Positions 1 to 64,000 of a stretch of 64,000 bases of DNA are shown here, piece by piece (position 1 is the first letter of the stretch; each line of letters starts with the position of its first letter). The notes beneath the pieces were generated by a model. It searched no databases. It was not told the DNA's origin and saw only the letters and a list, made by a program, of their open reading frames with translations. The stretch comes from [Muricauda] lutisoli (nom. illeg.) (GTDB taxonomy: Bacteria; Bacteroidota; Bacteroidia; Flavobacteriales; Flavobacteriaceae): NCBI RefSeq assembly GCF_017313105.1, contig NZ_JAFLND010000005.1, positions 1-64,000 of the forward strand. The letters are read 5' to 3'. Both the position numbers and the translations under genes were made by a program.

Positions 1-115
1 TATTAATTCTACGCTGTCGTTACAATATGTATATGAACTTCTTCTCTTATATTTTACTTCCGAAATCATCCTCTCGGCCCCTCGGAAGCGCCCTGCCTTA
101 TCAGCTAAGCGGGTG
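1..115 (-). other. Leader of a leftward transcript, probably a stable RNA
   Basis: No open frame of note lies here. Read on the minus strand, this stretch follows a strong promoter and begins with GCACCCGCTTAGC, the same start as the tRNA-Lys transcript at 17491. It contains a perfect 7-bp inverted repeat (57-63 with 82-88, CTTCCGA/TCGGAAG). I infer the leader of a tRNA or rRNA operon whose gene lies off the left edge. Nothing further is visible up to about position 300. Confidence 0.4.
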
Positions 116-147
116 CAAATATAGAGAGGTTTAAATGATCTCACAAA
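116..147 (-). promoter_or_regulatory. Leftward promoter, TTTG-N20-TATATTTG
   Basis: On the minus strand TTTG (147-144) is followed after 20 nt by TATATTTG (123-116). This is an exact Bacteroidota -33/-7 pair, and the downstream bases match those of the tRNA-Lys promoter in this window. Confidence 0.6.
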
Positions 148-305
148 ACAATTTTGCAATTTTTTTTAAAAAAATTACATTTCATTGATTTACAGACTTT
201 TAATATAGGAATAATTTTAAATCGAGCCAAAGAACCATCAAAAATATTTTATACATATATATAAGACCCTGATTGATTAGAACTTACAAATACAACCACT
301 TCCTA

Positions 306-336
306 TTGTAAGCATCAAATCAAGATAGTATCTTTG
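306..336 (+). promoter_or_regulatory. thrS operon promoter
   Basis: TTG (306-308), 20 nt, then TATCTTTG (329-336) matches the Bacteroidota TTG/TAnnTTTG promoter. It lies 26 nt upstream of the thrS start codon. Confidence 0.6.
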
Positions 337-362
337 GCACCATCCAAAATAAAGGAGCGTAA

Positions 363-2303
363 ATGATTCATATTACATTGCCAGATGGCGCAGTAAAGAA
401 AGTTCCAGAAGGAACTACACCCATGGAGGTTGCTAAAAGCATCAGTGAAGGTTTAGCTAGAAATGTTATTTCGGCAAAATTCAACGACACCACCGTTGAA
501 ACTGTTACACCTTTAAAGGAGAACGGTACCCTTACCTTATATACTTGGAAAGATGATGAAGGCAAAAAAGCTTTTTGGCACTCGACTTCGCATGTAGTGG
601 CACAGGCATTGGAGGAACTCTATCCTGGAATTAAACTCACTATTGGCCCCGCCATTGAGAACGGTTTTTATTATGATGTTGATTTTGGAGACCAGTCCAT
701 TTCCGAAAAGGATTTTCCAAAAATTGAGAAAAAAGCTTTGGAGATCGCTCGCGGCAAACATGACTACAATATGCGAAGTGTTTCAAAAGCCGATGCGCTT
801 TCCTATTATAAGGAACAAGGCAATGAATATAAGGTTGAACTCATCGAAAACCTTGATGACGGTACCATTACCTTTTGCGACCACAGCACTTTTACCGATC
901 TATGCCGTGGTGGACACATTCCAAACACGGGAATCATAAAAGCTATCAAATTGTTGAGTGTTGCCGGTGCCTACTGGAGAGGTGACGAAAACAATACACA
1001 GTTGACGCGTGTTTATGGCATTTCCTTTCCAAAACAAAAGGAACTCACCGAATACTTGCAGCTTTTGGAAGAGGCCAAGAAAAGAGACCATAGAAAACTG
1101 GGCAAGGAATTAGAGCTTTTCACTTTCTCGCAAAAAGTAGGACAAGGTCTTCCTTTGTGGTTGCCCAATGGTGCCGCTCTACGAGAGCGCTTGGAACAAT
1201 TCCTAAAGAAAGCACAGAAGAAAGCAGGCTACGAAATGGTGGTTACCCCCCACATTGGTCAAAAGGAACTATACGTTACCTCGGGCCACTATGCCAAATA
1301 CGGAGAAGATAGCTTTCAGCCCATCCACACGCCCAAAGAGGACGAAGAGTTCCTGTTGAAACCTATGAACTGTCCGCACCATTGCGAGATATACAACAGT
1401 CATCCGTTCAGCTATAAAGATTTACCAAAGCGATATGCTGAATTCGGTACCGTATACAGATATGAACAAAGTGGAGAGTTACATGGTCTTACCAGAGTAA
1501 GAGGATTCACTCAAGACGATGCCCACATTTTTTGCACCACGGAACAATTGAACGACGAGTTCAAAAATGTAATTGACCTTACACTATATGTATTGAACTC
1601 GCTAGGCTTTGAAGATTTTACTGCCCAGGTATCTGTAAGGGATTTGGAAAACCCTGACAAATACATTGGCAACACGGACGACTGGGAAAAAGCCGAGCAG
1701 GCCATCATAAACGCTGCTGAAGAAAAATGCTTGAACTACGTGGTTGAGAGTGGTGAGGCTGCTTTTTACGGCCCCAAGTTGGATTTTATGATCAAGGATG
1801 CCCTTGGAAGAAACTGGCAATTGGGAACCATTCAGGTGGATTACAACCTACCCAAGCGTTTCGACCTCACCTATAAAGGAAGTGACAATGAGCTGCACAG
1901 GCCCGTGATGATTCACCGTGCGCCTTTTGGAAGCATGGAACGATTCGTGGCTTTATTATTGGAGCATACTGGCGGGAACTTCCCATTGTGGTTGATTCCA
2001 ACCCAGGCTATCGTTCTGCCCGTCAGTGAGAAACACGAAAAATATGCGGAAAAAGTTTTGAATTCGTTAGAAAATCACGAAATTCGCGCGCTCATTGATA
2101 AGAGGAACGAGACGGTAGGGAAAAAAATCCGTGAGGCAGAACTCAAGAAAATCCCTTTCATGATTATTGTCGGGGAACAGGAAGAAGAGTCTGCGACCAT
2201 TTCTGTAAGGCGACATGGAGGTGAAGATTTGGGCAGTTTAAGCGTAGATGCATTTTCAGACTTGGTAACTACTGAAATAAATAGTACCTTAAAGTCGTTC
2301 TAA
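363..2303 (+). CDS. thrS: Threonyl-tRNA synthetase
   Basis: Cytoplasmic class II aminoacyl-tRNA synthetase that charges tRNA-Thr. The 646 residues match the usual length. The order seen is an N-terminal TGS domain (about 1-61), the editing domain with HxxxH at H73/H77, the catalytic core with the zinc-site segment MNCPHHCEIY (about residue 336), motif 2 around RYEQSGELHGL, motif 3 HRAPFGSMERF, and a C-terminal HGTP anticodon-binding domain. The ATG is preceded by AAAGGAG, unusual in a phylum that rarely relies on Shine-Dalgarno pairing. It is the first gene of a thrS-infC-rpmI-rplT cluster, a widely conserved arrangement. No T-box or other leader structure was recognised. Confidence 0.97.
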   Translation: MIHITLPDGAVKKVPEGTTPMEVAKSISEGLARNVISAKFNDTTVETVTPLKENGTLTLYTWKDDEGKKAFWHSTSHVVAQALEELYPGIKLTIGPAIENGFYYDVDFGDQSISEKDFPKIEKKALEIARGKHDYNMRSVSKADALSYYKEQGNEYKVELIENLDDGTITFCDHSTFTDLCRGGHIPNTGIIKAIKLLSVAGAYWRGDENNTQLTRVYGISFPKQKELTEYLQLLEEAKKRDHRKLGKELELFTFSQKVGQGLPLWLPNGAALRERLEQFLKKAQKKAGYEMVVTPHIGQKELYVTSGHYAKYGEDSFQPIHTPKEDEEFLLKPMNCPHHCEIYNSHPFSYKDLPKRYAEFGTVYRYEQSGELHGLTRVRGFTQDDAHIFCTTEQLNDEFKNVIDLTLYVLNSLGFEDFTAQVSVRDLENPDKYIGNTDDWEKAEQAIINAAEEKCLNYVVESGEAAFYGPKLDFMIKDALGRNWQLGTIQVDYNLPKRFDLTYKGSDNELHRPVMIHRAPFGSMERFVALLLEHTGGNFPLWLIPTQAIVLPVSEKHEKYAEKVLNSLENHEIRALIDKRNETVGKKIREAELKKIPFMIIVGEQEEESATISVRRHGGEDLGSLSVDAFSDLVTTEINSTLKSF

Positions 2304-2333
2304 GAAATTAAGTTTAATTAAAAAGTTTACGTC

Positions 2334-2891
2334 ATAGCAATTAGAAGAAGATTTAGACCCCAACCAAGGAGGGAAAATAAAAACCCTCACAACATCAATG
2401 AGAAAATAAAAGCCCGAGAAGTAAGGCTTGTCGGCGATAATGTTGAAATGGGTGTTTATCCCATTTCCAAAGCAAGGGATATAGCCAACGAACAGGAGTT
2501 GGATTTGGTGGAAATTTCCCCAAAAGCCGATCCACCTGTTTGCAAGGTGATGGATTATAAAAAGTTTCTTTACGAACAAAAGAAACGTGACAAGGCCATG
2601 AAGGCCAAGGCGAGTAAAGTTGTCGTAAAGGAAATAAGGTTTGGACCACAAACTGATGACCATGATTATGAATTCAAGAAAAGACATGCAGAGAAATTCT
2701 TGAAAGATGGTGCCAAACTTAAAGCCTATGTGTTCTTTAAGGGACGATCTATCGTTTACAAAGATCAAGGCGAAATATTACTGTTAAGACTGGCCCAAGA
2801 GCTCGAAGAGCTAGGGAAAGTTGAACAGATGCCTAAATTGGAAGGCAAGCGTATGACCATGTTCATCGCACCCAAGACAAATAAAAAATAA
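2334..2891 (+). CDS. infC: Translation initiation factor IF-3, ATA start codon
   Basis: IF-3 binds the 30S subunit, prevents premature 50S joining and rejects non-canonical start codons. The frame is open from the in-frame stop at 2319-2321 and contains no ATG, GTG or TTG before ATG 2448. Starting at 2448 would remove about 38 residues of the conserved N-terminal domain. Translating from ATA at 2334 gives [M]-A-I-R-R-R-F-R-P, the family's usual start, and a normal length of 185 residues. The body carries the IF-3 segments [16 protein letters not shown] and [15 protein letters not shown] rare start is expected because IF-3 represses its own mRNA through it (E. coli uses ATT). ATT at 2340 is the only near alternative. 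Confidence 0.9.
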
Positions 2892-2939
2892 AAACTGAAC
2901 CCTGGTTCGGTATAATAAGCGGAGTTAAATACTAGGAAA

Positions 2940-3137
2940 ATGCCTAAGATGAAAACAAAATCCAGTGCCAAAAAGCGTTTTAAGCTTACAGGAACTGGTA
3001 AAATCAAAAGAAAGCACGCTTTTAAGAGTCACATTCTGACAAAAAAGTCTAAAAAGCGTAAGCTAAAGTTGACACATTCCACTTTGGTTCACAAGGCGGA
3101 TGAGGACAACATCAAAGAACAATTGCGTTTAAAATAA
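2940..3137 (+). CDS. rpmI: Large ribosomal subunit protein bL35
   Basis: A small, very basic 65-residue protein of the 50S subunit. It shows the typical [20 protein letters not shown] start and Lys/Arg-rich body of bL35. It follows infC by 48 bp, as in most bacteria. The gap holds a short GAACC-CT-GGTTC hairpin (2897-2908) whose role is unknown. Confidence 0.96.
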
Positions 3138-3187
3138 TTGTTCACCGGTACATTATTTATTAACCATGGAGTCGGGCTCATAAAAGT

Positions 3188-3202
3188 TCTCAATAATTGA
3201 GA
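3188..3202 (+). other. Hairpin between rpmI and rplT
   Basis: TCTCAA-TAA-TTGAGA forms a perfect 6-bp stem in the 91-bp gap before rplT. It could belong to an L20 autoregulatory leader, as known in other phyla, but the stem is too short to assign. Confidence 0.25.
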
Positions 3203-3228
3203 CGCCTGCTACAAAAAAATGACACATT

Positions 3229-3573
3229 ATGCCAAGATCAGTAAATTCAGTTGCTTCAAGAGCTAGAAGAAAAAAAGTGATGAAGCAAGCCAAAGGTTAC
3301 TTTGGAAGACGTAAAAACGTTTGGACAGTAGCCAAAAATGCGGTAGAAAAAGCAATGCTTTATGCTTACCGCGATAGAAGAAACAAAAAGCGTACTTTCC
3401 GCTCTTTATGGATTACCCGTATTAATGCTGGAGCCAGGATGCACGGAATGTCTTACTCTCAATTTATGGGGAAGGTAAAAGCCAATGGAATTGAACTTAA
3501 CAGAAAAGTTCTCGCCGATTTGGCCATGAACCATCCAGATGCTTTTAAAGCAATTGTTGAGAAAGTAAAGTAA
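3229..3573 (+). CDS. rplT: Large ribosomal subunit protein bL20
   Basis: 50S protein needed early in subunit assembly, which in several bacteria also represses its own operon. The 114 residues begin [20 protein letters not shown] and contain the family segments [12 protein letters not shown] and [11 protein letters not shown]. It is the last gene of the thrS-infC-rpmI-rplT group and is followed closely by a strong terminator. Confidence 0.97.
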
Positions 3574-3604
3574 AAAGCTAATATAAACTTACCCCGCTTA
3601 TTTG

Positions 3605-3635
3605 GATCCCGCCTTGTGCGGGATCTTTTATTTTA
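3605..3635 (+). terminator. Intrinsic terminator after rplT
   Basis: The stem GATCCCGC (3605-3612) pairs with GCGGGATC (3618-3625) and is followed by TTTTATTTTA. Confidence 0.9.
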
Positions 3636-3687
3636 GGGTCTTCAAGGATGTAAATTTACAACTGATCTCTAGCTTACGACTTTTCCA

Positions 3688-4110
3688 CTATTGACCATAA
3701 GCGGTTAACACCAACTTTCTTCCCGAGGCATGGTTTCTATGTTCGCACAGGTAAATACCTTGCCATATTCCCATGTTCAATTTCCCCTTTGTTATGGGTA
3801 TCTGAACAGAAGCACCCATCAACGAAGCTTTTATATGGGCGGGCATATCATCCGGCCCTTCATAGTTATGCACATAATAGGGCGCATCTTCAGGCACCAT
3901 TTTGTTAATGTGGCTCTCGAAATCCGTTCTCACCGTTGGATCGGCATTTTCATTGATCGTTAAACTGGCCGAAGTATGCTTAATAAACACCTGTAAAAAG
4001 CCTGTATTCATCTTTCGGAGTTCTGGCATCGCATCCAAAACAGTATCTGTAATCAAATGGAACCCTCTGGAGTACGACCGTAATTGTATTTCTTTCTGAT
4101 AAAAATTCAT
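3688..4110 (-). CDS. YjbQ family protein (UPF0047)
   Basis: Member of the YjbQ/UPF0047 family, some of whose members have weak thiamine-phosphate synthase activity. The in vivo role is unsettled. The 140-residue product shows the hallmark segments HTSASLTINENADP (about 44-57), MPAHIKASLMG and GIWQGIYLCEHR near the C-terminus. A longer frame reaches 4221, but its extra 37 residues are not family-like and run into the divergent HAD gene, so I place the start at ATG 4110, giving MNFYQKEIQLRS. It is transcribed alone, convergent with rplT. Confidence 0.88.
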   Translation of the reverse strand: MNFYQKEIQLRSYSRGFHLITDTVLDAMPELRKMNTGFLQVFIKHTSASLTINENADPTVRTDFESHINKMVPEDAPYYVHNYEGPDDMPAHIKASLMGASVQIPITKGKLNMGIWQGIYLCEHRNHASGRKLVLTAYGQ

Positions 4111-4183
4111 GTAAAAAACATTCTTTGACCTCAAATTAATATAAAGTTTACCAAAACAAGGAACCATTTCCATGAATAACAAA

Positions 4184-4191
4184 TAACTTTG
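4184..4191 (+). promoter_or_regulatory. -7 element of the HAD hydrolase gene
   Basis: TAACTTTG fits TAnnTTTG and lies 17 nt before the start codon. The -33 region is weak. Confidence 0.4.
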
Positions 4192-4208
4192 CAGCTTAAT
4201 TAGTTGGA

Positions 4209-5000
4209 ATGGACCTATCACAAATAAAAATGGTGGTTACCGATATGGATGGAACACTTTTGAATTCCAAACATGAAGTAAGCTCCCGATTTTTTGAAAT
4301 CTACGAAGAACTCAAAAAGAAAAACATTGCCTTTGTTGCCGCCAGTGGAAGACAGTACCACAGCATGGTGGACAAATTGGAGTCCATCAAAAATGAGATT
4401 TTGGTCATTGCGGAGAACGGTGCCCTGATCAAGAAACAAGAGGAAACCTTACTTACAACCCCTATCAATACATCCGAGGTGCATCGAATTTTGGACACTG
4501 TGCGTCCACTGGAAAATGTACATCCTGTATTGTGCTGCCAAAACAATGCATTTGTAGGCGGGGACTCCAATGAGTTTATTGATATGCTTAAAGAATACTA
4601 TTCCGAATTCGAGATCGTTGAAGATCAAAAGCAAGTGGATGCGGAGGTGCTCAAAATAGCCATTTACCATTTTGAAAATTCTGAAAAACACATTTATCCC
4701 AACGTGAAACACCTGGAAGGTGACCTAAAAGTAAAAGTATCAGGGGCCAATTGGGTTGATGTATCCGATTTGAATGCGCATAAAGGATACGCCCTAAAAA
4801 AAGTGATGGACGAATTTCAGATTGCATCGCATGAGATTATGGTCTTTGGGGATTACAACAACGATCTGGAAATGCTAGAGCTGTCCGATTACAGTTTTGC
4901 CATGGCCAACGCGCACCCCAATGTGCTGAAAACCGCCAAATACACCACCCGCAGCAACGATGAATTTGGTGTGGAACGAATATTGGAAAAGTTGCTTTAG
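4209..5000 (+). CDS. HAD-superfamily Cof-type phosphatase
   Basis: Predicted cytosolic Mg-dependent phosphatase of HAD subclass IIB, which usually acts on sugar phosphates or related small phosphoesters. The 263 residues carry motif I DMDGTLLNS (about 11-19), motif II ASGR, and motif IV GDYNNDLEML near the C-terminus, with the C2-type cap domain between. Length and motif order fit the Cof/YbiV group. The substrate cannot be read from sequence. It is monocistronic by context and divergent from the YjbQ gene. Confidence 0.9.
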   Translation: MDLSQIKMVVTDMDGTLLNSKHEVSSRFFEIYEELKKKNIAFVAASGRQYHSMVDKLESIKNEILVIAENGALIKKQEETLLTTPINTSEVHRILDTVRPLENVHPVLCCQNNAFVGGDSNEFIDMLKEYYSEFEIVEDQKQVDAEVLKIAIYHFENSEKHIYPNVKHLEGDLKVKVSGANWVDVSDLNAHKGYALKKVMDEFQIASHEIMVFGDYNNDLEMLELSDYSFAMANAHPNVLKTAKYTTRSNDEFGVERILEKLL

Positions 5001-5087
5001 TTTCGAAACAATATTCCATACCTATCCCCTGAGTAATTTGCTTTCGTAAAATTTGTACCTTAAAGGACAAACTATAAAAGCAACACT

Positions 5088-5975
5088 ATGGCACCTTTAA
5101 AAAAAGAAGACATTAAACAAGAGGTCTTTGACCTTTATGATAAATATGCCCACAACCAGATAGACCGTAGGGAGTTTATGGAAAAGCTTTCCGTGTATGC
5201 CGTTGGCGGCATTACTATGGCTTCGTTGATGAGCTTTATTATGCCCAATTACAAGGATACACTCACCGTATCGCCCAATGACCCGGAACTGGACTCCAAA
5301 TTCATCACATACAACTCTCCAAAAGGTGGTGGTGAAATCAAAGGCTTGCTGTCCAAACCAAAAAACAGCACAGGTAAAATGGGCGGTATTGTAGTAGTAC
5401 ATGAAAATCGGGGCCTTAATCCTTACATTGAAGATGTTGGGCGTAGAGCGGCCAAAGCAGGATTCATTTCCTTGGCTCCAGATGCACTTACACCACTTGG
5501 AGGATACCCTGGAAACGATGATGACGGCAGAACAATGCAGCGGAAACGAGATCGTAACGAGATGTTGGAAGATTTCATTGCTGCCTACAATTATCTCAAA
5601 AACCATGAGGATTGTAACGGTAAAGTAGGTGTTGTAGGTTTCTGTTTTGGTGGATGGATATCGAACATGATGGCCGTAAAAGTTCCAGATTTAGCAGCAG
5701 CAGTTCCGTTTTATGGTAGTCAACCCGCAGATGATGAAGTAGCACAGATCAATGCCCCTTTATTAATTCACTATGCGGGATTGGATGAAAGAGTTAATGC
5801 TGGTTGGGAAGATTATAAAACTAAACTGAACGAACTCGACAAGGATTATGAAGTGCATTTTTATCCAGATGTCAACCATGGGTTCCACAATAATACAACC
5901 CCCCGTTTTGATAAGGCCTCAGCCGATTTGGCTTGGAAAAGGACTATAGATTTCTTTAAGGAGCACTTGAGTTAG
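5088..5975 (+). CDS. Dienelactone hydrolase family protein
   Basis: Alpha/beta hydrolase of the dienelactone hydrolase family. The cysteine nucleophile is in GFCFGGW (C186), with the likely acid in GLDERV (D233) and base in DVNHGFH (H264), so the Cys-Asp-His triad is intact. About 55 extra N-terminal residues include DRREFMEKLSVYAVGG followed by a hydrophobic run, resembling a twin-arginine signal, so export or membrane anchoring is likely. Similar exported homologues exist in Bacteroidota, but the substrate is unknown. Its end overlaps the end of the convergent gene by 4 bp. Confidence 0.88.
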   Translation: MAPLKKEDIKQEVFDLYDKYAHNQIDRREFMEKLSVYAVGGITMASLMSFIMPNYKDTLTVSPNDPELDSKFITYNSPKGGGEIKGLLSKPKNSTGKMGGIVVVHENRGLNPYIEDVGRRAAKAGFISLAPDALTPLGGYPGNDDDGRTMQRKRDRNEMLEDFIAAYNYLKNHEDCNGKVGVVGFCFGGWISNMMAVKVPDLAAAVPFYGSQPADDEVAQINAPLLIHYAGLDERVNAGWEDYKTKLNELDKDYEVHFYPDVNHGFHNNTTPRFDKASADLAWKRTIDFFKEHLS

Positions 5976-7222
5976 GTCTTCTGTTTCTTTTTACGGGCAG
6001 CAGGAAACAACACATTGTTCAAGATCAATCGGTACCCAGGTGAAGTGGGGTGGAGTTCCAATTCCGTTTTAGGGTCTCCTACCCTATGCTGATAATCCTC
6101 GGGGTCATGACCTCCATAAAAGGTAAAGAATCCTTTGCCTTTAATGCCATGTATGTACCTTGCCTCCCCGTTGATTTTATTCTCACCAAGCACCATTACC
6201 GTTGGTTTTACTTGGCTTCGTGTGTATGCTGTGGTCTGACCCATAAACCCCTTCACCAAACTGGTATGGTTTTGTGTCAACATAGTGGGTACAGGGTCCC
6301 ATTTGGCCGAAAATTCCATCAAAGAGAAATAATCGGATTCTTTGGGCACATTGGCCCTTTTATTGGTCATATCGATGGACGAAAACTCATAGCGGATGGG
6401 ATTTCTTTCCAAGGTGAAATTGGTAAAAGCGAATGTATTGCTAAAATCCAATTTGGCCTGATAATTCGCATCGGAAGGGTCACCATCGAACATTGGCTCG
6501 CAGATATCCACATCTTCGGCAGCCAATGCAATATCAAAACTATCGGTAGCGGAACACATGGCAAACATAAACCCACCACCAATTACATAATTCCTGATTT
6601 TTAGGGCTACGGCAAGCTTCTCTTCGGAAACCTTGTCATACCCCAAGCTTTGAGCCAACTCCTCTGCATTGGCCTTTTCCTCAATGTACCATGGAGCTGC
6701 TCTGTAATGTCCATAGAAGCGCCCATATTGTCCAGTGAAATCTTCATGATGGAGATGCAGCCAATCATACAAGGCCAACTTATCGCCCAGTACTTCGGTA
6801 TCATAAATGGTAGTATAGGGAATCTCCGCATAGGTAAGCACCATGGTCACGGCATCGTCCCAAGGCTGGTTTCCTTTTGGGGAATACACCGCAATCTTTG
6901 GTGCTTTTTCTAGTATGACGGCATCTTGGTTTTGGGATGGACTACTGATTTCGTCCAGTATTTGAGTCGCCTGTCCGTCGGAAAGTACTTCAAACGAAAC
7001 ACCCCGTATTTGGCACTCCTTGCGAATGGCCTCTCCATCGGGCAATATAAAAGAGCCTCCTCGATAGTTGAGCAGCCATTGCACCTTTTGCTGTTTGGAG
7101 AGCACCCAATAGGTTATTCCGTAAGCTTTTAAATGGTTTTTCTGCCCCTCGGCATCCATTGGGATTAGGATAACTGAAGCAAAAGATTGAAAAGTAAGTA
7201 GTAAAAAAAATGCTAAAAGCAC
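5972..7222 (-). CDS. Secreted protein often labelled 'asparagine synthetase B'
   Basis: Homologues in Flavobacteriia are commonly annotated as asparagine synthetase B, but I see neither an N-terminal Cys glutaminase nor the SGGxDS ATP-pyrophosphatase motif. What is visible is a signal peptide (LLAFFLLLTFQSFA), then a segment IAVYSPKGNQPWDDAV and a turn GGGFMFAMCSATDSFD. The latter resembles the nucleophile elbow of class I glutamine-amidotransferase-like folds, with Cys as candidate nucleophile. The start is uncertain. ATG 7300 adds 26 residues and overlaps dnaB by 38 bp, while GTG 7222 leaves a clean signal peptide, so I prefer the latter. Function unknown; probably periplasmic. Confidence 0.75.
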   Translation of the reverse strand: MLLAFFLLLTFQSFASVILIPMDAEGQKNHLKAYGITYWVLSKQQKVQWLLNYRGGSFILPDGEAIRKECQIRGVSFEVLSDGQATQILDEISSPSQNQDAVILEKAPKIAVYSPKGNQPWDDAVTMVLTYAEIPYTTIYDTEVLGDKLALYDWLHLHHEDFTGQYGRFYGHYRAAPWYIEEKANAEELAQSLGYDKVSEEKLAVALKIRNYVIGGGFMFAMCSATDSFDIALAAEDVDICEPMFDGDPSDANYQAKLDFSNTFAFTNFTLERNPIRYEFSSIDMTNKRANVPKESDYFSLMEFSAKWDPVPTMLTQNHTSLVKGFMGQTTAYTRSQVKPTVMVLGENKINGEARYIHGIKGKGFFTFYGGHDPEDYQHRVGDPKTELELHPTSPGYRLILNNVLFPAARKKKQKT

Positions 7223-7262
7223 ACCTCTGATTTCTGTTCGAGGTGATAAAAAAGCAATTGTT

Positions 7263-8810
7263 TTAGAAAGGCACGTCATTATCATCTGGGTCATCGTCAC
7301 TGTTCATTGCGCTACCAAATGCATCGTCCGTACTCGGAAGATTTGGTGTCGCAAAGGGATTTTCTTCGTCCGCATTCATCTTCGATTGGAATTCGAATGG
7401 GGAATCAAAGTCATCCAAGTTATCAAATTTACCCAGAGCACCCACAAATTTTAACCTAATATTTTCCAAACCTCCATTACGGTGTTTGGCCACAATGAAC
7501 TCTGCTTGACCTTGGGTGGGGGTGCGTTCTTCATCGTCCCACTCATCAATTTTATAATATTCGGGTCTGTAAATGAAAGATACGATATCCGCATCCTGCT
7601 CAATGGCCCCTGATTCCCTCAAATCCGAAAGAATAGGTCGCTTACTGCCTCCACGGGTCTCCACAGCCCTCGATAACTGGGACAGTGCAATTACAGGAAC
7701 ATTGAGTTCCTTGGCCAATGCTTTTAGGTTCCTTGAAATAGTTGAAATCTCCTGTTCACGATTCCCTCCTTTTTGACTTCCCCCAGCAGTCATAAGCTGC
7801 AAATAATCAATCACAATGAGCTTAATGTCGTGTTGTGAGGCTAAACGTCTTGCTTTGGCCCGAAGGTCAAAAATTGAAAGGGAAGGCGTATCATCAATAA
7901 ACAAAGGCGCCTTTTCCAAAGTTTTTACTTTAACATTCAACTGTTCCCACTCGTGCTTTTCCAGTTTACCTGTTCTTAATTTTTCCGAGGACAAGCCTGT
8001 TTCTGAAGAAATCAAACGGGTAATCAACTGTACAGATGACATTTCCAGGGAGAAAAAGGCAACGGGAATTTCGGAGTTTACAGCGATGTTACGTGCCATG
8101 GAAAGGGTCAGTGCGGTTTTACCCATACCCGGACGTGCCGCCACGATGATCAAATCACTGGGCTGCCAACCAGAGGTAAGTTTGTCCAACTTATCAAAAC
8201 CGGAAGGAATTCCACTCAAGCCCTCTTTATTGGAAATTTCCTCAATGCGTTTTTTGGCCTGAATCACCAAATTTTGGGCAGTCTCAGCAGAACGCTTTAA
8301 ATTTCCTTGTGTTACTTCGTATAATTTTGCCTCTGCATTGTCCAAAAGGTCAAATACGTCGGTTGCATCACTATAAGCTTCCTCAATAATATCGTTGGAT
8401 ATTTTGATCAAGCTACGCTGAATGTATTTTTGGAGTATGATTCTTGCGTGAAACTCAATATGCGCCGAAGAAGCCACTTTTTGGGTGAGCTTTATCAAAT
8501 AAAAATCACCTCCTACAGCTTCCAGCTTCCCATCTTTCTTTAATTGGGACGAAACAGTTAATAAATCCACTGGTTCGGAAGATTCGAACAATTTAAAGAT
8601 GGCTTCGTAAATATATTTATGGGAATCCTTGTAAAAAACGTCTGGGTGAAGAATATCGATCACTTCATCAACGCCTTTTTTGTCAATCATCATAGCACCC
8701 AACACAACCTCCTCTAAATCAACGGCTTGAGGCGGTATTTTACCTTTCTCCAGGTTGATAAGTGCAGATTTGTCCACTCGATGTCCAGCAATGGGGCTAG
8801 GTTTTTCCAT
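7263..8810 (-). CDS. dnaB: Replicative DNA helicase DnaB
   Basis: Hexameric 5'-3' helicase of the replication fork. The 515 residues comprise the N-terminal primase-interaction domain (about 25-130), a linker, and a RecA-like C-terminal domain with Walker A ARPGMGKT (225-232), Walker B LIVIDYLQLM and the DnaB signature around LSQLSRAVE. The C-terminal tail is acidic (DDDPDDNDVPF). No intein is present. The upstream 167 bp contains DnaA-box-like repeats. The next gene downstream follows closely on the same strand. Confidence 0.97.
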   Translation of the reverse strand: MEKPSPIAGHRVDKSALINLEKGKIPPQAVDLEEVVLGAMMIDKKGVDEVIDILHPDVFYKDSHKYIYEAIFKLFESSEPVDLLTVSSQLKKDGKLEAVGGDFYLIKLTQKVASSAHIEFHARIILQKYIQRSLIKISNDIIEEAYSDATDVFDLLDNAEAKLYEVTQGNLKRSAETAQNLVIQAKKRIEEISNKEGLSGIPSGFDKLDKLTSGWQPSDLIIVAARPGMGKTALTLSMARNIAVNSEIPVAFFSLEMSSVQLITRLISSETGLSSEKLRTGKLEKHEWEQLNVKVKTLEKAPLFIDDTPSLSIFDLRAKARRLASQHDIKLIVIDYLQLMTAGGSQKGGNREQEISTISRNLKALAKELNVPVIALSQLSRAVETRGGSKRPILSDLRESGAIEQDADIVSFIYRPEYYKIDEWDDEERTPTQGQAEFIVAKHRNGGLENIRLKFVGALGKFDNLDDFDSPFEFQSKMNADEENPFATPNLPSTDDAFGSAMNSDDDPDDNDVPF

Positions 8811-8863
8811 GAATACGAAAGTAGCTAATTAACCTTTAGTTAACTTTAATTTAGACGAACACG

Positions 8864-8920
8864 ATTTCCACAGGTACTCAACAATTTTATTGTTAATAAC
8901 TTTAATTACCTGTTAATAAC
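8864..8920. promoter_or_regulatory. DnaA-box-like cluster upstream of dnaB
   Basis: ATTTCCACA (8864-8872) and two copies of TGTTAATAAC (8891-8900 and 8911-8920, start-to-start 20 bp) each differ by two bases from the DnaA box TTATCCACA or its complement. TAACTTTAATT is also repeated (8841-8851, 8897-8907). Function is inferred only. Confidence 0.35.
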
Positions 8921-8977
8921 ATAAAAAAAATCCGGGATATAACCTAACAAAAAAGGTGAGCCCCCAAAAAACAAGAA

Positions 8978-9931
8978 TTATTCACTGAAAACACCCATAT
9001 TCGCATATTTTTCCATGCGGGATTTCACCAATTCCTTTGGTGATAACTTTTTGAGTTCTTCAAAATGGGAAGAAATTTTGTTAGCGACGGTTTCGAATGT
9101 TTTTTCTCTGTTGGAATGAGCACCACCCAAAGGTTCCTTAACGATTTCATCGACCAAACCTTGCTTTTTCATATCGGTAGCGGTCAATTTTAAGGATTCG
9201 GCGGCTTGTTCCTTGTATTCCCAACTTCTCCAAAGAATAGATGAGCAGGATTCTGGAGAAATAACAGAGTACCATGTGTTTTCCAACATCAATACCTTAT
9301 CCCCTACTCCAATACCCAATGCACCACCTGAAGCTCCTTCTCCAATAATAATTACGATAATAGGGACTTTGAGACGGGTCATTTCCAAAATATTACGGGC
9401 AATGGCCTCTCCTTGTCCACGTTCCTCGGCTTCAATGCCCGGGTAAGCCCCTGGAGTATCCACAAAGCATACTACGGGAATCTTAAATTTTTCGGCAGAC
9501 TTCATCAACCGAAGTGCTTTACGGTAACCTTCCGGATTGGCCATACCAAAATTTCGGTACTGACGGGTCTTCGTATTATATCCTTTTTGCTGACCAATGA
9601 ACATATAGCTTTGGTCACCAATCTTACCCAATCCGCCGACCATGGCCTTATCATCTTTTACATTTCTATCACCGTGGAGCTCAAGAAAGGTGTCTCCACA
9701 GATAGCATTGATGTAATCCATGGTATAAGGTCTACTGGGGTGTCTCGACAACTGTACTCTTTGCCAAGCGGTAAGGTTTTTATAGATATCCTTTCGGGTC
9801 TGATCCAGTTTTTTCTCGATTTGAGAGCACGTTTCTGTAACGTCTACATCACTTTCTTCCCCGATCACCATACATTTTTGAAGTTGATCTTCAAGTTCTT
9901 TGATGGGGAGTTCAAATTCTAGATATTCCAT
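8978..9931 (-). CDS. accA: Acetyl-CoA carboxylase carboxyltransferase subunit alpha
   Basis: Alpha half of the carboxyltransferase that moves CO2 from biotin to acetyl-CoA, making malonyl-CoA for fatty acid synthesis. It works with AccD, which is not in this window. The 317 residues show the crotonase-type fold of the family, with the segments [33 protein letters not shown] and [15 protein letters not shown]. Length is normal. A good -7 element lies 36 bp upstream. Confidence 0.96.
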
Positions 9932-9966
9932 GGGAAGTCTTTTATTTTCACGAAAAACAATGGGGA

Positions 9967-9974
9967 CAAATATA
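9967..9974 (-). promoter_or_regulatory. -7 element of accA
   Basis: On the minus strand TATATTTG matches TAnnTTTG exactly. It is 35 nt upstream of the accA start. The -33 half is poor. Confidence 0.45.
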
Positions 9975-10045
9975 TAACATTATGGAATACTCACATGAAA
10001 TATACAAGTCTTTTAACTTCAACAATATACGCTGTATGTAATGAA

Positions 10046-11128
10046 TCATCGCTTGGCCTTCATAAGCATATAAACGGCAAAAACACCAAAAATGAGATTG
10101 GGAATCACCACGGCCAGCAAAGGTGAAAATCCTGATTGCTCGGCCAAGGTTCCAAAAACCTTGTCAAAAAAGATATAGACAAAGGCCACTCCAATACCAA
10201 AGGCCAAATTGAGCCCCATACCTCCCCTCCGCTTTACGGAAGATACGGCTACCGCTATTACGGTAAGTATAAATGCTGCTATGGGCAAGGCCCATCTTTT
10301 ATATTTTACAAGTACGTAGGCGTTTATATTTGATGCACCTTTTCTACGTTGATCTTCGATAAAATCGTTGAGCTCAAATAGGTTCTTGGTCTCTGCCACA
10401 TAGGAAACCGGGGTAAGATCATCTATTTGAAATGAGAAAACAGTATCCAACCTACGCTTTGCATTGATGTACTCGGTCTCATTTATGACCTCGCGTTTTT
10501 TATAGTTGGTAAGCCTATAAATGCTGTCATCTTCTACCCACCTTATGTTACTGGCAGTAATCTTATAATCCAGTTTACCGATAGAGTCGAAATGTTCGTA
10601 GGTAAAGTTGTAACCGATCTGACGATTGGGATCAAAACTGCTCACATAGATATAATCCCGCTCGTTCAATTGATTAAAGATATTCTCGGTAACCCTGGTT
10701 TGTTTACCTTTTTTAAAATATTTGTACTCAAACTCGTTAAAACCAATACTGGCATGGGGCACTATAAACATCCCCATCATAAAAATAAGTATGGCTACCA
10801 TGGTGGCCCCAACAAAATAGGGACGTAAGAAACGCCCAAAGGAAACACCTGAACTCAAAATGGCAACAATTTCGGTATTGCTGGCCAGTTTAGAAGTAAA
10901 AAATATAATGGATAGGAAAAGGAAAATGGGCAACAATAAATTACCGATCACCAAAGTAAAGTTACCGTAAAAGACAATTACCTCGGCCAATGGGGCCTCG
11001 TTGTCAATGATTTTCCCGATTTTTTCCGCCAAGTTGGCCATGATCCCAATAGGCACGAACAACAATAGCATCCCCATAAAGGTGATCAGGTAGCGTTTTA
11101 GGATGTATCTATCGAGTATGGTGAACAT
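10046..11128 (-). CDS. LptF/LptG family permease
   Basis: Inner-membrane component of the lipopolysaccharide export machine, YjgP/YjgQ family. The 360 residues have the family topology: TM segments near 15-35, 50-75 and 95-120, a large periplasmic beta-jellyroll region (about 130-270), then three C-terminal TM segments. With the LptB ATPase (not seen here) it would extract LPS and pass it to LptC. F and G cannot be told apart from one sequence. Its ATG overlaps the tgt stop by one base (TAATG), so the two genes are probably translationally coupled. Confidence 0.88.
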   Translation of the reverse strand: MFTILDRYILKRYLITFMGMLLLFVPIGIMANLAEKIGKIIDNEAPLAEVIVFYGNFTLVIGNLLLPIFLFLSIIFFTSKLASNTEIVAILSSGVSFGRFLRPYFVGATMVAILIFMMGMFIVPHASIGFNEFEYKYFKKGKQTRVTENIFNQLNERDYIYVSSFDPNRQIGYNFTYEHFDSIGKLDYKITASNIRWVEDDSIYRLTNYKKREVINETEYINAKRRLDTVFSFQIDDLTPVSYVAETKNLFELNDFIEDQRRKGASNINAYVLVKYKRWALPIAAFILTVIAVAVSSVKRRGGMGLNLAFGIGVAFVYIFFDKVFGTLAEQSGFSPLLAVVIPNLIFGVFAVYMLMKAKR

Positions 11129-12258
11129 TACAGTCTTTTATCCATCTGGCTGACCATTCTGGTCTTCCACTCCAAAAAATCTCCGGCTAAAATACGTTCT
11201 CTTGCCGTACGCACCAACCATAAATAAAAACCTAGGTTGTGAATGGTGGCAATTTGCTTGCCCAAATATTCATTGGCAGCAAACAAATGTCGCAAATAAG
11301 CCTTGGAATATTCTGTATCCACAAAGGTAATCCCCATCTCATCTATTGGGGAAAAATCGTTTTCCCATTTTTTGTTTTTAATGTTGATGGTCCCGTGTGC
11401 CGTAAACAACATTCCATTTCTTGCATTACGGGTGGGCATTACACAATCGAACATATCCACACCCAACGCTATATTTTCCAAAATATTGATTGGTGTGCCA
11501 ACGCCCATTAAATACCTTGGTTTATCCTCCGGTAGAATATCACAGACCAATTCTGCCATTTCGTACATTTCCTCTGCTGGCTCTCCTACCGATAGGCCGC
11601 CAATGGCATTACCCTCAGCTTCTACAGATGCTATATATTCTGCGGATTGTTTTCTCAAATCCTTATATGTAGAGCCTTGTACGATCGGGAAGAAACTTTG
11701 TGAATAATCATAGGTATACGGCAGTTTTTCCAAATGATTGATACATCGGTCCAACCATCGATGCGTCATGTGCATGGAACGCTTTGCATATTGGTAGTCG
11801 CATGGATAAGGCGTACACTCATCAAAGGCCATAATAATATCAGCACCTATTGTGCGCTGAACCTCCATTACATTTTCTGGTGTGAAAAGATGACGGGACC
11901 CATCGATATGGGATTTAAACCTTACTCCCTCCTCCTTGATCTTTCTGTTATCCGAAAGGGAGTATACCTGATAACCGCCACTGTCTGTCAAAATAGGACG
12001 GTCCCAATTCATGAATTTATGTAATCCACCGGCCTCCTGTAAGATTCCCGTTTTTGGTCTTAAAAACAGGTGGTATGTATTGCCCAGAATAATGTCCGGG
12101 TCAATCTCATCCCTCAACTCTCTTTGGTGCACCCCTTTTACGGAAGCTACTGTGCCAACCGGCATAAATATAGGGGTCTGTACAGTGCCATGGTCGGTGG
12201 TTAGCTCCCCCGCCCTAGCCTTACTTTTACTATCCTTTTGTACTAAGGTAAAATCCAA
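11128..12258 (-). CDS. tgt: tRNA-guanine transglycosylase, zinc cysteines missing
   Basis: Exchanges guanine 34 of GUN-anticodon tRNAs for the queuine precursor preQ1. The 376 residues contain the substrate segment DSGGYQVYSL, GGLSVGEP, and the catalytic and RNA-binding segment DCVMPTRNARNG. Canonical bacterial enzymes bind structural zinc through CxCxxC plus His. Here the aligned stretch between SPID and AYLRHL (about residues 303-311) reads EMGITFVDTEYSK, so all three cysteines are gone although the later IHNL histidine remains. The surrounding alignment is ungapped, which argues against a frameshift. It forms an operon with the downstream LptF/G-type gene. Confidence 0.93.
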   Translation of the reverse strand: MDFTLVQKDSKSKARAGELTTDHGTVQTPIFMPVGTVASVKGVHQRELRDEIDPDIILGNTYHLFLRPKTGILQEAGGLHKFMNWDRPILTDSGGYQVYSLSDNRKIKEEGVRFKSHIDGSRHLFTPENVMEVQRTIGADIIMAFDECTPYPCDYQYAKRSMHMTHRWLDRCINHLEKLPYTYDYSQSFFPIVQGSTYKDLRKQSAEYIASVEAEGNAIGGLSVGEPAEEMYEMAELVCDILPEDKPRYLMGVGTPINILENIALGVDMFDCVMPTRNARNGMLFTAHGTINIKNKKWENDFSPIDEMGITFVDTEYSKAYLRHLFAANEYLGKQIATIHNLGFYLWLVRTARERILAGDFLEWKTRMVSQMDKRL

Positions 12259-12276
12259 TTGTTCGTTTTAGAACCG

Positions 12277-12284
12277 CAAATATA
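12277..12284 (-). promoter_or_regulatory. -7 element of tgt
   Basis: Minus-strand TATATTTG is an exact TAnnTTTG, 18 nt upstream of the tgt start codon. No clear TTG is seen at the expected distance. Confidence 0.4.
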
Positions 12285-12363
12285 ACCAACTCTGTTTCGT
12301 TGATCCTTAACAAAAAAATAAAGTTTCCAATGTTAAATCATTTAATAAATGTATATTTAACAC

Positions 12364-12394
12364 TTGTTTTCGAACAATAATGCAATTACATTTG
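12364..12394 (+). promoter_or_regulatory. Transketolase promoter
   Basis: TTG (12364-12366), 20 nt, then TACATTTG (12387-12394) lies 20 nt before the start codon of the transketolase N subunit. Confidence 0.6.
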
Positions 12395-12414
12395 ATATCT
12401 AAATTAGACACACA

Positions 12415-13260
12415 ATGCCGAACACGCAAGAATTACAAGACCTGGTAGTACAGGTAAGAAGGGACATTTTACGAATGGTCCACAAGGTTAATTCGGGGCA
12501 TCCAGGGGGCTCCTTGGGTTGTACCGAGTTCTTTGTAGCACTCTACAACGAGATCATGGATTTAAAGGATGGGTTTGACATGGATGGAATTGGGGAAGAC
12601 CTCTTTTTCCTTTCCAATGGCCATATTTCTCCTGTATTTTACAGTGTTTTAGCGAGAAAAGGATATTTCCCGATCGAAGAGCTGAACACGTTTAGGCTGA
12701 TCGATTCCAGGTTACAGGGACACCCGACCACCCACGAAGGATTGCCAGGAGTTCGAGTGGCTTCCGGTTCTTTGGGACAAGGAATGTCCGTTGCGATTGG
12801 TGCTGCCCTTGCCAAAAAATTGAACGGAGATGATCATTTAGTATTCAGTCTCCATGGAGATGGTGAATTACAAGAGGGACAAAACTGGGAGGCCATAATG
12901 TATGCGGCTGGTAACAATGTGGACAATTTGATCGCCACTGTGGACAGAAATGGCCAACAAATCGATGGTGCAACAAAAGATGTGCTTCCTCTTGGTGATG
13001 TAGGCGAAAAATTTAAGGTATTTGGATGGGATGTTCTGGAAATTGAGGACGGTAACGATTTGGAACAGGTAATTGCCGGTTTAAATGAAGCCAAGAGCAG
13101 AACAGGCAAAGGAAAACCTGTTTGTATCATCATGAAGACCGAAATGGGCAATGGTGTAGACTTTATGATGCATACCCACGCATGGCACGGTAAAGCCCCA
13201 AGCGATGAGCAATTGGCCACTGCATTGGAGCAAAATCCAGAGACTTTAGGCGATTACTAA
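12415..13260 (+). CDS. Transketolase, N-terminal (TPP-binding) subunit
   Basis: First half of a split transketolase of the non-oxidative pentose phosphate pathway. The 281 residues hold the thiamine diphosphate and Mg site, seen as HGDGELQEGQNWEA followed by ATVDRN, plus substrate-site segments SGHPGGSLG and SGSLGQGMS. In E. coli this and the following gene correspond to one polypeptide of about 660 residues. The two-gene form is common in Bacteroidota and archaea. The C-terminal partner begins 17 bp downstream, so a heterodimer made from one transcript is expected. Confidence 0.93.
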   Translation: MPNTQELQDLVVQVRRDILRMVHKVNSGHPGGSLGCTEFFVALYNEIMDLKDGFDMDGIGEDLFFLSNGHISPVFYSVLARKGYFPIEELNTFRLIDSRLQGHPTTHEGLPGVRVASGSLGQGMSVAIGAALAKKLNGDDHLVFSLHGDGELQEGQNWEAIMYAAGNNVDNLIATVDRNGQQIDGATKDVLPLGDVGEKFKVFGWDVLEIEDGNDLEQVIAGLNEAKSRTGKGKPVCIIMKTEMGNGVDFMMHTHAWHGKAPSDEQLATALEQNPETLGDY

Positions 13261-13277
13261 TCATAGAAAAAGAGAAA

Positions 13278-14231
13278 ATGACAAAATATACAGATCAAGG
13301 AAAACAAGATACTCGAAGCGGATATGGCGCAGGAATGACGGAATTGGGGAGGACCAACCCTAATGTAGTGTCGCTTTGTGCCGACTTGGTAGGCTCCTTA
13401 AAGATTGACACTTTTATTGAAGAAAACCCCGAGCGTTTCTTTCAAGTTGGTATTGCAGAAGCCAATATGATGGGCATTGCTGCCGGTCTGACCATTGGTG
13501 GGAAAATCCCGTTTGCATCAACTTTTGCAAACTTTGCAACTGGGCGTGTTTACGATCAAATTCGTCAATCCATTGCGTATTCCGATAAAAACGTGAAAAT
13601 ATGTGCCTCCCACTCTGGTTTAACTCTTGGAGAAGACGGTGCCACACACCAAATCTTGGAAGATATCGGTTTAATGAAAATGTTACCAGGAATGACGGTC
13701 ATCAACACATGTGACTTTAACCAGACCAAAGCCGCAACATTGGCCATAGCCGAGCACCATGGTCCGGTTTATTTGCGTTTTGGAAGACCTAAAGTGGCCA
13801 ATTTTACTCCGGTAGACCAAAAATTTGAAATTGGTAAGGCCCTTATGCTCAATAAAGGTACTGATGTAACCATTTTGGCCACAGGTCATTTGGTATGGCA
13901 GGCCCTCTTGGCCGCGGAAAGTTTGGAAAACCAAGGTATTTCAGCAGAAGTAATCGATATCCATACCATTAAACCTTTGGATAGTAAGGCCATTTTGGAT
14001 TCTGTGAAGAAAACAGGATGTGTGGTAACCGCAGAAGAACACAATTACTTAGGAGGACTAGGTGAAAGCGTGGCCCGTGTACTGGCCACCCACCACCCTA
14101 CCCCTCAAGAGTTTGTGGCAACAAAAGACACTTTTGGTGAAAGCGGAACCCCAGAGCAACTTATGGAGAAGTACGGCCTGAACAATAAAGCCATTGAAGA
14201 GGCCGTTTTAAAAGTGTTGAAACGTAAATAG
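13278..14231 (+). CDS. Transketolase, C-terminal subunit
   Basis: Second half of the split transketolase. The 317 residues combine the pyrimidine-binding domain (about 1-170, with SLCADLVGSLK and GIAEANMMGIAAGL) and the C-terminal transketolase domain (about 190-310, with ILATGHLVWQALLAAESL and TAEEHNYLGGLGESVA). The glutamate that activates the thiamine ring lies in the GIAEANM segment. It pairs with the upstream TPP-binding subunit, 17 bp apart. A palindromic terminator follows. Confidence 0.93.
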   Translation: MTKYTDQGKQDTRSGYGAGMTELGRTNPNVVSLCADLVGSLKIDTFIEENPERFFQVGIAEANMMGIAAGLTIGGKIPFASTFANFATGRVYDQIRQSIAYSDKNVKICASHSGLTLGEDGATHQILEDIGLMKMLPGMTVINTCDFNQTKAATLAIAEHHGPVYLRFGRPKVANFTPVDQKFEIGKALMLNKGTDVTILATGHLVWQALLAAESLENQGISAEVIDIHTIKPLDSKAILDSVKKTGCVVTAEEHNYLGGLGESVARVLATHHPTPQEFVATKDTFGESGTPEQLMEKYGLNNKAIEEAVLKVLKRK

Positions 14232-14238
14232 TTTCGAT

Positions 14239-14261
14239 AAAATATCCCTTAGGGATATTTT
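14239..14261 (+). terminator. Hairpin after transketolase genes
   Basis: AAAATATCCC-TTA-GGGATATTTT is a perfect 10-bp stem seven bases after the stop codon. It ends in TTTT and is A/T symmetric. Confidence 0.7.
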
Positions 14262-14286
14262 GCAATCTTTTAAAAAAACAACACTT

Positions 14287-14898
14287 ATGAAAAAAACTTT
14301 TCTAGTAGCTGTATTTGCCTTGATCGGTGCTGCAGCAATGGCCCAAAGTGGTTCTGGTTTCGGTGTAAAGGCCGGTCTATCGTACAACAAGAACGGTGAT
14401 CTGATCCAATCAGTCAGCGAAGGTGGAAGTGATATTACCAAAGGAGCCGAAGGTAAAACAGGTTACCATTTTGGTTTTTGGGGCAAATTGGACTTCCCCA
14501 AAATTTATCTAAGACCTGAATTGGTGTATTCCAAAACCAAAAGTTCCTACGATATAGAAGGCGACTCACAGGATTACGATGTTTCCAAATTGGATATGCC
14601 CGTACTTTTAGGATATAAGCTTATTGGGCCTCTGCACATTTTTGCAGGTCCTGCTTTTCAGTATACCTTGAACAATGATTTGGGCGATCTACAGGTCGAA
14701 GATGTGAAGAACGACTTTACGGTAGGTCTTAATGCAGGTGTAGGTGTCAACCTTGGTAAATTAGGTTTGGACGTAAGATATGAAAGAGGTTTCTCGGAGA
14801 ACGAAGCCGAATTTATCGATACCAATGTCGCCAATGTTGAAGGAAGGGTGGATTCGCGACCTTCGCAAATTATATTTGCACTTTCGCTTAAATTATAA
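14287..14898 (+). CDS. Outer-membrane beta-barrel protein
   Basis: Predicted outer-membrane barrel of the PorT-like/OMP_b-brl type common in Bacteroidota; specific function unknown. The 203-residue form starts at ATG 14287, giving the signal peptide MKKTFLVAVFALIGAAAMA before QSGS. The body alternates polar and hydrophobic residues (for example GFGVKAGLSYN, LYLRPELVYSK-like and GLNAGVGVNLGKLGLDVRYERG) and ends IIFALSLKL, with a hydrophobic residue last as expected for BAM recognition. A longer frame from 14260 adds nine residues that spoil the signal peptide. Confidence 0.85.
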   Translation: MKKTFLVAVFALIGAAAMAQSGSGFGVKAGLSYNKNGDLIQSVSEGGSDITKGAEGKTGYHFGFWGKLDFPKIYLRPELVYSKTKSSYDIEGDSQDYDVSKLDMPVLLGYKLIGPLHIFAGPAFQYTLNNDLGDLQVEDVKNDFTVGLNAGVGVNLGKLGLDVRYERGFSENEAEFIDTNVANVEGRVDSRPSQIIFALSLKL

Positions 14899-14916
14899 GC
14901 TTTTGATCATAACAAA

Positions 14917-14955
14917 TAAAAAAGCCCAGCTACTAGTGTAGCTGGGCTTTTTTTA
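14917..14955. terminator. Bidirectional terminator
   Basis: AGCCCAGCTAC (14923-14933), TAGT, GTAGCTGGGCT (14938-14948), flanked by an A-run on the left and a T-run on the right. It serves the convergent barrel and FKBP genes. Confidence 0.92.
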
Positions 14956-14969
14956 TCTATGTTTTTTTT

Positions 14970-15923
14970 CTAATTGGAATCAGGGTCCAAATAATCAGGA
15001 ATACCATCACCATCTGAATCAGGAAAAGGGGTGATTATATTTCCGTTATCATCGGATATTTCATTTCTTGTAGAAACCCCATCTCCATCATCATCGGCGT
15101 CCCTAAAGTTTGCGAGCGGGTTAAAAGGTTCCTCTTCCAAATCGGTATTATCATCAAACAAGTATTCATTTCCGTTTAAATCCTCTTCAATGGAAGGAAT
15201 CCCATCATTGTCCCTATCTGTGTTTTCAACATAAAGGCCTAACTCCACTTTAAACAATAAAGGAGAGTAAGAGGGTATCAGTGCAGACCCCGAACTATTA
15301 AAATAACCTAAACCTGATGGTATCACAATAATTCCCATTCCACTATTGGTCACACTATAGGTCCCGTCCGCATTTTCCACTACTTGGTCCGAAGTTCCCG
15401 CTTTTAGTTTAGAAATTCCGCTACCGTATCCACGCACCGTGAAAGGAAGCTCTTGCCATGTAAAGTCTTGGCTTTCATCAAACAATGTTCCATCCAATAA
15501 AGAACCTTGATATCTTACCAAAGTGGAATCCCCAATGGTCGGGCTACCTCCCCCACCTTCTTTAACCTCAATATAATAGTAGGTATGGGCTATGTCTTCC
15601 TCTCCCGCTTCCAGATTCAAATAAGCTGAAGACACGTTCAAGGTAACAGGAACAGCATCTTCCATCATAGGTCTTTTGTCCGCATTATCACCTGCTATGG
15701 TATCGATAACAATCTTATAGTCAAAACCTTCAGGAAGGTTTGCAAAGTCTTCATAATTATAAAAATGCGTATTTAAAAACTCTTTGATCGTAGCATCGTC
15801 TTCTGGTGCCACATCGCTCAATAAGCTTGGTGGTATCACAACAACATCGTTGTCATCATCCTTTTTACACGATAAGAGTGTGACCGCAAAACATAAAAAA
15901 ACTAAAATTCCGTACCTCATCAA
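14970..15923 (-). CDS. FKBP-type peptidyl-prolyl isomerase lipoprotein with TSP3-like tail
   Basis: Lipid-anchored periplasmic or surface protein. The signal ends in the lipobox LLSC (C19), followed by KKDDDND, a charged stretch like known flavobacterial export signals for surface lipoproteins. The middle (about 120-235) is an FKBP domain (STLVRYQGSLLDGTLFDES, IPSGLGYF). The C-terminal 80 residues are Asp-rich, calcium-binding thrombospondin type-3-like repeats (DRDNDGIPSIEEDL, DADDDGDGVSTRNE, PDSDGDGIPDYLDPD). Isomerase activity is expected from the family but key residues were not checked one by one. Confidence 0.88.
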   Translation of the reverse strand: MMRYGILVFLCFAVTLLSCKKDDDNDVVVIPPSLLSDVAPEDDATIKEFLNTHFYNYEDFANLPEGFDYKIVIDTIAGDNADKRPMMEDAVPVTLNVSSAYLNLEAGEEDIAHTYYYIEVKEGGGGSPTIGDSTLVRYQGSLLDGTLFDESQDFTWQELPFTVRGYGSGISKLKAGTSDQVVENADGTYSVTNSGMGIIVIPSGLGYFNSSGSALIPSYSPLLFKVELGLYVENTDRDNDGIPSIEEDLNGNEYLFDDNTDLEEEPFNPLANFRDADDDGDGVSTRNEISDDNGNIITPFPDSDGDGIPDYLDPDSN

Positions 15924-15959
15924 GTCTGATATTTAGGCGCGCAAGATACAATTTTCCGT

Positions 15960-15967
15960 TATTTTTG
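15960..15967 (+). promoter_or_regulatory. -7 element of the S4-domain gene
   Basis: TATTTTTG fits TAnnTTTG, 31 nt upstream of the start codon. The -33 is not obvious. Confidence 0.35.
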
Positions 15968-15998
15968 CTTTGTCCATTAACAAAGAATTGCGAAGACC

Positions 15999-16370
15999 AT
16001 GCGAATAGACAAGTACCTTTGGTGCATCAGATACTTTAAAACTCGGAGCATTGCATCCAATGCGGTAAAAAAAGGACATGTGAAAGTAAATGGAAGTGCT
16101 GTTAAACCTTCACGTGATGTATATCCCATGGACAAAATAATGGTTCGAAAAAACCAAATTGAATACCAACTAACCGTTTTGGACATTCCAGAAAGCCGCG
16201 TAGGGGCAAAATTGGTGGATATCTACAGAAAAGACACGACCCCCAAGGAAGCCTTTGAACATACCGAGTTGCTACAGTATGCCAAAAAGCATTATCGGAA
16301 AAAAGGGTTGGGACGGCCTACAAAGAAAGATCGTCGTGATTTGGACGATTATTTGGACGAACCGGAATAA
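15999..16370 (+). CDS. S4-domain RNA-binding protein (Hsp15-like)
   Basis: Small basic RNA-binding protein of the S4/Hsp15 group. In E. coli, Hsp15 rescues stalled 50S subunits carrying peptidyl-tRNA. The 123 residues start MRIDKYLWCIRYFKTRS and continue AVKKGHVKVNG, the typical alpha-L RNA-binding motif. The C-terminal half is rich in Lys and Arg (KKHYRKKGLGRPTKKDRR) and would contact rRNA. A specific function in this phylum is not established. The next gene follows 36 bp downstream with its own -7 element. Confidence 0.88.
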   Translation: MRIDKYLWCIRYFKTRSIASNAVKKGHVKVNGSAVKPSRDVYPMDKIMVRKNQIEYQLTVLDIPESRVGAKLVDIYRKDTTPKEAFEHTELLQYAKKHYRKKGLGRPTKKDRRDLDDYLDEPE

Positions 16371-16380
16371 ACTGTTTTTA

Positions 16381-16388
16381 TATCTTTG
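16381..16388 (+). promoter_or_regulatory. -7 element of the phosphoribosyltransferase gene
   Basis: TATCTTTG is an exact TAnnTTTG. A possible TTG start codon at 16386 lies inside it, which favours the ATG at 16407 as the true start. Confidence 0.45.
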
Positions 16389-16406
16389 AAGCAAGCATCT
16401 AAAACT

Positions 16407-16904
16407 ATGATAAACCGCATTCTTACCCACGACCAAATACAGCACATTGCCAAGCGAATCGCTTACCAAATCTATGAGACCAATGTGGACGAAAAGGAAA
16501 TTGTGGTTGCTGGAATAAAAGGAAGTGGAGAAAGCTTTGCCAAGAAGATAATTACGGTTTTAAAAAAAATTACAGACGCCGAGATTATTTTGTGCAAAGT
16601 GGATATGGACAAGAAGAATCCTTTGGAAAGTGGGGTAAAAACCTCTCTTTCGAGGGAGGACTATGAAAACAAATCCATTGTATTGGTAGACGATGTGTTG
16701 AATTCGGGAACCACATTGATCTATGGCACCCATCACTTTCTTAAATCCCCGATAAAACAATTAAAAACGGCGGTACTGGTAAATAGAAATCATAAAAAGT
16801 ACCCCATTAAAGCCGATTTTAAAGGAATATCGCTGTCAACATCGTTAAGCGAACATATTAAGGTGGATTTTGAACCGAAGAACAATGCGGTGTACCTAGA
16901 GTAA
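16407..16904 (+). CDS. Phosphoribosyltransferase family protein
   Basis: Type I phosphoribosyltransferase fold. The 165 residues carry the PRPP-binding motif IVLVDDVLNSGTTL (about 93-106), like PyrR and hypoxanthine-type enzymes. Which base it uses, or whether it is regulatory like PyrR, cannot be told. The start at ATG 16407 gives MINRILTHDQIQHIAKRIAYQI, and an upstream in-frame TTG overlaps the promoter element. Its last 9 bp overlap the end of convergent aroK. Confidence 0.85.
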   Translation: MINRILTHDQIQHIAKRIAYQIYETNVDEKEIVVAGIKGSGESFAKKIITVLKKITDAEIILCKVDMDKKNPLESGVKTSLSREDYENKSIVLVDDVLNSGTTLIYGTHHFLKSPIKQLKTAVLVNRNHKKYPIKADFKGISLSTSLSEHIKVDFEPKNNAVYLE

Positions 16905-17408
16905 CTCCTTTATTTTTTCAACAACGGTTTCGGCATCTGTTCCGTTGCAGTCCAATATATGTTTTGCCTGCATATAGTATGGTCTACGCTCAAAAAGGTG
17001 TTTTCCTATGAACTCTGGTAATTCCTTATCGGAAATGTTTTTCACCAAAGGACGATTTTCTTTCTCCTTTGAAATTCGGTCCAATAAATTCGGGATACTT
17101 AAATCCAGATAAATAGAATGATCGGCTTCGTCCAATATTATAGTCATATTGGTTCCGTAACATGGCGTCCCCCCTCCTGTGGAAATCACAAGTGATTCTT
17201 CTTTTCCCAGCACCTCATTTAGCATTTGATGCTCCAACTTTCTGAAAAAAATTTCACCTTTTTCTGAAAATATGGTTTTGATGGATTTTTTTTGATGCTC
17301 CTCTATATAATCATCCAAATCGATAAACCGAATCCCTAATTGCCTGGCCAACAATCGTCCAACAGTTGACTTCCCACTTGCCATATATCCTACTAAAACA
17401 ATTTTCAT
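16896..17408 (-). CDS. aroK: Shikimate kinase
   Basis: Phosphorylates shikimate on the 3-hydroxyl in the chorismate pathway to aromatic amino acids. The 170 residues have Walker A GYMASGKSTVG (about 7-17), the shikimate-binding DLDDYIEE, the STGGGTPC segment and the lid region with ENRPLV. Length is normal. It is the last core gene before the tRNA-Lys locus, and no operon partner is visible. Confidence 0.95.
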   Translation of the reverse strand: MKIVLVGYMASGKSTVGRLLARQLGIRFIDLDDYIEEHQKKSIKTIFSEKGEIFFRKLEHQMLNEVLGKEESLVISTGGGTPCYGTNMTIILDEADHSIYLDLSIPNLLDRISKEKENRPLVKNISDKELPEFIGKHLFERRPYYMQAKHILDCNGTDAETVVEKIKELL

Positions 17409-17461
17409 CTTTGAGAATTTTATCCGATTTCAAAAAAACACAAATTTATCATTAATTCACC

Positions 17462-17491
17462 TTGGAAAATAGATTATTGATGTTATATTTG
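17462..17491 (+). promoter_or_regulatory. tRNA-Lys promoter
   Basis: TTG (17462-17464), 19 nt, then TATATTTG (17484-17491) is a consensus Bacteroidota promoter 36 nt upstream of the tRNA. The transcript would start in CACCCGCTTAGC, also found after the leftward promoter at 116-123. Confidence 0.7.
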
Positions 17492-17526
17492 CACCCGCTT
17501 AGCCAAACAGCTAAGCACAAAGTGGA

Positions 17527-17599
17527 GACCTGATAGCTCAGTTGGTAGAGCATCTCCCTTTTAAGGAGAGGGTCCTGGGTTCGAGCCCCAGTCAGGTCA
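17527..17599 (+). tRNA. tRNA-Lys (UUU)
   Basis: A 73-nt cloverleaf with acceptor GACCTGA pairing TCAGGTC, D-arm AGCTCAGTTGGTAGAGC, anticodon arm TCTCC-CTTTTAA-GGAGA with anticodon TTT at 17560-17562, and T-arm GGGTTCGAGCCCC. No encoded CCA. The 3' half is the attachment site of the integrated island, which starts inside the T-arm. The gene stays intact because the island carries the matching 3' end. Confidence 0.97.
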
Positions 17600-17602
17600 C
17601 TT
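17587..17602. repeat. Left attachment core (attL)
   Basis: CCCAGTCAGGTCACTT covers the last 13 bases of tRNA-Lys plus three downstream bases and is identical to 28091-28106. A weaker match (GGTTC) continues to the left on both sides. Confidence 0.85.
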
Positions 17603-17703
17603 TTTAAGAAACCATATGATATCAAAATCCTGTAATCTAACTGATTTACAGGATTTTGCATTTTTTGGCATATCATTTAATTTGATATAAAATGGTTTAA
17701 AAG

Positions 17704-17745
17704 AGTTCACAAATCGTCAACATAGGATTTTTAAATCGTCAACAT
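17704..17745. repeat. Left integrase arm-type sites
   Basis: AGTTCACAAATCGTCAACAT (17704-17723) and AAATCGTCAACAT (17733-17745) share a 13-bp core. The first recurs exactly at 28012-28031 near the right end. An inverted partial copy GACGATTT lies at 17768-17775. Their terminal location next to the integrase fits arm-binding sites. Confidence 0.65.
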
Positions 17746-17831
17746 GAAATTTTGGCATTTAAAATCGGACGATTTGACTGTATGGTTGATTTGACTTTCG
17801 TAGCAGATTGTTTAACCAAAAACCTTTCTCT

Positions 17832-19079
17832 ATGAGATCGACCAGCACATTTTCCATCCTTTTTTGGCAATACGCCCAACGAGCGGACGCCAATAATCAG
17901 GCCAATCTTTATGCACGAATCAGCCTCAACGGCAAAAAGGCCAATATCAGCCTTAAGAAAAAACTGGATGTCAGCCAATGGGATTCCAAAAAACAACGGG
18001 CCAAAGGCACCAAAACATCCGCCAGGTACTTGAACGAATACCTCGAAGAGGTCAGAATGGAAATTTTCCAACTGTACCGAGAACTGAAAGCGGCCCATGG
18101 CCTGGTAACGGTCGAAAAAATAAAGTCCCATTATCTAGGTGAAAACAAAAAGATATATTACTTGAGCGAGGTCTTTGATTTCCACAATGAGACCAACAAG
18201 GAAAAATTGGCTCCCAAAACTCTTTGCCACTATAGGACCAATCAAAAATATGTTCTCGAGTTCATCAAGGAACAATACCATAAAAACGATTATCCGTTAC
18301 ATGAACTTGACTATCCTTTCATCTTGAGATTGGAAAGCTTCCTGCGTTCCTACGATCCTAAAAAGCATTACAGGAAGTCCATTGCCAACAATGCGGTGAT
18401 GAAACATATCCAGCGTTTTAGAAAACAAATAAAGTTGGCCGTTGAACTGGATTGGCTGAAAGATGACCCTTTTAAAAAATTCAAGCCTAAAATGGAAAAA
18501 AGGCAAAGGGAATTTTTGACCGAGGAAGATCTTCAGAAAATTGTTCAATTGAAAGTCACTTGCGAGCGACTTGAAATCGTAAAAGACCTTTTCATTTTTA
18601 GTTGCTACACCGGAATCCCCTATGGGGATATCATACAGCTTACCCATACAAATCTGGTCATAGGGATTGACGGTAACAAATGGATAACGGCAAAGCGAAA
18701 CAAAAATGGGATTCCCTATGAACTCCCCTTATTGGATATCCCTCTTTCACTAATAAATAAATACTTTGGACATGCTAGAACAAAAGCAACGGGCACTTTA
18801 CTGCCAAAAATATCCAACCAAAAATTAAACAGTTACCTAAAAGAAATAGCAGACCTGTGCAAAATCAAAAAAAATCTGACTTTCCATATGGCTCGTCATA
18901 CCTTTGCAACAACGGTAACGTTATCTAACGGTGTTCCCATTGAGACAGTATCAAAAATGCTCGGCCATACCAAATTGGCCACGACTCAGATTTATGCGCG
19001 GGTTATTGAAAAGAAAGTAAGCAATGATATGCAACTACTTAGATCCAAACTAAAAGATCAAAGTACCCAACTAAAATAG
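17832..19079 (+). CDS. Tyrosine-type site-specific integrase
   Basis: Integrates and excises the island at tRNA-Lys. The 415 residues show an N-terminal arm-DNA-binding domain (about 1-90), a SAM-like core-binding domain (about 105-205) and a catalytic domain. Visible catalytic residues are Lys in the KRNKNG hairpin, H353 and R356 (HMAR), H379 (LGHTK) and the nucleophile Y388 (QIYARV). The first catalytic arginine, expected after TGL, is replaced by P263 in TGIPYGD, comparable to IntDOT of CTnDOT, which also lacks it. I start at ATG 17832; a TTG at 17808 would add eight residues. It sits directly beside attL, as usual for such islands. Confidence 0.93.
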   Translation: MRSTSTFSILFWQYAQRADANNQANLYARISLNGKKANISLKKKLDVSQWDSKKQRAKGTKTSARYLNEYLEEVRMEIFQLYRELKAAHGLVTVEKIKSHYLGENKKIYYLSEVFDFHNETNKEKLAPKTLCHYRTNQKYVLEFIKEQYHKNDYPLHELDYPFILRLESFLRSYDPKKHYRKSIANNAVMKHIQRFRKQIKLAVELDWLKDDPFKKFKPKMEKRQREFLTEEDLQKIVQLKVTCERLEIVKDLFIFSCYTGIPYGDIIQLTHTNLVIGIDGNKWITAKRNKNGIPYELPLLDIPLSLINKYFGHARTKATGTLLPKISNQKLNSYLKEIADLCKIKKNLTFHMARHTFATTVTLSNGVPIETVSKMLGHTKLATTQIYARVIEKKVSNDMQLLRSKLKDQSTQLK

Positions 19080-19835
19080 AAAAGTGTCAGGATAAAAATA
19101 ACGCAAGTCCAAATCTTACCCCAACTTTTGCGCGTGGTTCCTGTTTCAATTTTATAGCGTTCGTGAAGATTAGCGTGGAGTAAAATTGAAATAGGGTGCA
19201 ATGACCTATTTACAATAATTAAAGACTTTAATGTTCCATCTTATTGAACACGGCTATTTATGTTTTCTTTGCATTGCAAAGAAAATATGAAGAGCAAGAG
19301 GATAGCGTGCTGACGCAACGCTATTGATTCATTTTCCTTTGGAAAAGCCCGTATTTATGGGGTTTTGTAAAATGCCGGTTATTGTCGTTTGAATCATTTT
19401 TAGCTTAAAAATGCTCTCAGCCCAATGAAACCAACGAATTTTTAGCTTAAAAACTGAACTTTGGTGCTTTCAATGAAGGTATCTTTTCTTCTTAATTTAT
19501 GATTGTAATGATTCTTGGAACAATCGCCTTTTTAATGGAAAAAGCTGTTCAGCCCAGTAAAACTGACAAATTATTAATGGAAAAATGGGTTTCAAGAAGT
19601 CTTACAGGTCAAATTTTACCTCGCTCAGTAGTATTAGTTTTTGTAAGATTTGGGGCTTGCAGCACTCCACTTCGTTGCGTTCGCCTTTGTTTCGAATATC
19701 ATTATGAACCAGGCGATTTTAAGGCACCGTTTTATTGAACTTTCAGTGTAAAACGAGTCCACTGGTATGTTAAAGTTCATTTCCCCGTACTAAATAAATA
19801 GTTTACATTCTACCGTTTATTTAAACTTTCAGGTT
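19080..19835. other. Structured 756-bp non-coding stretch
   Basis: No credible gene is present. It contains an 11-bp inverted repeat TTTCAATTTTA/TAAAATTGAAA (19144-19154, 19181-19191), a perfect palindrome TTTTCTTTGCA-T-TGCAAAGAAAA (19263-19285), a hairpin ATAGCGT/ACGCTAT (19302-19324), and ATTTTTAGCTTAAAAA twice (19396-19411, 19438-19453). A block of about 60 bp starting at 19397 is echoed by a diverged copy near 19530-19590, with CAGCCCA and AAAC at matching places. Possible roles include recombination sites, an origin of transfer or structured RNA; none can be assigned. Confidence 0.6.
19726..19832. repeat. 21-bp direct repeat before the serine recombinase
   Basis: The 21-bp units at 19726-19746 and 19812-19832 match at 18 positions, start ACCGTTT and end AACTTTCAG. 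They are 86 bp apart, and the second ends three bases before the recombinase start. They may be resolution subsites or an operator. Confidence 0.45.
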
Positions 19836-20444
19836 ATGGTTTTTGGATATGCACGGGTGAGTACCATGGAACAAAGTTTGGACCTTAAATTGGATGCACT
19901 GCTCAAAGAAGGGATTCCACAAAAGAACATTTACACAGATAAAGTATCAAGCACCAAGGAAGTGCGGAAGAGCTTGAGCAAACTTTTAAAATATGTGAGG
20001 GACGGAGACACCATTGTGGTCTGGAAACTTGATCGGTTGGCAAGGAGCTTGATCCATTTCACCAATCTAATGGCAAAGTTGAAGGAAAAGGGAGTTCGAT
20101 TTAGGAGCATTACCGAACCTTTCATAGATACTACGGAGAAGTCTTCCCATTCAGAATTCATCATTAACATATTTGCTGCCTTGGCACAATTGGAAAGGGA
20201 CATCATTATAGAAAGGACTAAAGCAGGGTTGGAATCTGCAAGACGAAGAGGGAAGATTTTGGGAGCCCCAAAGGGGTTAAGTAAGAAAAATCAACAAAAA
20301 GCTGTACTTTGTGAGGAGTATTTCAATGAAGGTATAGTGACGGTAACTGAAATATGCGAACGATTGAACATTTCAAGAGCCACTTATTACAAATATTTAA
20401 GGCCAAGGGGGCTTTCGGGAAAGTTGAGATCGTATAATAGATGA
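19836..20444 (+). CDS. Serine recombinase (resolvase/invertase family)
   Basis: Small serine recombinase of 202 residues. The catalytic domain starts MVFGYARVST with nucleophile S9. Further family segments are VWKLDRLARS (about 66-75) and the long E-helix region LAQLERDIIIERTKAGLESARRRG (described in part). A C-terminal helix-turn-helix (ICERLNISRATYYKYL) binds DNA. It could resolve cointegrates, invert a segment or help mobilise the cargo. It belongs to the island and is followed by the mercury genes on the same strand. Confidence 0.92.
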   Translation: MVFGYARVSTMEQSLDLKLDALLKEGIPQKNIYTDKVSSTKEVRKSLSKLLKYVRDGDTIVVWKLDRLARSLIHFTNLMAKLKEKGVRFRSITEPFIDTTEKSSHSEFIINIFAALAQLERDIIIERTKAGLESARRRGKILGAPKGLSKKNQQKAVLCEEYFNEGIVTVTEICERLNISRATYYKYLRPRGLSGKLRSYNR

Positions 20445-20482
20445 ATCAATACATCGATTTTATTTCAATTTGGGGTTTATAT

Positions 20483-20515
20483 ATGTAATTTACATCCCAA
20501 CAACCTAAGTTGTTG
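20483..20515. promoter_or_regulatory. Tandem palindromes upstream of merTP
   Basis: ATGTAA-T-TTACAT (20483-20495) is followed at once by CAACAAC-CTAA-GTTGTTG (20498-20515). Two adjacent dyads 40 bp before the transporter start suggest an operator. The second could instead be the recombinase terminator, although no T-run follows. Confidence 0.45.
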
Positions 20516-20554
20516 AAAATGAAACAATAACTATCAAGAACAAAATTGGAAAGA

Positions 20555-21154
20555 ATGAAATCAAACAACAAACTTTTGGGACTGGGCATTTTGACAGCGA
20601 TTACCGCTTCGCTTTGTTGTATAACCCCTGTTTTGGCTTTATTGGCAGGAACAAGTGGAATTGCTTCGACTTTCTCATGGCTAGACCCCTTAAGACCATA
20701 TTTGATCGGATTTACGGTATTGGTTCTTGGATTTGCTTGGTATCAGAAATTGAAACCCTCAAAAGAAGTGGACTGTAATTGCGAAAATGAGGAAAACCCA
20801 AGGTTTATTCAGAGCAAAAAGTTTTTAGGGATAGTAACATTGTTTGCAATTGTGATGCTTGCATTCCCATCATATGCCCACGTTTTTTATCCCAAAGCGG
20901 AAAAACAGATAATGGTGTTTGACAACTCGAAAATAAAAACCATTGAGTTTAAAATCAGTGGAATGACCTGCGCAGGCTGTGAAGAGCATGTTACCCACAA
21001 AGTGAACAAACTTTCAGGTGTTGTTAAATCAACTGCCTCCTTTGAGAATGGAAACGCAATTATTGAGTTTGATAATTCGAAAACGGACATCATGGAAATC
21101 GAAACCGCAATCAATGGAACAGGATATTCAGTGACTGACAAAATTGAAAATTAA
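20555..21154 (+). CDS. merTP: Mercuric transport fusion protein MerTP
   Basis: Inner-membrane Hg(II) importer fused to a MerP-like metallochaperone domain. The 199 residues have three predicted TM segments (about 5-40, 45-62, 90-108). TM1 contains SLCCITP, the Cys-Cys pair that receives mercury in MerT. A CNCEN loop follows, then an HMA domain with GMTCAGCEEH near 143. Related fusions are known in Bacteroidota. No mercuric reductase (merA) or MerR/ArsR regulator is in the island, so how imported metal would be detoxified is unclear. I start at ATG 20555; a TTG nine bases upstream is possible. Confidence 0.88.
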   Translation: MKSNNKLLGLGILTAITASLCCITPVLALLAGTSGIASTFSWLDPLRPYLIGFTVLVLGFAWYQKLKPSKEVDCNCENEENPRFIQSKKFLGIVTLFAIVMLAFPSYAHVFYPKAEKQIMVFDNSKIKTIEFKISGMTCAGCEEHVTHKVNKLSGVVKSTASFENGNAIIEFDNSKTDIMEIETAINGTGYSVTDKIEN

Positions 21155-21155
21155 A

Positions 21156-21365
21156 ATGGAAGTCATTCTACAATCAACCATCACTTGCCCAAATTGTGGG
21201 CACAAAAAAGAAGAAACAATGCCCATGGACGCATGCCAATTCTTTTACGAATGTGAAAATTGTAAGCAAGTCCTAAGACCAAAACAAGGAGATTGCTGTG
21301 TGTTTTGTAGTTATGGAACCGTAAAATGTCCACCTATACAGAAAGGATCTAGCTGCTGTTCTTGA
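21156..21365 (+). CDS. GDCCVxC domain small protein
   Basis: A 69-residue cysteine-rich protein beginning one base after the merTP stop codon. It contains CPNCGHKK (a zinc-ribbon-like pair), CENCKQ, and the family signature GDCCVFCSYGTVKCPP, ending SSCCS. Proteins with this signature are often found beside merTP genes, so metal or thiol chemistry is likely, but no biochemical function is established to my knowledge. The tight spacing implies co-transcription with merTP. Confidence 0.85.
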   Translation: MEVILQSTITCPNCGHKKEETMPMDACQFFYECENCKQVLRPKQGDCCVFCSYGTVKCPPIQKGSSCCS

Positions 21366-21415
21366 TTTATAAACCAAAAGCAAACAACACGTTATTCTAT
21401 TTTAATAAAAGAGGA

Positions 21416-21439
21416 TAAAGTTCAAATAAACGATTTCAA
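21416..21439. repeat. 24-bp repeat left of the surface-protein gene
   Basis: TAAAGTTCAAATAAACGATT followed by TCAA. The first 20 bp are identical to 25357-25376, and 23 of 24 match overall. The pair brackets the large surface-protein gene. Confidence 0.6.
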
Positions 21440-21522
21440 ACAGGTATTTTGTCGAAAACAGTTGGGACATACAGCAAATCGATTAAATATTTACGTTATT
21501 CAAAGCAAATAATGGAATATTA

Positions 21523-24500
21523 ATGAGGGGGAAATTACTACTTCAAATTTTATTTTTTTTGGGGTTTTTAAAACTGGCGGGGCAATGTCCCGCTGAAAAT
21601 GTCACTCTATCATCTCAAACTGATATTGATGATTTTCGGGTTACCTATCCCACCTGTGAAATCATTAACGGGGATTTGATTCTGAGGGGATCGGACATTT
21701 TGGATATTTCCACACTATCTGGACTTACGGAAATCGATGGAGATTTAATCGTTGAAAATACGAGTTTGGAGAATCTCACCGCTTTTAGTGGTCTTATACG
21801 TGTGGGTGGGAATATTATCGTGGAAGCGAATGACGATTTACTACTTGTTGATTTTGGAAATCTCAACTCTTTTCAAGGAGGTCTATCAATATCTCGTAAC
21901 GATGAACTAAGAACAATCCTGGGTTTTAATGATGTTCGATGTGTGGGTTTTTTGCAAATTGGCAACAATTGGAACTTGTTAAGCATTCCAACTTTTCCAA
22001 ATCTTTTGACAACGGGAGCGTTCAGCATAACAGAGAATGAATCATTGATTTCATTTGATGGTTTTGACAACTTGCAACGTACCGATATGTTCCAAATACA
22101 TGGGAATGATTCATTAACGGCCATTCCAGGATTTGATTCATTGCTCAGCACGAGTCATTTCTATATTAGTTACAATAGCCGTTTGGAAAATATTTCTGGC
22201 TTTATCAATCTTTTTAGGACAGAAGGATTACATTTTATGGGCAATGGTTCTGGAAATCCTGTTACCATCCCTTCTTTTGACGCCCTCTTGGAGGCAGACT
22301 ATATCATGTTGTACCAGCATAACATGGTGGGGATCCGTGGATTTACCAATATTACCCATATAAAGCGTCATCTTCATATTTTCAATGTGGCAATTACTGA
22401 AATAACAGGTTTTAACAAACTTGTTGACGTAGGTGAAATACGTATTGCCGATAATGACCAACTGGTAACCATAGATGCATTTCAAAATGTCAAACATTTA
22501 GAGGGGAAATTGGATATTTTCTCCAATAATAAGTTGATTTATATCAACGGATTGCAAAAGGTTGAAAGTATAGGTTGGGATATTCAAATAAGTGGAAACC
22601 CACTTTTGACCAATCTTGATTTTTTGGGTAGTTTAATGCGAGCAGGGACAACATTGCCAGGTGTTAATCGTGTTGTCATTACTTTGAACGATTCACTTTC
22701 TGATTGCAGTGCCATAAGTACTTTTCTGGAATTTGGAGAATTGCCTGATAAAGTTGATATATTTCAGAATCCCATGGGTTGCGGCAGCCGGGATGAAATT
22801 ATTGCGAATGCCGATGCGGATGGTGATGGTGTGCTGAATTCAATTGATTTAGATGATGATAATGATGGTATCCTAGATCTGGAGGAAAATGGAGGGGTGC
22901 CGGACCTAGACACCGACGGTGATTTGATACCTGACCATTTAGACCTGGATAGTGACAATGATGGATGCCAAGATGTATTGGAAGCTGGATTTTCCGACCC
23001 TGACGGCAACGGTACTTTAGGCAACTTGCCGGATCGTGTGGATGACTTGGGACGAATAACCGGAGAACCTGATGGTTATTCCGCACCTCTGGATATGGAT
23101 GGGATTGGTCCACCAGATTTTCAAGAAGTACTTTTAACTCCAATTTTCAACAATCAACCGGTTTCAACTACCATTTCTTCAGGAAACCAAGCCATGTTCG
23201 ATGTATCAGTACAACAAGGTGGTTCGTTTCAATGGCAGGTAAGTATAGATAATGGGGATTCTTGGTCAAATATTTCTGATGATTTTTATTATCAGGGTTC
23301 TTCGTCTGAGCATCTGGTCATTTCCAACACCCCTATTTCATTCAATAAGAATTTATATCGGCTTTTGGCAGTTAACCCCACGTCAACTTGTTCTACACCA
23401 GTTCAATCTGAAATTGTCAGGTTATTTGTAGAACTGGAACAAGTAACGGAAGCTGGAACCGACGCTATGGTCTCGATATGTAAGAGTGATGCACCGATCG
23501 ATCTTTTTGCCCAGCTGGGTGGGAACCCATCTAGCGGTGGGGTATGGACCCCGGCTTTGTCCGGTGGCAACGGCATTTTTGACCCAGCTGTTGATTTGCC
23601 TGGCACCTATCGATATACTTTGGTTGACATGAATTGCAACAGTGCATATGCTGAAGTTTCTGTTACTTTAAATGATGCGCTTCTGGCAGGTCTGGACAAT
23701 TCATTGGAACTTTGTTCCAATGGGTCCCCAGTTTCCTTGTTTGATTATTTATTGGGGACCCCCGATAGTGGTGGCACTTGGTCTCCTAGCTTAACTTCAG
23801 ATAACGGCACATTTGACCCCATGTTGGACACACCTGGATTATACACCTATACAGTTGAAAACGGACTATGCCCAAATGACTCGGCAAGCATTGAAGTAAG
23901 TGTTATTACCGAGATACCCGATGCAGGTGAAGATGGGGTTGCCGATTTTTGTTCAAATACTTCTACAAGGAACCTTTTTGATTTTTTAAATGGTCAACCC
24001 GACCCTGGTGGAGTTTGGTCCCCAGAGCTCTCCTCAGGAAGCGGCTGGTTCGATCCTGCTGTGGATGAACCTGGGGAATACATTTATACGGTCGGAATTG
24101 AATGCCAATCCAATAGCGCTATGGTTCAGGTTTCTATTTCGTCACCTTCCGATGCAGGAGAAGATAGCAATCTCTTGATTTGTGCAGATGATGCTCCAAT
24201 AGACTTATTCAATATCATTGGTGGCACTCCTCAGGAGGGAGGCATTTGGTCACCCGCCCTAAGCAGTGGAACAGGTATTTTCGACCCATCGGTTGATTTT
24301 GAGGGTGAATATGTATACACAGTGTCAAATTCAATTTGTGGCGATACTTCCAGTACCGTATATGTTTCAATTGCCAATCAAATGGATGCTGGCATCGATG
24401 GGGAAATTACCCTGTGCGATGACGGCGATCCAATAAGCCTTTTCCAAGTTTTGGGAGGAACACCCGATGTCGGTGGAGAATGGATTCCATCTCTTAACAA

Positions 24501-25314
24501 TGATAATGGAATCTTTGACCCATCTTTGGATTCTCCAGGCACCTATACTTATCTCTTGGGACAAGGACAGTGTGAAGTATATTCAGAAGTGAGAGTTACA
24601 TTGACCTCACCTTCAAGTGTTGGTGAAGATGGTTCTCTTATGATATGTAGAAATGAAGGTATGGTCAATTTATTGGAACGCATGGACGGTAGCCCGTCAG
24701 ATATTGGTAATTGGTCCCCCGCTCTGTCAAGTGGCGGTCATTTTTTTGACCCTCAATTGGATTCTCCTGGATTATATACCTATAGCATTACCGATGAAAC
24801 CTGTGGTACATTTTCCTCCACAATTAGTATAGAAGTAATCGAAGCTGTCCCCATCCAAAACTATACGATAGAAGCATCTGGATGGTCAAATCAGAATTCC
24901 ATCGTAATTAATATTACACCAGAATCCAATTATCTGTACAGCCTTGACGGCGGTATTTTTCAACAGAATCCAGTTTTTGAAAATTTGTTTCCCGGCAAAC
25001 ACACCATTGAAGTTCAAGAAATAAATGGATGCGGTGTCTTGTTTGAAAGTGTTTACATTCTCGATTATCCTCGTTTTTTCACTCCAAATGCAGATGGCAA
25101 TAATGATTCATGGCAACTTTTAGGGATTACAAATGAAGATTACAAAGTATATGTCTTTGATCGGTATGGTAAATTATTGAAGGAATTGAGTCCATCTGAT
25201 CCAATTTGGGACGGTACTTATCGCAATCGCAAATTGCCTGCCAGTGATTACTGGTTTCGAGTAAGGTTTGATCGAGGAAACTCTCAACAAGGCCATTTTA
25301 GCTTAATACGTTGA
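21523..25314 (+). CDS. Large T9SS-secreted repeat protein, gliding-type C-terminal domain
   Basis: A 1263-residue predicted cell-surface or secreted protein. After a signal peptide ([17 protein letters not shown]) come receptor-L-domain-like leucine-rich repeats (about 30-420), Asp-rich thrombospondin type-3 repeats (about 425-540, for example [19 protein letters not shown]), an Ig-like segment (about 545-635), six tandem repeats of about 78 residues (about 640-1108) with two Cys each and a GGxWxPxLSSxxGxFDPxxDxPGxYxYT pattern, and a C-terminal type B T9SS sorting domain ([13 protein letters not shown] onward, about 1184-1263). It is probably an adhesin; no enzymatic domain was recognised. 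It is cargo of the tRNA-Lys island. Confidence 0.9.
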
Positions 25315-25356
25315 TAGTATTTTTTATTAGTTCGTTCTAAAAAGTGAAGGGGAAAT

Positions 25357-25380
25357 TAAAGTTCAAATAAACGATTCCAA
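25357..25380. repeat. 24-bp repeat right of the surface-protein gene
   Basis: Partner of 21416-21439, TAAAGTTCAAATAAACGATT then CCAA, 3.94 kb away in direct orientation. Confidence 0.6.
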
Positions 25381-25454
25381 TCAATTCAACATCACTTTTC
25401 CAATAAGTTATCCTAATTACATAAAAAACATATCTTTAGAGAAACCAACCTCCA

Positions 25455-26243
25455 ATGATTAACTTCTTTCGGAAAATCCGCCAAAACTTACTTTCAGAAG
25501 GAAAGACTGGAAAGTATCTCAAATATGCTATTGGAGAGATAATCCTTGTTGTTATTGGAATTTTGATTGCCTTGCAGATTAATAATTGGAATGAGGGAAG
25601 AAAAGATAGAATAAAGGAACAAGTAATCCTTAAACAACTTCAAGAAGACTATCAAGCTAACCTTGTACAATTGGAACAGAAAATAGAGACAAGGGAAAAG
25701 GTTCTTACTTCGGCATTTAGATTGTTAAGGGCTTTTGATAATCCTGTTGGAATTGTTCGAGATAGTGTAATTCAAGACCTGGCTATGGTGCGCAATGATC
25801 CGACATTCGATCCTATACAAAATGACTTAATCAGTTCGGAAAATTTAAGATTGATTCGAAATGGCAAATTGAAACACCTACTATCCAACTGGTCTTCCGA
25901 TGTAGTTGGAGTGACAGAAATCGAAGTAGTTTGGACTAAAGTAGTGAATGAGCAATTTGATCCAATTATATCAGATTTGGGATTGGGTAGAGATATCTAT
26001 AATAGTTTTATTAACGACATTGACCATTATTGGCTATTAGATAAAAATATAAATGCATACAAAGAAGAAATTGGAACTTCCAGCCTTGGAGCAACTCTAA
26101 ATGAAATATTGACAAGTAAAAAATTGGAGTCTATGATTTCAATATCTATTGCTAATAATAAAGGAGCAAATCTGCAATCTGAAGCTTTGCGCCTCAGAAT
26201 TTTGGAGATCTTAAATTTATTAAGAGACGGAATAGAAAAATAA
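25455..26243 (+). CDS. DUF6090 family membrane protein
   Basis: A 262-residue protein of the Bacteroidota DUF6090 family; function unknown. The start MINFFRKIRQNLLSEGKTGK, the single TM segment (about 25-42, YAIGEIILVVIGILIALQI) and the NNWNEGRK motif just after it are diagnostic. The rest is a helical, probably periplasmic domain. Such genes occur in many scattered copies in flavobacterial genomes, often in accessory regions. TATCTTTA about 25 bp upstream may be its -7 element. Confidence 0.85.
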   Translation: MINFFRKIRQNLLSEGKTGKYLKYAIGEIILVVIGILIALQINNWNEGRKDRIKEQVILKQLQEDYQANLVQLEQKIETREKVLTSAFRLLRAFDNPVGIVRDSVIQDLAMVRNDPTFDPIQNDLISSENLRLIRNGKLKHLLSNWSSDVVGVTEIEVVWTKVVNEQFDPIISDLGLGRDIYNSFINDIDHYWLLDKNINAYKEEIGTSSLGATLNEILTSKKLESMISISIANNKGANLQSEALRLRILEILNLLRDGIEK

Positions 26244-26335
26244 CGAAAGCGCAACAATGTATATGAAATCATAGCTCCTATTCGTTCACTACGCTTCATT
26301 TACGAACCGTTAAGTGAAAGTTTTAAAAAGAAAAA

Positions 26336-27850
26336 ATGACAAACAACATTAAACTCGGACTTAAAGAGAATTGGAAACAGTTTACACTTTTGGTAATAGT
26401 GAACGGATTTGTGGGCGGAATGATCGGAATGGAACGCTCCATCTTTCCACAGTTTGCAGAATTAGAGTTTGGTGTTGCTTCTAAAACAGCCATTCTTTCA
26501 TTCATTACAGCATTTGGAATTACTAAAGCCATAGCCAATTATTACACAGGACGACTTGCCAATAAATTCGGACGTAAAAATTTACTTCTATTTGGCTGGC
26601 TAATTGCAATTCCTATCCCGTTTATGCTTATTTACGCGCACAATTGGAGTTTCGTGATTTTAGCAAATGTGCTATTGGGAATTAGTCAAGGTTTAACTTG
26701 GAGCAGTACTGTAGTGATGAAAATTGACCTCGTTGGCGAGAAAGACCGTGGTTTTGCCATGGGGTTAAACGAATTTGCAGGTTATTTTGCAGTTGGAATC
26801 GTCGCTTTTTTGACAGGATATATTGCCAACACCTATGGTATTACCCCTTATCCATTTTACATTGGAATTTTCATTTCTATTGTCGGTTTTATTTTGACAG
26901 CCTTGTGGGTTAAGGACACAAGAGTGTTTGCACATAAAGAAAGTGTTACAGATAATACCCCACAGCTCGACAATGTATTTTGGGAGACGACTTTTAAAAA
27001 CAAGACTTTGAGTTCAGTTACACAGGCAGGACTTGTCAATAACCTGAATGATGGTATGATTTGGGGATTGCTTCCTATTGTTCTCATGTCTCTGAACTAT
27101 AATAATGAAAATATAGGTGTTGTTACAGCTATTTACCCAACAGTTTGGGGAATAGGTCAGCTATTCACAGGAAAAATGTCTGACCATTACTCAAAAAAGG
27201 CAATGCTGTTTTGGGGAATGTTTTTACAGGGTTTAGCCATTTTACTTATTCCATTCAGTAGTGGCTTTTATATATTGTCATTGATTTCGGCAATTTTAGG
27301 TTTAGGAACAGCTTTGGTTTATCCAACTTTTCTTTCCACAATTGCCTCTGCAACAAGCCCAAGGCAACGAGCTGAAAGCATTGGTTCCTTTAGGCTTTGG
27401 AGGGATTTAGGGTATGCATTTGGTGCAATTTTATCTGGAATCACAGCTGACTTACTCGGAATATCATTTGCCATATTTTTGATTGGTGGTTTAACAATCA
27501 TTTCCTCCCTCATCATTAAATTCCGCATGCCTGAACAAATAAAATCCATCAAAGAATGTATTGAAGTTGAAGAAGTAAAAAAGGCAATTAAAGCGAACAA
27601 GAAGATTCAAATCATTGACGTAAGAAACAAGGAAGAATATGAACAAGCGCACATTCCAAATTCATTGAACATTTCACTACAAGAATTGAAATACAAAATT
27701 TCCCAACTTGACAAGAATGTTCAATTTGTAATTGCTTGTGGAAAAGGTGGAGGACGCTCAGCAGACGGAGCAAAATTGTTGAAAGAATTTGGACTAAATG
27801 CAATTTGGCTTTGTGGAGGAACAAATAAATGGTTGAAAATTGAAAAGTAA
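26336..27850 (+). CDS. MFS transporter fused to a rhodanese domain
   Basis: A 504-residue fusion. Residues 1-400 are a major facilitator transporter with about 12 TM segments and the loop motif GRLANKFGRKNLL. Residues about 405-504 are a single rhodanese domain (IQIIDVRNKEEYEQAHIPNS) whose candidate active cysteine C468 lies in ACGKGGGRS. A rhodanese tied to an exporter or importer suggests sulfur-compound or metalloid transport coupled to sulfur transfer, but the substrate is unknown. It is the last gene of the island and may act with the MerTP module; that link is inference. Confidence 0.87.
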   Translation: MTNNIKLGLKENWKQFTLLVIVNGFVGGMIGMERSIFPQFAELEFGVASKTAILSFITAFGITKAIANYYTGRLANKFGRKNLLLFGWLIAIPIPFMLIYAHNWSFVILANVLLGISQGLTWSSTVVMKIDLVGEKDRGFAMGLNEFAGYFAVGIVAFLTGYIANTYGITPYPFYIGIFISIVGFILTALWVKDTRVFAHKESVTDNTPQLDNVFWETTFKNKTLSSVTQAGLVNNLNDGMIWGLLPIVLMSLNYNNENIGVVTAIYPTVWGIGQLFTGKMSDHYSKKAMLFWGMFLQGLAILLIPFSSGFYILSLISAILGLGTALVYPTFLSTIASATSPRQRAESIGSFRLWRDLGYAFGAILSGITADLLGISFAIFLIGGLTIISSLIIKFRMPEQIKSIKECIEVEEVKKAIKANKKIQIIDVRNKEEYEQAHIPNSLNISLQELKYKISQLDKNVQFVIACGKGGGRSADGAKLLKEFGLNAIWLCGGTNKWLKIEK

Positions 27851-27869
27851 AAATCCAGCACCTAGCAAA

Positions 27870-27907
27870 GGGTATAGTTCATGCCCTTCGGGACACGCAC
27901 CATACCC
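27870..27907. other. Long imperfect hairpin after the MFS gene
   Basis: GGGTAT...CCC-TTC-GGG...ATACCC folds into a stem of about 17 pairs with regular mismatches. No T-run follows, so it is not a classic terminator. Confidence 0.4.
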
Positions 27908-28011
27908 AAGCCGTTATCAAAGTCAAAATAAAGGATAACTTATCGTTTCAATTCCAACCATTTATAACGCTTTAATTATATTTGAAATAACGAAAGTATT
28001 TCAACCATAAA

Positions 28012-28034
28012 AGTTCACAAATCGTCAACATGAA
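28012..28034. repeat. Right integrase arm-type site
   Basis: AGTTCACAAATCGTCAACAT (28012-28031) equals 17704-17723. The following GAA also matches the second left site (17733-17748). Confidence 0.65.
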
Positions 28035-28090
28035 TTGTAAACTTTCGCAGGATATTGATAAATACTGGGCTAATGAACGCAGGTTCTGAA

Positions 28091-28106
28091 CCCAGTCAGG
28101 TCACTT
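28091..28106. repeat. Right attachment core (attR)
   Basis: CCCAGTCAGGTCACTT, identical to the tRNA-Lys 3' end at 17587-17602. No tRNA body precedes it, so it is a duplicated end and not a gene. Confidence 0.85.
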
Positions 28107-28108
28107 AA

Positions 28109-28140
28109 AAACCGTTAAGCAAATGCTTAACGGTTTTTTA
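28109..28140 (+). terminator. Displaced native terminator of tRNA-Lys
   Basis: AAACCGTTAAGC-AAAT-GCTTAACGGTTT plus T-run, three bases after attR. Joined to the tRNA it would be a normal tRNA terminator. Now 10.5 kb of island separates them. Confidence 0.85.
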
Positions 28141-28298
28141 TTTTTAATTCCTACCTGGTTATTGACTTTATACATGGGACAAAGGAAACGGAAACCTACA
28201 TCCATCGGCATAATTTATTGAGGACGTTGCTCCACATATGCGACAAGGTACATATCCATTGTACCCTTTAGATAAAGTGTCCCGGTTCTTTACGGTAT

Positions 28299-28342
28299 AT
28301 GACCCAGATCATTTGATATACGCCCGATACACAGGATCTTAG
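28299..28342 (+). promoter_or_regulatory. Crp/Fnr-like site and promoter, WG-repeat gene
   Basis: ATGACCCAGATCAT (28299-28312), 22 bp, then GATCTTAG (28335-28342), a weak -7 element in the same register as eight other promoters in this window. Confidence 0.55.
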
Positions 28343-28365
28343 TAAGATGATAAAAAGCAATGGCC

Positions 28366-28986
28366 ATGAAAAAAACAACAACATTGATTGCTGCTTTTAT
28401 CTATATGGGCCTTAGCGCCCAACTTCCTGACAATTTGGATTTTGTGAGCCCGTTCCACGAAGGATTTGCAGCAATACAAAAAGAAAACAAGTGGGCTTTT
28501 GTTGATGAAACTGGAAACATCGCTATTGATTTTAGGGATGATCTTTATTGGAACACAGATGCCAACACATCTTACAATGATATCAGAGCCATGGCCTACC
28601 CTCAATTTTCGAGCGGTAGATGTGTGGTTCAAAAAATAGTGGATGGTATACCAATATTTGGATTTATTGATACTACTGGCAAATTGGTCATAGAACATCA
28701 ATTTTTGAATGTTGCTCCATTTGATAATGGGTGGACAACAGGTATTATTTTCGAAAAAGTGTTTAGAGGCAAAAATGAATTCAACCTGGATATTTATGAA
28801 TTTAAATTCCATGAAGTATTGATGGATGCAGACGGCAATATCAATGAGTTTCTAAACCGTAGGCATAATATTCAAATGACAAAAAGAAGGTATGAAATAC
28901 CAGAAATACGTTCTAAAATATTAAATGGAAACTTGATAGCCGTTGAAAAGGATAACCTCTGGCACATCAAAAAAATAGACCTCTAA
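28366..28986 (+). CDS. WG-repeat protein, exported
   Basis: A 206-residue protein with signal peptide MKKTTTLIAAFIYMGLSA and two WG-type repeats (EGFAAIQKENKWAFVDETGNI and GIPIFGFIDTTGKLVIEHQF, each shown in part). WG repeats are common in Bacteroidota exported proteins and usually have no assigned role. The C-terminal third is charged. An ATG two codons upstream (28360) is also possible. The promoter carries the TGA-N6-TCAT palindrome, so it is probably co-regulated with the genes to the right. A strong terminator follows. Confidence 0.8.
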   Translation: MKKTTTLIAAFIYMGLSAQLPDNLDFVSPFHEGFAAIQKENKWAFVDETGNIAIDFRDDLYWNTDANTSYNDIRAMAYPQFSSGRCVVQKIVDGIPIFGFIDTTGKLVIEHQFLNVAPFDNGWTTGIIFEKVFRGKNEFNLDIYEFKFHEVLMDADGNINEFLNRRHNIQMTKRRYEIPEIRSKILNGNLIAVEKDNLWHIKKIDL

Positions 28987-29021
28987 ATCAAATCGTAAAG
29001 CCTACAGGTCATTCAACAAGC

Positions 29022-29068
29022 GAACTGGATTGTCCACACTTTAGGGGATGGGCAATCCAGTTCTTTTT
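29022..29068. terminator. Terminator between convergent WG and GerW genes
   Basis: GAACTGGATTG (29022-29032) pairs with CAATCCAGTTC (29053-29063), followed by TTTTT. Confidence 0.88.
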
Positions 29069-29083
29069 AATTGTTGTCCTCGG

Positions 29084-29452
29084 TTAGGCAACAACTTCTT
29101 CTTTGTTTCTTTCAGAAACAATTTTTTCAATTAAATCGGGTACTTTTTCAAATGCGGCCGCTAATCCGTGGGTCTTGCCGGCTTCCAAAAATGAGATTTC
29201 ATCTCCTTTGGTCACCAAAAAGCCGATAGGTTGAATACCGATACCGGCACCTGCACCGGCTCCTTCCCCTTTTCTTGCTTTGCCTTCAACGCCTTCGCCT
29301 CCTCCGGAGCCAAATCCCATACCTACTTTAATTACAGGTACACACTTAAATTCACCCAACTGAAAGGGTTCACCAATAATGGTGTCTGTCTTGGCCTCTG
29401 ACTTGATAAAGTCAGTTACCTTGTTCAATAATTCTTCAAAATGTAAATCCAT
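29084..29452 (-). CDS. GerW family protein (YtfJ-like)
   Basis: A 122-residue member of the GerW/YtfJ family. In Bacillus, YtfJ is a sporulation protein needed for cortex-related germination, so a spore role is impossible here and the function is unknown. The Gly-rich centre (GMGFGSGGGEG, GAGAGAGIGIQPIGFLV) is typical. It lies 13 bp after a membrane protein resembling DUF2953/YtfI, the same pairing as in Bacillus, which suggests the two act together at the membrane. Co-transcribed on the minus strand from the site at 29974-30017. Confidence 0.87.
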   Translation of the reverse strand: MDLHFEELLNKVTDFIKSEAKTDTIIGEPFQLGEFKCVPVIKVGMGFGSGGGEGVEGKARKGEGAGAGAGIGIQPIGFLVTKGDEISFLEAGKTHGLAAAFEKVPDLIEKIVSERNKEEVVA

Positions 29453-29465
29453 GACCTTAAAATTT

Positions 29466-29960
29466 TTAATGATTAATAAATGTTTTTAGAATTCTGTAAG
29501 GCCTGTTTCGAATGTCCAACACCAATCTGTTATGGTCTTCAAAATTGATATGGAACGAGGCTACATACCGATTTAGCAATACAAAAACAGGATACATTTT
29601 TGCATTGGCCACGTAATCGCCGGTATCCATATCCAATGCAAACCGTTTAACCTCGAACGATTTGAGCAATTGGACCATCTTCCTTAACGTAATCCTCCTT
29701 TTGGGTTTGGTTCTCTTTTTTTTGGCCGGTTGTTTTGGTTTTGAAGATTTTGTCAAGGGATAGAAACAGCGTTCATAAAAAAGCACTTTTAACCGAACTC
29801 GTAAAAGTTCTTTCTCATCGGGTTCGAAACTCGCCTTTGCCAAGCCCTTTAAGCCTGCATAATACTTTCCTGTATCCGTGTCAATAAAAATTTGAATTGG
29901 AACAAATAACAGCCCAAGGGCAAGGAGCACAACTAATAATATCACAATGGTCAGTATCAT
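29466..29960 (-). CDS. Membrane-anchored protein, DUF2953-like
   Basis: A 164-residue protein with one N-terminal TM segment (about 2-22, ILTIVILLVVLLALGLLFV) followed by a beta-rich region, a very basic linker (KQPAKKKRTKPKRR, about 75-95) and a C-terminal beta domain. Placement before a GerW-family gene and the overall pattern resemble Bacillus YtfI (DUF2953). The sequence match is by eye and moderate. Function unknown. Its promoter has the TGA-N6-TCAT site. Confidence 0.7.
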   Translation of the reverse strand: MILTIVILLVVLLALGLLFVPIQIFIDTDTGKYYAGLKGLAKASFEPDEKELLRVRLKVLFYERCFYPLTKSSKPKQPAKKKRTKPKRRITLRKMVQLLKSFEVKRFALDMDTGDYVANAKMYPVFVLLNRYVASFHINFEDHNRLVLDIRNRPYRILKTFINH

Positions 29961-29973
29961 TAGCTTTTTGCCA

Positions 29974-30017
29974 CAAAGGAAATAGGACTATGTTTTATAT
30001 GCAATGACGCGGGTCAG
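29974..30017 (-). promoter_or_regulatory. Crp/Fnr-like site and promoter, DUF2953-like/gerW operon
   Basis: Minus strand: CTGACCCGCGTCAT (30017-30004), 22 bp, then TTCCTTTG (29981-29974), 13 nt before the start codon. Confidence 0.6.
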
Positions 30018-30073
30018 CATCGCATAAATAATTCGGTAAAAGTTGATAAGTTTTTTTCCGGTGCTTTTTTTGA

Positions 30074-30117
30074 CTGATCTAACTCATATTACAAATCGGT
30101 TTTTTATTGGTAATTTG
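30074..30117 (+). promoter_or_regulatory. Crp/Fnr-like site and promoter, exporter operon
   Basis: CTGATCTAACTCAT (30074-30087), 22 bp, then GTAATTTG (30110-30117), 23 nt before the adaptor start codon. Divergent from the site at 29974-30017. Confidence 0.6.
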
Positions 30118-30140
30118 ATATCTGTATTCATACCGGGCCA

Positions 30141-31226
30141 ATGAAGTATCCTTTAATATTCTGCATTGTTTTAATCAGTTTTTTCTCTTGTAGCGAGAGC
30201 AAAGAGAAAGTCTACCCGACTTTAATGCCTTTAACAGAATCCGTGTATGCCTCTGCCACAGTTCAGCCGGACAGTCTTTATCAAGCCTATTCCATAGTAA
30301 TCGGTATTTTGGACAAAACCTGGGTCGAAGAAGGTGATAAAGTAAAAAAAGGTGACCCAATCCTTCAAATCACGAACACTTCACCGGAATTAAATGCGGA
30401 GAACGCCAAATTATCGCTACAACTCGCTCGTGAAAATTATAATGGCAGAGCAGCTGTCCTTACTAGCATTCAAGATGAAATTCATGCTGCAACCCTAAAG
30501 TTCACAAATGATTCTGTTAATTACTTCAGACAAAAAAACCTCTGGGACCAAAATATTGGCTCTAAGGTGGAATACGATAACCGAAAACTCAATTATGAAC
30601 TCTCCAGAAACAACTTGGACCTGCTCAAAAGAAAGTATAGGCAAACAAAAAACGAGCTCGAGACCCAATTAAAGCAATCAGAAAACAATTACCGAACATC
30701 TTTGACCACTTCCGAAGACTTTACCATAAAAAGTAAGATAAACGGAACTGTTTATGCTATTTATAAAAATCCTGGGGAAATAGTAAATACCCAACAACCT
30801 GTGGCATCTATCGGTAAAAGTGAAGATTTTATAATTGAGTTATTGGTAGATGAAGTGGATATTGTAAAATTGAAAACGGGACAGCAGGTCTTCCTCACCC
30901 TGGATTCTTATAACTCAGAGGTTTTTGAGGCTACATTGGACAAAATATACCCGAGAAAAGATGAACGTTCGCAGACTTTTAAGGTAGAGGCCTTATTTAA
31001 AGACCCTCCCAGCACGCTGTACCCCGGACTATCTGGCGAAGGCAATATTGTTATTTCCAAAAAAGAGCAAACCCTCACCATCCCAAAAGAATACCTAATG
31101 GATGCATCCAAAGTGCTTACAGACGATGGTGAAATTGAGGTTACCCTAGGACTTCAAAATTTGGACAGGGTGGAAATTTTGAAGGGTATCGATGAAAACA
31201 CCGTAATTTATAAACCGGAGCAATGA
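30141..31226 (+). CDS. Periplasmic adaptor (HlyD/MacA family) lipoprotein
   Basis: A 361-residue membrane-fusion protein. The signal ends in lipobox FFSC (C17). A biotinyl-lipoyl-like half (about 45-80, WVEEGDKVKKGDPILQI) is followed by a coiled-coil hairpin (about 85-185), the second lipoyl half (KINGTVYAIYKNPGEIV) and a beta-barrel domain (about 230-330). With the next two genes it forms an ABC-driven exporter resembling DevBCA or a MacAB with separate permease and ATPase. An outer-membrane TolC partner is not encoded here. Its stop overlaps the permease start by 4 bp. Confidence 0.9.
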   Translation: MKYPLIFCIVLISFFSCSESKEKVYPTLMPLTESVYASATVQPDSLYQAYSIVIGILDKTWVEEGDKVKKGDPILQITNTSPELNAENAKLSLQLARENYNGRAAVLTSIQDEIHAATLKFTNDSVNYFRQKNLWDQNIGSKVEYDNRKLNYELSRNNLDLLKRKYRQTKNELETQLKQSENNYRTSLTTSEDFTIKSKINGTVYAIYKNPGEIVNTQQPVASIGKSEDFIIELLVDEVDIVKLKTGQQVFLTLDSYNSEVFEATLDKIYPRKDERSQTFKVEALFKDPPSTLYPGLSGEGNIVISKKEQTLTIPKEYLMDASKVLTDDGEIEVTLGLQNLDRVEILKGIDENTVIYKPEQ

Positions 31227-32485
31227 TCAATTGGAACGTGATATTGGGCATTGCCAAAACACATCTTATTACCAAGATGAAATCCACGGTAACCGCAACA
31301 CTTGGGGTTACTTTTGGAATTGGCGCCTATATCACCTTGGTAAGTTTTATGACAGGGCTCAACGGCATGTTAGATGATTTGGTACTGAACCAAACACCGC
31401 ACATTCACATGTACAACGAGATTCGTCCTTCCAAAACCCAACCCATTTCACGTTACCAAGAGTTCCAAGGTGCCATGAATTTTGTACACTCCATAAAACC
31501 CAAACAAAATCAAGAAAAAATTCATAACGCACTCCCTATTCTCGGCTATCTAAAAAAGCATCCCAATGTAAAAGGAGCGACCCCCCAACTAAGGGCCCAA
31601 ATCTTTTATCTATCCGGTTCCATAGAACTGGGTGGCAATCTAGTGGGAGTTGATATTATGGAGGAAGCTCGACTTTCCAACATTAAGGACAATATTGTGG
31701 AAGGCTCCGCAGAAGCCTTAAAAAACACCAATAACGGAATTTTACTAGGTGCGGGGCTAGCTGATAAAATGTCTCTTTCCATTGGGGACAGAGTTCAAAT
31801 AAGCACGGTAGCAGGGGATATTTTCCCTCTGAAAATTGTGGGCATCTATCAAAGTGGAATTGCGGAAATAGACAATGTACAAAGTTTTGCAAACCTAAAT
31901 ACCGTGCAGCGTATATTGGGCGAGTCCGAAAACTACGTGACCGACATCAACATCAAATTATTGAACATTGGAGAGTCCGAGTCCATGGCCCGTAATTTGG
32001 AAAAACAGTTCAATATAAAGGCAGTGGACATTAATGAGGCCAACGCCCAATTTGAAACGGGCTCCAACATAAGGAACCTTATTACCTATGCGGTTTCCAT
32101 AACCCTTCTTATAGTGGCGGGATTTGGTATTTACAATATTCTGAACATGCTCATTTATGAAAAAATGAAGGATATTGCCATATTAAAGGCCACAGGGTTC
32201 TCGGGTAAAGATGTGCAATACATTTTTATGGCACAGGCCATACTTATTGGAATTTTAGGAGGTCTTTTGGGTTTATTGATCGGGTTCGGTCTTTCTCACC
32301 TTATTGACAATACTCCCTTTGAAACAGATGCCTTGCCCACCATTACCACATACCCTGTAAATTACAACGGAACCTATTATTTTATTGGAATCGCCTTTGC
32401 ACTTATTTCAACTTTTGTTGCAGGATATTTACCCTCCAACAGAGCCAAAAAAATAGATCCTGTAAAAATTATTAGAGGAACTTAG
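31223..32485 (+). CDS. ABC transporter permease (FtsX/LolC-MacB type)
   Basis: A 420-residue permease with an N-terminal TM (about 20-45), a large periplasmic domain (about 46-285) and three C-terminal TM segments in an FtsX domain (about 290-415, including IYNILNMLIYEKMKDIAILKATG, shown as a known type VII ABC coupling region). Type VII ABC systems transfer mechanical force to periplasmic partners and do not move substrate through the membrane. Middle gene of the adaptor-permease-ATPase operon, overlapping the adaptor by 4 bp. Confidence 0.9.
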   Translation: MINWNVILGIAKTHLITKMKSTVTATLGVTFGIGAYITLVSFMTGLNGMLDDLVLNQTPHIHMYNEIRPSKTQPISRYQEFQGAMNFVHSIKPKQNQEKIHNALPILGYLKKHPNVKGATPQLRAQIFYLSGSIELGGNLVGVDIMEEARLSNIKDNIVEGSAEALKNTNNGILLGAGLADKMSLSIGDRVQISTVAGDIFPLKIVGIYQSGIAEIDNVQSFANLNTVQRILGESENYVTDINIKLLNIGESESMARNLEKQFNIKAVDINEANAQFETGSNIRNLITYAVSITLLIVAGFGIYNILNMLIYEKMKDIAILKATGFSGKDVQYIFMAQAILIGILGGLLGLLIGFGLSHLIDNTPFETDALPTITTYPVNYNGTYYFIGIAFALISTFVAGYLPSNRAKKIDPVKIIRGT

Positions 32486-32493
32486 CTGAGCGT

Positions 32494-33177
32494 ATGGACC
32501 GTGTTTTAGAAGCAAAAAATATCAATAAACATTTTCATAAGCCCAAGGATTTCCATGTGCTCAAAAATATTTCATTTGAGGTAAAGCAAGGGGAGTTTGC
32601 CTCCATTATGGGTAAATCAGGCTCTGGAAAATCCACCTTGTTGTACATTCTTTCCACTATGGATACCGACTATACCGGCGAACTATACCTCAATAACGAA
32701 CTTGTAACAGGCAAGTCACAAAGAGAACTGTCGCGAATCAGAAACAAAAACATTGGCTTTGTATTTCAGTTTCATTATTTGCTTTCTGAATTCAGTGTAT
32801 TGGAAAATGTAATGCTGCCTGCCAAGAAACTAGCGGAAAAGTCCCCCGAGGAAATTGAGAAGGATGCACACCGAAAACTTGAAATGTTACATATTGGCCA
32901 TTTGGCCGATCAGCGAGCCTCTAGAATTTCGGGAGGTGAAAAACAGCGAGTTGCCATCGCAAGGGCCCTGATCAACGATCCCACTATTTTAATGGGTGAT
33001 GAGCCTACAGGAAATCTGGACAGCCACAATTCTGAAAATGTGTTCAATATCTTTAAAAATTTAAAGGAAGAGCAAGGTCTATCGCTTTTAGTGGTGACCC
33101 ACGATAAAGATTTTGCCAAGCGGACGGACCGTATCATTGAAATGGAGGATGGTATAATAATCAGTCATGGAACTTGA
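32494..33177 (+). CDS. ABC transporter ATP-binding protein (LolD/MacB type)
   Basis: A 227-residue ATPase with Walker A GKSGSGKST (about 40-48), Q-loop in FVFQFHYLL, signature SGGEKQRVAIARAL, Walker B ILMGDEPTGNLD and the H-loop histidine in VVTHD. The sequence belongs to the group that powers LolCDE, MacB and DevBCA systems. It starts 8 bp after the permease, so it completes the three-gene exporter operon controlled from 30074-30117. The substrate is unknown. Confidence 0.92.
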   Translation: MDRVLEAKNINKHFHKPKDFHVLKNISFEVKQGEFASIMGKSGSGKSTLLYILSTMDTDYTGELYLNNELVTGKSQRELSRIRNKNIGFVFQFHYLLSEFSVLENVMLPAKKLAEKSPEEIEKDAHRKLEMLHIGHLADQRASRISGGEKQRVAIARALINDPTILMGDEPTGNLDSHNSENVFNIFKNLKEEQGLSLLVVTHDKDFAKRTDRIIEMEDGIIISHGT

Positions 33178-33182
33178 AATCA

Positions 33183-34169
33183 TTAATTCTGATTCGCTTG
33201 CTTTTTTTGCTCTCGTTCCAATTTTCTAAAATACCTTCGGGTCAAGAAATTGTGTTTAAGGGCCTCCATATTCTGATTGAACTTTTCTGTTCCCTCTTCA
33301 ATGTTCTTCATGGTTTCCATTAACTGATTGGCCAATACGGTATCGGTCGCCACCTTATTGAGGACTCCCTCACCATTTTTTATTTCTCCTATGACGGTGT
33401 TCAAATCTGTGGTCACCTTGGTAATTTCATTGCTCGATACTTCTAGGTTTTGTATAATGTTTCTAATCCTTTCTGCGGACAAAGTGTCCGACAGTAAAAC
33501 TCCCGCAATTCCATCTCCCGAATTAATGGTTTTCAATGTTGTTTGAAGTTCGTTCAAAGTTCTATTCACCTGATTACTGCTCAACTTCAGGTTGGTGATG
33601 GTTTCCTTTAGATCATTTGCCATCAAGGTATCGTTCAGCAAACGTCCCAATGTACCTTTTCCTGTGGTTAAGGATTGAGTGACTTTCAATAGGTCCGAGG
33701 ATAACAAAGCAGCATTTTCATTGGTTACACTTAGTGTATTGAGCATATCTTGGGATGAAATCTTACTGTAGGATCTCAACCTGGAACCATCTTCTATAAA
33801 AGAAGCATCTCCTTTTCCAGGCACGATATTGACCAACATACTGCCAACCAGGCCATCAGAGCCTATGGTTGCAATCGCATCACCTCTAATATGTCCCTTC
33901 ATTTTTTTGTTGATGGCCATATGAACAATTATCGTGGAATCGTTTATCATTTCAATATTATCCACAGTACCAATGTCAATGCCTGAAAAGCGTACATTGT
34001 TGCCAACTTGTAGTCCATTTACATTGTTGAAGACCGCATTGACCGTAAATTTCTTCACAAACAGACTTTGCTCGTTCCCGATAAGATAAGCTGCAATTAT
34101 CAGTAACAAGGTACCAAGCACCACAAATATGCCCAGCTTTAGATTCTGCATTGGAGTTTTTGTTGTCAT
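33183..34169 (-). CDS. mlaD: MCE-domain protein MlaD
   Basis: Periplasmic phospholipid-binding component of a Mla-type lipid transport system. The 328 residues have one TM (about 13-33) and one MCE domain (about 38-120, FNNVNGLQVGNNVRFSGIDIG, shown in part). A long helical tail (about 150-310) with TLGRLLNDTLMAN and related repeats follows, as usual in Bacteroidota. I start at ATG 34169, just after mlaF ends; ATG 34190 would overlap mlaF by 20 bp. Confidence 0.9.
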   Translation of the reverse strand: MTTKTPMQNLKLGIFVVLGTLLLIIAAYLIGNEQSLFVKKFTVNAVFNNVNGLQVGNNVRFSGIDIGTVDNIEMINDSTIIVHMAINKKMKGHIRGDAIATIGSDGLVGSMLVNIVPGKGDASFIEDGSRLRSYSKISSQDMLNTLSVTNENAALLSSDLLKVTQSLTTGKGTLGRLLNDTLMANDLKETITNLKLSSNQVNRTLNELQTTLKTINSGDGIAGVLLSDTLSAERIRNIIQNLEVSSNEITKVTTDLNTVIGEIKNGEGVLNKVATDTVLANQLMETMKNIEEGTEKFNQNMEALKHNFLTRRYFRKLEREQKKQANQN

Positions 34170-34170
34170 A

Positions 34171-34956
34171 TCATTTTTTAAAAAAGGCATTTATTTTAGG
34201 ATCGGTCGATGCCACCAATTCTTCATAGGTCCCTTCAGCATAGTTGATTCCATCGACCAACAAAATCATTCTTTCGGAAATCACCCTGGCACAGTCAACA
34301 TCATGTGTGATAATCAATGCAGATGTCCCATATTTTTTTTGGATACTCCTCATAAGTCCAATAATTTCCTTAGCTGTTATGGGATCCAAACCACTGGTTG
34401 GTTCATCGTACAATATCAGCTTGGGTTTTAAAATAATGGCCCGGGCCAGTGCAATACGCCTTTTCATACCTCCTGACAGTTCTTCGGGCATCAAATCCAT
34501 GGTATGGGCCAAACCTACATTTTCCAAAGCTTCTTGAACCAGTGGCAAGGTATCGGTAATCCCTTCAAACTTTTTTCGGTGCCGCCTCATGGGAAACTCC
34601 AAGTTTTCCCTTACTGTCATGGAATCGTACAGGGCACTGCCCTGAAAAAGAAATCCGATATCCGAGCGCAATTCATCCAAATCCACTTGATCCAAACTAG
34701 CTATATCTTCTCCCAAAACCTCTACCAATCCGCTATCCGGGGTCATTAATCCAACGAGGCACTTGATCATAACCGATTTGCCCGATCCAGATTTCCCCAT
34801 CACCACCAAATTTTCACCCTTCCGCAACATCATATTAAAACCATTCAATACATGGTTATCGCCAAAACTCTTGTACAGGTCTTGTATCCTGACTACAACC
34901 TCTTCCGAAGTTGTGCTGTTTTGAAGTGTCGCTATGTTTTCTTTCACATCCATCAC
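34171..34956 (-). CDS. mlaF: Mla-type ABC ATPase MlaF
   Basis: ATPase of the Mla lipid transporter, which moves phospholipids between inner and outer membranes to keep the outer leaflet asymmetric. The 261 residues carry Walker A MGKSGSGKSV, signature LSGGMKRRIALARA, Walker B LILYDEPTSGLD and the switch ITHDVDCA. Its ATG overlaps the mlaE stop by 4 bp, and mlaD starts about one base after it, giving a tight mlaE-mlaF-mlaD operon. Confidence 0.93.
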   Translation of the reverse strand: MMDVKENIATLQNSTTSEEVVVRIQDLYKSFGDNHVLNGFNMMLRKGENLVVMGKSGSGKSVMIKCLVGLMTPDSGLVEVLGEDIASLDQVDLDELRSDIGFLFQGSALYDSMTVRENLEFPMRRHRKKFEGITDTLPLVQEALENVGLAHTMDLMPEELSGGMKRRIALARAIILKPKLILYDEPTSGLDPITAKEIIGLMRSIQKKYGTSALIITHDVDCARVISERMILLVDGINYAEGTYEELVASTDPKINAFFKK

Positions 34957-35735
34957 AGTTCATAAAAAATATCTGATACGAAAACAGCAATAAAATCAAC
35001 CACAAACAATAGCAAGGAGGCCATTACCACAGCGGTATTTGCCGCAATGCCGACACCGGCGGTGCCCCTTCCCGTCTTATAGCCCTTATAACAACCGGTC
35101 AATCCAATAACAAACCCAAAGAAAAAGGACTTTATGGTGGCCGGCACTAAATCCCCATAGGACAAGGCATCAAAAACCGTATTAAAATACAAGGTAAAAG
35201 ACACATTCCCTTTCATGAATTCGACCAAAGAGGAACCAAAAAGAGCTATTAAGTCTCCAAATATCACCAACAGGGGGAGCATGAGCGTAGCCGCTAAAAT
35301 TCGCGTGACCACTAAATATTTAAACGGGTTGGTACCGGAAACCTCCATCGCATCTATTTGCTCGGTTACCCGCATAGAGCCCAACTCGGCCCCAAAACCA
35401 GACGCAATTTTTCCAGAACAGATCAATGCCGTGATCACTGGACCAACTTCCCTAACTATGGAGATACCGACCATATTCGGCATCCAGGAAACTGCCCCAA
35501 ACTCGATCAAGGTTGGCCTGGTCTGAAGCGTTAACACCAAACCGATGATAAATCCGGTCGTGGCTACCAGTAATAAAGATCTGTTGCCAACTTGGTAACT
35601 TTGCTTAAGCAATTCCTTAAACTCAAAAGGGGGCTTTACCGCTTGTTTAAAAAAGCGAACGGCGAAATAGGAAACATCTCCTATTTCGATAAAAAACTCC
35701 TTGGTCTTATTGATCATTTGCACTGCAATAGCCAT
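34953..35735 (-). CDS. mlaE: Mla-type ABC permease MlaE
   Basis: Inner-membrane permease of the Mla system, 260 residues with five or six TM segments. The hallmark segment is ISIVREVGPVITALICSGKIASGFGAELGSM (about 88-118, described in part), with the later GFVIGLTGCYKGY. It leads the mlaEFD operon. The outer-membrane and periplasmic partners MlaA, MlaB and MlaC are not nearby, which is common outside Proteobacteria. A TGA-N6-TCAT promoter lies directly upstream. Confidence 0.93.
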   Translation of the reverse strand: MAIAVQMINKTKEFFIEIGDVSYFAVRFFKQAVKPPFEFKELLKQSYQVGNRSLLLVATTGFIIGLVLTLQTRPTLIEFGAVSWMPNMVGISIVREVGPVITALICSGKIASGFGAELGSMRVTEQIDAMEVSGTNPFKYLVVTRILAATLMLPLLVIFGDLIALFGSSLVEFMKGNVSFTLYFNTVFDALSYGDLVPATIKSFFFGFVIGLTGCYKGYKTGRGTAGVGIAANTAVVMASLLLFVVDFIAVFVSDIFYEL

Positions 35736-35758
35736 ATTTTATCGCATTTCGGCCTAAT

Positions 35759-35802
35759 CAAAAATAAGTTTGTTGTGCTTACTTTCATATGACCAATATC
35801 AT
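35759..35802 (-). promoter_or_regulatory. Crp/Fnr-like site and promoter, mlaEFD
   Basis: Minus strand: ATGATATTGGTCAT (35802-35789), 22 bp, then TTATTTTG (35766-35759), 23 nt before the mlaE start. Confidence 0.65.
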
Positions 35803-35896
35803 TAAGAAGCTTTCAATCAATCAGATGCACAGCTAAGCAAAACCTATTTTCCAGCTATTTTTGTGCTCTTCATAAACCCTACACTGAGCATCAGAA

Positions 35897-35940
35897 ATGA
35901 CTCAGGTCATTTACTGAACTTTTCAATCACACTACCTTAC
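35897..35940 (+). promoter_or_regulatory. Crp/Fnr-like site and promoter, lipoprotein gene
   Basis: ATGACTCAGGTCAT (35897-35910), 22 bp, then TACCTTAC (35933-35940), 18 nt before ATG 35959. Confidence 0.6.
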
Positions 35941-35958
35941 CGAATAAAATGTAACACT

Positions 35959-36339
35959 ATGAAAAAGGCTATTTTATTCCTCGGATTATTCTTGGCTTTA
36001 TCGGGATTTCAGGCCTGTGGCCCAGTGATTGTTTCACATAGACTGGCTGATCCGCCACCCCCATGGTTCTATCCACATAGGGTGGAAACGGTTCGATATG
36101 TATTTTTTCCAGAGTTCAGCATCTACTACGATCTCTCGGCGAGAACCTATATTTATTTGGATGGAGGCGTATGGAGACGAAATAAAGTATTGCCCCCACG
36201 TTACCGCTCCTACAACTTGAACAGGTCAAGATATGAACGGGTGCGCAACTATTTCGATGATAACATTGAGCGCTACCATAATCAAAATAACAGCAATAGA
36301 GGGCGCAGCAATAAAAGTGGTGTTAGAAGAAATAACTAA
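35959..36339 (+). CDS. Small lipoprotein of unknown function
   Basis: A 126-residue predicted lipoprotein: signal MKKAILFLGLFLALSGFQAC with the acylated Cys at position 20. The mature part is rich in Tyr, Arg and Pro (PPPPWFYPHR, YYDLSARTYIYLDGG) and ends in a basic, Asn-rich tail (NSNRGRSNKSGVRRNN). No known domain recognised. A longer frame from 35863 would run through the predicted promoter, so ATG 35959 is preferred. Confidence 0.78.
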   Translation: MKKAILFLGLFLALSGFQACGPVIVSHRLADPPPPWFYPHRVETVRYVFFPEFSIYYDLSARTYIYLDGGVWRRNKVLPPRYRSYNLNRSRYERVRNYFDDNIERYHNQNNSNRGRSNKSGVRRNN

Positions 36340-36361
36340 ACATGCTTTGCTCTAACCATAG

Positions 36362-36405
36362 TTGAGTAATATCATAAAAATTAAGAAGCATTAGTTCTAC
36401 TTTTA
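36362..36405 (+). promoter_or_regulatory. Crp/Fnr-like site and promoter, TerB-like/deoCD operon
   Basis: TTGAGTAATATCAT (36362-36375), 22 bp, then TACTTTTA (36398-36405), 22 nt before the start codon. Confidence 0.6.
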
Positions 36406-36427
36406 ATAAGAACTAAAACATAATGGT

Positions 36428-36832
36428 ATGCTTAATTCTGAAAAAATAGGAAACGAATTCTATCAAAGCCTTGGGAAATTATTTTATGCCGTGGCCATGG
36501 CCGATAATAATGTCCGACCCAAAGAAGTTAAAAGATTAAGGGAATATGTGCGGCAACATTGGTTGGATGTAGACAAATTTGAAGATGAATTCCATACCGA
36601 TGCTGCCTATCAAATCGAGATTGTTTTTGATTGGTTGGAAGGCGAGGAAAAAGACGGGGAAGAATACTTTAAAGAGTTTAAGGAGTTCTACATGGAACAC
36701 CATGAAAAATTTCCTGAAACCATCAAAAAGCTGATTGTAGAAACTGCTGAATCCATCGCAAGTTCCTTTGCTGGAAAAAATAGATCGGAGATGTTGACTA
36801 TATTTAAGCTCAAACAGCTCTTTAACCACTAA
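36428..36832 (+). CDS. TerB-like protein
   Basis: A 134-residue all-helical, acidic protein resembling the TerB fold: FYQSLGKLFYAVAMADNNVRPKEV (in part) near the N-terminus and IVETAESIASSFAGKNRSE later. TerB-type proteins are linked to tellurite and general stress responses and bind metal through acidic residues. The assignment is by pattern. It starts an operon with deoC, two bases downstream, which is an unusual partner. Confidence 0.7.
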   Translation: MLNSEKIGNEFYQSLGKLFYAVAMADNNVRPKEVKRLREYVRQHWLDVDKFEDEFHTDAAYQIEIVFDWLEGEEKDGEEYFKEFKEFYMEHHEKFPETIKKLIVETAESIASSFAGKNRSEMLTIFKLKQLFNH

Positions 36833-36833
36833 T

Positions 36834-37484
36834 ATGGGATTAGCAGACTTTATTGACCATACCAATTTAAGACCCTCCGCCAATATTGCGGATATTCAAA
36901 AATTATGTGAAGAGGCTAAAACCTATGGTTTTTATGCCGTATGTGTAAATGGTTGTAATGTGCCCATCGCTAAGGAAACATTAAAAGACACTGCGGTAAA
37001 AGTAGCTGCCGTAATTGGTTTTCCATTGGGCGCCATGTCCACCAAAGCAAAGGTTTTTGAGGCCGTGGACTGCATTGAAAATGGTGCTGAAGAAATTGAC
37101 ATGGTCATCAATATCGGGTGGATGAAATCAGAAATGTACGATGCTGTTCGAGATGAGATCGAGGCTATTAAACGGGCCATAGGGGATAAAATACTTAAGG
37201 TAATCATTGAAACATGCTACCTTACTGATGCAGAAAAAGAAAAAGCTTGCGATCTGGCGATCGAGGCCCATGCCGATTTTGTTAAAACTTCCACTGGATT
37301 TGGAACCGGTGGTGCCACTTTTGAGGATGTAAAACTGATGAAAAGTATCGTTGGTGAAAAAGCAAAAATAAAAGCTTCCGGTGGAGTAAAGGATAGGGAA
37401 ACCGCTATACAATATATTGAGCTCGGTGTATCAAGAATAGGCACATCCTCTGGTCCCAAACTATTAAAACAAGAAGCCCCATGA
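36834..37484 (+). CDS. deoC: Deoxyribose-phosphate aldolase
   Basis: Splits 2-deoxyribose-5-phosphate into acetaldehyde and glyceraldehyde-3-phosphate in deoxynucleoside breakdown. The 216-residue TIM barrel carries the Schiff-base lysine in [13 protein letters not shown] and the second active lysine in IKASGGVKD. Length is normal. It overlaps deoD by 4 bp and follows the TerB-like gene by one base, so all three are probably made from the promoter at 36362-36405. Confidence 0.95.
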
Positions 37485-38185
37485 GTACCCATATAGAAGC
37501 TAAACCCGGTGAAATTGCCGAAACCGTTCTAATGCCAGGAGACCCATTAAGGGCCAAATGGATTGCGGAAACATTTCTGGAAAATCCAGTATGTTATAAC
37601 AAAATCCGTGGTATGTTGGGCTATACCGGCACTTATAAAGGAAAAAGAGTCTCCGTTCAGGGCAGTGGAATGGGAATGCCATCCGCAATGATCTATTTTC
37701 ACGAACTCATCAACGATTATGGAGTTAAAAACATTATCCGAGTGGGGTCCGCAGGATCGTACCAAGAAGATGTAAAGCTCAATGATGTGGTATTGGCCAT
37801 GTCAGCTTCCACCACCTCAGGCATCAATAACTCAAGGTTCATCAACTCGGACTATTCTCCGACCGCCGATTTTGACCTTTTTATAAAAGCCGTTGATTAT
37901 GCCCAAAAAAACAACATTCCCATAAAGGCGGGAAATGTGCTTTCATCTGATGAGTTTTATGGTGATGACCCCGAAGAATACAAACTCTGGGCCCAATATG
38001 GTGTTCTTTGCGTCGAAATGGAAACCGCAGGGCTTTATACCGTTGCGGCAAAATACAATGTAAAGGCTTTGACTATTTTAACCATTTCCGATTCCTTGGT
38101 AACAGATGAAAGGCTTTCTGCCCACGCACGGGAAACAACTTTTAAGGACATGGTCCGAATTGCGCTCGCGGCTGCAATATCTTAA
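37481..38185 (+). CDS. deoD: Purine-nucleoside phosphorylase, DeoD type
   Basis: Cleaves purine (deoxy)nucleosides with phosphate, releasing base and (deoxy)ribose-1-phosphate. The 234-residue trimeric or hexameric-type enzyme shows [30 protein letters not shown] and the substrate-binding VEMETAGLY. Coupled by a 4-bp overlap to deoC, it would feed deoxyribose phosphate to the aldolase. Convergent with nrdJ, with a 9-bp gap between ends. Confidence 0.95.
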
Positions 38186-38194
38186 GTGCCATTT

Positions 38195-39913
38195 TCAACA
38201 ATTGGCGCTTTTGTTTAGATGGCAGGCCTGCAAAACCTGATCGGCCTTGCTTCCATCCCTATAAATGGTTATGCCCTTGAGCCCGTACTTCCAGGCCGTC
38301 ATGTAAATATCCGAAACGGTTTCTTTGGGGGTGCTTTTTATTAGGTTAATCGTTTTGGATACGGCATTGTCCGTATATTTTTGGAAAGCCTGTTGGTGTT
38401 TTAAGTGGTATTCCCATGGAATCTCCAAACTTGTTTCGAACACTTTTTTTACCTTTTTAGGTATATGCTCCAACTGTTGTATACTTCCGGTATTGAGCAC
38501 TTCATTTTTCACCTGATCTGTCCATAATCCTAATGCTTGCATTTTACCCACAAAAATCGGATTCACTTCCATTTGCGTTTGATTATCCAATATACCAACA
38601 CGTTTGTAAGCCAAGGCATATAAGGGCTCAATGGAATACGAAGTATCCGCAATTACCGAAATACTCCCTGTTGGTGCTATACTGTTGCAAGTAGCATTTC
38701 GCATGTGTTTGTTTGGATGGAAAGTGCTTTTTTTCCAATTGGGAAAATCGCCCCGTTCCTTGGCCAATTCAGCTGAGGCCATATAACTCTTTGATTGAAC
38801 AAATTGCATGATTCTTTCTCCCAGTAAAATGGCCTTTTCAGAGGCATAAGGTATATTGAGCAATGCCAACATTTCCGCCCAGCCCATTACACCAAGCCCC
38901 ACTTTTCTATTGTTTTTTGTTATAGCTGCAATTTGCGGAAGTAAATAATGATTTATAGATACAATATTATCCAAAAACCTAATGGCCGACGCAATGGCAC
39001 GTTCAAGCTTATTCCAATCCACTGCCGTCCCTTCCGGTTCTTTTAATGTGACCATTTTGGATAGATTGATAGAGCCAAGGTTACAACTTTCATATTCGAA
39101 CAGTGGAACTTCGCCACAGGGGTTGGTACTTTGGATTTTACCAATTTCGGCCACCGTATTATGTTTGTTTAACGTATCCAAGAAAATAAGGCCTGGGTCT
39201 CCCGTTGCCCAAGCTTGTGAAACTATTTGGTCCCAAAGCTTCTTGGCTTTGATGGTTTTTGCAATCTTTTTTGTTCTCGGGTTCATCAACTTCCAATCTC
39301 TTTCATGTTGTACAGTCTCCATAAAATCATCCGTAATGCCCACGGATAGATTAAAATTATGCAAAGTATCTCCTGCTGTTTTTGCAAGGATGAACTCCTC
39401 GATATCTGGATGGTCCACATTTAATATACCCATGTTTGCCCCTCTCCGTTTTCCTCCTTGTCTTATATGTTCCGTTGCAGTATCATAAATCTTGATGAAG
39501 GCCATAGGGCCCGATGATACCCCTCCAGAGGATGAGACCATGTCGCCTTTAGGTCGGAGTTGAGAAAAGTTATATCCCGTTCCTCCCCCGCTCTGATGAA
39601 TCATAGCTGTGTTTTTTAAGGTGGTAAATATGCTGCTCAGGCTATCTTCAACGGGTAGAACAAAGCAAGCGCTCAGCTGCCCATTGGGCAATCCTGCATT
39701 CATCAATGTTGGGGAGTTCGGTAAAAAATAGAGATGGGTCAATAGGTCATTAAACCTATCCTCCCACTTTTCTTTATCCTCATTTTCAGCACTTGCCACA
39801 TATTTGGCTACCCTACTAAAAAGTTGCTCCGGAGTTTCAATTACCTCATCTTCGGAATTCTTTAGCAAATACCGGGCATTAAGTAATTGTAGGGCGTTTT
39901 TGGAAAGTTTCAT
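38195..39913 (-). CDS. nrdJ: Adenosylcobalamin-dependent ribonucleotide reductase (class II)
   Basis: Makes deoxyribonucleotides using an adenosylcobalamin-derived radical and does not need oxygen. The 572 residues start at ATG 39913 (MKLSKNALQLL), which overlaps the preceding gene by 4 bp. Active-site cysteines are C83 (LSACF), C266 in NPCGE (thiyl radical site, with E268) and C277, matching the Thermotoga NrdJ set. The enzyme is short: there is no zinc-ribbon domain, and only two C-terminal cysteines (QACHLNKSANC) could act as shuttle. It is the last gene of an operon with flavin reductase, M20 peptidase and DUF1611. Confidence 0.92.
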   Translation of the reverse strand: MKLSKNALQLLNARYLLKNSEDEVIETPEQLFSRVAKYVASAENEDKEKWEDRFNDLLTHLYFLPNSPTLMNAGLPNGQLSACFVLPVEDSLSSIFTTLKNTAMIHQSGGGTGYNFSQLRPKGDMVSSSGGVSSGPMAFIKIYDTATEHIRQGGKRRGANMGILNVDHPDIEEFILAKTAGDTLHNFNLSVGITDDFMETVQHERDWKLMNPRTKKIAKTIKAKKLWDQIVSQAWATGDPGLIFLDTLNKHNTVAEIGKIQSTNPCGEVPLFEYESCNLGSINLSKMVTLKEPEGTAVDWNKLERAIASAIRFLDNIVSINHYLLPQIAAITKNNRKVGLGVMGWAEMLALLNIPYASEKAILLGERIMQFVQSKSYMASAELAKERGDFPNWKKSTFHPNKHMRNATCNSIAPTGSISVIADTSYSIEPLYALAYKRVGILDNQTQMEVNPIFVGKMQALGLWTDQVKNEVLNTGSIQQLEHIPKKVKKVFETSLEIPWEYHLKHQQAFQKYTDNAVSKTINLIKSTPKETVSDIYMTAWKYGLKGITIYRDGSKADQVLQACHLNKSANC

Positions 39914-40938
39914 TTTGTTTTGAGTGACATCCCTGTTTTCTCTGTCAAAATTTCTTTTAATGCTTTGGTAGTGGTGGAGTCTATCAAGTTTAAAGCTCTT
40001 ACACCACACAACTCCTTCACCATTCTTGCTCCCGCCAAAGTATTGGAAGCAACCCCAGTGACAATATCGGGAACCAGTTCAAAAGCCTTCATCAAACCAT
40101 GAACTGCATAAGGGTCCGAAGCACTCAAAATGGTGCATTTAATATGTTCCCTAAGCGCATTTATGGCAACATCCCCATTATAAGGTTCCAAAGGGGACGC
40201 TCCAATTTCTATAATGGCAACATCGGCATTTTCCGTTGCAATTCTACTGAGCATTTGATCAAGTTTTTCCTTGTACACCTCGGTGGGGCAAATGGACGAA
40301 GGAAGTCCCACATCCACAAAATCCATTATCTTGTCGGCTCCAACATCCTTGAAGGCCAAAATATCCTTATATCGACCAGCTCCTGTAAGTTTTGCACCCA
40401 CCACTTTATAGCCTGCCTGCTTAAAAATGTTGGTTACTATTCGGGCAGAGGTCGTTTTACCGGCGGACATGGAGGTACCCACAAACAGGATTACCGGAGT
40501 ATTGAATGGAACTTTGGGGATATTCTCAACAAAATCTTCCATGGTTACCTTTTTGCCTTCCCTAACCGCATGACCTTTGTAAATAATCTTGATCATTTTA
40601 GGAATAAACATGGACTTGGACGTTAGTTTTCCCAAAAGCCCGGCACCTGTTAGTACCGTCATTTTTAAATCGTCCGTTACGTTTCTCCAACTCCCTGTCG
40701 CTTCCAGAGTTGCATAACGTTCTCCCAATACGCCTACAATAAACTCACCAGCGATAACTCCTCTCATCCTACCGTTTGGGAGTTCTATCTTCAAGCTCTC
40801 CCCTCCTTCGTTCAAAATTTCACAAACGACATAATCACCAGTTTGCCATTGGTCTTGTGGCAACTCCTTTACTTGAAATCCTTTTTCCGCCAAATCGGAA
40901 ATTCGGGTCAACGACGCGTAAATATATTTGTGGTCCAT
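39910..40938 (-). CDS. DUF1611 P-loop protein
   Basis: A 342-residue protein of the DUF1611 family with a P-loop GTSMSAGKTT (154-163) in its C-terminal half and a beta-rich N-terminal domain. Some relatives (DgcN) take part in acylated D-amino-acid metabolism, and others sit beside dipeptide epimerases; the exact reaction here is unknown. It lies 10 bp after an M20 peptidase and overlaps nrdJ by 4 bp (ATGA), so it is translated with both. The pairing with a peptidase suggests amino-acid or dipeptide processing. Confidence 0.85.
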   Translation of the reverse strand: MDHKYIYASLTRISDLAEKGFQVKELPQDQWQTGDYVVCEILNEGGESLKIELPNGRMRGVIAGEFIVGVLGERYATLEATGSWRNVTDDLKMTVLTGAGLLGKLTSKSMFIPKMIKIIYKGHAVREGKKVTMEDFVENIPKVPFNTPVILFVGTSMSAGKTTSARIVTNIFKQAGYKVVGAKLTGAGRYKDILAFKDVGADKIMDFVDVGLPSSICPTEVYKEKLDQMLSRIATENADVAIIEIGASPLEPYNGDVAINALREHIKCTILSASDPYAVHGLMKAFELVPDIVTGVASNTLAGARMVKELCGVRALNLIDSTTTKALKEILTEKTGMSLKTK

Positions 40939-40948
40939 AATACAAAGT

Positions 40949-42121
40949 TTAATTGTCCCCTACTTCGGCCAACATTAATAGGGCCAACAATGCTGTCCTA
41001 ACCGGAAACTCGTCCAATAAAATATGTTCATGTTGGGCATGGGCCCCATCCCCCGTAGTACCCAACCCATCCAAGGTAGCGGTATATAAACTGGTGGTAT
41101 TGCCATCCGAACCCCCGCCTGCGGTCGCCTCCTCCAAATCCAATCCTAAAAGGGCCCCGTTGGCCTTTGCCAATTTCCAGAGCATCCTATTGCCTGGTGT
41201 ATGCTCCATCGGAGGTCTTCCTATTCCCCCTTCTATGTGCACCTCCACCTCAGGTAATGTAGGTTTGAGCGCAAGAATCCGTTTTGTTATCTGTTCGCCA
41301 TCTTTTTTGTTCAATACACGAACATCAACGACCGCTTTGCTTTCAGGTGCAATTACATTGGGTGAAACACCGCCTTCTATCATCCCTACATTTACGGTAA
41401 TCCCCTTGTCAAAATCGTTCATAGCGTACAGTTGCTGCACTTGATGGGACAACTCTACAATGGCACTTGCCCCCTTTTGAGGGTCCAGTCCAGCATGGGC
41501 AGCTTTCCCTTTTACAGTGATCGTAAAGCGGCCAAGGCCTTTTCTGGCGGTTTTCAGTTTACCCTTCAATCCCAACGGAGGTTCCATGACGTAAGCTCGT
41601 TCGCAGACCTTGGCCAATCGTTCAATGGCTTTTCTGGATTCCTTGCTTCCAATTTCTTCATCGGAATTGATCAGAATAACAGGAGTCAGTGGCAAACTCA
41701 AATTCAATTTGTCAATGGCCTTTAAAGCAAATATGATCTGGGTAAGCCCAGCTTTCATATCATAAATTCCGGGGCCGCTCATAATTGCGCCATCTTTTGT
41801 CAATGGCATCTCTTTAAGTGTATCTCGCTCCCATACGGTATCACAATGGCCGATCATTAATTGCAAAGCCTTGTTTTTATCCCTGTTTTTTGGTCTTGCA
41901 TATAGGAAGCCACCTGTTTCCTTTCCTGGTACCTGCAGTGTATAAAAACCTAATTCTTGTAACGCTTCCCCTATAAATTTCAAAATCTGATATTGGGACT
42001 TCGGGTCACGGGAAGGTGATTCCAACGATACGAGCTTCCCCAAAAAATCCAACATTTCTTCCTCACTTGATTTGAGTTGATTCAAGATACCATCGGCCAT
42101 ATGTGTAACCTTGGATGTCAT
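40949..42121 (-). CDS. M20 family metallopeptidase (glutamate carboxypeptidase-like)
   Basis: A 390-residue di-zinc peptidase. Metal and catalytic residues are visible in IGHCDTVWE (His, Asp) and NSDEEIGSKES (Glu-Glu), with further ligands expected at MEPPLG and near the C-terminal HAQHEH. The insert domain (about 195-300) includes GKAAHAGLDPQKGASAI, typical of the CPG2 group that releases C-terminal glutamate. No signal peptide. The ATG at 42121 overlaps the flavin reductase stop by 4 bp. Substrate unknown. Confidence 0.9.
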   Translation of the reverse strand: MTSKVTHMADGILNQLKSSEEEMLDFLGKLVSLESPSRDPKSQYQILKFIGEALQELGFYTLQVPGKETGGFLYARPKNRDKNKALQLMIGHCDTVWERDTLKEMPLTKDGAIMSGPGIYDMKAGLTQIIFALKAIDKLNLSLPLTPVILINSDEEIGSKESRKAIERLAKVCERAYVMEPPLGLKGKLKTARKGLGRFTITVKGKAAHAGLDPQKGASAIVELSHQVQQLYAMNDFDKGITVNVGMIEGGVSPNVIAPESKAVVDVRVLNKKDGEQITKRILALKPTLPEVEVHIEGGIGRPPMEHTPGNRMLWKLAKANGALLGLDLEEATAGGGSDGNTTSLYTATLDGLGTTGDGAHAQHEHILLDEFPVRTALLALLMLAEVGDN

Positions 42122-42729
42122 CTTTTAAAATCTTTAGGAAAAGGAAAGTTGTAAGTTTCATCGATTTTGGCAAAACGACCATAAGAAATGTATGCTAGCA
42201 ACGGGTTATTTTTCAATTGTGCCTGTTCGTCCTTTTCGGATACACGTAAATACTCATTACGCACGCAGGCATGCTTGATACTCCCCGTAATAATGCTGTT
42301 CTCGCCAAAACCATCAATAATCTTGAACAACTCACATTCCAAGTACAAATAAGCGTTTTTGACCAAAGGTGCGTCCATGGAAGCTGCTTTGATCAAGGGC
42401 AAGGCTTCAACAATCTGTTGGGACTTGGTCAATGCATCTGATCTTGGAGAAGCGCTCAATGAAGTGGTGGTCACTTGGTCGGGAGTTGGAAAACTGACCG
42501 TGAACTCTCCTGTTTTTTTTACATTTTGATACGTACAGTGCCGTGGGGTACAGACGAACCCAAAATAGTTATCGAACCCAAGCGGGGTTGCCATATGTTT
42601 TGGCGCAAGATCATACCCATCTTTCTCTTTGGTTCCAACAACAACCAAAGGAGCAACAGTAAATATCCTATCCCAAATTGGATTCTGGATATCCAATGAA
42701 ACGTATTTCTTGTCCTGAAGAATGTTCAT
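42118..42729 (-). CDS. Flavin reductase-like protein
   Basis: A 203-residue FMN-binding split-barrel protein of the flavin reductase/flavoredoxin family (DIM6/NTAB). Family features seen are APLVVVGTKEKDGYDLAPKHM and NVKKTGEFTVSFP. Such proteins reduce free flavin or bind FMN for partner enzymes. It is the first gene of the operon that ends in nrdJ, so it might supply electrons to a partner; that is inference. Its promoter carries the TGA-N6-TCAT site. Confidence 0.85.
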   Translation of the reverse strand: MNILQDKKYVSLDIQNPIWDRIFTVAPLVVVGTKEKDGYDLAPKHMATPLGFDNYFGFVCTPRHCTYQNVKKTGEFTVSFPTPDQVTTTSLSASPRSDALTKSQQIVEALPLIKAASMDAPLVKNAYLYLECELFKIIDGFGENSIITGSIKHACVRNEYLRVSEKDEQAQLKNNPLLAYISYGRFAKIDETYNFPFPKDFKR

Positions 42730-42749
42730 AATATCCGAATTGCTATTTC

Positions 42750-42793
42750 TAAAAATACAATTATGGATCAGGGTCTCCTATGACCTAAATCAG
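42750..42793 (-). promoter_or_regulatory. Crp/Fnr-like site and promoter, nrdJ operon
   Basis: Minus strand: CTGATTTAGGTCAT (42793-42780), 22 bp, then TATTTTTA (42757-42750), 20 nt before the flavin reductase start. Confidence 0.65.
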
Positions 42794-42858
42794 GAACACC
42801 GTACGGAAACAACAGGGCTCCCACACTTAAAAAACCAATGGTTTCACAAGTAATTTGA

Positions 42859-42902
42859 ATGACCTAAATCATTTTAAATGATGGTATTGTAACCTAGATT
42901 TG
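42859..42902 (+). promoter_or_regulatory. Crp/Fnr-like site and promoter, ftsH
   Basis: ATGACCTAAATCAT (42859-42872), 22 bp, then a perfect -7 TAGATTTG (42895-42902). No TTG lies at -33; the palindrome is centred near -41.5. Confidence 0.7.
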
Positions 42903-42955
42903 AGATAATCCATAGCTATGGTTAAATCACGGCTTAGGGAAATAAATGATGTAAA

Positions 42956-44989
42956 ATGTCTACCGAATCCGAATATAAAGGCAATAATGCCAATGGGAAC
43001 AACAAGAACGAAAAACCCAAACCTCCCAAAGGAGGCAGTAATCTAAGTTGGGTATATTGGATAGTGTTGATTTTCCTAATAGTTTTTCCATTTTTCACCA
43101 ATACCATTGGAACGTCCAAAGAAATTGCCTGGTCTAAATTCGAGGATGACCTTTTGGCCAAAAATGCTATTGAAAAGATTGTTGTCATCAACAAAGAGGT
43201 TGCGCAGATCTATGTCAAAAAAAGTGTTTTGGACGATCCCGAATTCAAAAATGACAATGATGGGCTATTCTCCTCTAACTCGGGACCCCAATATTATATC
43301 ACCATTGGTTCAGTAGAAAGTTTCGAGAATAAATTACAACGTGCACAGGAAGATGCAGGCATTTCTGAAAAAATTGATGTTAGATATGAAAACCGGACAG
43401 ATATTGTCACCATTTTATCTTGGCTATTGCCTCTAGCCTTTTTCATTTTTATCTGGGTATTCATGTTTCGCAGAATAGGCGGTGGAAAAGGGGGTAGCTC
43501 TATGTTCAATTTTGGTAAGTCCACGCCAAGACTTACGGAAAAAGGCACCAAAAGCAAAGTGAGCTTTAAAGATATTGCCGGTCTTAAAGAAGCAAAGACC
43601 GAGGTAATGGAAGTTGTGGACTTCTTAAAGAACCCGGAGGATTACACCCGATTAGGTGCAAAAATCCCCAAAGGCGTTTTACTTGTTGGTCCGCCAGGAA
43701 CCGGAAAAACCTTAATGGCCAAAGCTGTTGCCGGCGAGGCCCAAGTGCCTTTTTTCTCCATGTCGGGTTCCGAGTTCGTGGAGATGTTCGTAGGTGTGGG
43801 CGCATCACGTGTTCGTGACCTTTTCAAAAAAGCAAAGGCAAAAGCACCAAGCATCATTTTTATTGATGAGATTGATGCCGTTGGCCGCTCCCGAGGCAAA
43901 ATAAATGCCTTCCAAGCGAATGATGAACGCGAAAGCACTTTGAACCAATTACTTACCGAATTGGATGGATTTGGCGATAATACCGGGGTTATTGTTTTGG
44001 CTGCAACCAACCGTCCCGATGTATTGGACAAAGCTCTTTTACGCCCTGGAAGGTTTGATCGCCATATTTATTTGGAACTCCCCAACCAAACGGAACGGGC
44101 AGAGATCTTTAAGGTACACGTTCGTTCCTTAAAACTTTCAAAAAATGTTGACATCGATGTTCTGGCCAAATTAAGTCCGGGATTCTCTGGGGCAGACATT
44201 GCCAATATCTGTAACGAGGCGGCTTTGATCGCAGCACGAGAAAAGAAAGACGAAGTGGAACAAGAGGATTTCATGGCTGCTAGAGATCGGGTTATTGTTG
44301 GAATGGAACGGAAAAGCAAGATTATCTCCCCCAAGGAAAAGGAAATCGTTGCTTATCATGAAGCCGGCCATGCCGTTGCCAGTTGGCACTTAAAACATGT
44401 GGATTCCCTTGTAAAGGTCTCCATTATCCCAAGAGGTAAATCACTCGGTGCTGCATGGTATTTACCGGAAGAACGTCAAATCGTGACCAAATCACAATTT
44501 ATTGACCAAATGTGTGCTTCCCTTGGTGGACGGGCTGCAGAGGAAATTATTTTCAACGAAATCTCATCCGGAGCACTGGACGACCTTGAAAAAGTGACCA
44601 AACAAGCCTATACCATGGTCTCCTACTATGGTTTGGATGAAGAGATAGGACCCATCAGCTTTTACGATTCCACTGGCGATAACGAACGCTTACTTGGAAA
44701 ACCTTATAGCGAGGAGATGGCCAAACAAATTGATCATGAAGTACATAATTTGATTATGTCCGCCTATGAACGAACCAAAAAATTATTGCTAGCACATAAA
44801 AAAGAACTGGAAAATTTGGCACAATTGCTTCTAAAAAAAGAGGTTGTGGATAAAGATGACCTTGAAGAGCTTTTGGGCAAGCGAGGTGAAAAAATATTGG
44901 GTAAGGAAACTGAAAAGCCCAGCAATCCGAACTTGCTGATAAATTATTTCAATATTCTAAACAATAAATATAGAGAACCGTTCAATTAA
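42956..44989 (+). CDS. ftsH: ATP-dependent zinc metalloprotease FtsH
   Basis: Membrane-bound AAA protease that degrades damaged membrane proteins and some regulators. The 677 residues have TM1 (about 31-50), a periplasmic domain, TM2 (about 155-172), an AAA module with Walker A GPPGTGKT (about 245) and Walker [12 protein letters not shown], the SRH region ATNRPDVLD, and the zinc motif HEAGH (about 468). The N-terminus is Asn/Lys rich. Since the genome may hold another ftsH, this could be a stress-inducible copy: its promoter belongs to the TGA-N6-TCAT set. Confidence 0.95.
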
Positions 44990-45028
44990 GTTACCCCCCC
45001 GACTTTTTGAACATAAAAACAACATGTC

Positions 45029-45415
45029 ATGGAAACATTAATTTACGATTCAGACCTCCATTTTGAACACAAACAATGGGAACGCGAGCTTGATTTCTGG
45101 AAAGACGAATTAAAAACATTTAAACACAGGTTAAGTGAACTTATAACTCGCTACGACGACAAAATAGTTCTTGTGAAACTGGAACATTATCAGAATGAGT
45201 TTATCTTACAGGGTAGTGTTATCGAAGAACTAGAGGAAGCCATTGCGCAACATGAGTCCAACATGGCCGAACATAGTAAAGTGGGCGAGGATGCCCTGGA
45301 CGTCTCCTTAGTTAAAAAACATGTGGAATTCAGAAAAAAAATGGAAACTCAACGTCGAATTTATGCCGATCTTAAAAAGGAATTCTTTGGATTTTTAACG
45401 GAATACTGGACATAA
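45029..45415 (+). CDS. Hypothetical coiled-coil protein
   Basis: A 128-residue, highly charged, all-helical protein with no signal peptide or TM. Two long amphipathic helices (about 15-70 and 85-125) suggest a coiled-coil or four-helix bundle. I do not recognise the family. It starts 39 bp after ftsH on the same strand with no terminator between, so it probably shares the ftsH transcript. Confidence 0.7.
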   Translation: METLIYDSDLHFEHKQWERELDFWKDELKTFKHRLSELITRYDDKIVLVKLEHYQNEFILQGSVIEELEEAIAQHESNMAEHSKVGEDALDVSLVKKHVEFRKKMETQRRIYADLKKEFFGFLTEYWT

Positions 45416-45470
45416 ATAATTGGCCGCTTAGAATATTACTGTTACCAACAAATAATCTAAGAAAATTATT

Positions 45471-46745
45471 TTAGCCCTTTTGTGTAGGTTCCAACGAAAC
45501 CGGCAATTCAAAAACCTCAAGGGAAAAATAGGGTAGAGCAGCTAATAAGTGGTCAAAAATATCGGCCATCACATATTCATAGTTCTCCCAACGTTTATCG
45601 GAGCTAAACGCATAAATTTCCAACGGAATCCCTTGAGAGGTAGGTTGCAATTGCCTTACCATAAGGGTCATCCCTGTATTGATTGCAGAATGGTGCTCTA
45701 TATAGTCCGTAACGTATTTTCTAAAAACACCAAAATTGGTCAGGTTGCGCCCATTGACCAAAAGTTCCTTGTTTATTTGGTTGGATTCGTTATAGCTTTT
45801 TATTTGCTCGTTCCTATTGGCAATATATGCTTCTACCAACTGAATCTTTTTTAGCTTTTCGACTTCTTCGGGTGTTAAAAACCGAATACTCTTTTGACTT
45901 ACGATCAATGACCGCTTTATTCGACGACCTCCGGACACCTGCATGCCCCGCCAATTTTTAAAAGAATCGGAAATCAAGGCATATGTCGGAATCGTGGTTA
46001 TGGTCATATCAAAATTCTGAACTTTAACCGTAGCCAAACTTATCTCCACTACGTCACCATCGGCACCATACTTCTCAAAAGTTATCCAATCCCCTATCCG
46101 TACCATATCATTGATAGTAACCTGTATACTGGCCACAAGGCCCAAAATAGAGTCTTTAAATATGAGCAGCACTACTGCCGATGCAGCACCGAGCGCCGTA
46201 AAAAACTTCCATACCGTGGTATCTGTTACAATGGCAAAAATGGTTAAGATACCAACCACCCAAGCAAAGATCATGAATACCTGAACATAACTATCTATAG
46301 GCTTATCCTTGAATTTTGGAAGGGTTTTCAGATATCCGTTCACACTTTTGAAAAACTTTCGGAAAATGATCAATGTTAAAAAAACGAACAGTATTTTAAT
46401 CATTTTCAGCACAATACCACCGGCATAATCAAAATCTGAAAAGGCAACGGGAACAAACTCAAGTAAAATTAAAAGCGGAACTACATGTGCCACAAAACGT
46501 GGTACTCGGTGGGCCACCAAAAAATTGTCAAAATTATTTTTTGATTTTCTAGCCAACTTTATAGACAATGCACGTAATATCTTCCAAAGAAGAACATCCA
46601 GAAAAAAAACAAGTACAAGAACTACAACAACCAATACAAACAAGTTGATGTAAGAGGCCAAACCCTCTGCCATTCCTGTTTCTATCAAATAATTATATAG
46701 TAAGCGACCTAGATCTTTTTCCACAGTTTGCAGTTCAATAAACAT
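45471..46745 (-). CDS. Mechanosensitive ion channel, MscS family
   Basis: A 424-residue channel of the MscS superfamily, like E. coli YbdG in size. It has about five TM segments in the first 200 residues, and the pore-lining region and MscS beta domain (IGDWITFEKYGADGDVVEISLATVKVQ, described in part) follow at about 215-260. A C-terminal alpha/beta domain ends the protein. It releases osmolytes on hypo-osmotic shock in the family; regulation here is unknown. Convergent with the gene at 45029. Confidence 0.9.
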   Translation of the reverse strand: MFIELQTVEKDLGRLLYNYLIETGMAEGLASYINLFVLVVVVLVLVFFLDVLLWKILRALSIKLARKSKNNFDNFLVAHRVPRFVAHVVPLLILLEFVPVAFSDFDYAGGIVLKMIKILFVFLTLIIFRKFFKSVNGYLKTLPKFKDKPIDSYVQVFMIFAWVVGILTIFAIVTDTTVWKFFTALGAASAVVLLIFKDSILGLVASIQVTINDMVRIGDWITFEKYGADGDVVEISLATVKVQNFDMTITTIPTYALISDSFKNWRGMQVSGGRRIKRSLIVSQKSIRFLTPEEVEKLKKIQLVEAYIANRNEQIKSYNESNQINKELLVNGRNLTNFGVFRKYVTDYIEHHSAINTGMTLMVRQLQPTSQGIPLEIYAFSSDKRWENYEYVMADIFDHLLAALPYFSLEVFELPVSLEPTQKG

Positions 46746-46905
46746 AAAAACAAAATTACAAGATTTAATCCACCTCCCAATACAAGGAAATCATCATTTT
46801 ATAAAAGGAACAATGGATGTAAACTTTAAAAGATCCATTAAAAAACAAAGCTATTGGACCAATCATAAAATGCGATTTAAATCCTGCCCTTTTAGACAAA
46901 AAAAT

Positions 46906-46913
46906 TATATTTG
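46906..46913 (+). promoter_or_regulatory. -7 element of tRNA-Leu
   Basis: TATATTTG followed by CACACC, 19 nt before the tRNA, the same form as the tRNA-Lys promoter. CTG lies at the expected -33 position. Confidence 0.55.
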
Positions 46914-46932
46914 CACACCTAAAATTCCGTAG

Positions 46933-47016
46933 GCCCACGTGGTGGAATTGGTAGACACGCTACCTTGAGGGGGTAGTGTTCGTAAGGACGTGCTGGTTCG
47001 ACTCCAGTCGTGGGCA
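46933..47016 (+). tRNA. tRNA-Leu (GAG)
   Basis: An 84-nt class II tRNA. Acceptor GCCCACG pairs with CGTGGGC, anticodon arm CTACC-TTGAGGG-GGTAG has anticodon GAG (46977-46979), a long variable arm (TGTTCGTAAGGACG) is present and the T-arm is CTGGTTCGACTCCAG. No encoded CCA. Confidence 0.96.
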
Positions 47017-47020
47017 CAAA

Positions 47021-47047
47021 AAAACCGCAAGCAATTGCGGTTTTTTT
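47021..47047 (+). terminator. Terminator of tRNA-Leu
   Basis: AAAACCGCAA-GCAA-TTGCGGTTTT followed by T residues, directly after the tRNA. Confidence 0.9.
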
Positions 47048-47155
47048 ATTTAAACACCCCTTGAGAAATCCTCAAACCTTTTCCCAAAACACTGATATTT
47101 ATAAAGAAGAATCTAAATTTTATGATAAAATACTAGGATGGCATCTATTTAATCG

Positions 47156-47176
47156 TAAATTTGTTTAACGTTTAAA
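47156..47176 (+). promoter_or_regulatory. carH promoter with overlapping direct repeat
   Basis: TAAATTTG (47156-47163) is an exact -7 element. The next bases GTTTAACGTTTAAA (47163-47176) are a 7-bp direct repeat at the predicted transcription start, a plausible autorepressor site for the MerR-type protein that follows. Confidence 0.5.
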
Positions 47177-47184
47177 TAAAAAAG

Positions 47185-48084
47185 ATGAACAACGTAAAAA
47201 CTTTTTTTAGTATTCGGGATATGGAAAACCTTTCAGGTATTAAGGCCCATACCATCCGAATTTGGGAAAAGAGATACAATTTGTTCAGCCCTGAACGAAC
47301 AGACACCAATATTCGTACATATAATCTTGAAAGCCTGCAAAAGCTGTTGAACGTTACCCTCCTTTATAATAATGGGTATAAGATTTCCAAGATTGCCAAA
47401 ATGGGCGAGGAAAAAATTCCCGCCTTGGTCAATGAAATTATTTCAGAAAAAAGCGAGAAAAGCCATGCACTGAATTCTTTAAAGTTGGCCATGCTCAATT
47501 TTGATCAATCGCTATTCTTGAAGACCTATAATGGGCTAATGGAAGAAAAGTCGTTCACTCAAATTTTCAATGACGTGTTCATTCCATTACTGAACGAACT
47601 TGGATTGTTGTGGCAGACCAATACCATAAGTCCTGCCCACGAACATTTTATTTCCAACTTGATCAAACAAAAAATCTATATCCATACGGAAAAGCTTCAA
47701 TTTGAGGCTCCTACCAAAAAGGATGAAGTATATGTTCTCTTTTTGCCCGAGAACGAAATCCACGAACTAGGGCTGTTGTATGTCAATTACCAATTGGCCT
47801 TGCACGGCTACAAAACCATTTATCTAGGACAAACCATGCCCATAGAAAGCTTGGAAGATTTGCTCAAATATTACACCAACATAAGGTTTGTTTCGTACTT
47901 CACTGTTTCGCCGACCAAGGATGAGATCGATGATTATTTTGATCGATTCGGTGAAGTGCTGAAAAAATCACCTGGATCAAAACTTTATGTAATGGGCTAT
48001 CAAATACAAGAGATAGGAGAAGAAAAGCAACTTGGTCCCATTAAGATATTTAAATCCATTAATCAATTAGTAGATTTTCTTTAG
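47185..48084 (+). CDS. carH: CarH-type B12-dependent light-sensing MerR regulator
   Basis: Predicted photoreceptor-repressor. The 299 residues comprise a MerR DNA-binding domain (about 8-75, HTIRIWEKRYNLFSP), a four-helix bundle with the light-sensing signature Wx9EH (W143, E153, H154), and a cobalamin-binding domain with ExHxxG (E191, H193, G196) that supplies the lower axial histidine. In characterised CarH proteins adenosylcobalamin promotes tetramer binding to DNA in the dark, and light breaks it, releasing carotenoid genes. It sits 7 bp upstream of crtI in the crt operon, fitting that role. Confidence 0.9.
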   Translation: MNNVKTFFSIRDMENLSGIKAHTIRIWEKRYNLFSPERTDTNIRTYNLESLQKLLNVTLLYNNGYKISKIAKMGEEKIPALVNEIISEKSEKSHALNSLKLAMLNFDQSLFLKTYNGLMEEKSFTQIFNDVFIPLLNELGLLWQTNTISPAHEHFISNLIKQKIYIHTEKLQFEAPTKKDEVYVLFLPENEIHELGLLYVNYQLALHGYKTIYLGQTMPIESLEDLLKYYTNIRFVSYFTVSPTKDEIDDYFDRFGEVLKKSPGSKLYVMGYQIQEIGEEKQLGPIKIFKSINQLVDFL

Positions 48085-48091
48085 CCCCAAA

Positions 48092-49552
48092 ATGAAAAAA
48101 GTAATTGTTATTGGTTCTGGTTTTTCATCACTTTCCGCTTCGTGTTATCTGGCAAAAGCCGGGTATGAGGTAGAAATGTTCGAGAAGAACGATACTGTTG
48201 GGGGTAGGGCCAGACAATTGGTAAAAGATGGCTTTACTTTTGATATTGGTCCAAGCTGGTATTGGATGCCCGATATTTTTGATAAGTTCTTTGCCGATTT
48301 CAACAAAAAAACCTCAGATTACTACCAGCTGGACAAACTGAATCCTGCCTATAAAATCTTCTTTGAGGATGATACGATCACCATTGGCGATTGCATGGAC
48401 AATATTTGTGCGGAATTCGAGCGAATCGAATCGGGGAGCAGCGAGCACCTGAGACAATTTATCAGTGAGGCCCAAGAAAATTATGATATAGCCATTAACA
48501 AAGTGGTGCTCAGACCTGGGCTTTCACCGCTGGAACTTGTGACCAAGGAAACAGTATTAAAAGTGGACCAATTCTTTAAGACCATCAGCCAACAGGTCCG
48601 CAAACGGTTCAAAAATCCAAAGTTGGTCTCGACCTTGGAATTTCCCGTCCTTTTTTTAGGTGCTAAACCGAGCAAAACACCATCCTTTTATAACTTTATG
48701 AACTTTGCCGATTTTGGTTTGGGCACATGGCATCCCAAAGGGGGTATGTATGAAATTATCAAAGCCATGAAAAGTGTAGCAGAAGAATTGGGGGTCACCA
48801 TCCATACCAATAGCCCTGCAACCCATATTTTGGTGTCGGACAGTGAAGTTCTGGGCATTCGAAGCAAAGGAGCCAACCATTTGGCGGATTATGTGGTAAG
48901 TGGAGCGGATTACCATCATTCCGAGACCTTATTGGACAAAAAATACAGACAGTACTCCGAGGAATACTGGGACAAAAAAACCTATGCTCCTTCCTCGTTG
49001 TTGTTTTATATCGGTTTTGACAAGAAATTGAAAAACATTGAACACCATAATCTGTTCTTCGACACCGATTTTGAAAAACATGCACAAGAAATCTATGACA
49101 ACCCGCAATGGCCCAGCAATCCATTGTTCTATGCCAATTTTCCATCCGTAACGGATGCATCTATGGCACCAAAAGATCAAGAAACTGGGTTCTTTTTGGT
49201 TCCGATTGCTCCCGGATTGGAAGATACTCCACAACTCAGGACTCAATATTTTGATATTGTGATGGACCGATTTGAAAAATTGACCCATCAATCTGTAAAA
49301 AATTCAGTAATTTTTAAAGAGAGTTTTTGTGTTAACGATTTTATAGAGCAATACAATTCCTATAAAGGAAATGCCTATGGTTTGGCAAACACGTTGCGCC
49401 AGACAGCTTTTTTAAGACCTAACCTCAAAAGTAGCAAGGTAAAAAACTTGTTCTTTACCGGTCAGTTGACCGTACCCGGCCCAGGGGTCCCACCATCCCT
49501 GATTTCCGGTAAACTGGTGGCTGATTTAATCATTAAAGAAGTAAAAAAATGA
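48092..49552 (+). CDS. crtI: Phytoene desaturase
   Basis: FAD-dependent desaturase converting phytoene to lycopene. The 486 residues start with the dinucleotide motif VIGSGFSSLSASCYLAKAG and the downstream NDTVGGRA, and end with the family C-terminal segment TVPGPGVPPSLISGKLVAD. It overlaps crtB by 4 bp. The gene order carH-crtI-crtB-crtZ is typical of zeaxanthin-producing Flavobacteriaceae. Lycopene cyclase (crtY) is not in this window. Confidence 0.94.
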   Translation: MKKVIVIGSGFSSLSASCYLAKAGYEVEMFEKNDTVGGRARQLVKDGFTFDIGPSWYWMPDIFDKFFADFNKKTSDYYQLDKLNPAYKIFFEDDTITIGDCMDNICAEFERIESGSSEHLRQFISEAQENYDIAINKVVLRPGLSPLELVTKETVLKVDQFFKTISQQVRKRFKNPKLVSTLEFPVLFLGAKPSKTPSFYNFMNFADFGLGTWHPKGGMYEIIKAMKSVAEELGVTIHTNSPATHILVSDSEVLGIRSKGANHLADYVVSGADYHHSETLLDKKYRQYSEEYWDKKTYAPSSLLFYIGFDKKLKNIEHHNLFFDTDFEKHAQEIYDNPQWPSNPLFYANFPSVTDASMAPKDQETGFFLVPIAPGLEDTPQLRTQYFDIVMDRFEKLTHQSVKNSVIFKESFCVNDFIEQYNSYKGNAYGLANTLRQTAFLRPNLKSSKVKNLFFTGQLTVPGPGVPPSLISGKLVADLIIKEVKK

Positions 49553-50391
49553 AAACTATTTTTGACGACGTATCTTATGACTGCAGCAAGGTTGTAACAA
49601 AATCTTACAGCACTTCTTTCTCCTTGGCAACCAAAATGTTGGCACCGTCGATCAGGGCGGACATTTATAATATTTATGGTTTTGTCCGTTTTGCCGACGA
49701 AATTGTAGATACCTTTCATGATTATGACAAGGCCAAATTGTTCGATGCCTTTGAAAAGGACATGGAACAGGCCATTGAGGACAAGATCAGCTTAAACCCT
49801 ATTTTGAACTCCTTTCAATACACCTATCATAAATATGACATACCACATCACTTGGTAGCGTCTTTTATGAAGAGTATGCGAATGGACCTTACCAAGAAAA
49901 ATTACGAAACTTTTGATGAATACCGCGAGTACATTTACGGTTCTGCCGATGTGGTGGGGTTAATGTGCCTATGCGTGTTTGTTAAAGGTGATAAAGAAAA
50001 ATATGAGGAGTTAAAAGAATCCGCCATGGCTCTGGGTTCTGCTTTCCAAAAGGTGAACTTCCTTCGGGATTTAAAGGCGGATTACGAAGATTTGAATCGT
50101 ACGTATTTCCCGAACACCAACCTATTGGAACTGGACGAGGAATCCAAAAGACGCATCGTAAACGAGATAAAGGCGGATTTTGCATTGGGCTATTCCGGAA
50201 TTGTACAATTGCCCGAGCAAGCAAAATTTGGGGTGTATACTGCTTATCGCTATTATAAAAAACTGCTTCAAAAATTGCAAAGCACACCACCTCTGGAAAT
50301 AAAGAACACCAGGATTCGTGTACCCAACTACCAAAAATTTGGTTTGTTGGCACAATCTTATGTAAATTATAAACTACAATTGGTACAATGA
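49549..50391 (+). CDS. crtB: Phytoene synthase
   Basis: Joins two geranylgeranyl diphosphates to phytoene, the first committed carotenoid step. The 280 residues have the two Asp-rich motifs DEIVD (about 43-47) and DLKAD (about 171-175) needed for Mg-diphosphate binding. It overlaps crtI upstream and crtZ downstream by 4 bp each, implying translational coupling. Confidence 0.94.
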   Translation: MKTIFDDVSYDCSKVVTKSYSTSFSLATKMLAPSIRADIYNIYGFVRFADEIVDTFHDYDKAKLFDAFEKDMEQAIEDKISLNPILNSFQYTYHKYDIPHHLVASFMKSMRMDLTKKNYETFDEYREYIYGSADVVGLMCLCVFVKGDKEKYEELKESAMALGSAFQKVNFLRDLKADYEDLNRTYFPNTNLLELDEESKRRIVNEIKADFALGYSGIVQLPEQAKFGVYTAYRYYKKLLQKLQSTPPLEIKNTRIRVPNYQKFGLLAQSYVNYKLQLVQ

Positions 50392-50843
50392 AAGTAGCAC
50401 TTTGGATATTGATTTTTTTGGCAACCTTTTGCTTTATGGAGTTTATGGCATGGTTTACCCACAAATATGTAATGCACGGTTTTTTATGGAGTTTACATAA
50501 AGACCACCATAAAAAGGACCATGATTCTTGGTTTGAGCGAAATGATGCCTTTTTCATTTTTTATGCTGTGGTAAGCATGACGCTCTTTTATTTGGGCAGT
50601 TACACCTCTTTTTGGTACGGCTGGCCATTGGGCTTTGGTATTTTAGCCTATGGTATCGCTTATTTTATGGTGCACGACATCTTTATCCACCAACGATTTA
50701 AAATGTTCCGAAATGCCAATAATTGGTATGCCCGCGGGGTTCGTAGGGCCCACAAGATACATCACAAGCATTTAGGTAAAGAAGATGGGGAATGCTTTGG
50801 TATGCTGTTGGTTCCCTTTAAATATTTCAAGAAGAAATATTAA
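50388..50843 (+). CDS. crtZ: Beta-carotene hydroxylase (CrtZ type)
   Basis: Membrane di-iron hydroxylase converting beta-carotene to zeaxanthin. The 151 residues show the histidine clusters HKYVMHG, HKDHHKKDHDSW, HDIFIHQRF and HKIHHKHLG that bind iron, spread among four TM segments. Final gene of the crt operon, whose end overlaps the convergent thioredoxin-like gene by 4 bp. Confidence 0.93.
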   Translation: MKVALWILIFLATFCFMEFMAWFTHKYVMHGFLWSLHKDHHKKDHDSWFERNDAFFIFYAVVSMTLFYLGSYTSFWYGWPLGFGILAYGIAYFMVHDIFIHQRFKMFRNANNWYARGVRRAHKIHHKHLGKEDGECFGMLLVPFKYFKKKY

Positions 50844-51406
50844 TCAGCTATCAACTTATCCAGCAAGCTACGGGTCTTATCAGAATTCCAATTGGCGGCT
50901 CCTGTTTTCTCGACCACAATATGTCCAGCCTTGTCGATGATATAGGTAACGGGAATACTACTGCTTTCTAATTCCATTGGGGTGGCAGAAGCTTGAAAGT
51001 ATACAGGCAATTCATATTCTTTTTTCTCTAAAAAGGCAACTACCTTCTCCTTATCATCATTGGCCACAAAGGCAAAAGTGACCTTATCCTTGTAATCCCC
51101 ATATAGCTCCACAAACCCGGGCAGTTCTGCAACGCATGGAGGGCACCATGTGGCCCATACATTTACCAGAACGACCTCTCCTTTTTTAGATTGAAGGTTG
51201 GTCGAACTACCTTCCAAATCAACCAAGTTCCAGTTGTAATTGTTCAAAGTGGCTTGCTCTTCTTCATCCACGGTACTCGGACTGATCACTGTAGCAACTA
51301 CCTTATTCACCCAAACCCTTACATGAAAACCTATTGGGGTAAAAAGAATAAGCAATATGGCCAAAATCCATATACCATTGCTGATCTGTTCCTTTGTTAA
51401 CTTCAT
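50840..51406 (-). CDS. TlpA-like thioredoxin protein, intact CPPC
   Basis: A 188-residue membrane-anchored thiol oxidoreductase facing the periplasm. It has an N-terminal TM (about 10-28) and a thioredoxin domain with active site WCPPC (C88, C91) and the cis-proline segment IPVTYIID. Likely roles are cytochrome maturation or disulfide reduction. Its ATG overlaps the stop of a homologous upstream gene by 4 bp, so the two are a tandem duplication expressed together. Confidence 0.88.
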   Translation of the reverse strand: MKLTKEQISNGIWILAILLILFTPIGFHVRVWVNKVVATVISPSTVDEEEQATLNNYNWNLVDLEGSSTNLQSKKGEVVLVNVWATWCPPCVAELPGFVELYGDYKDKVTFAFVANDDKEKVVAFLEKKEYELPVYFQASATPMELESSSIPVTYIIDKAGHIVVEKTGAANWNSDKTRSLLDKLIAD

Positions 51407-51963
51407 TCTGCAATTAATTCATCCAATAACTTGTATACTTTTCCATTGCTCCAATCCGATATACCCTCTTCATGAATGACAATGTTCCCTGATTTATCGA
51501 TTAAATAAGATGAGGGCACTTTACTTGCGTCCACCGCCATTTTATCCCCAATGATCAAATAAGTAACGGGAAAAGTAAATCCATGCTCTTCCATAAAAGC
51601 TTCAACAGGTTCCTGCTCCTCATTGGTGATGATATAGAAATCCATCTTGCCTTTGTATTTGTCGTACAATTCTTGAATACTTGCAAGTTCAGCTTCGGAA
51701 GGTAATCTCCAAGAAGCCCAAAAATTGACAAAAATTACATTTCCCTTGGACTCTTCAAAATTGAAAAAGTTCCATTCCCCATCCTTTAGTCTCCAATCGT
51801 AATCGGTGATTTTTTGTTGCTCCGATTTTTCAATTACCGAAGGGGAAAACGCAAACAGTCTATTCAACCATATCTTTCCGTAGTACCCTATTGGCGTTAC
51901 AAAAAATGATAGCACAAAAAGAATTAGAACAATATTGAGAACGGTCTTTTTACTAATCTTCAT
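51403..51963 (-). CDS. TlpA-like protein with degenerate active site
   Basis: A 186-residue paralogue of the following gene with the same layout: an N-terminal TM (about 8-26) and a thioredoxin fold with cis-proline in VPSSYLID. The expected CxxC is replaced by R86-L-P-S89 in FWASWRLPSEAEL, so no thiol redox activity is possible at this site. The frame is intact and the cis-proline region conserved, so it is not an evident pseudogene. It may bind substrate or pair with the active paralogue. Confidence 0.83.
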   Translation of the reverse strand: MKISKKTVLNIVLILFVLSFFVTPIGYYGKIWLNRLFAFSPSVIEKSEQQKITDYDWRLKDGEWNFFNFEESKGNVIFVNFWASWRLPSEAELASIQELYDKYKGKMDFYIITNEEQEPVEAFMEEHGFTFPVTYLIIGDKMAVDASKVPSSYLIDKSGNIVIHEEGISDWSNGKVYKLLDELIAE

Positions 51964-51982
51964 GAATTATTTCTCAAAAATT

Positions 51983-52020
51983 AAAAACTCCTGATATCTA
52001 TTACAACATCAGGAGTTTTT
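51983..52020 (-). terminator. Terminator after aconitase
   Basis: AAAAACTCCTGAT (51983-51995) pairs with ATCAGGAGTTTTT (52008-52020), a 13-bp stem with terminal A/T runs, 20 bp beyond the aconitase stop. Confidence 0.88.
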
Positions 52021-52040
52021 ACAGATTATATTAGATACAA

Positions 52041-54308
52041 TTAAGCATTCTGTTTCTTGATCAAGTTCAAGGCTGAACCTTCGTTGAACCACTTGATCTG
52101 AGCATGGTTATACGAGTGGTTTGCCTTGATGGTATCCTTGCTTCCATCGGCATGTACAACTTCGATGGTCAAAGGTTTGTCCGGTGCAAACTCAGCAGCA
52201 TCGACAATGTTGAACGTATCGTCTTCTTGAATCAAATCGTAATCATCCTCATTGGCAAAGGTCAGGGCCAACATACCTTGTTTCTTCAAGTTGGTCTCGT
52301 GAATCCTTGCAAAGGATTTTACCAATACAACGGCAACTCCCAAATGTCTTGGCTGCATGGCCGCATGCTCACGTGAAGAACCTTCTCCGTAGTTATGGTC
52401 ACCCACAACAACTGTCATGATTCCTTTTTTCTTGTATTCACGCTGTGTATCCGGAACTCCTCCGTACTCACCTGTCAATTGGCTCTTTACCAAGTTGGTT
52501 TTTTGGTTGAAGGCGTTTACGGCTCCAATCAATGTGTTATTGGCAATGTTGTCCAAATGTCCTCTAAAACGCAACCAGGGTCCTGCCATGGAAATGTGAT
52601 CCGTAGTACATTTACCAAATGCCTTGATCAAAAGTTTCATTCCTTGAAGATCACTGGCTTTAATGGGCTCAAAGGGTGTCAACAACTGCAAACGCTCCGA
52701 ACCTTCGGCCACGATCACATCTACGCCGCTTCCGTCTTCACGAGGCTCAACATAACCGTTCTCCTTTACTTCAAAACCTTTTGGTGGCAATTCCCATCCT
52801 GTTGGCTCGTCCAACATCACTTCTTCTCCATCCTCATTGATCAATTTATCGGTCAACGGATTAAAGTCCAAGCGACCGGCAATGGCTATTGCAGCCGTCA
52901 TTTCCGGTGATGCAACAAATGCATGGGTATTTGGGTTACCATCGGCACGTTTTGCAAAGTTTCGGTTAAAGGAATGGACGATACTGTTCTTTGGTGCATT
53001 CTTTGGGTCTTCGTAACGTCCCCATTGACCAATACATGGTCCACAAGCATTGGTGAAAATCTTGGCATCCAATTTTTCGAATATATCAAGGATACCGTCA
53101 CGCTCTGTGGTATATCTTACTTGTTCCGAACCAGGGTTGATACCAAATTCAGCTTTTGTCTTCAATTTTTTATCCAAAGCCTGTTGTGCAATGGATGATG
53201 CTCTCGACAAGTCTTCATAGGAAGAGTTGGTACAGGAACCGATCAATCCCCACTCAACGGCCAAAGGCCAATCATTCTTTTCTGCCTTTTCCCTCATGGT
53301 ACCAACTTCGGTTGCCAAGTCCGGGGTAAATGGTCCGTTCAATAAAGGCATCAATTCTGATAGGTTGATTTCAATCACTTGGTCGAAATACTGCTCTGGA
53401 TTGGCGTACACCTCAGGATCAGCGGTCAAATGCTCTTTTACCTTGTTGGCTTCATCCGCTACATCCGATCTATCCGTAGCTCTAAGGTAACGCTCCATGG
53501 ACTCGTCGTAACCAAAAGTTGAAGTGGTCGCTCCAATTTCGGCACCCATATTACAAATGGTTCCCTTACCGGTACAGGACATGGAAGTTGCTCCAGGGCC
53601 AAAGTATTCAACAATAGCTCCGGTTCCACCTTTTACCGTAAGAATCTCGGCCACTTTCAAAATAACGTCTTTTGGAGCAGTCCAACCAGATAGCTTGCCG
53701 GTCAATTTTACACCGATCAACTTAGGAAATTTAAGTTCCCAGGCCATTCCTGCCATTACATCCACAGCATCTGCTCCACCTACACCAATGGCTACCATTC
53801 CAAGTCCACCTGCATTAACAGTATGGGAATCGGTTCCGATCATCATACCTCCAGGGAAGGCATAGTTTTCCAAAACCACTTGGTGTATAATTCCTGCACC
53901 TGGTTTCCAAAACCCGATACCATATTTATTGGATACAGATCCCAAAAAATCAAAAACCTCTTTACTGGTCTCGTTGGCGTGCTTCAAATCTGTCGCGGCA
54001 CCATCCTTAGCTTGAATCAAGTGGTCACAGTGAACGGTTGTTGGCACGGCCACTTTATCCTTACCTGCCTGCATAAACTGCAACAAGGCCATTTGGGCCG
54101 TTGCATCTTGACAAGCAATCCTGTCAGGAGCAAAGTCAACGTAATCCTTACCCCTAACAAAAGCTTTTTCTGGTTTACCGTCCCAAAGATGAGAGTATAA
54201 TATTTTTTCGGAAAGTGTCAGGGGTTTGCCCACCAACTCGCGGGCTTTTTCTACGCGCTCCTCTATGGTGGTGTAGACTCCCTTAATCATGTCTATATCA
54301 AATGCCAT
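52041..54308 (-). CDS. Aconitate hydratase, mitochondrial-like type
   Basis: Isomerises citrate to isocitrate in the TCA cycle through a [4Fe-4S] cluster. The 755 residues match the mitochondrial-type enzyme in length and start ([12 protein letters not shown]). Cluster cysteines lie in [10 protein letters not shown] and [12 protein letters not shown], and [12 protein letters not shown]-like [13 protein letters not shown] is present near 165. The C-terminal swivel domain includes [15 protein letters not shown]. It is monocistronic, with its own terminator. Confidence 0.94.
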
Positions 54309-54413
54309 TATACAATTGAGTTTTTTAAGATTTTCGTAATTCGGTAAATTTACTAAATCGTGAAGTATTTTGGAATTAGAATCGCATTAAATAAGTGTTG
54401 ACTTTCTTATTTT

Positions 54414-55367
54414 TTATAACAATTCCGTGATAATTTTTTCCTCGGTGATGCCTTCTGCCTCAGCTTTATAGTTTTTTAGTATCCTGTGACGAAGTATTCC
54501 CAAGGAAACTGCTTTGACATCCTCGATGTCCGGAGAGAACTTTCCATTAATGGCTGCATGGGCCTTAGCGGCCAAGACGAGGTTCTGTGATGCCCTGGGT
54601 CCAGCTCCCCAATCTATATAATTTTTCACGTAATCGGATGCGCCTTCTTGCCCCGGTCTGGTCCTGTTGACCAACCGCACGGCATAATCCACAACATTGT
54701 CGGGCACGGGTATACGCCTGATCAAGTGTTGTACTTCGATAATTTCATCGGCATTGAAGAGTGACTTTATTTGAACTTCATCGTCGGTTGTAGTGGATTT
54801 AACAACTTGTATTTCTTCTTCTATCGAGGGATATTTTAGTTGTATGGCAAACATAAAGCGATCCAATTGGGCCTCTGGTAACGGATAGGTTCCTTCTTGC
54901 TCAATTGGGTTCTGGGTAGCCAGAACAAAATAGGGTCGATCAAGCTTGTATTGCTTTCCAGCAATGGTGACCGCTCTTTCCTGCATGGCTTCCAGTAAAG
55001 CTGCCTGTGTTTTTGGTGGAGTCCTATTGATCTCGTCCGCCAAAATAATGTTCCCAAAAACAGGGCCCTTGATAAATTTGAAGTTTCGGTTTTGGTCCAG
55101 TACTTCGCTTCCCAAAATATCGCTGGGCATTAAATCGGGTGTAAACTGAATTCTTTTAAAATCCAATCCCAAGGTTTGTGCAATAGTGTTCACCATTAAG
55201 GTCTTTGCCAAGCCGGGAACCCCTATTAAAAGCGAATGGCCACCAGTGTAAATGGATAGCAGTATTTGTTCGATCACTTCTTCTTGGCCCACAATGACCT
55301 TGGCAATCTCCTTTTTTAACTCTTGGTGTTTTTTTACCAGATTTTCTACCGCAACTACATCCGACAT
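54414..55367 (-). CDS. MoxR family AAA ATPase
   Basis: A 317-residue AAA+ chaperone of the MoxR/RavA group with Walker A GVPGLAKT, Walker B NIILADEINR and sensor 1 ATQNPIEQEGTYPLP. MoxR proteins usually help mature VWA-domain or metal enzymes. The usual DUF58/VWA partners are not downstream in this window. It follows a SurA-like gene by 4 bp and probably shares its operon. Confidence 0.93.
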   Translation of the reverse strand: MSDVVAVENLVKKHQELKKEIAKVIVGQEEVIEQILLSIYTGGHSLLIGVPGLAKTLMVNTIAQTLGLDFKRIQFTPDLMPSDILGSEVLDQNRNFKFIKGPVFGNIILADEINRTPPKTQAALLEAMQERAVTIAGKQYKLDRPYFVLATQNPIEQEGTYPLPEAQLDRFMFAIQLKYPSIEEEIQVVKSTTTDDEVQIKSLFNADEIIEVQHLIRRIPVPDNVVDYAVRLVNRTRPGQEGASDYVKNYIDWGAGPRASQNLVLAAKAHAAINGKFSPDIEDVKAVSLGILRHRILKNYKAEAEGITEEKIITELL

Positions 55368-55371
55368 ACAA

Positions 55372-56769
55372 TTATTGCTTTACCCAGTTATTAGCAAAAT
55401 TGCAGCCTCTATTTTCTGGATCTACGTGAATATAGGTGTCATCAATATGCTCGTTCATCCATTCTTTTATGGCCCTGAACTGTTTTTCTCTCAACGCAAG
55501 TTCTTGGATTTTCATGTAGTCTTTCGCAAAGTCGGCCACATGTTCATCGTAACGATTGGAAATTTTCATGATTTTGAATTTAGGAGCCCCCCCCCTTTGG
55601 TCATCTTCACGAACCGGTCTGGATATTTCGCCATCTTTTAAATCTCTAACCTGATTGTAAAGCGTTGGGTCCATTTTGGTCAATTCAAAACGGGAATCGA
55701 AATTTACAGGATTTCGAAGCAATCCACCGTCAAACTTTGTTTCTTTTTCTTCAGAAAAATTCAATGCTGCCTCTGCGAAAGTATATTTCCCATCCAATAT
55801 TTGCTGACGGATGGTATCCAATTCGCTTACCGCCTTATCAATCGAACTTTTTGGAATCTCGGGAGTCATAAGAATATGACGGATATCTCTTTCCTGCCCT
55901 CTCACTTTTTCCACAAAAATGATATGATAACCAAAAATGGTCTCAAATGGCTCCGATATCTCACCTTCCTGAAGACTGAAAGCCACATCTTTAAATTCTT
56001 TTACAAATTGCGTTTCCTTGGTCATGCTATACAGACCACCGTTTGCCCTGGATGCGCCGTCTTGAGTGTACAGGATGGCCTTTACCTTAAAACTGGCATC
56101 GTTCTCCAAAACATCTTGACGGATCTCCTTTAACTGGTTGATCACCTTTTGCTTTTCCTCCTCTGGGGCCTCGGGCTGCTTCACAATTTGTGCAATTTCC
56201 AGCTCTGCTCCAAAAACCGGTCTTTCATCCTCAGGTATTTTGTAGAAAAATTGACGCACCTCTTCTGGGGTCACTTCAATTTCTTCCACAATTTTGCTCT
56301 GCATTTTCTCGGAAAGCATTCTCAATTTATTGATTTCGAAAAGCTCTTCCCTAAAGCTTTCCATATCGGGTTTTTTATAATAGCTGAGCATCTTTTCAAC
56401 ACTACCGATCTGTTGTGTCAGCTGTTGGATTTGTCTATCACTTTGGGCATTCACCATGTCATCGGACACCAATAAACTGTCCTGTACGGCTTGGTGGGCA
56501 TAGAGTCTGTCTTCCATTAGTTTGCCCAAAAGGCCACAACGGGTAACATCCTCGGTGGATGCGCCCTGGTTTTTAAGATCGATCAATGTTTTATCAATGT
56601 CGGATTCCAAGATCACATAATCCCCTACCACTGCAGCAATCCCGTCCAATTTCACTTTTTTGGTATTGCTGGTCGTATCCACACTCAATGCTTGGTCCGC
56701 TTCTTGTGCTTGGACCATTCCCAACATCGCAAAAAATGCAATGGAAAGTCCTTTAATTTTCTTTGTCAT
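55372..56769 (-). CDS. surA: SurA-like peptidylprolyl isomerase
   Basis: Periplasmic chaperone that escorts outer-membrane proteins to the BAM complex. I start at ATG 56769 (MTKKIKGLSIAFFAMLGMVQAQ signal peptide, described in part), giving 465 residues. A SurA N-terminal domain (about 45-180) precedes two parvulin domains (about 185-275, EEGEISEPFETIFGYHIIFVE in part, and 285-390). Upstream ATGs at 56784 and 56802 would overlap the preceding gene further. It lies between a SurA-like lipoprotein and MoxR genes on the same strand. Confidence 0.88.
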   Translation of the reverse strand: MTKKIKGLSIAFFAMLGMVQAQEADQALSVDTTSNTKKVKLDGIAAVVGDYVILESDIDKTLIDLKNQGASTEDVTRCGLLGKLMEDRLYAHQAVQDSLLVSDDMVNAQSDRQIQQLTQQIGSVEKMLSYYKKPDMESFREELFEINKLRMLSEKMQSKIVEEIEVTPEEVRQFFYKIPEDERPVFGAELEIAQIVKQPEAPEEEKQKVINQLKEIRQDVLENDASFKVKAILYTQDGASRANGGLYSMTKETQFVKEFKDVAFSLQEGEISEPFETIFGYHIIFVEKVRGQERDIRHILMTPEIPKSSIDKAVSELDTIRQQILDGKYTFAEAALNFSEEKETKFDGGLLRNPVNFDSRFELTKMDPTLYNQVRDLKDGEISRPVREDDQRGGAPKFKIMKISNRYDEHVADFAKDYMKIQELALREKQFRAIKEWMNEHIDDTYIHVDPENRGCNFANNWVKQ

Positions 56770-57634
56770 AAACCTCAAATTCATTCTTCTTAATAGCTTC
56801 ATCTATAATTTCGGTTTCCAGTCTTTTTACGTAGTTCAACCGTCGCCTGTTCAAAATCAATTGCCGAATATCCGGCTCAACATAATCAAATGGTGCTGTT
56901 TCGTTGACTTCCAACACATTGGTCACCCAGCCCAAATATACTTCTAACGAATCTTGTAGCTCAAAAAATTGTGATTTTTTTAAGTGCTCATCTTCATTTG
57001 CCTGTGTCAGGGGTGGAATTTCTTCAATTACACGTGATGCGCTCACCCATATGGAATCGTTAAAATGTATTTTTTTGAACTGTACTGCTATGGAGTCCAA
57101 ATAAGTTTTGTCCAAATCGTCCCAATTTTTGATTTTGGCCTCCACCCCATCACGATCCAAAAACTGGTTCGACATGCCCACAAATCTCAGCTGTACCAGT
57201 TTTTCGTTCAGTTTAAAATTTTCCTTTTCTCGTTCGTAGAATTCCTCGAGCTGATTCTTGGTAACGGCGGTATCCTGGGATTGGTTCACCAAAGCTTCAA
57301 TATAGGCCCGTGTGTATAGGTCAGCGCGGTAATCAGCCACCAAGCGATCATACTCCGCCAGCTTTTCTTCAGGGAGGTTGATCTTTGATTTGGACAATAA
57401 CAACTGTTTCGACGCCCAGTTATTAATGTAATTGGTCACAAAAACCGTACTGTCCTCGGCGGACATGTCATTTCGAATCAAAGAAGCAATGTCCTCTTTG
57501 TACAAAAACGTGTCCCCAACCCTTGCCAATGGCTCCTTTTCTTCTACCTTGTTGAACATGCCCTCGCAAGAAGTAAGTAATATTGAGGTCAAAACACAAA
57601 GGATGAAAAGCGTATTTTTTTGGTGCTTAAGCAT
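56753..57634 (-). CDS. SurA-N-like lipoprotein
   Basis: A 293-residue predicted lipoprotein with lipobox LLTSC (C23) and a helical region resembling the SurA/PrsA N-terminal chaperone domain (about 35-130, ARVGDTFLYKEDIASLI). I do not see a clear parvulin catalytic domain, so isomerase activity is doubtful. ATG 57634 is chosen because the longer frame from 57685 precedes the signal peptide with hydrophilic residues. It overlaps the surA start by about 17 bp, and the pair probably cooperates in outer-membrane protein folding. Confidence 0.8.
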   Translation of the reverse strand: MLKHQKNTLFILCVLTSILLTSCEGMFNKVEEKEPLARVGDTFLYKEDIASLIRNDMSAEDSTVFVTNYINNWASKQLLLSKSKINLPEEKLAEYDRLVADYRADLYTRAYIEALVNQSQDTAVTKNQLEEFYEREKENFKLNEKLVQLRFVGMSNQFLDRDGVEAKIKNWDDLDKTYLDSIAVQFKKIHFNDSIWVSASRVIEEIPPLTQANEDEHLKKSQFFELQDSLEVYLGWVTNVLEVNETAPFDYVEPDIRQLILNRRRLNYVKRLETEIIDEAIKKNEFEVYDKEN

Positions 57635-57752
57635 TTCGCAAAAATAACAATTACAAAGTCCCCTACAAGAAGGTTCTAATTTCATTAACAGATTTTTTTA
57701 GTTGGAACTAGATGGACAGAAATTGCTACATTAGTGCAAAACCAAACCAAAC

Positions 57753-58205
57753 ATGAAGTATACTACCGAGATTGTTGTTGATGTCTCTAGGGAAGAATTC
57801 ATAAAAAAAATGGACGACCCCGACAACATGAAGCATTGGCAACGAGGACTCGTCGGATATGAACAATTGTCCGCCAATCCTGGACAAGAGGGTTCACGAA
57901 TGAGTCTTAGTTATGAAATGGGCAAACGGAAAATAGACATGGTAGAAACCATCATCAAAAGAAACCTTCCTGAAGAAATACACATGACCTACGATACCAA
58001 AGGTGTACACAATATTCAAAAAAACTACTTTAAGGAAGAAAATGGTTCAACCCGATGGATATCCGAATCGGAATTTCAATTTTCGGGTTTTGGTATGAAA
58101 CTAATGGGATTTTTAATGCCAGGCGCTTTTAAAAAGCAGTCATTAAAATATATGCAAGACTTCAAGGCTTTTGCCGAAAATGGAACATCGGTGCTTAATT
58201 CATAA
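57753..58205 (+). CDS. SRPBCC family protein
   Basis: A 150-residue START/SRPBCC-type protein expected to bind a hydrophobic ligand in a helix-grip fold. It has the pattern EIVVDVSREEFIKKMDDPDNMKHW (in part) followed by GLVGYEQL and a C-terminal helix (ALKKQSLKYMQDFKAF-like). No signal peptide. Function unknown. A promoter-like TTG-N22-TACATTAG ends 18 bp before the start. The next gene begins 5 bp after it. Confidence 0.85.
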   Translation: MKYTTEIVVDVSREEFIKKMDDPDNMKHWQRGLVGYEQLSANPGQEGSRMSLSYEMGKRKIDMVETIIKRNLPEEIHMTYDTKGVHNIQKNYFKEENGSTRWISESEFQFSGFGMKLMGFLMPGAFKKQSLKYMQDFKAFAENGTSVLNS

Positions 58206-58210
58206 AATCA

Positions 58211-58468
58211 ATGGAAAAACTTTTGGACAGAAAAATTAAGATTATTTGGGATTTTAGAGGACCAAGTGCAGCACAAACCGCTGAGCACTACCTAAAACAC
58301 CTTAAGGAATTTGTAGAGGTCGAGGAACTCAAGTACGACCTGGGGGGCACAGAACATTTTAGCCCTACACACAGCATTGCCTATCTGGTGGTTGCCGAAT
58401 TTGAGCTCAAAGAGGTTCGAAGTATTCTTAAACCTCATCGGGGACAGGTATACAATCAAGAAATTTAA
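58211..58468 (+). CDS. Small conserved hypothetical protein
   Basis: An 85-residue soluble protein without a recognised domain. It starts MEKLLDRKIKIIWDFRGP and has an alpha/beta composition. It lies 5 bp after the SRPBCC gene and 10 bp before the beta-lactamase-like gene, so it is probably part of a three-gene transcript. Real coding is supported by its tight spacing and normal codon use. Confidence 0.72.
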   Translation: MEKLLDRKIKIIWDFRGPSAAQTAEHYLKHLKEFVEVEELKYDLGGTEHFSPTHSIAYLVVAEFELKEVRSILKPHRGQVYNQEI

Positions 58469-58478
58469 TTTTTTGCCT

Positions 58479-59612
58479 ATGTGGCAAAGACTCGCTTTTT
58501 TAGCCTTTTTGGTTTTGGGCACATCGTGTGCAGATACTGTTCCTACCCGACCTTTGAACAAAGCGTTGTCTTCCCAAAATCCGAAGATCAAAAACGTAAT
58601 GGACCATCTGGAGGAATACGAGGTTCAACTACGGTATACCCAAATTAATCGAAGAAACGACAGTGTTGTTTTTACCGATTACGATTTTCAGGTCGACGAC
58701 AACACCTATTTTTACCCGGCAAGCACCGTAAAGTTTCCTGCGGCAGTAGCAGCTTTGGAAAAGCTCAATGAAATTGATTCCCTTTCGTTGGAAACCCGTT
58801 TTTTTGTTGAAGGTGATTCCGTGGAGACAACTTTCGCAAAAGCTATTTCAGAAATTTTTTCCGTTTCGGACAATGCCGCCAATAATCGCTTGGTCGAGTT
58901 TTTAGGGCAAGACGATTTAAACAATAGAATGCGGGAAAGAGGTGTTTCACCAATTCGCATTGCCCACAGGCTGTCCACAAGCAATGCAGATGACGTAACA
59001 ACAAAGCCTTTGGTTTTTTACTTGAACGATTCCACGACCTCCTTGAGCAGCCCCATTATAAACTCACCTATCAAAACGCTTGAATTAAAAGGTATAAAAA
59101 AGGGAAAAGGGTTTATCGCCAATGAATCCTATCAAGAAGGAATGTTTGATTTCAGCCAGAAAAACTACTATCCCATTACCGCGCAATCGGCATTGTTGAA
59201 ACGTATTATTTTTCCAGAAGCATTTCCTAAGGAACAACGTTTTCATCTTAGTGATGACCAAAGGGAGTATTTATTGAATACCATGCATACCTTGCCATCA
59301 GCCGTTGGGTATGACAAAGAGGAGTTTTACGATAGCTACGTAAAGTTTTTTATGTTCGGTGACCATACGGATCCAATGCCCGAACACATCAAAATTTACA
59401 ACAAAGTTGGGTATGCCTACGGAACACTTACGGATTGCGCTTATATACAGGACACCAAAAACAATATCGATTTTATGCTAACGGCAACTATTCTGGTGAA
59501 CAGCAATGGTATTTTTAACGACAATACCTACGAATACGACGAAGTCGGCATCCCTTTCTTGGCCCAGCTGGGAAGGGAGCTATATCAATTGGAACTGGAA
59601 AGGGCCAAATAA
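58479..59612 (+). CDS. Class A beta-lactamase-like serine hydrolase lipoprotein
   Basis: A 377-residue lipoprotein (lipobox LGTSC, C17) of the serine beta-lactamase fold. Catalytic motifs are S82-TVK85 (ASTVKFP), S130-D-N132 (SVSDNAANN) and a KVG triad (YNKVGYAYG) in place of KTG. It may be a beta-lactamase or a related peptidase; activity on antibiotics is not shown by the sequence. I start at ATG 58479, since the frame from 58377 overlaps the preceding gene and disrupts the signal peptide. Confidence 0.85.
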   Translation: MWQRLAFLAFLVLGTSCADTVPTRPLNKALSSQNPKIKNVMDHLEEYEVQLRYTQINRRNDSVVFTDYDFQVDDNTYFYPASTVKFPAAVAALEKLNEIDSLSLETRFFVEGDSVETTFAKAISEIFSVSDNAANNRLVEFLGQDDLNNRMRERGVSPIRIAHRLSTSNADDVTTKPLVFYLNDSTTSLSSPIINSPIKTLELKGIKKGKGFIANESYQEGMFDFSQKNYYPITAQSALLKRIIFPEAFPKEQRFHLSDDQREYLLNTMHTLPSAVGYDKEEFYDSYVKFFMFGDHTDPMPEHIKIYNKVGYAYGTLTDCAYIQDTKNNIDFMLTATILVNSNGIFNDNTYEYDEVGIPFLAQLGRELYQLELERAK

Positions 59613-59637
59613 AAAAGCACCGCAGAACGGTGCTTTT
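59613..59637. terminator. Terminator between convergent genes
   Basis: AAAAGCACCG-CAGAA-CGGTGCTTTT, a perfect 10-bp stem just after the beta-lactamase-like stop codon. Works in both directions. Confidence 0.9.
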
Positions 59638-59661
59638 CAACTCAAAACAAACAACACTTAA

Positions 59662-60180
59662 TTAGTTGGGCATAACCACATCCTCAATAATATGGATCAC
59701 TCCATTTGAGGCTTCTACGTCAGTCTTGGAGATTTTGCTCCAACTTCCATTGGCATCCTTCAAATAAATGCCATCATCCTTTTTCATAGCAGTTAATTTC
59801 CCACCGTTCAAGGTTGTAAGTTCTGCTTTTCCATTTCCTTTTTCTAGGGCGGCCGCCACATCAGAGGCCATTAATTCTCCCGAAACCACGTGATAGGTTA
59901 GAATAGCTGATAGTTTTTCCTTGTTTTCAGGTTGTAGCAAGGAGTTCAACGTTGCAGCATCAATTTTGGCAAATCCTGAATTTACAGGAGCAAATACGGT
60001 AAAAGGTCCATCGCCTTTCAAGGCTCCTACCAAATCGGCTGCTTTTAGCGCTGTAACCAATGTAGAAAAGTCATCTACTGATACAGCAATATCCACAATA
60101 TCTTGGGATTTTTGAGCATTGGTTTGTTGAGTGCCCATCAATAAGATTACGGCAACTAGGGCAAAGACTAATTTTTTCAT
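59662..60180 (-). CDS. Fasciclin-domain protein, exported
   Basis: A 172-residue protein with signal peptide (MKKLVFALVAVILLMGTQQTNA) and one FAS1 domain (about 30-170): FSTLVTALKAADLVGALKGDGPFTVFAP (in part), the H1/H2-type signatures ILTYHVVSGEL and GVIHIIEDVVMPN. FAS1 proteins mediate adhesion or matrix binding. It is divergent from the sigma-factor gene 118 bp away, and may be a target of that sigma factor; inference only. Confidence 0.9.
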   Translation of the reverse strand: MKKLVFALVAVILLMGTQQTNAQKSQDIVDIAVSVDDFSTLVTALKAADLVGALKGDGPFTVFAPVNSGFAKIDAATLNSLLQPENKEKLSAILTYHVVSGELMASDVAAALEKGNGKAELTTLNGGKLTAMKKDDGIYLKDANGSWSKISKTDVEASNGVIHIIEDVVMPN

Positions 60181-60298
60181 TTTTTCTGATTTAAATTTTT
60201 AATGATTATTTTTTTAAAGCGCTTTCTACTATTATTTACACATGGTTTTGCCCATTGGATGAAGACCGTGGATTTTTATCATATCTTTAACAATAACA

Positions 60299-60862
60299 AT
60301 GAAGAAAAGTTTTGACGACAAAGAGGCAATCACCCGATTGATATCCGGTGATAACGATGCGCTCTTCCAACTTTACGATAAATATTCCGGTGCGCTCTAC
60401 GGGGTCATCCTCCGTATGTGCAGGGATCGAACAAAGGCCGAGGATCTTTTACAGGAAACTTTCGTTAAAATTTGGAGAAGTATCGACTCTTATGATTCGT
60501 CAAAAGGGAGGTTTTACACCTGGGCCTATCGAATAGCAAGGAATACCACCTTAAATTCCATGCGCTCCAAAGAAAAGCTCATCCAAACAGATGATTTCCG
60601 TGTATATGATAGTAAGGAAGCAAATGAAGAAGTACCCGATTACACCGAATTGAAGGGTTCCATAAAAACACTGGAACCCCATCACCAAGAAGCAATAACC
60701 TTAGTGTATTATAGGGGCTATACCCACAAACAGGCGCACAAAGCCATGGGGGTACCTCTGGGAACCTTTAAATCCTATGTGAGACAAGCACTTAAACAAC
60801 TCAGGAAAACCTACACCAAGAAGTTAGTTTATATTTGGATCTTTTTAGAATTAATGGCATGA
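60299..60862 (+). CDS. ECF-type RNA polymerase sigma factor
   Basis: A 187-residue sigma-70 family factor with only regions 2 (about 20-90, LYGVILRMCRDRTKAEDLLQETF in part) and 4 (about 125-175, HKQAHKAMGVPLGTFKSYVRQALKQL in part). Its stop overlaps the start of an anti-sigma gene by 4 bp (ATGA), the normal layout for an autoregulated ECF pair. The signal it responds to is unknown. Confidence 0.92.
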   Translation: MKKSFDDKEAITRLISGDNDALFQLYDKYSGALYGVILRMCRDRTKAEDLLQETFVKIWRSIDSYDSSKGRFYTWAYRIARNTTLNSMRSKEKLIQTDDFRVYDSKEANEEVPDYTELKGSIKTLEPHHQEAITLVYYRGYTHKQAHKAMGVPLGTFKSYVRQALKQLRKTYTKKLVYIWIFLELMA

Positions 60863-61605
60863 TGGACAAGAAAAAGATATTGGACGAAGGACTTCTGGAG
60901 CTTTATCTTACCGGTGAGCTCTCTGAAGAATTGACCAATGCTGTTGAGGAAGTACTTGAGAACGACAAATCCCTCAAGGAGCATTTTGATGCGTTGGAAT
61001 CCGATTTTGAACAAATGGGCATGGAACAGGCCATTGTTCCTCCAAATGTCGTAAAGTCAAGATTGAAAAATATCGTGGGCCAAAAAAAAACAAATTGGTT
61101 GCCATTGGGCATCGCGGCAAGTTTTGCCCTTGTTTTTGGTTTGAGCAGCTTTTGGTTGTATGAAAAATGGCAAGATGCCGAACAAAACTTAAATACATTA
61201 CAAATCCAGACCAGTGAGTTGGAGCGAAAGGTGAACAACTTGGAATCGGATTTCAGGCTAACTTCCAACCGCTTGGAGAGTATTAACAATCCCGATGTTA
61301 CCCCTTTGGTACTCTATGGTAACAACAAAGCGCCCAATGGCAAGGTCATAGCCTACATTAACCATAAAAGTCAGATGGTACTCGTTAACCCTAAAGGGTT
61401 GCCACGTTTGCCCAACGACAAAACCTATCAAATGTGGAGTGATGTCAATGGAGAAATGATCAATATGGGCGTTGTACCCACAGATAAAGAATTGGTTACT
61501 TTAAAATATATTGAAAATGCGGAATCGTTGAACCTGACCATTGAACCTGCTGGTGGCAGCGAACATCCAACCGTAGAGGAACTGGTTTCCAATATCATCA
61601 TATAA
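60859..61605 (+). CDS. Anti-sigma factor, RskA type
   Basis: A 248-residue membrane anti-sigma factor. A cytoplasmic N-terminal region (about 1-75, LELYLTGELSEELTNAVEEVL in part) would bind the sigma factor. One TM follows (about 77-97, WLPLGIAASFALVFGLSSFW), then a short coiled coil and an RskA C-terminal domain (about 140-248, YQMWSDVNGEMINMGVVP). It is coupled to the upstream sigma gene by a 4-bp overlap. An upstream in-frame TTG at 60835 was not used. Confidence 0.88.
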   Translation: MMDKKKILDEGLLELYLTGELSEELTNAVEEVLENDKSLKEHFDALESDFEQMGMEQAIVPPNVVKSRLKNIVGQKKTNWLPLGIAASFALVFGLSSFWLYEKWQDAEQNLNTLQIQTSELERKVNNLESDFRLTSNRLESINNPDVTPLVLYGNNKAPNGKVIAYINHKSQMVLVNPKGLPRLPNDKTYQMWSDVNGEMINMGVVPTDKELVTLKYIENAESLNLTIEPAGGSEHPTVEELVSNIII

Positions 61606-61699
61606 CCCTTAAAAATAAGTGGGACATTGCCTGCTGGAATAAAATTCCGTTAAAACAATATCCCACTTCCGGACTAGAATCCATAAAAATCAAGAAACC

Positions 61700-63316
61700 T
61701 CATCCAACCATTTCTGGTTGTATATTCCAGTTTTCGTTTGCCAAGAGTACTTGATCAAAGTCAATTCCTTCAATCGGTTTTAAAGCTTGAGTAGCCGGGT
61801 CCCATTCAATTTTCCTTCCCAACTTCCAGGACAATCCCGCCATGTGAGCAGAAATAGCCTCTTCAAACCCTTCCTTGATACCACAGCTTACTTTTCCACC
61901 GTTTTTGATAACGCTCAACCACTCGCGCATGTGCAAGAAGGTAGAATCTACACGGACCCCATCAATATAGGTCCACATCAATCCTTTATCGGCAAAATAT
62001 TGCGAAGTGGCCGAGGAGACGGCATCCGTTGCATTGGCGGCTGGGTCATATTGATAGATAGGCACATTGGGCTTCATTTTTTCCGCTTCCAACATTTCGG
62101 CGTATCGGGTGGATGCACCATCGGGCCAAACTGTTAATCTGTTGCCCAATTCCATAGTGGCATCGTGCCCCATTAAAATGGTAGGTCTGCTGAACCCATT
62201 CCCCAAAGTGGCACTGTAACAAAAGGTCATACCATTTTCTTTGCCTTTAGCTTGGCTACTTCCTGTGCTGTAATCAGGAAATTCCATGTTCACCTGAATC
62301 ACATCGGGCACATTCCGTCCGTCGTTATGCGTGTAAATCCCACCTGAAGAACTTACAGATGCAGGAATTCCCATATTGAGCACGCAGTTCAAACGATCAT
62401 AATCATGGGACAAAAGATCTCCTGAAAGACCGGAACCATAGGACCACCATTTACGCCATCTGAAAAAATGGTTTTTATTGAATGGGACCTTGGGCGCAGA
62501 ACCCAAAAATTGCTCCCAATCTATGGTTTCGGGACTAGCTTTTTCGTGGATGTCATAATTCCAAGCACCGTTGTCATCGTTCCTGTTGGTATTTGTTTGA
62601 ATCAACGAAACATGACCCAGAGTTCCTTTTTCCACAATATCACGAGCGGTACTAAAACTTAAGGTTTGCCTATGCTGGTGACCCACTGCGAACACTGCAT
62701 CCGAATTCTCTGCAGCTTCGCGCAAAGTATAGGTTTCCTCCACGGTATGTGTCATCGGTTTTTCCACATACACGTGTACATTATTGTTCAAAGCCTCAAT
62801 GGACATTGGTGCGTGCCAGTGGTCGGGAGTAGCAATAACTACCGCATCCACTTCGCCGCTTTGGATCATATCCTTATAAGTAAGGTATCTCTTTATCTGG
62901 TTATCATCCGTAGAAAAGGAGTTGATGAACTTTTCAGCGCGGACATCGAACACATCACATATCCCCACTAATTTTACATTGAGCCGTTCCTGGGCCTCGA
63001 AATCCTCCAATCTCTTATTGTTAGGGTCTTCTTGAGCAGCCAACCGCATTTCTTCTTTCCATTCATCGGTTGCAAAACCCAAAGCTCTGGTGAGTTGCTC
63101 CCCGCGAATACCAAAACCGATTACCCCAATTCGGACAGGGTCTCCACCTATTCCGGGAACTGCAGGTGGCAATGATGGCTTTATATTAAGTTGTTCCAAT
63201 ATTTCCGAGCGCTTATTTCTTGATCCAACAGCAGTTGCCGCTCCAGCCCACCATACTGCTCCAAGTACTGGCAAGCCTCCCAATCCTATTAAAAGGTCTC
63301 TTCTAGTCCATTTCAT
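61700..63316 (-). CDS. Gfo/Idh/MocA family oxidoreductase, Tat-exported
   Basis: A 538-residue NAD(P)-dependent oxidoreductase. The N-terminus has a twin-arginine signal (TRRDLLIGLGGLPVLG). A Rossmann domain follows with GVIGFGIRGEQL (about 64-75), the catalytic-region motif EKPMTH, and the C-terminal substrate domain. Exported members often act on sugars or sugar derivatives, but this substrate is unknown. Its ATG overlaps the doxX-like stop by 4 bp, so the two form an operon. Confidence 0.88.
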   Translation of the reverse strand: MKWTRRDLLIGLGGLPVLGAVWWAGAATAVGSRNKRSEILEQLNIKPSLPPAVPGIGGDPVRIGVIGFGIRGEQLTRALGFATDEWKEEMRLAAQEDPNNKRLEDFEAQERLNVKLVGICDVFDVRAEKFINSFSTDDNQIKRYLTYKDMIQSGEVDAVVIATPDHWHAPMSIEALNNNVHVYVEKPMTHTVEETYTLREAAENSDAVFAVGHQHRQTLSFSTARDIVEKGTLGHVSLIQTNTNRNDDNGAWNYDIHEKASPETIDWEQFLGSAPKVPFNKNHFFRWRKWWSYGSGLSGDLLSHDYDRLNCVLNMGIPASVSSSGGIYTHNDGRNVPDVIQVNMEFPDYSTGSSQAKGKENGMTFCYSATLGNGFSRPTILMGHDATMELGNRLTVWPDGASTRYAEMLEAEKMKPNVPIYQYDPAANATDAVSSATSQYFADKGLMWTYIDGVRVDSTFLHMREWLSVIKNGGKVSCGIKEGFEEAISAHMAGLSWKLGRKIEWDPATQALKPIEGIDFDQVLLANENWNIQPEMVG

Positions 63317-63792
63317 TGTTCCTGAGTTTTAAGTTTGTTCTTTCTGAGATAATCCAGGCCAAAGTAGCTTCCTGTAGGTAACTGATAAATCACGATCATG
63401 GCCACTAGTTCGATCAAGTTTTTATTGACCAGCCAATAGTTGCCTTCCACATTCATTTGTGTTAAGCCTGGAAATGGTGGATGGGCCAAAAAATATAGTG
63501 CTAAAAGGCCAACTCCCACAATGGCACCGATACGTTCAAAAATACCAAGGGTAAAGGTTACCCCGACCACCATAAGCGCAATAATGTTCAGTGTATCCAC
63601 CCAACCTATGGTTGCGTCGCCTATCAAAATGGTAAAAAACCATTCAAAAGGTCCTTGTGCGGTTGCCAAATATCCAAACGATGTCCACTCGGGATTGTAC
63701 ATCTTCACCACACCTTCAAATAAAAAGTGCCACCCTATAAATATGCGAAGCAGGGTAACACTTGCTTTCAGTTTATTCTGATTTTGGTTCAT
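63313..63792 (-). CDS. DoxX family membrane protein
   Basis: A 159-residue inner-membrane protein with four TM segments in the DoxX arrangement (RIFIGWHFLFEGVVKMYNPEW in part, near 15-40). DoxX-like proteins are linked to quinone or redox chemistry, but the function is not settled. A longer frame to 63900 exists. The predicted start of transcription near 63871 lies inside it, so ATG 63792 is favoured. It leads an operon with the Gfo/Idh/MocA gene. Confidence 0.85.
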   Translation of the reverse strand: MNQNQNKLKASVTLLRIFIGWHFLFEGVVKMYNPEWTSFGYLATAQGPFEWFFTILIGDATIGWVDTLNIIALMVVGVTFTLGIFERIGAIVGVGLLALYFLAHPPFPGLTQMNVEGNYWLVNKNLIELVAMIVIYQLPTGSYFGLDYLRKNKLKTQEQ

Positions 63793-63875
63793 AGTTGCTA
63801 TAGTTAATTTTAATTTTCCTTGTTTCCTGTAGGTGACAAAAGAAGATTTGGAGATCTGTTCCTTTTTTGAAATAC

Positions 63876-63919
63876 TAAAAGTACCTAACCGTAACTCCAA
63901 ATAATATGACCAATGTCAA
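63876..63919 (-). promoter_or_regulatory. Crp/Fnr-like site and promoter, doxX operon
   Basis: Minus strand: TTGACATTGGTCAT (63919-63906), 22 bp, then TACTTTTA (63883-63876), the same -7 sequence as the TerB-like operon. Confidence 0.6.
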
Positions 63920-64000
63920 TTTTTAGAAGTCTGGATATCAGGTTACCAAGTATTTATGCTATGATCAAAAACTGACATTTTCAAGGTTTTAGACAATGAG

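Follow-up and report, generated by a model that had tools for sequence, protein, structure and literature searches.

A 64,000-nucleotide stretch of the [Muricauda] lutisoli genome (C5:1-64000 of 3.42 Mb; hereafter called the window) carries nine promoters that appear to share one palindrome with the half-site spacing of Crp/Fnr proteins. This raises the question of whether these promoters answer to a common type of regulator and, if so, which protein of the cell reads them. A first-pass annotation had proposed that every palindrome, oriented with transcription, ends in TCAT, and that exactly 22 bp separate it from an 8-bp element resembling TAnnTTTG. All nine palindromes are found where they had been placed, with the TCAT end and the 22-bp gap in every case (Table 1). 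The quoted 8-mers are likewise correct at eight sites, but the element at site 35789 had been misread as TTATTTTG; the real sequence, TATTTTTG, is a better match. The usual -33 TTG, described as absent where checked, is indeed missing from most of these promoters, although a TTG overlaps that place at two of the nine (28299 and 30004).

Table 1. Predicted class II operators in the window, each separated by N22 from its -7 element, and the ribonucleotide reductase gene encoded there. Scores are from the site model described in the text.
Feature	Palindrome	-7 element	Span	Strand	Gene(s) 3' of the site, or annotation	Site-model score
Site 28299	ATGACCCAGATCAT (28299-28312)	GATCTTAG (28335-28342; weak, weakest among the nine)	28299..28342	+	WG-repeat gene 28360-28986	-10.8 (RR-CRP-like)
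Site 30004	CTGACCCGCGTCAT (30004-30017)	TTCCTTTG (29974-29981)	29974..30017	-	29466-29960 and YtfJ-family gene 29084-29452	-10.3
Site 30074	CTGATCTAACTCAT (30074-30087)	GTAATTTG (30110-30117)	30074..30117	+	HlyD/MacB-FtsX/ABC export operon 30141-33177	-7.0
Site 35789	ATGATATTGGTCAT (35789-35802)	TATTTTTG (35759-35766)	35759..35802	-	MlaE/ABC/MlaD operon 35735-33183	
Site 35897	ATGACTCAGGTCAT (35897-35910)	TACCTTAC (35933-35940)	35897..35940	+	Predicted 126-aa lipoprotein, start ~35957	-9.6
Site 36362	TTGAGTAATATCAT (36362-36375)	TACTTTTA (36398-36405)	36362..36405	+	TerB-like gene, DeoC-family aldolase, nucleoside phosphorylase (36428-38185)	
Site 42780	CTGATTTAGGTCAT (42780-42793)	TATTTTTA (42750-42757)	42750..42793	-	Flavin reductase/M20 peptidase/P-loop protein/NrdJ operon (42729-38195)	
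Site 42859	ATGACCTAAATCAT (42859-42872)	TAGATTTG (42895-42902)	42859..42902	+	FtsH-family protease 42956-44989	-9.8
Site 63906	TTGACATTGGTCAT (63906-63919)	TACTTTTA (63876-63883)	63876..63919	-	DoxX-family gene and Gfo/Idh/MocA oxidoreductase (63900-61700)	-2.4
NrdJ			38195..40009	-	Class II adenosylcobalamin-dependent ribonucleotide reductase (TIGR02504, 695 bits versus cut-off 400)	

Across the entire window, coding DNA included, TGA-N6-TCA occurs 28 times compared to 23.7 expected, an ordinary raw count because most of these palindromes lie in coding DNA. Within the 6.8 kb outside genes, 11 are present where ~2.3 are expected. At a gap of 22, nine of these 11 are followed by a match to TAnnTTTG at four or more of its six fixed positions, and they are exactly the nine listed in Table 1; the other gaps from 14 to 30 yield zero to four matches. 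In the mapped flavobacterium F. psychrophilum, the -7 box occupies -12 to -5 (PMC9723704). Converted with this position, rather than with transcription starts of the present strain, the palindromes are centered near -41.5, consistent with the class II placement that had been suggested for them.

The annotation had also held that such a register is not random, and had recommended a genome-wide scan. The scan supports this view. TGA-N6-TCAT-N22-TA occurs 94 times in the genome versus 27 times for a reversed control, and the longer pattern TGA-N6-TCAT-N22-TAnnTT occurs 58 times versus once. When gaps of 7 to 36 were scanned with the exact TAnnTTTG element, 23 of the 55 matches fell at gap 22, with three at gap 21, four at gap 23, and about one at each of the others. 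The excess lies 5' of genes: at least 58 of the 72 sites whose genomic context was examined (from a total of 79) are clearly intergenic and precede a gene, typically with 15 to 35 bp between the -7 box and the ATG. Only six of the 72 were classed as coding, and for one of these a spurious ORF is the probable reason.

The genes located 3' of these sites include many universal stress proteins, thioredoxin, Hsp20, a hibernation-factor-like protein, and a Dps-like protein, as well as CBS proteins, pyruvate phosphate dikinases, a HemN-type radical-SAM protein, neighbors of cbb3 oxidase, and TerB-like proteins. Some of these names derive from Pfam or NCBIfam matches, whereas the Dps-like, thioredoxin, and TerB-like designations come from reading N-terminal sequences. 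Besides the window, sites are clustered at C1:1474-1483k, C3:271-297k, and C4:134-157k.

No gene with a Crp/Fnr helix-turn-helix (HTH) was found in the window, as the first reading had noted. Of all Crp-HTH matches in the genome, the top three fall inside the C1, C3, and C4 site clusters. The C3 protein (C3:271.7k) is a 229-aa Fnr-like protein encoded beside cbb3 oxidase and heme genes, and the sites of its cluster share the N22 register. Its recognition helix carries an E..IR pattern and its cysteines are at positions 5, 8, 54, and 107, with no cysteine at the place of the third N-terminal one in E. coli FNR; its best NCBIfam match is Fnr, at 113 bits and hence below the cut-off of 228. The proteins at C4:151.6k and C1:1478.8k are REC-cNMP-HTH_Crp fusions (here called RR-CRP), each adjoined by a PAS histidine kinase gene. 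The proposal of a Crp/Fnr-type regulator is therefore upheld by genes within the other site clusters, but the RR-CRP fusion is a better candidate for the window block than the plain Fnr protein. A fourth, weaker Crp-HTH match above the cut-off (C3:90.3k; L034:1042-1689) lies outside the clusters, beside a SulP-type transporter. The E..IR pattern is missing from its recognition helix, TSRVVVSRLLKKL, which makes the protein an unlikely reader of N22 sites.

The RR-CRPs combine a cNMP-like domain with a Crp HTH bearing the recognition Glu and Arg, as in the Crp/Fnr superfamily, and the two TGA/TCA half-sites at N6 spacing are those of a Crp/Fnr class II regulon. Glu and Arg are kept in all 81 RR-CRPs that have residues at these positions. 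Among 82 aligned RR-CRPs, the receiver residues D9, D52, and K104 are present in every one, with T or S at position 82, and the invariant Asp52 is the phosphoacceptor expected of a response regulator. The N-terminal receiver departs from the FNR domain layout, standing where FNR carries its Fe-S cysteines, and the cAMP-pocket residues E72, R82, and S83 of E. coli CRP are replaced, unlike in a cAMP-responsive CRP. Of 80 RR-CRP loci from named Bacteroidota genomes, ranging from Flavobacteriaceae to Hymenobacter and Spirosoma, 70 have a histidine kinase gene no more than 2.5 kb away, directly upstream where inspected.

At the three promoters compared, the site is conserved in other genera, in agreement with a second check that had been recommended. 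The N22 site is kept in 29 of 30 orthologous loci at the MlaE promoter, in 24 of 30 at the promoter of the TerB-like gene, and in seven of nine orthologues of the flavin reductase promoter that precedes the NrdJ operon; other gaps give zero to three. Because these orthologues were drawn from RR-CRP-positive genomes, the counts speak for conservation rather than for dependence on RR-CRP. However, in several relatives the RR-CRP gene has TerB-like or MlaE genes in its vicinity, which supports the link to RR-CRP.

To compare the candidate regulators, we used 151 genomes of the same family, one per genus, in which regulators were called at E 1e-50, a threshold at which divergent copies could go unnoticed. 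These genomes contain the spaced motif 3627 times and the control 739 times. Genomes with neither regulator have 2.4 sites per Mb versus 1.3 in the control (median excess 1.5 per genome), whereas genomes with RR-CRP but without Fnr have many. Site number rises with regulator copy number: in a linear regression over the 151 genomes (R2 0.59), with kinship handled only by taking one genome per genus, each RR-CRP copy is associated with 16.0 additional sites (bootstrap 95% interval 13.8-18.4) and Fnr with 10.3 (6.7-14.2). The register is also evident beside the regulator genes themselves. Loci around RR-CRP in Fnr-less genomes and six named relatives contain 149 sites at gap 22 versus ~6 at other gaps, and the 80 named RR-CRP loci contain 71 versus a background of ~5. 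Loci around Fnr in genomes lacking RR-CRP contain 31 versus ~3.

An alternative is that the window sites belong to the plain Fnr-like protein, which would make them part of a classical Fnr/FixK low-oxygen regulon. The neighborhood of that protein, with cbb3 oxidase, heme genes, and a site cluster in identical register, would suit this alternative, as would the E..IR pattern common to its recognition helix and that of RR-CRP, and the class II ribonucleotide reductase within the window. However, Fnr-associated sites have a different signature, with an A/T-rich interior (TGAyAaatrTCA) and A4 and T4 flanks. A site model trained on loci of each regulator in single-regulator genomes (cross-validated AUC 0.90) classes every one of the nine window sites as RR-CRP-like, seven strongly and 36362 and 63906 less clearly; 63906, which lies 20 kb away from the window block, has the least clear assignment. 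On the strength of this model, and given the many sites in genomes that have RR-CRP without Fnr, we judge Fnr unlikely to be the main regulator of the window, although the Fnr-like protein probably takes part through cross-regulation.

It is less probable still that the palindromes are repressor operators, or serve dual roles, rather than activator sites. Crp/Fnr proteins are capable of repression, but repressor sites usually vary in position, whereas the identical register at -41.5 and the mostly absent -33 TTG suit class II activation. An artefact of chance, or of the composition of AT-rich promoters, could claim only the near-expected raw palindrome count of the window. We reject it as highly improbable, given the 58-to-1 excess over the reversed pattern, the spike at a single gap, the orthologous conservation, and the almost complete lack of excess in genomes without the regulators.

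We therefore favor the reading that the nine palindromes are predicted class II operators and that the window block is for the most part under RR-CRP control, to which we assign a probability of about 0.8 from sequence comparison. At a class II position, the dimer of a Crp-type protein makes contact with RNA polymerase and can stand in for the -33 interaction. The nine palindromes would be bound at -41.5 by activators of the Crp/Fnr superfamily. Their promoters would be served by the main Bacteroidota sigma factor and, for the most part, have no -33 TTG. The neighboring PAS histidine kinase would phosphorylate RR-CRP and thereby switch it on; modification of the receiver aspartate would probably do what cAMP does in CRP, and the dimer, once phosphorylated, would contact RNA polymerase in substitution for the -33 element. 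The predicted output is a survival program of universal stress proteins, Hsp20, ribosome hibernation factor, Dps-like protein, B12-dependent ribonucleotide reductase, export, Mla-type lipid transport, and FtsH. The site model leaves the C1 and C4 RR-CRPs indistinguishable. We infer that the C4 protein is the one acting on the window block only because the sites of the C4 cluster most resemble those of the window (TGAyCtrggTCA).

Low oxygen or envelope stress had been proposed as the signal of this regulon; both are conjectural, and low oxygen is plausible. The presence of NrdJ, whose start codon is uncertain and whose long ORF overlaps the neighboring gene, supports oxygen-independent dNTP synthesis, and together with the stress proteins it fits energy or oxygen limitation. 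The kinase beside the C4 RR-CRP (L044:1597-4176) has a LOV-like PAS domain with the reactive Cys (GRKCNFLQ), whose best match is to blue-light receptors (E 4e-35), plus GAF and PAS domains. With a LOV-type domain in one kinase, light or redox is therefore also possible. LOV kinases adjoin RR-CRP in several relatives too (L066, L067, L068, L073, L207). The PAS domain of the C1 kinase is closest to the heme-PAS domains of FixL and DosP (E 3.5e-12) with the histidine aligned, but heme binding is only putative because many PAS domains share this histidine and the kinases of relatives rarely have it. Light or redox for the C4 kinase and oxygen for the C1 kinase are thus guesses. In the FixL-FixJ-FixK system of rhizobia, a PAS kinase, a receiver, and a Crp-type activator similarly control a micro-oxic gene set; FixJ and FixK are separate proteins, whereas RR-CRP unites the receiver and the Crp DNA-binding domain in one.

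Other well-known systems also share part of this arrangement. The FNR, FixK, and ANR class II regulons of Proteobacteria have the same TGA-N6-TCA spacing, -41.5 center, and Crp-type HTH with Glu and Arg, and they include cbb3, Usp, and Hsp20 targets. In contrast, the main candidate here is a kinase-controlled response-regulator fusion acting on Bacteroidota-type promoters with the -7 element TAnnTTTG. E. coli CRP class II promoters are alike in position and in the TGA...TCA core, and RR-CRP has equivalents of E181 and R185. The targets also resemble those of DosR/DosS in Mycobacterium tuberculosis, with Usp, Hsp20, hibernation factor, class II ribonucleotide reductase, phosphoribosyltransferase, and erythromycin-esterase-like protein in common, although DosR is a response regulator of the NarL/LuxR type whose DNA-binding domain and motif are unrelated. 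In the C4 island (L043:16918-20000), phosphoribosyltransferase and erythromycin-esterase-like genes adjoin Usp genes, an arrangement resembling the mycobacterial DosR regulon.

In the open-access literature covered, we found no description of the RR-CRP fusion or of the TGA-N6-TCAT-N22 motif, which is weak evidence of absence. A predicted stress-response network run by RR-CRP, widespread in Bacteroidota, is apparently undescribed so far, and to our knowledge activation at promoters of the primary sigma factor in this phylum is poorly understood. We speculate, at somewhat less than even odds, that RR-CRPs are Bacteroidota-wide, kinase-controlled CRP activators that run a DosR-like dormancy or survival regulon via one promoter architecture. 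LOV, FixL-like PAS, and other PAS sensors, along with Fnr, would feed the same operators, such that oxygen, redox, or light might converge on class II sites of promoters lacking the -33 element. The predicted rule TGA-N6-TCAT-N22-TAnnTT flags dozens of target promoters per genome throughout the family, and the analysis names their likely activators. It also suggests a route by which CRP can be turned from a small-molecule sensor into a two-component output, and the N22 spacing is directly testable in tractable flavobacteria.

Several minor features accompany the sites. In relatives, at the MlaE loci (L252-L281) and at other RR-CRP sites, a second TGA-N6-TCA often lies 22 to 23 bp further upstream, which corresponds to positions near -41.5 and -64. 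Such tandem sites accompany 50 of 304 primary sites versus ~1 for each other offset, a count that is non-independent in that many are orthologous MlaE promoters; none were seen in the [Muricauda] lutisoli genome. One operator, TGATCTGGGTCA, occurs identically three times in the C4 island (C4:140728, 143100, and 151195; L043 and L044), and its reverse complement, TGACCCAGATCA, is present at window position 28300. Two more intergenic TGA-N6-TCA palindromes of the window, at 28087-28098 and 2854-2865, are out of register with any -7 box. Finally, an inverted repeat at 28107-28145 (AAAACCGTTAAGC...GCTTAACGGTTTTTT) resembles an intrinsic terminator, as judged by reading only.
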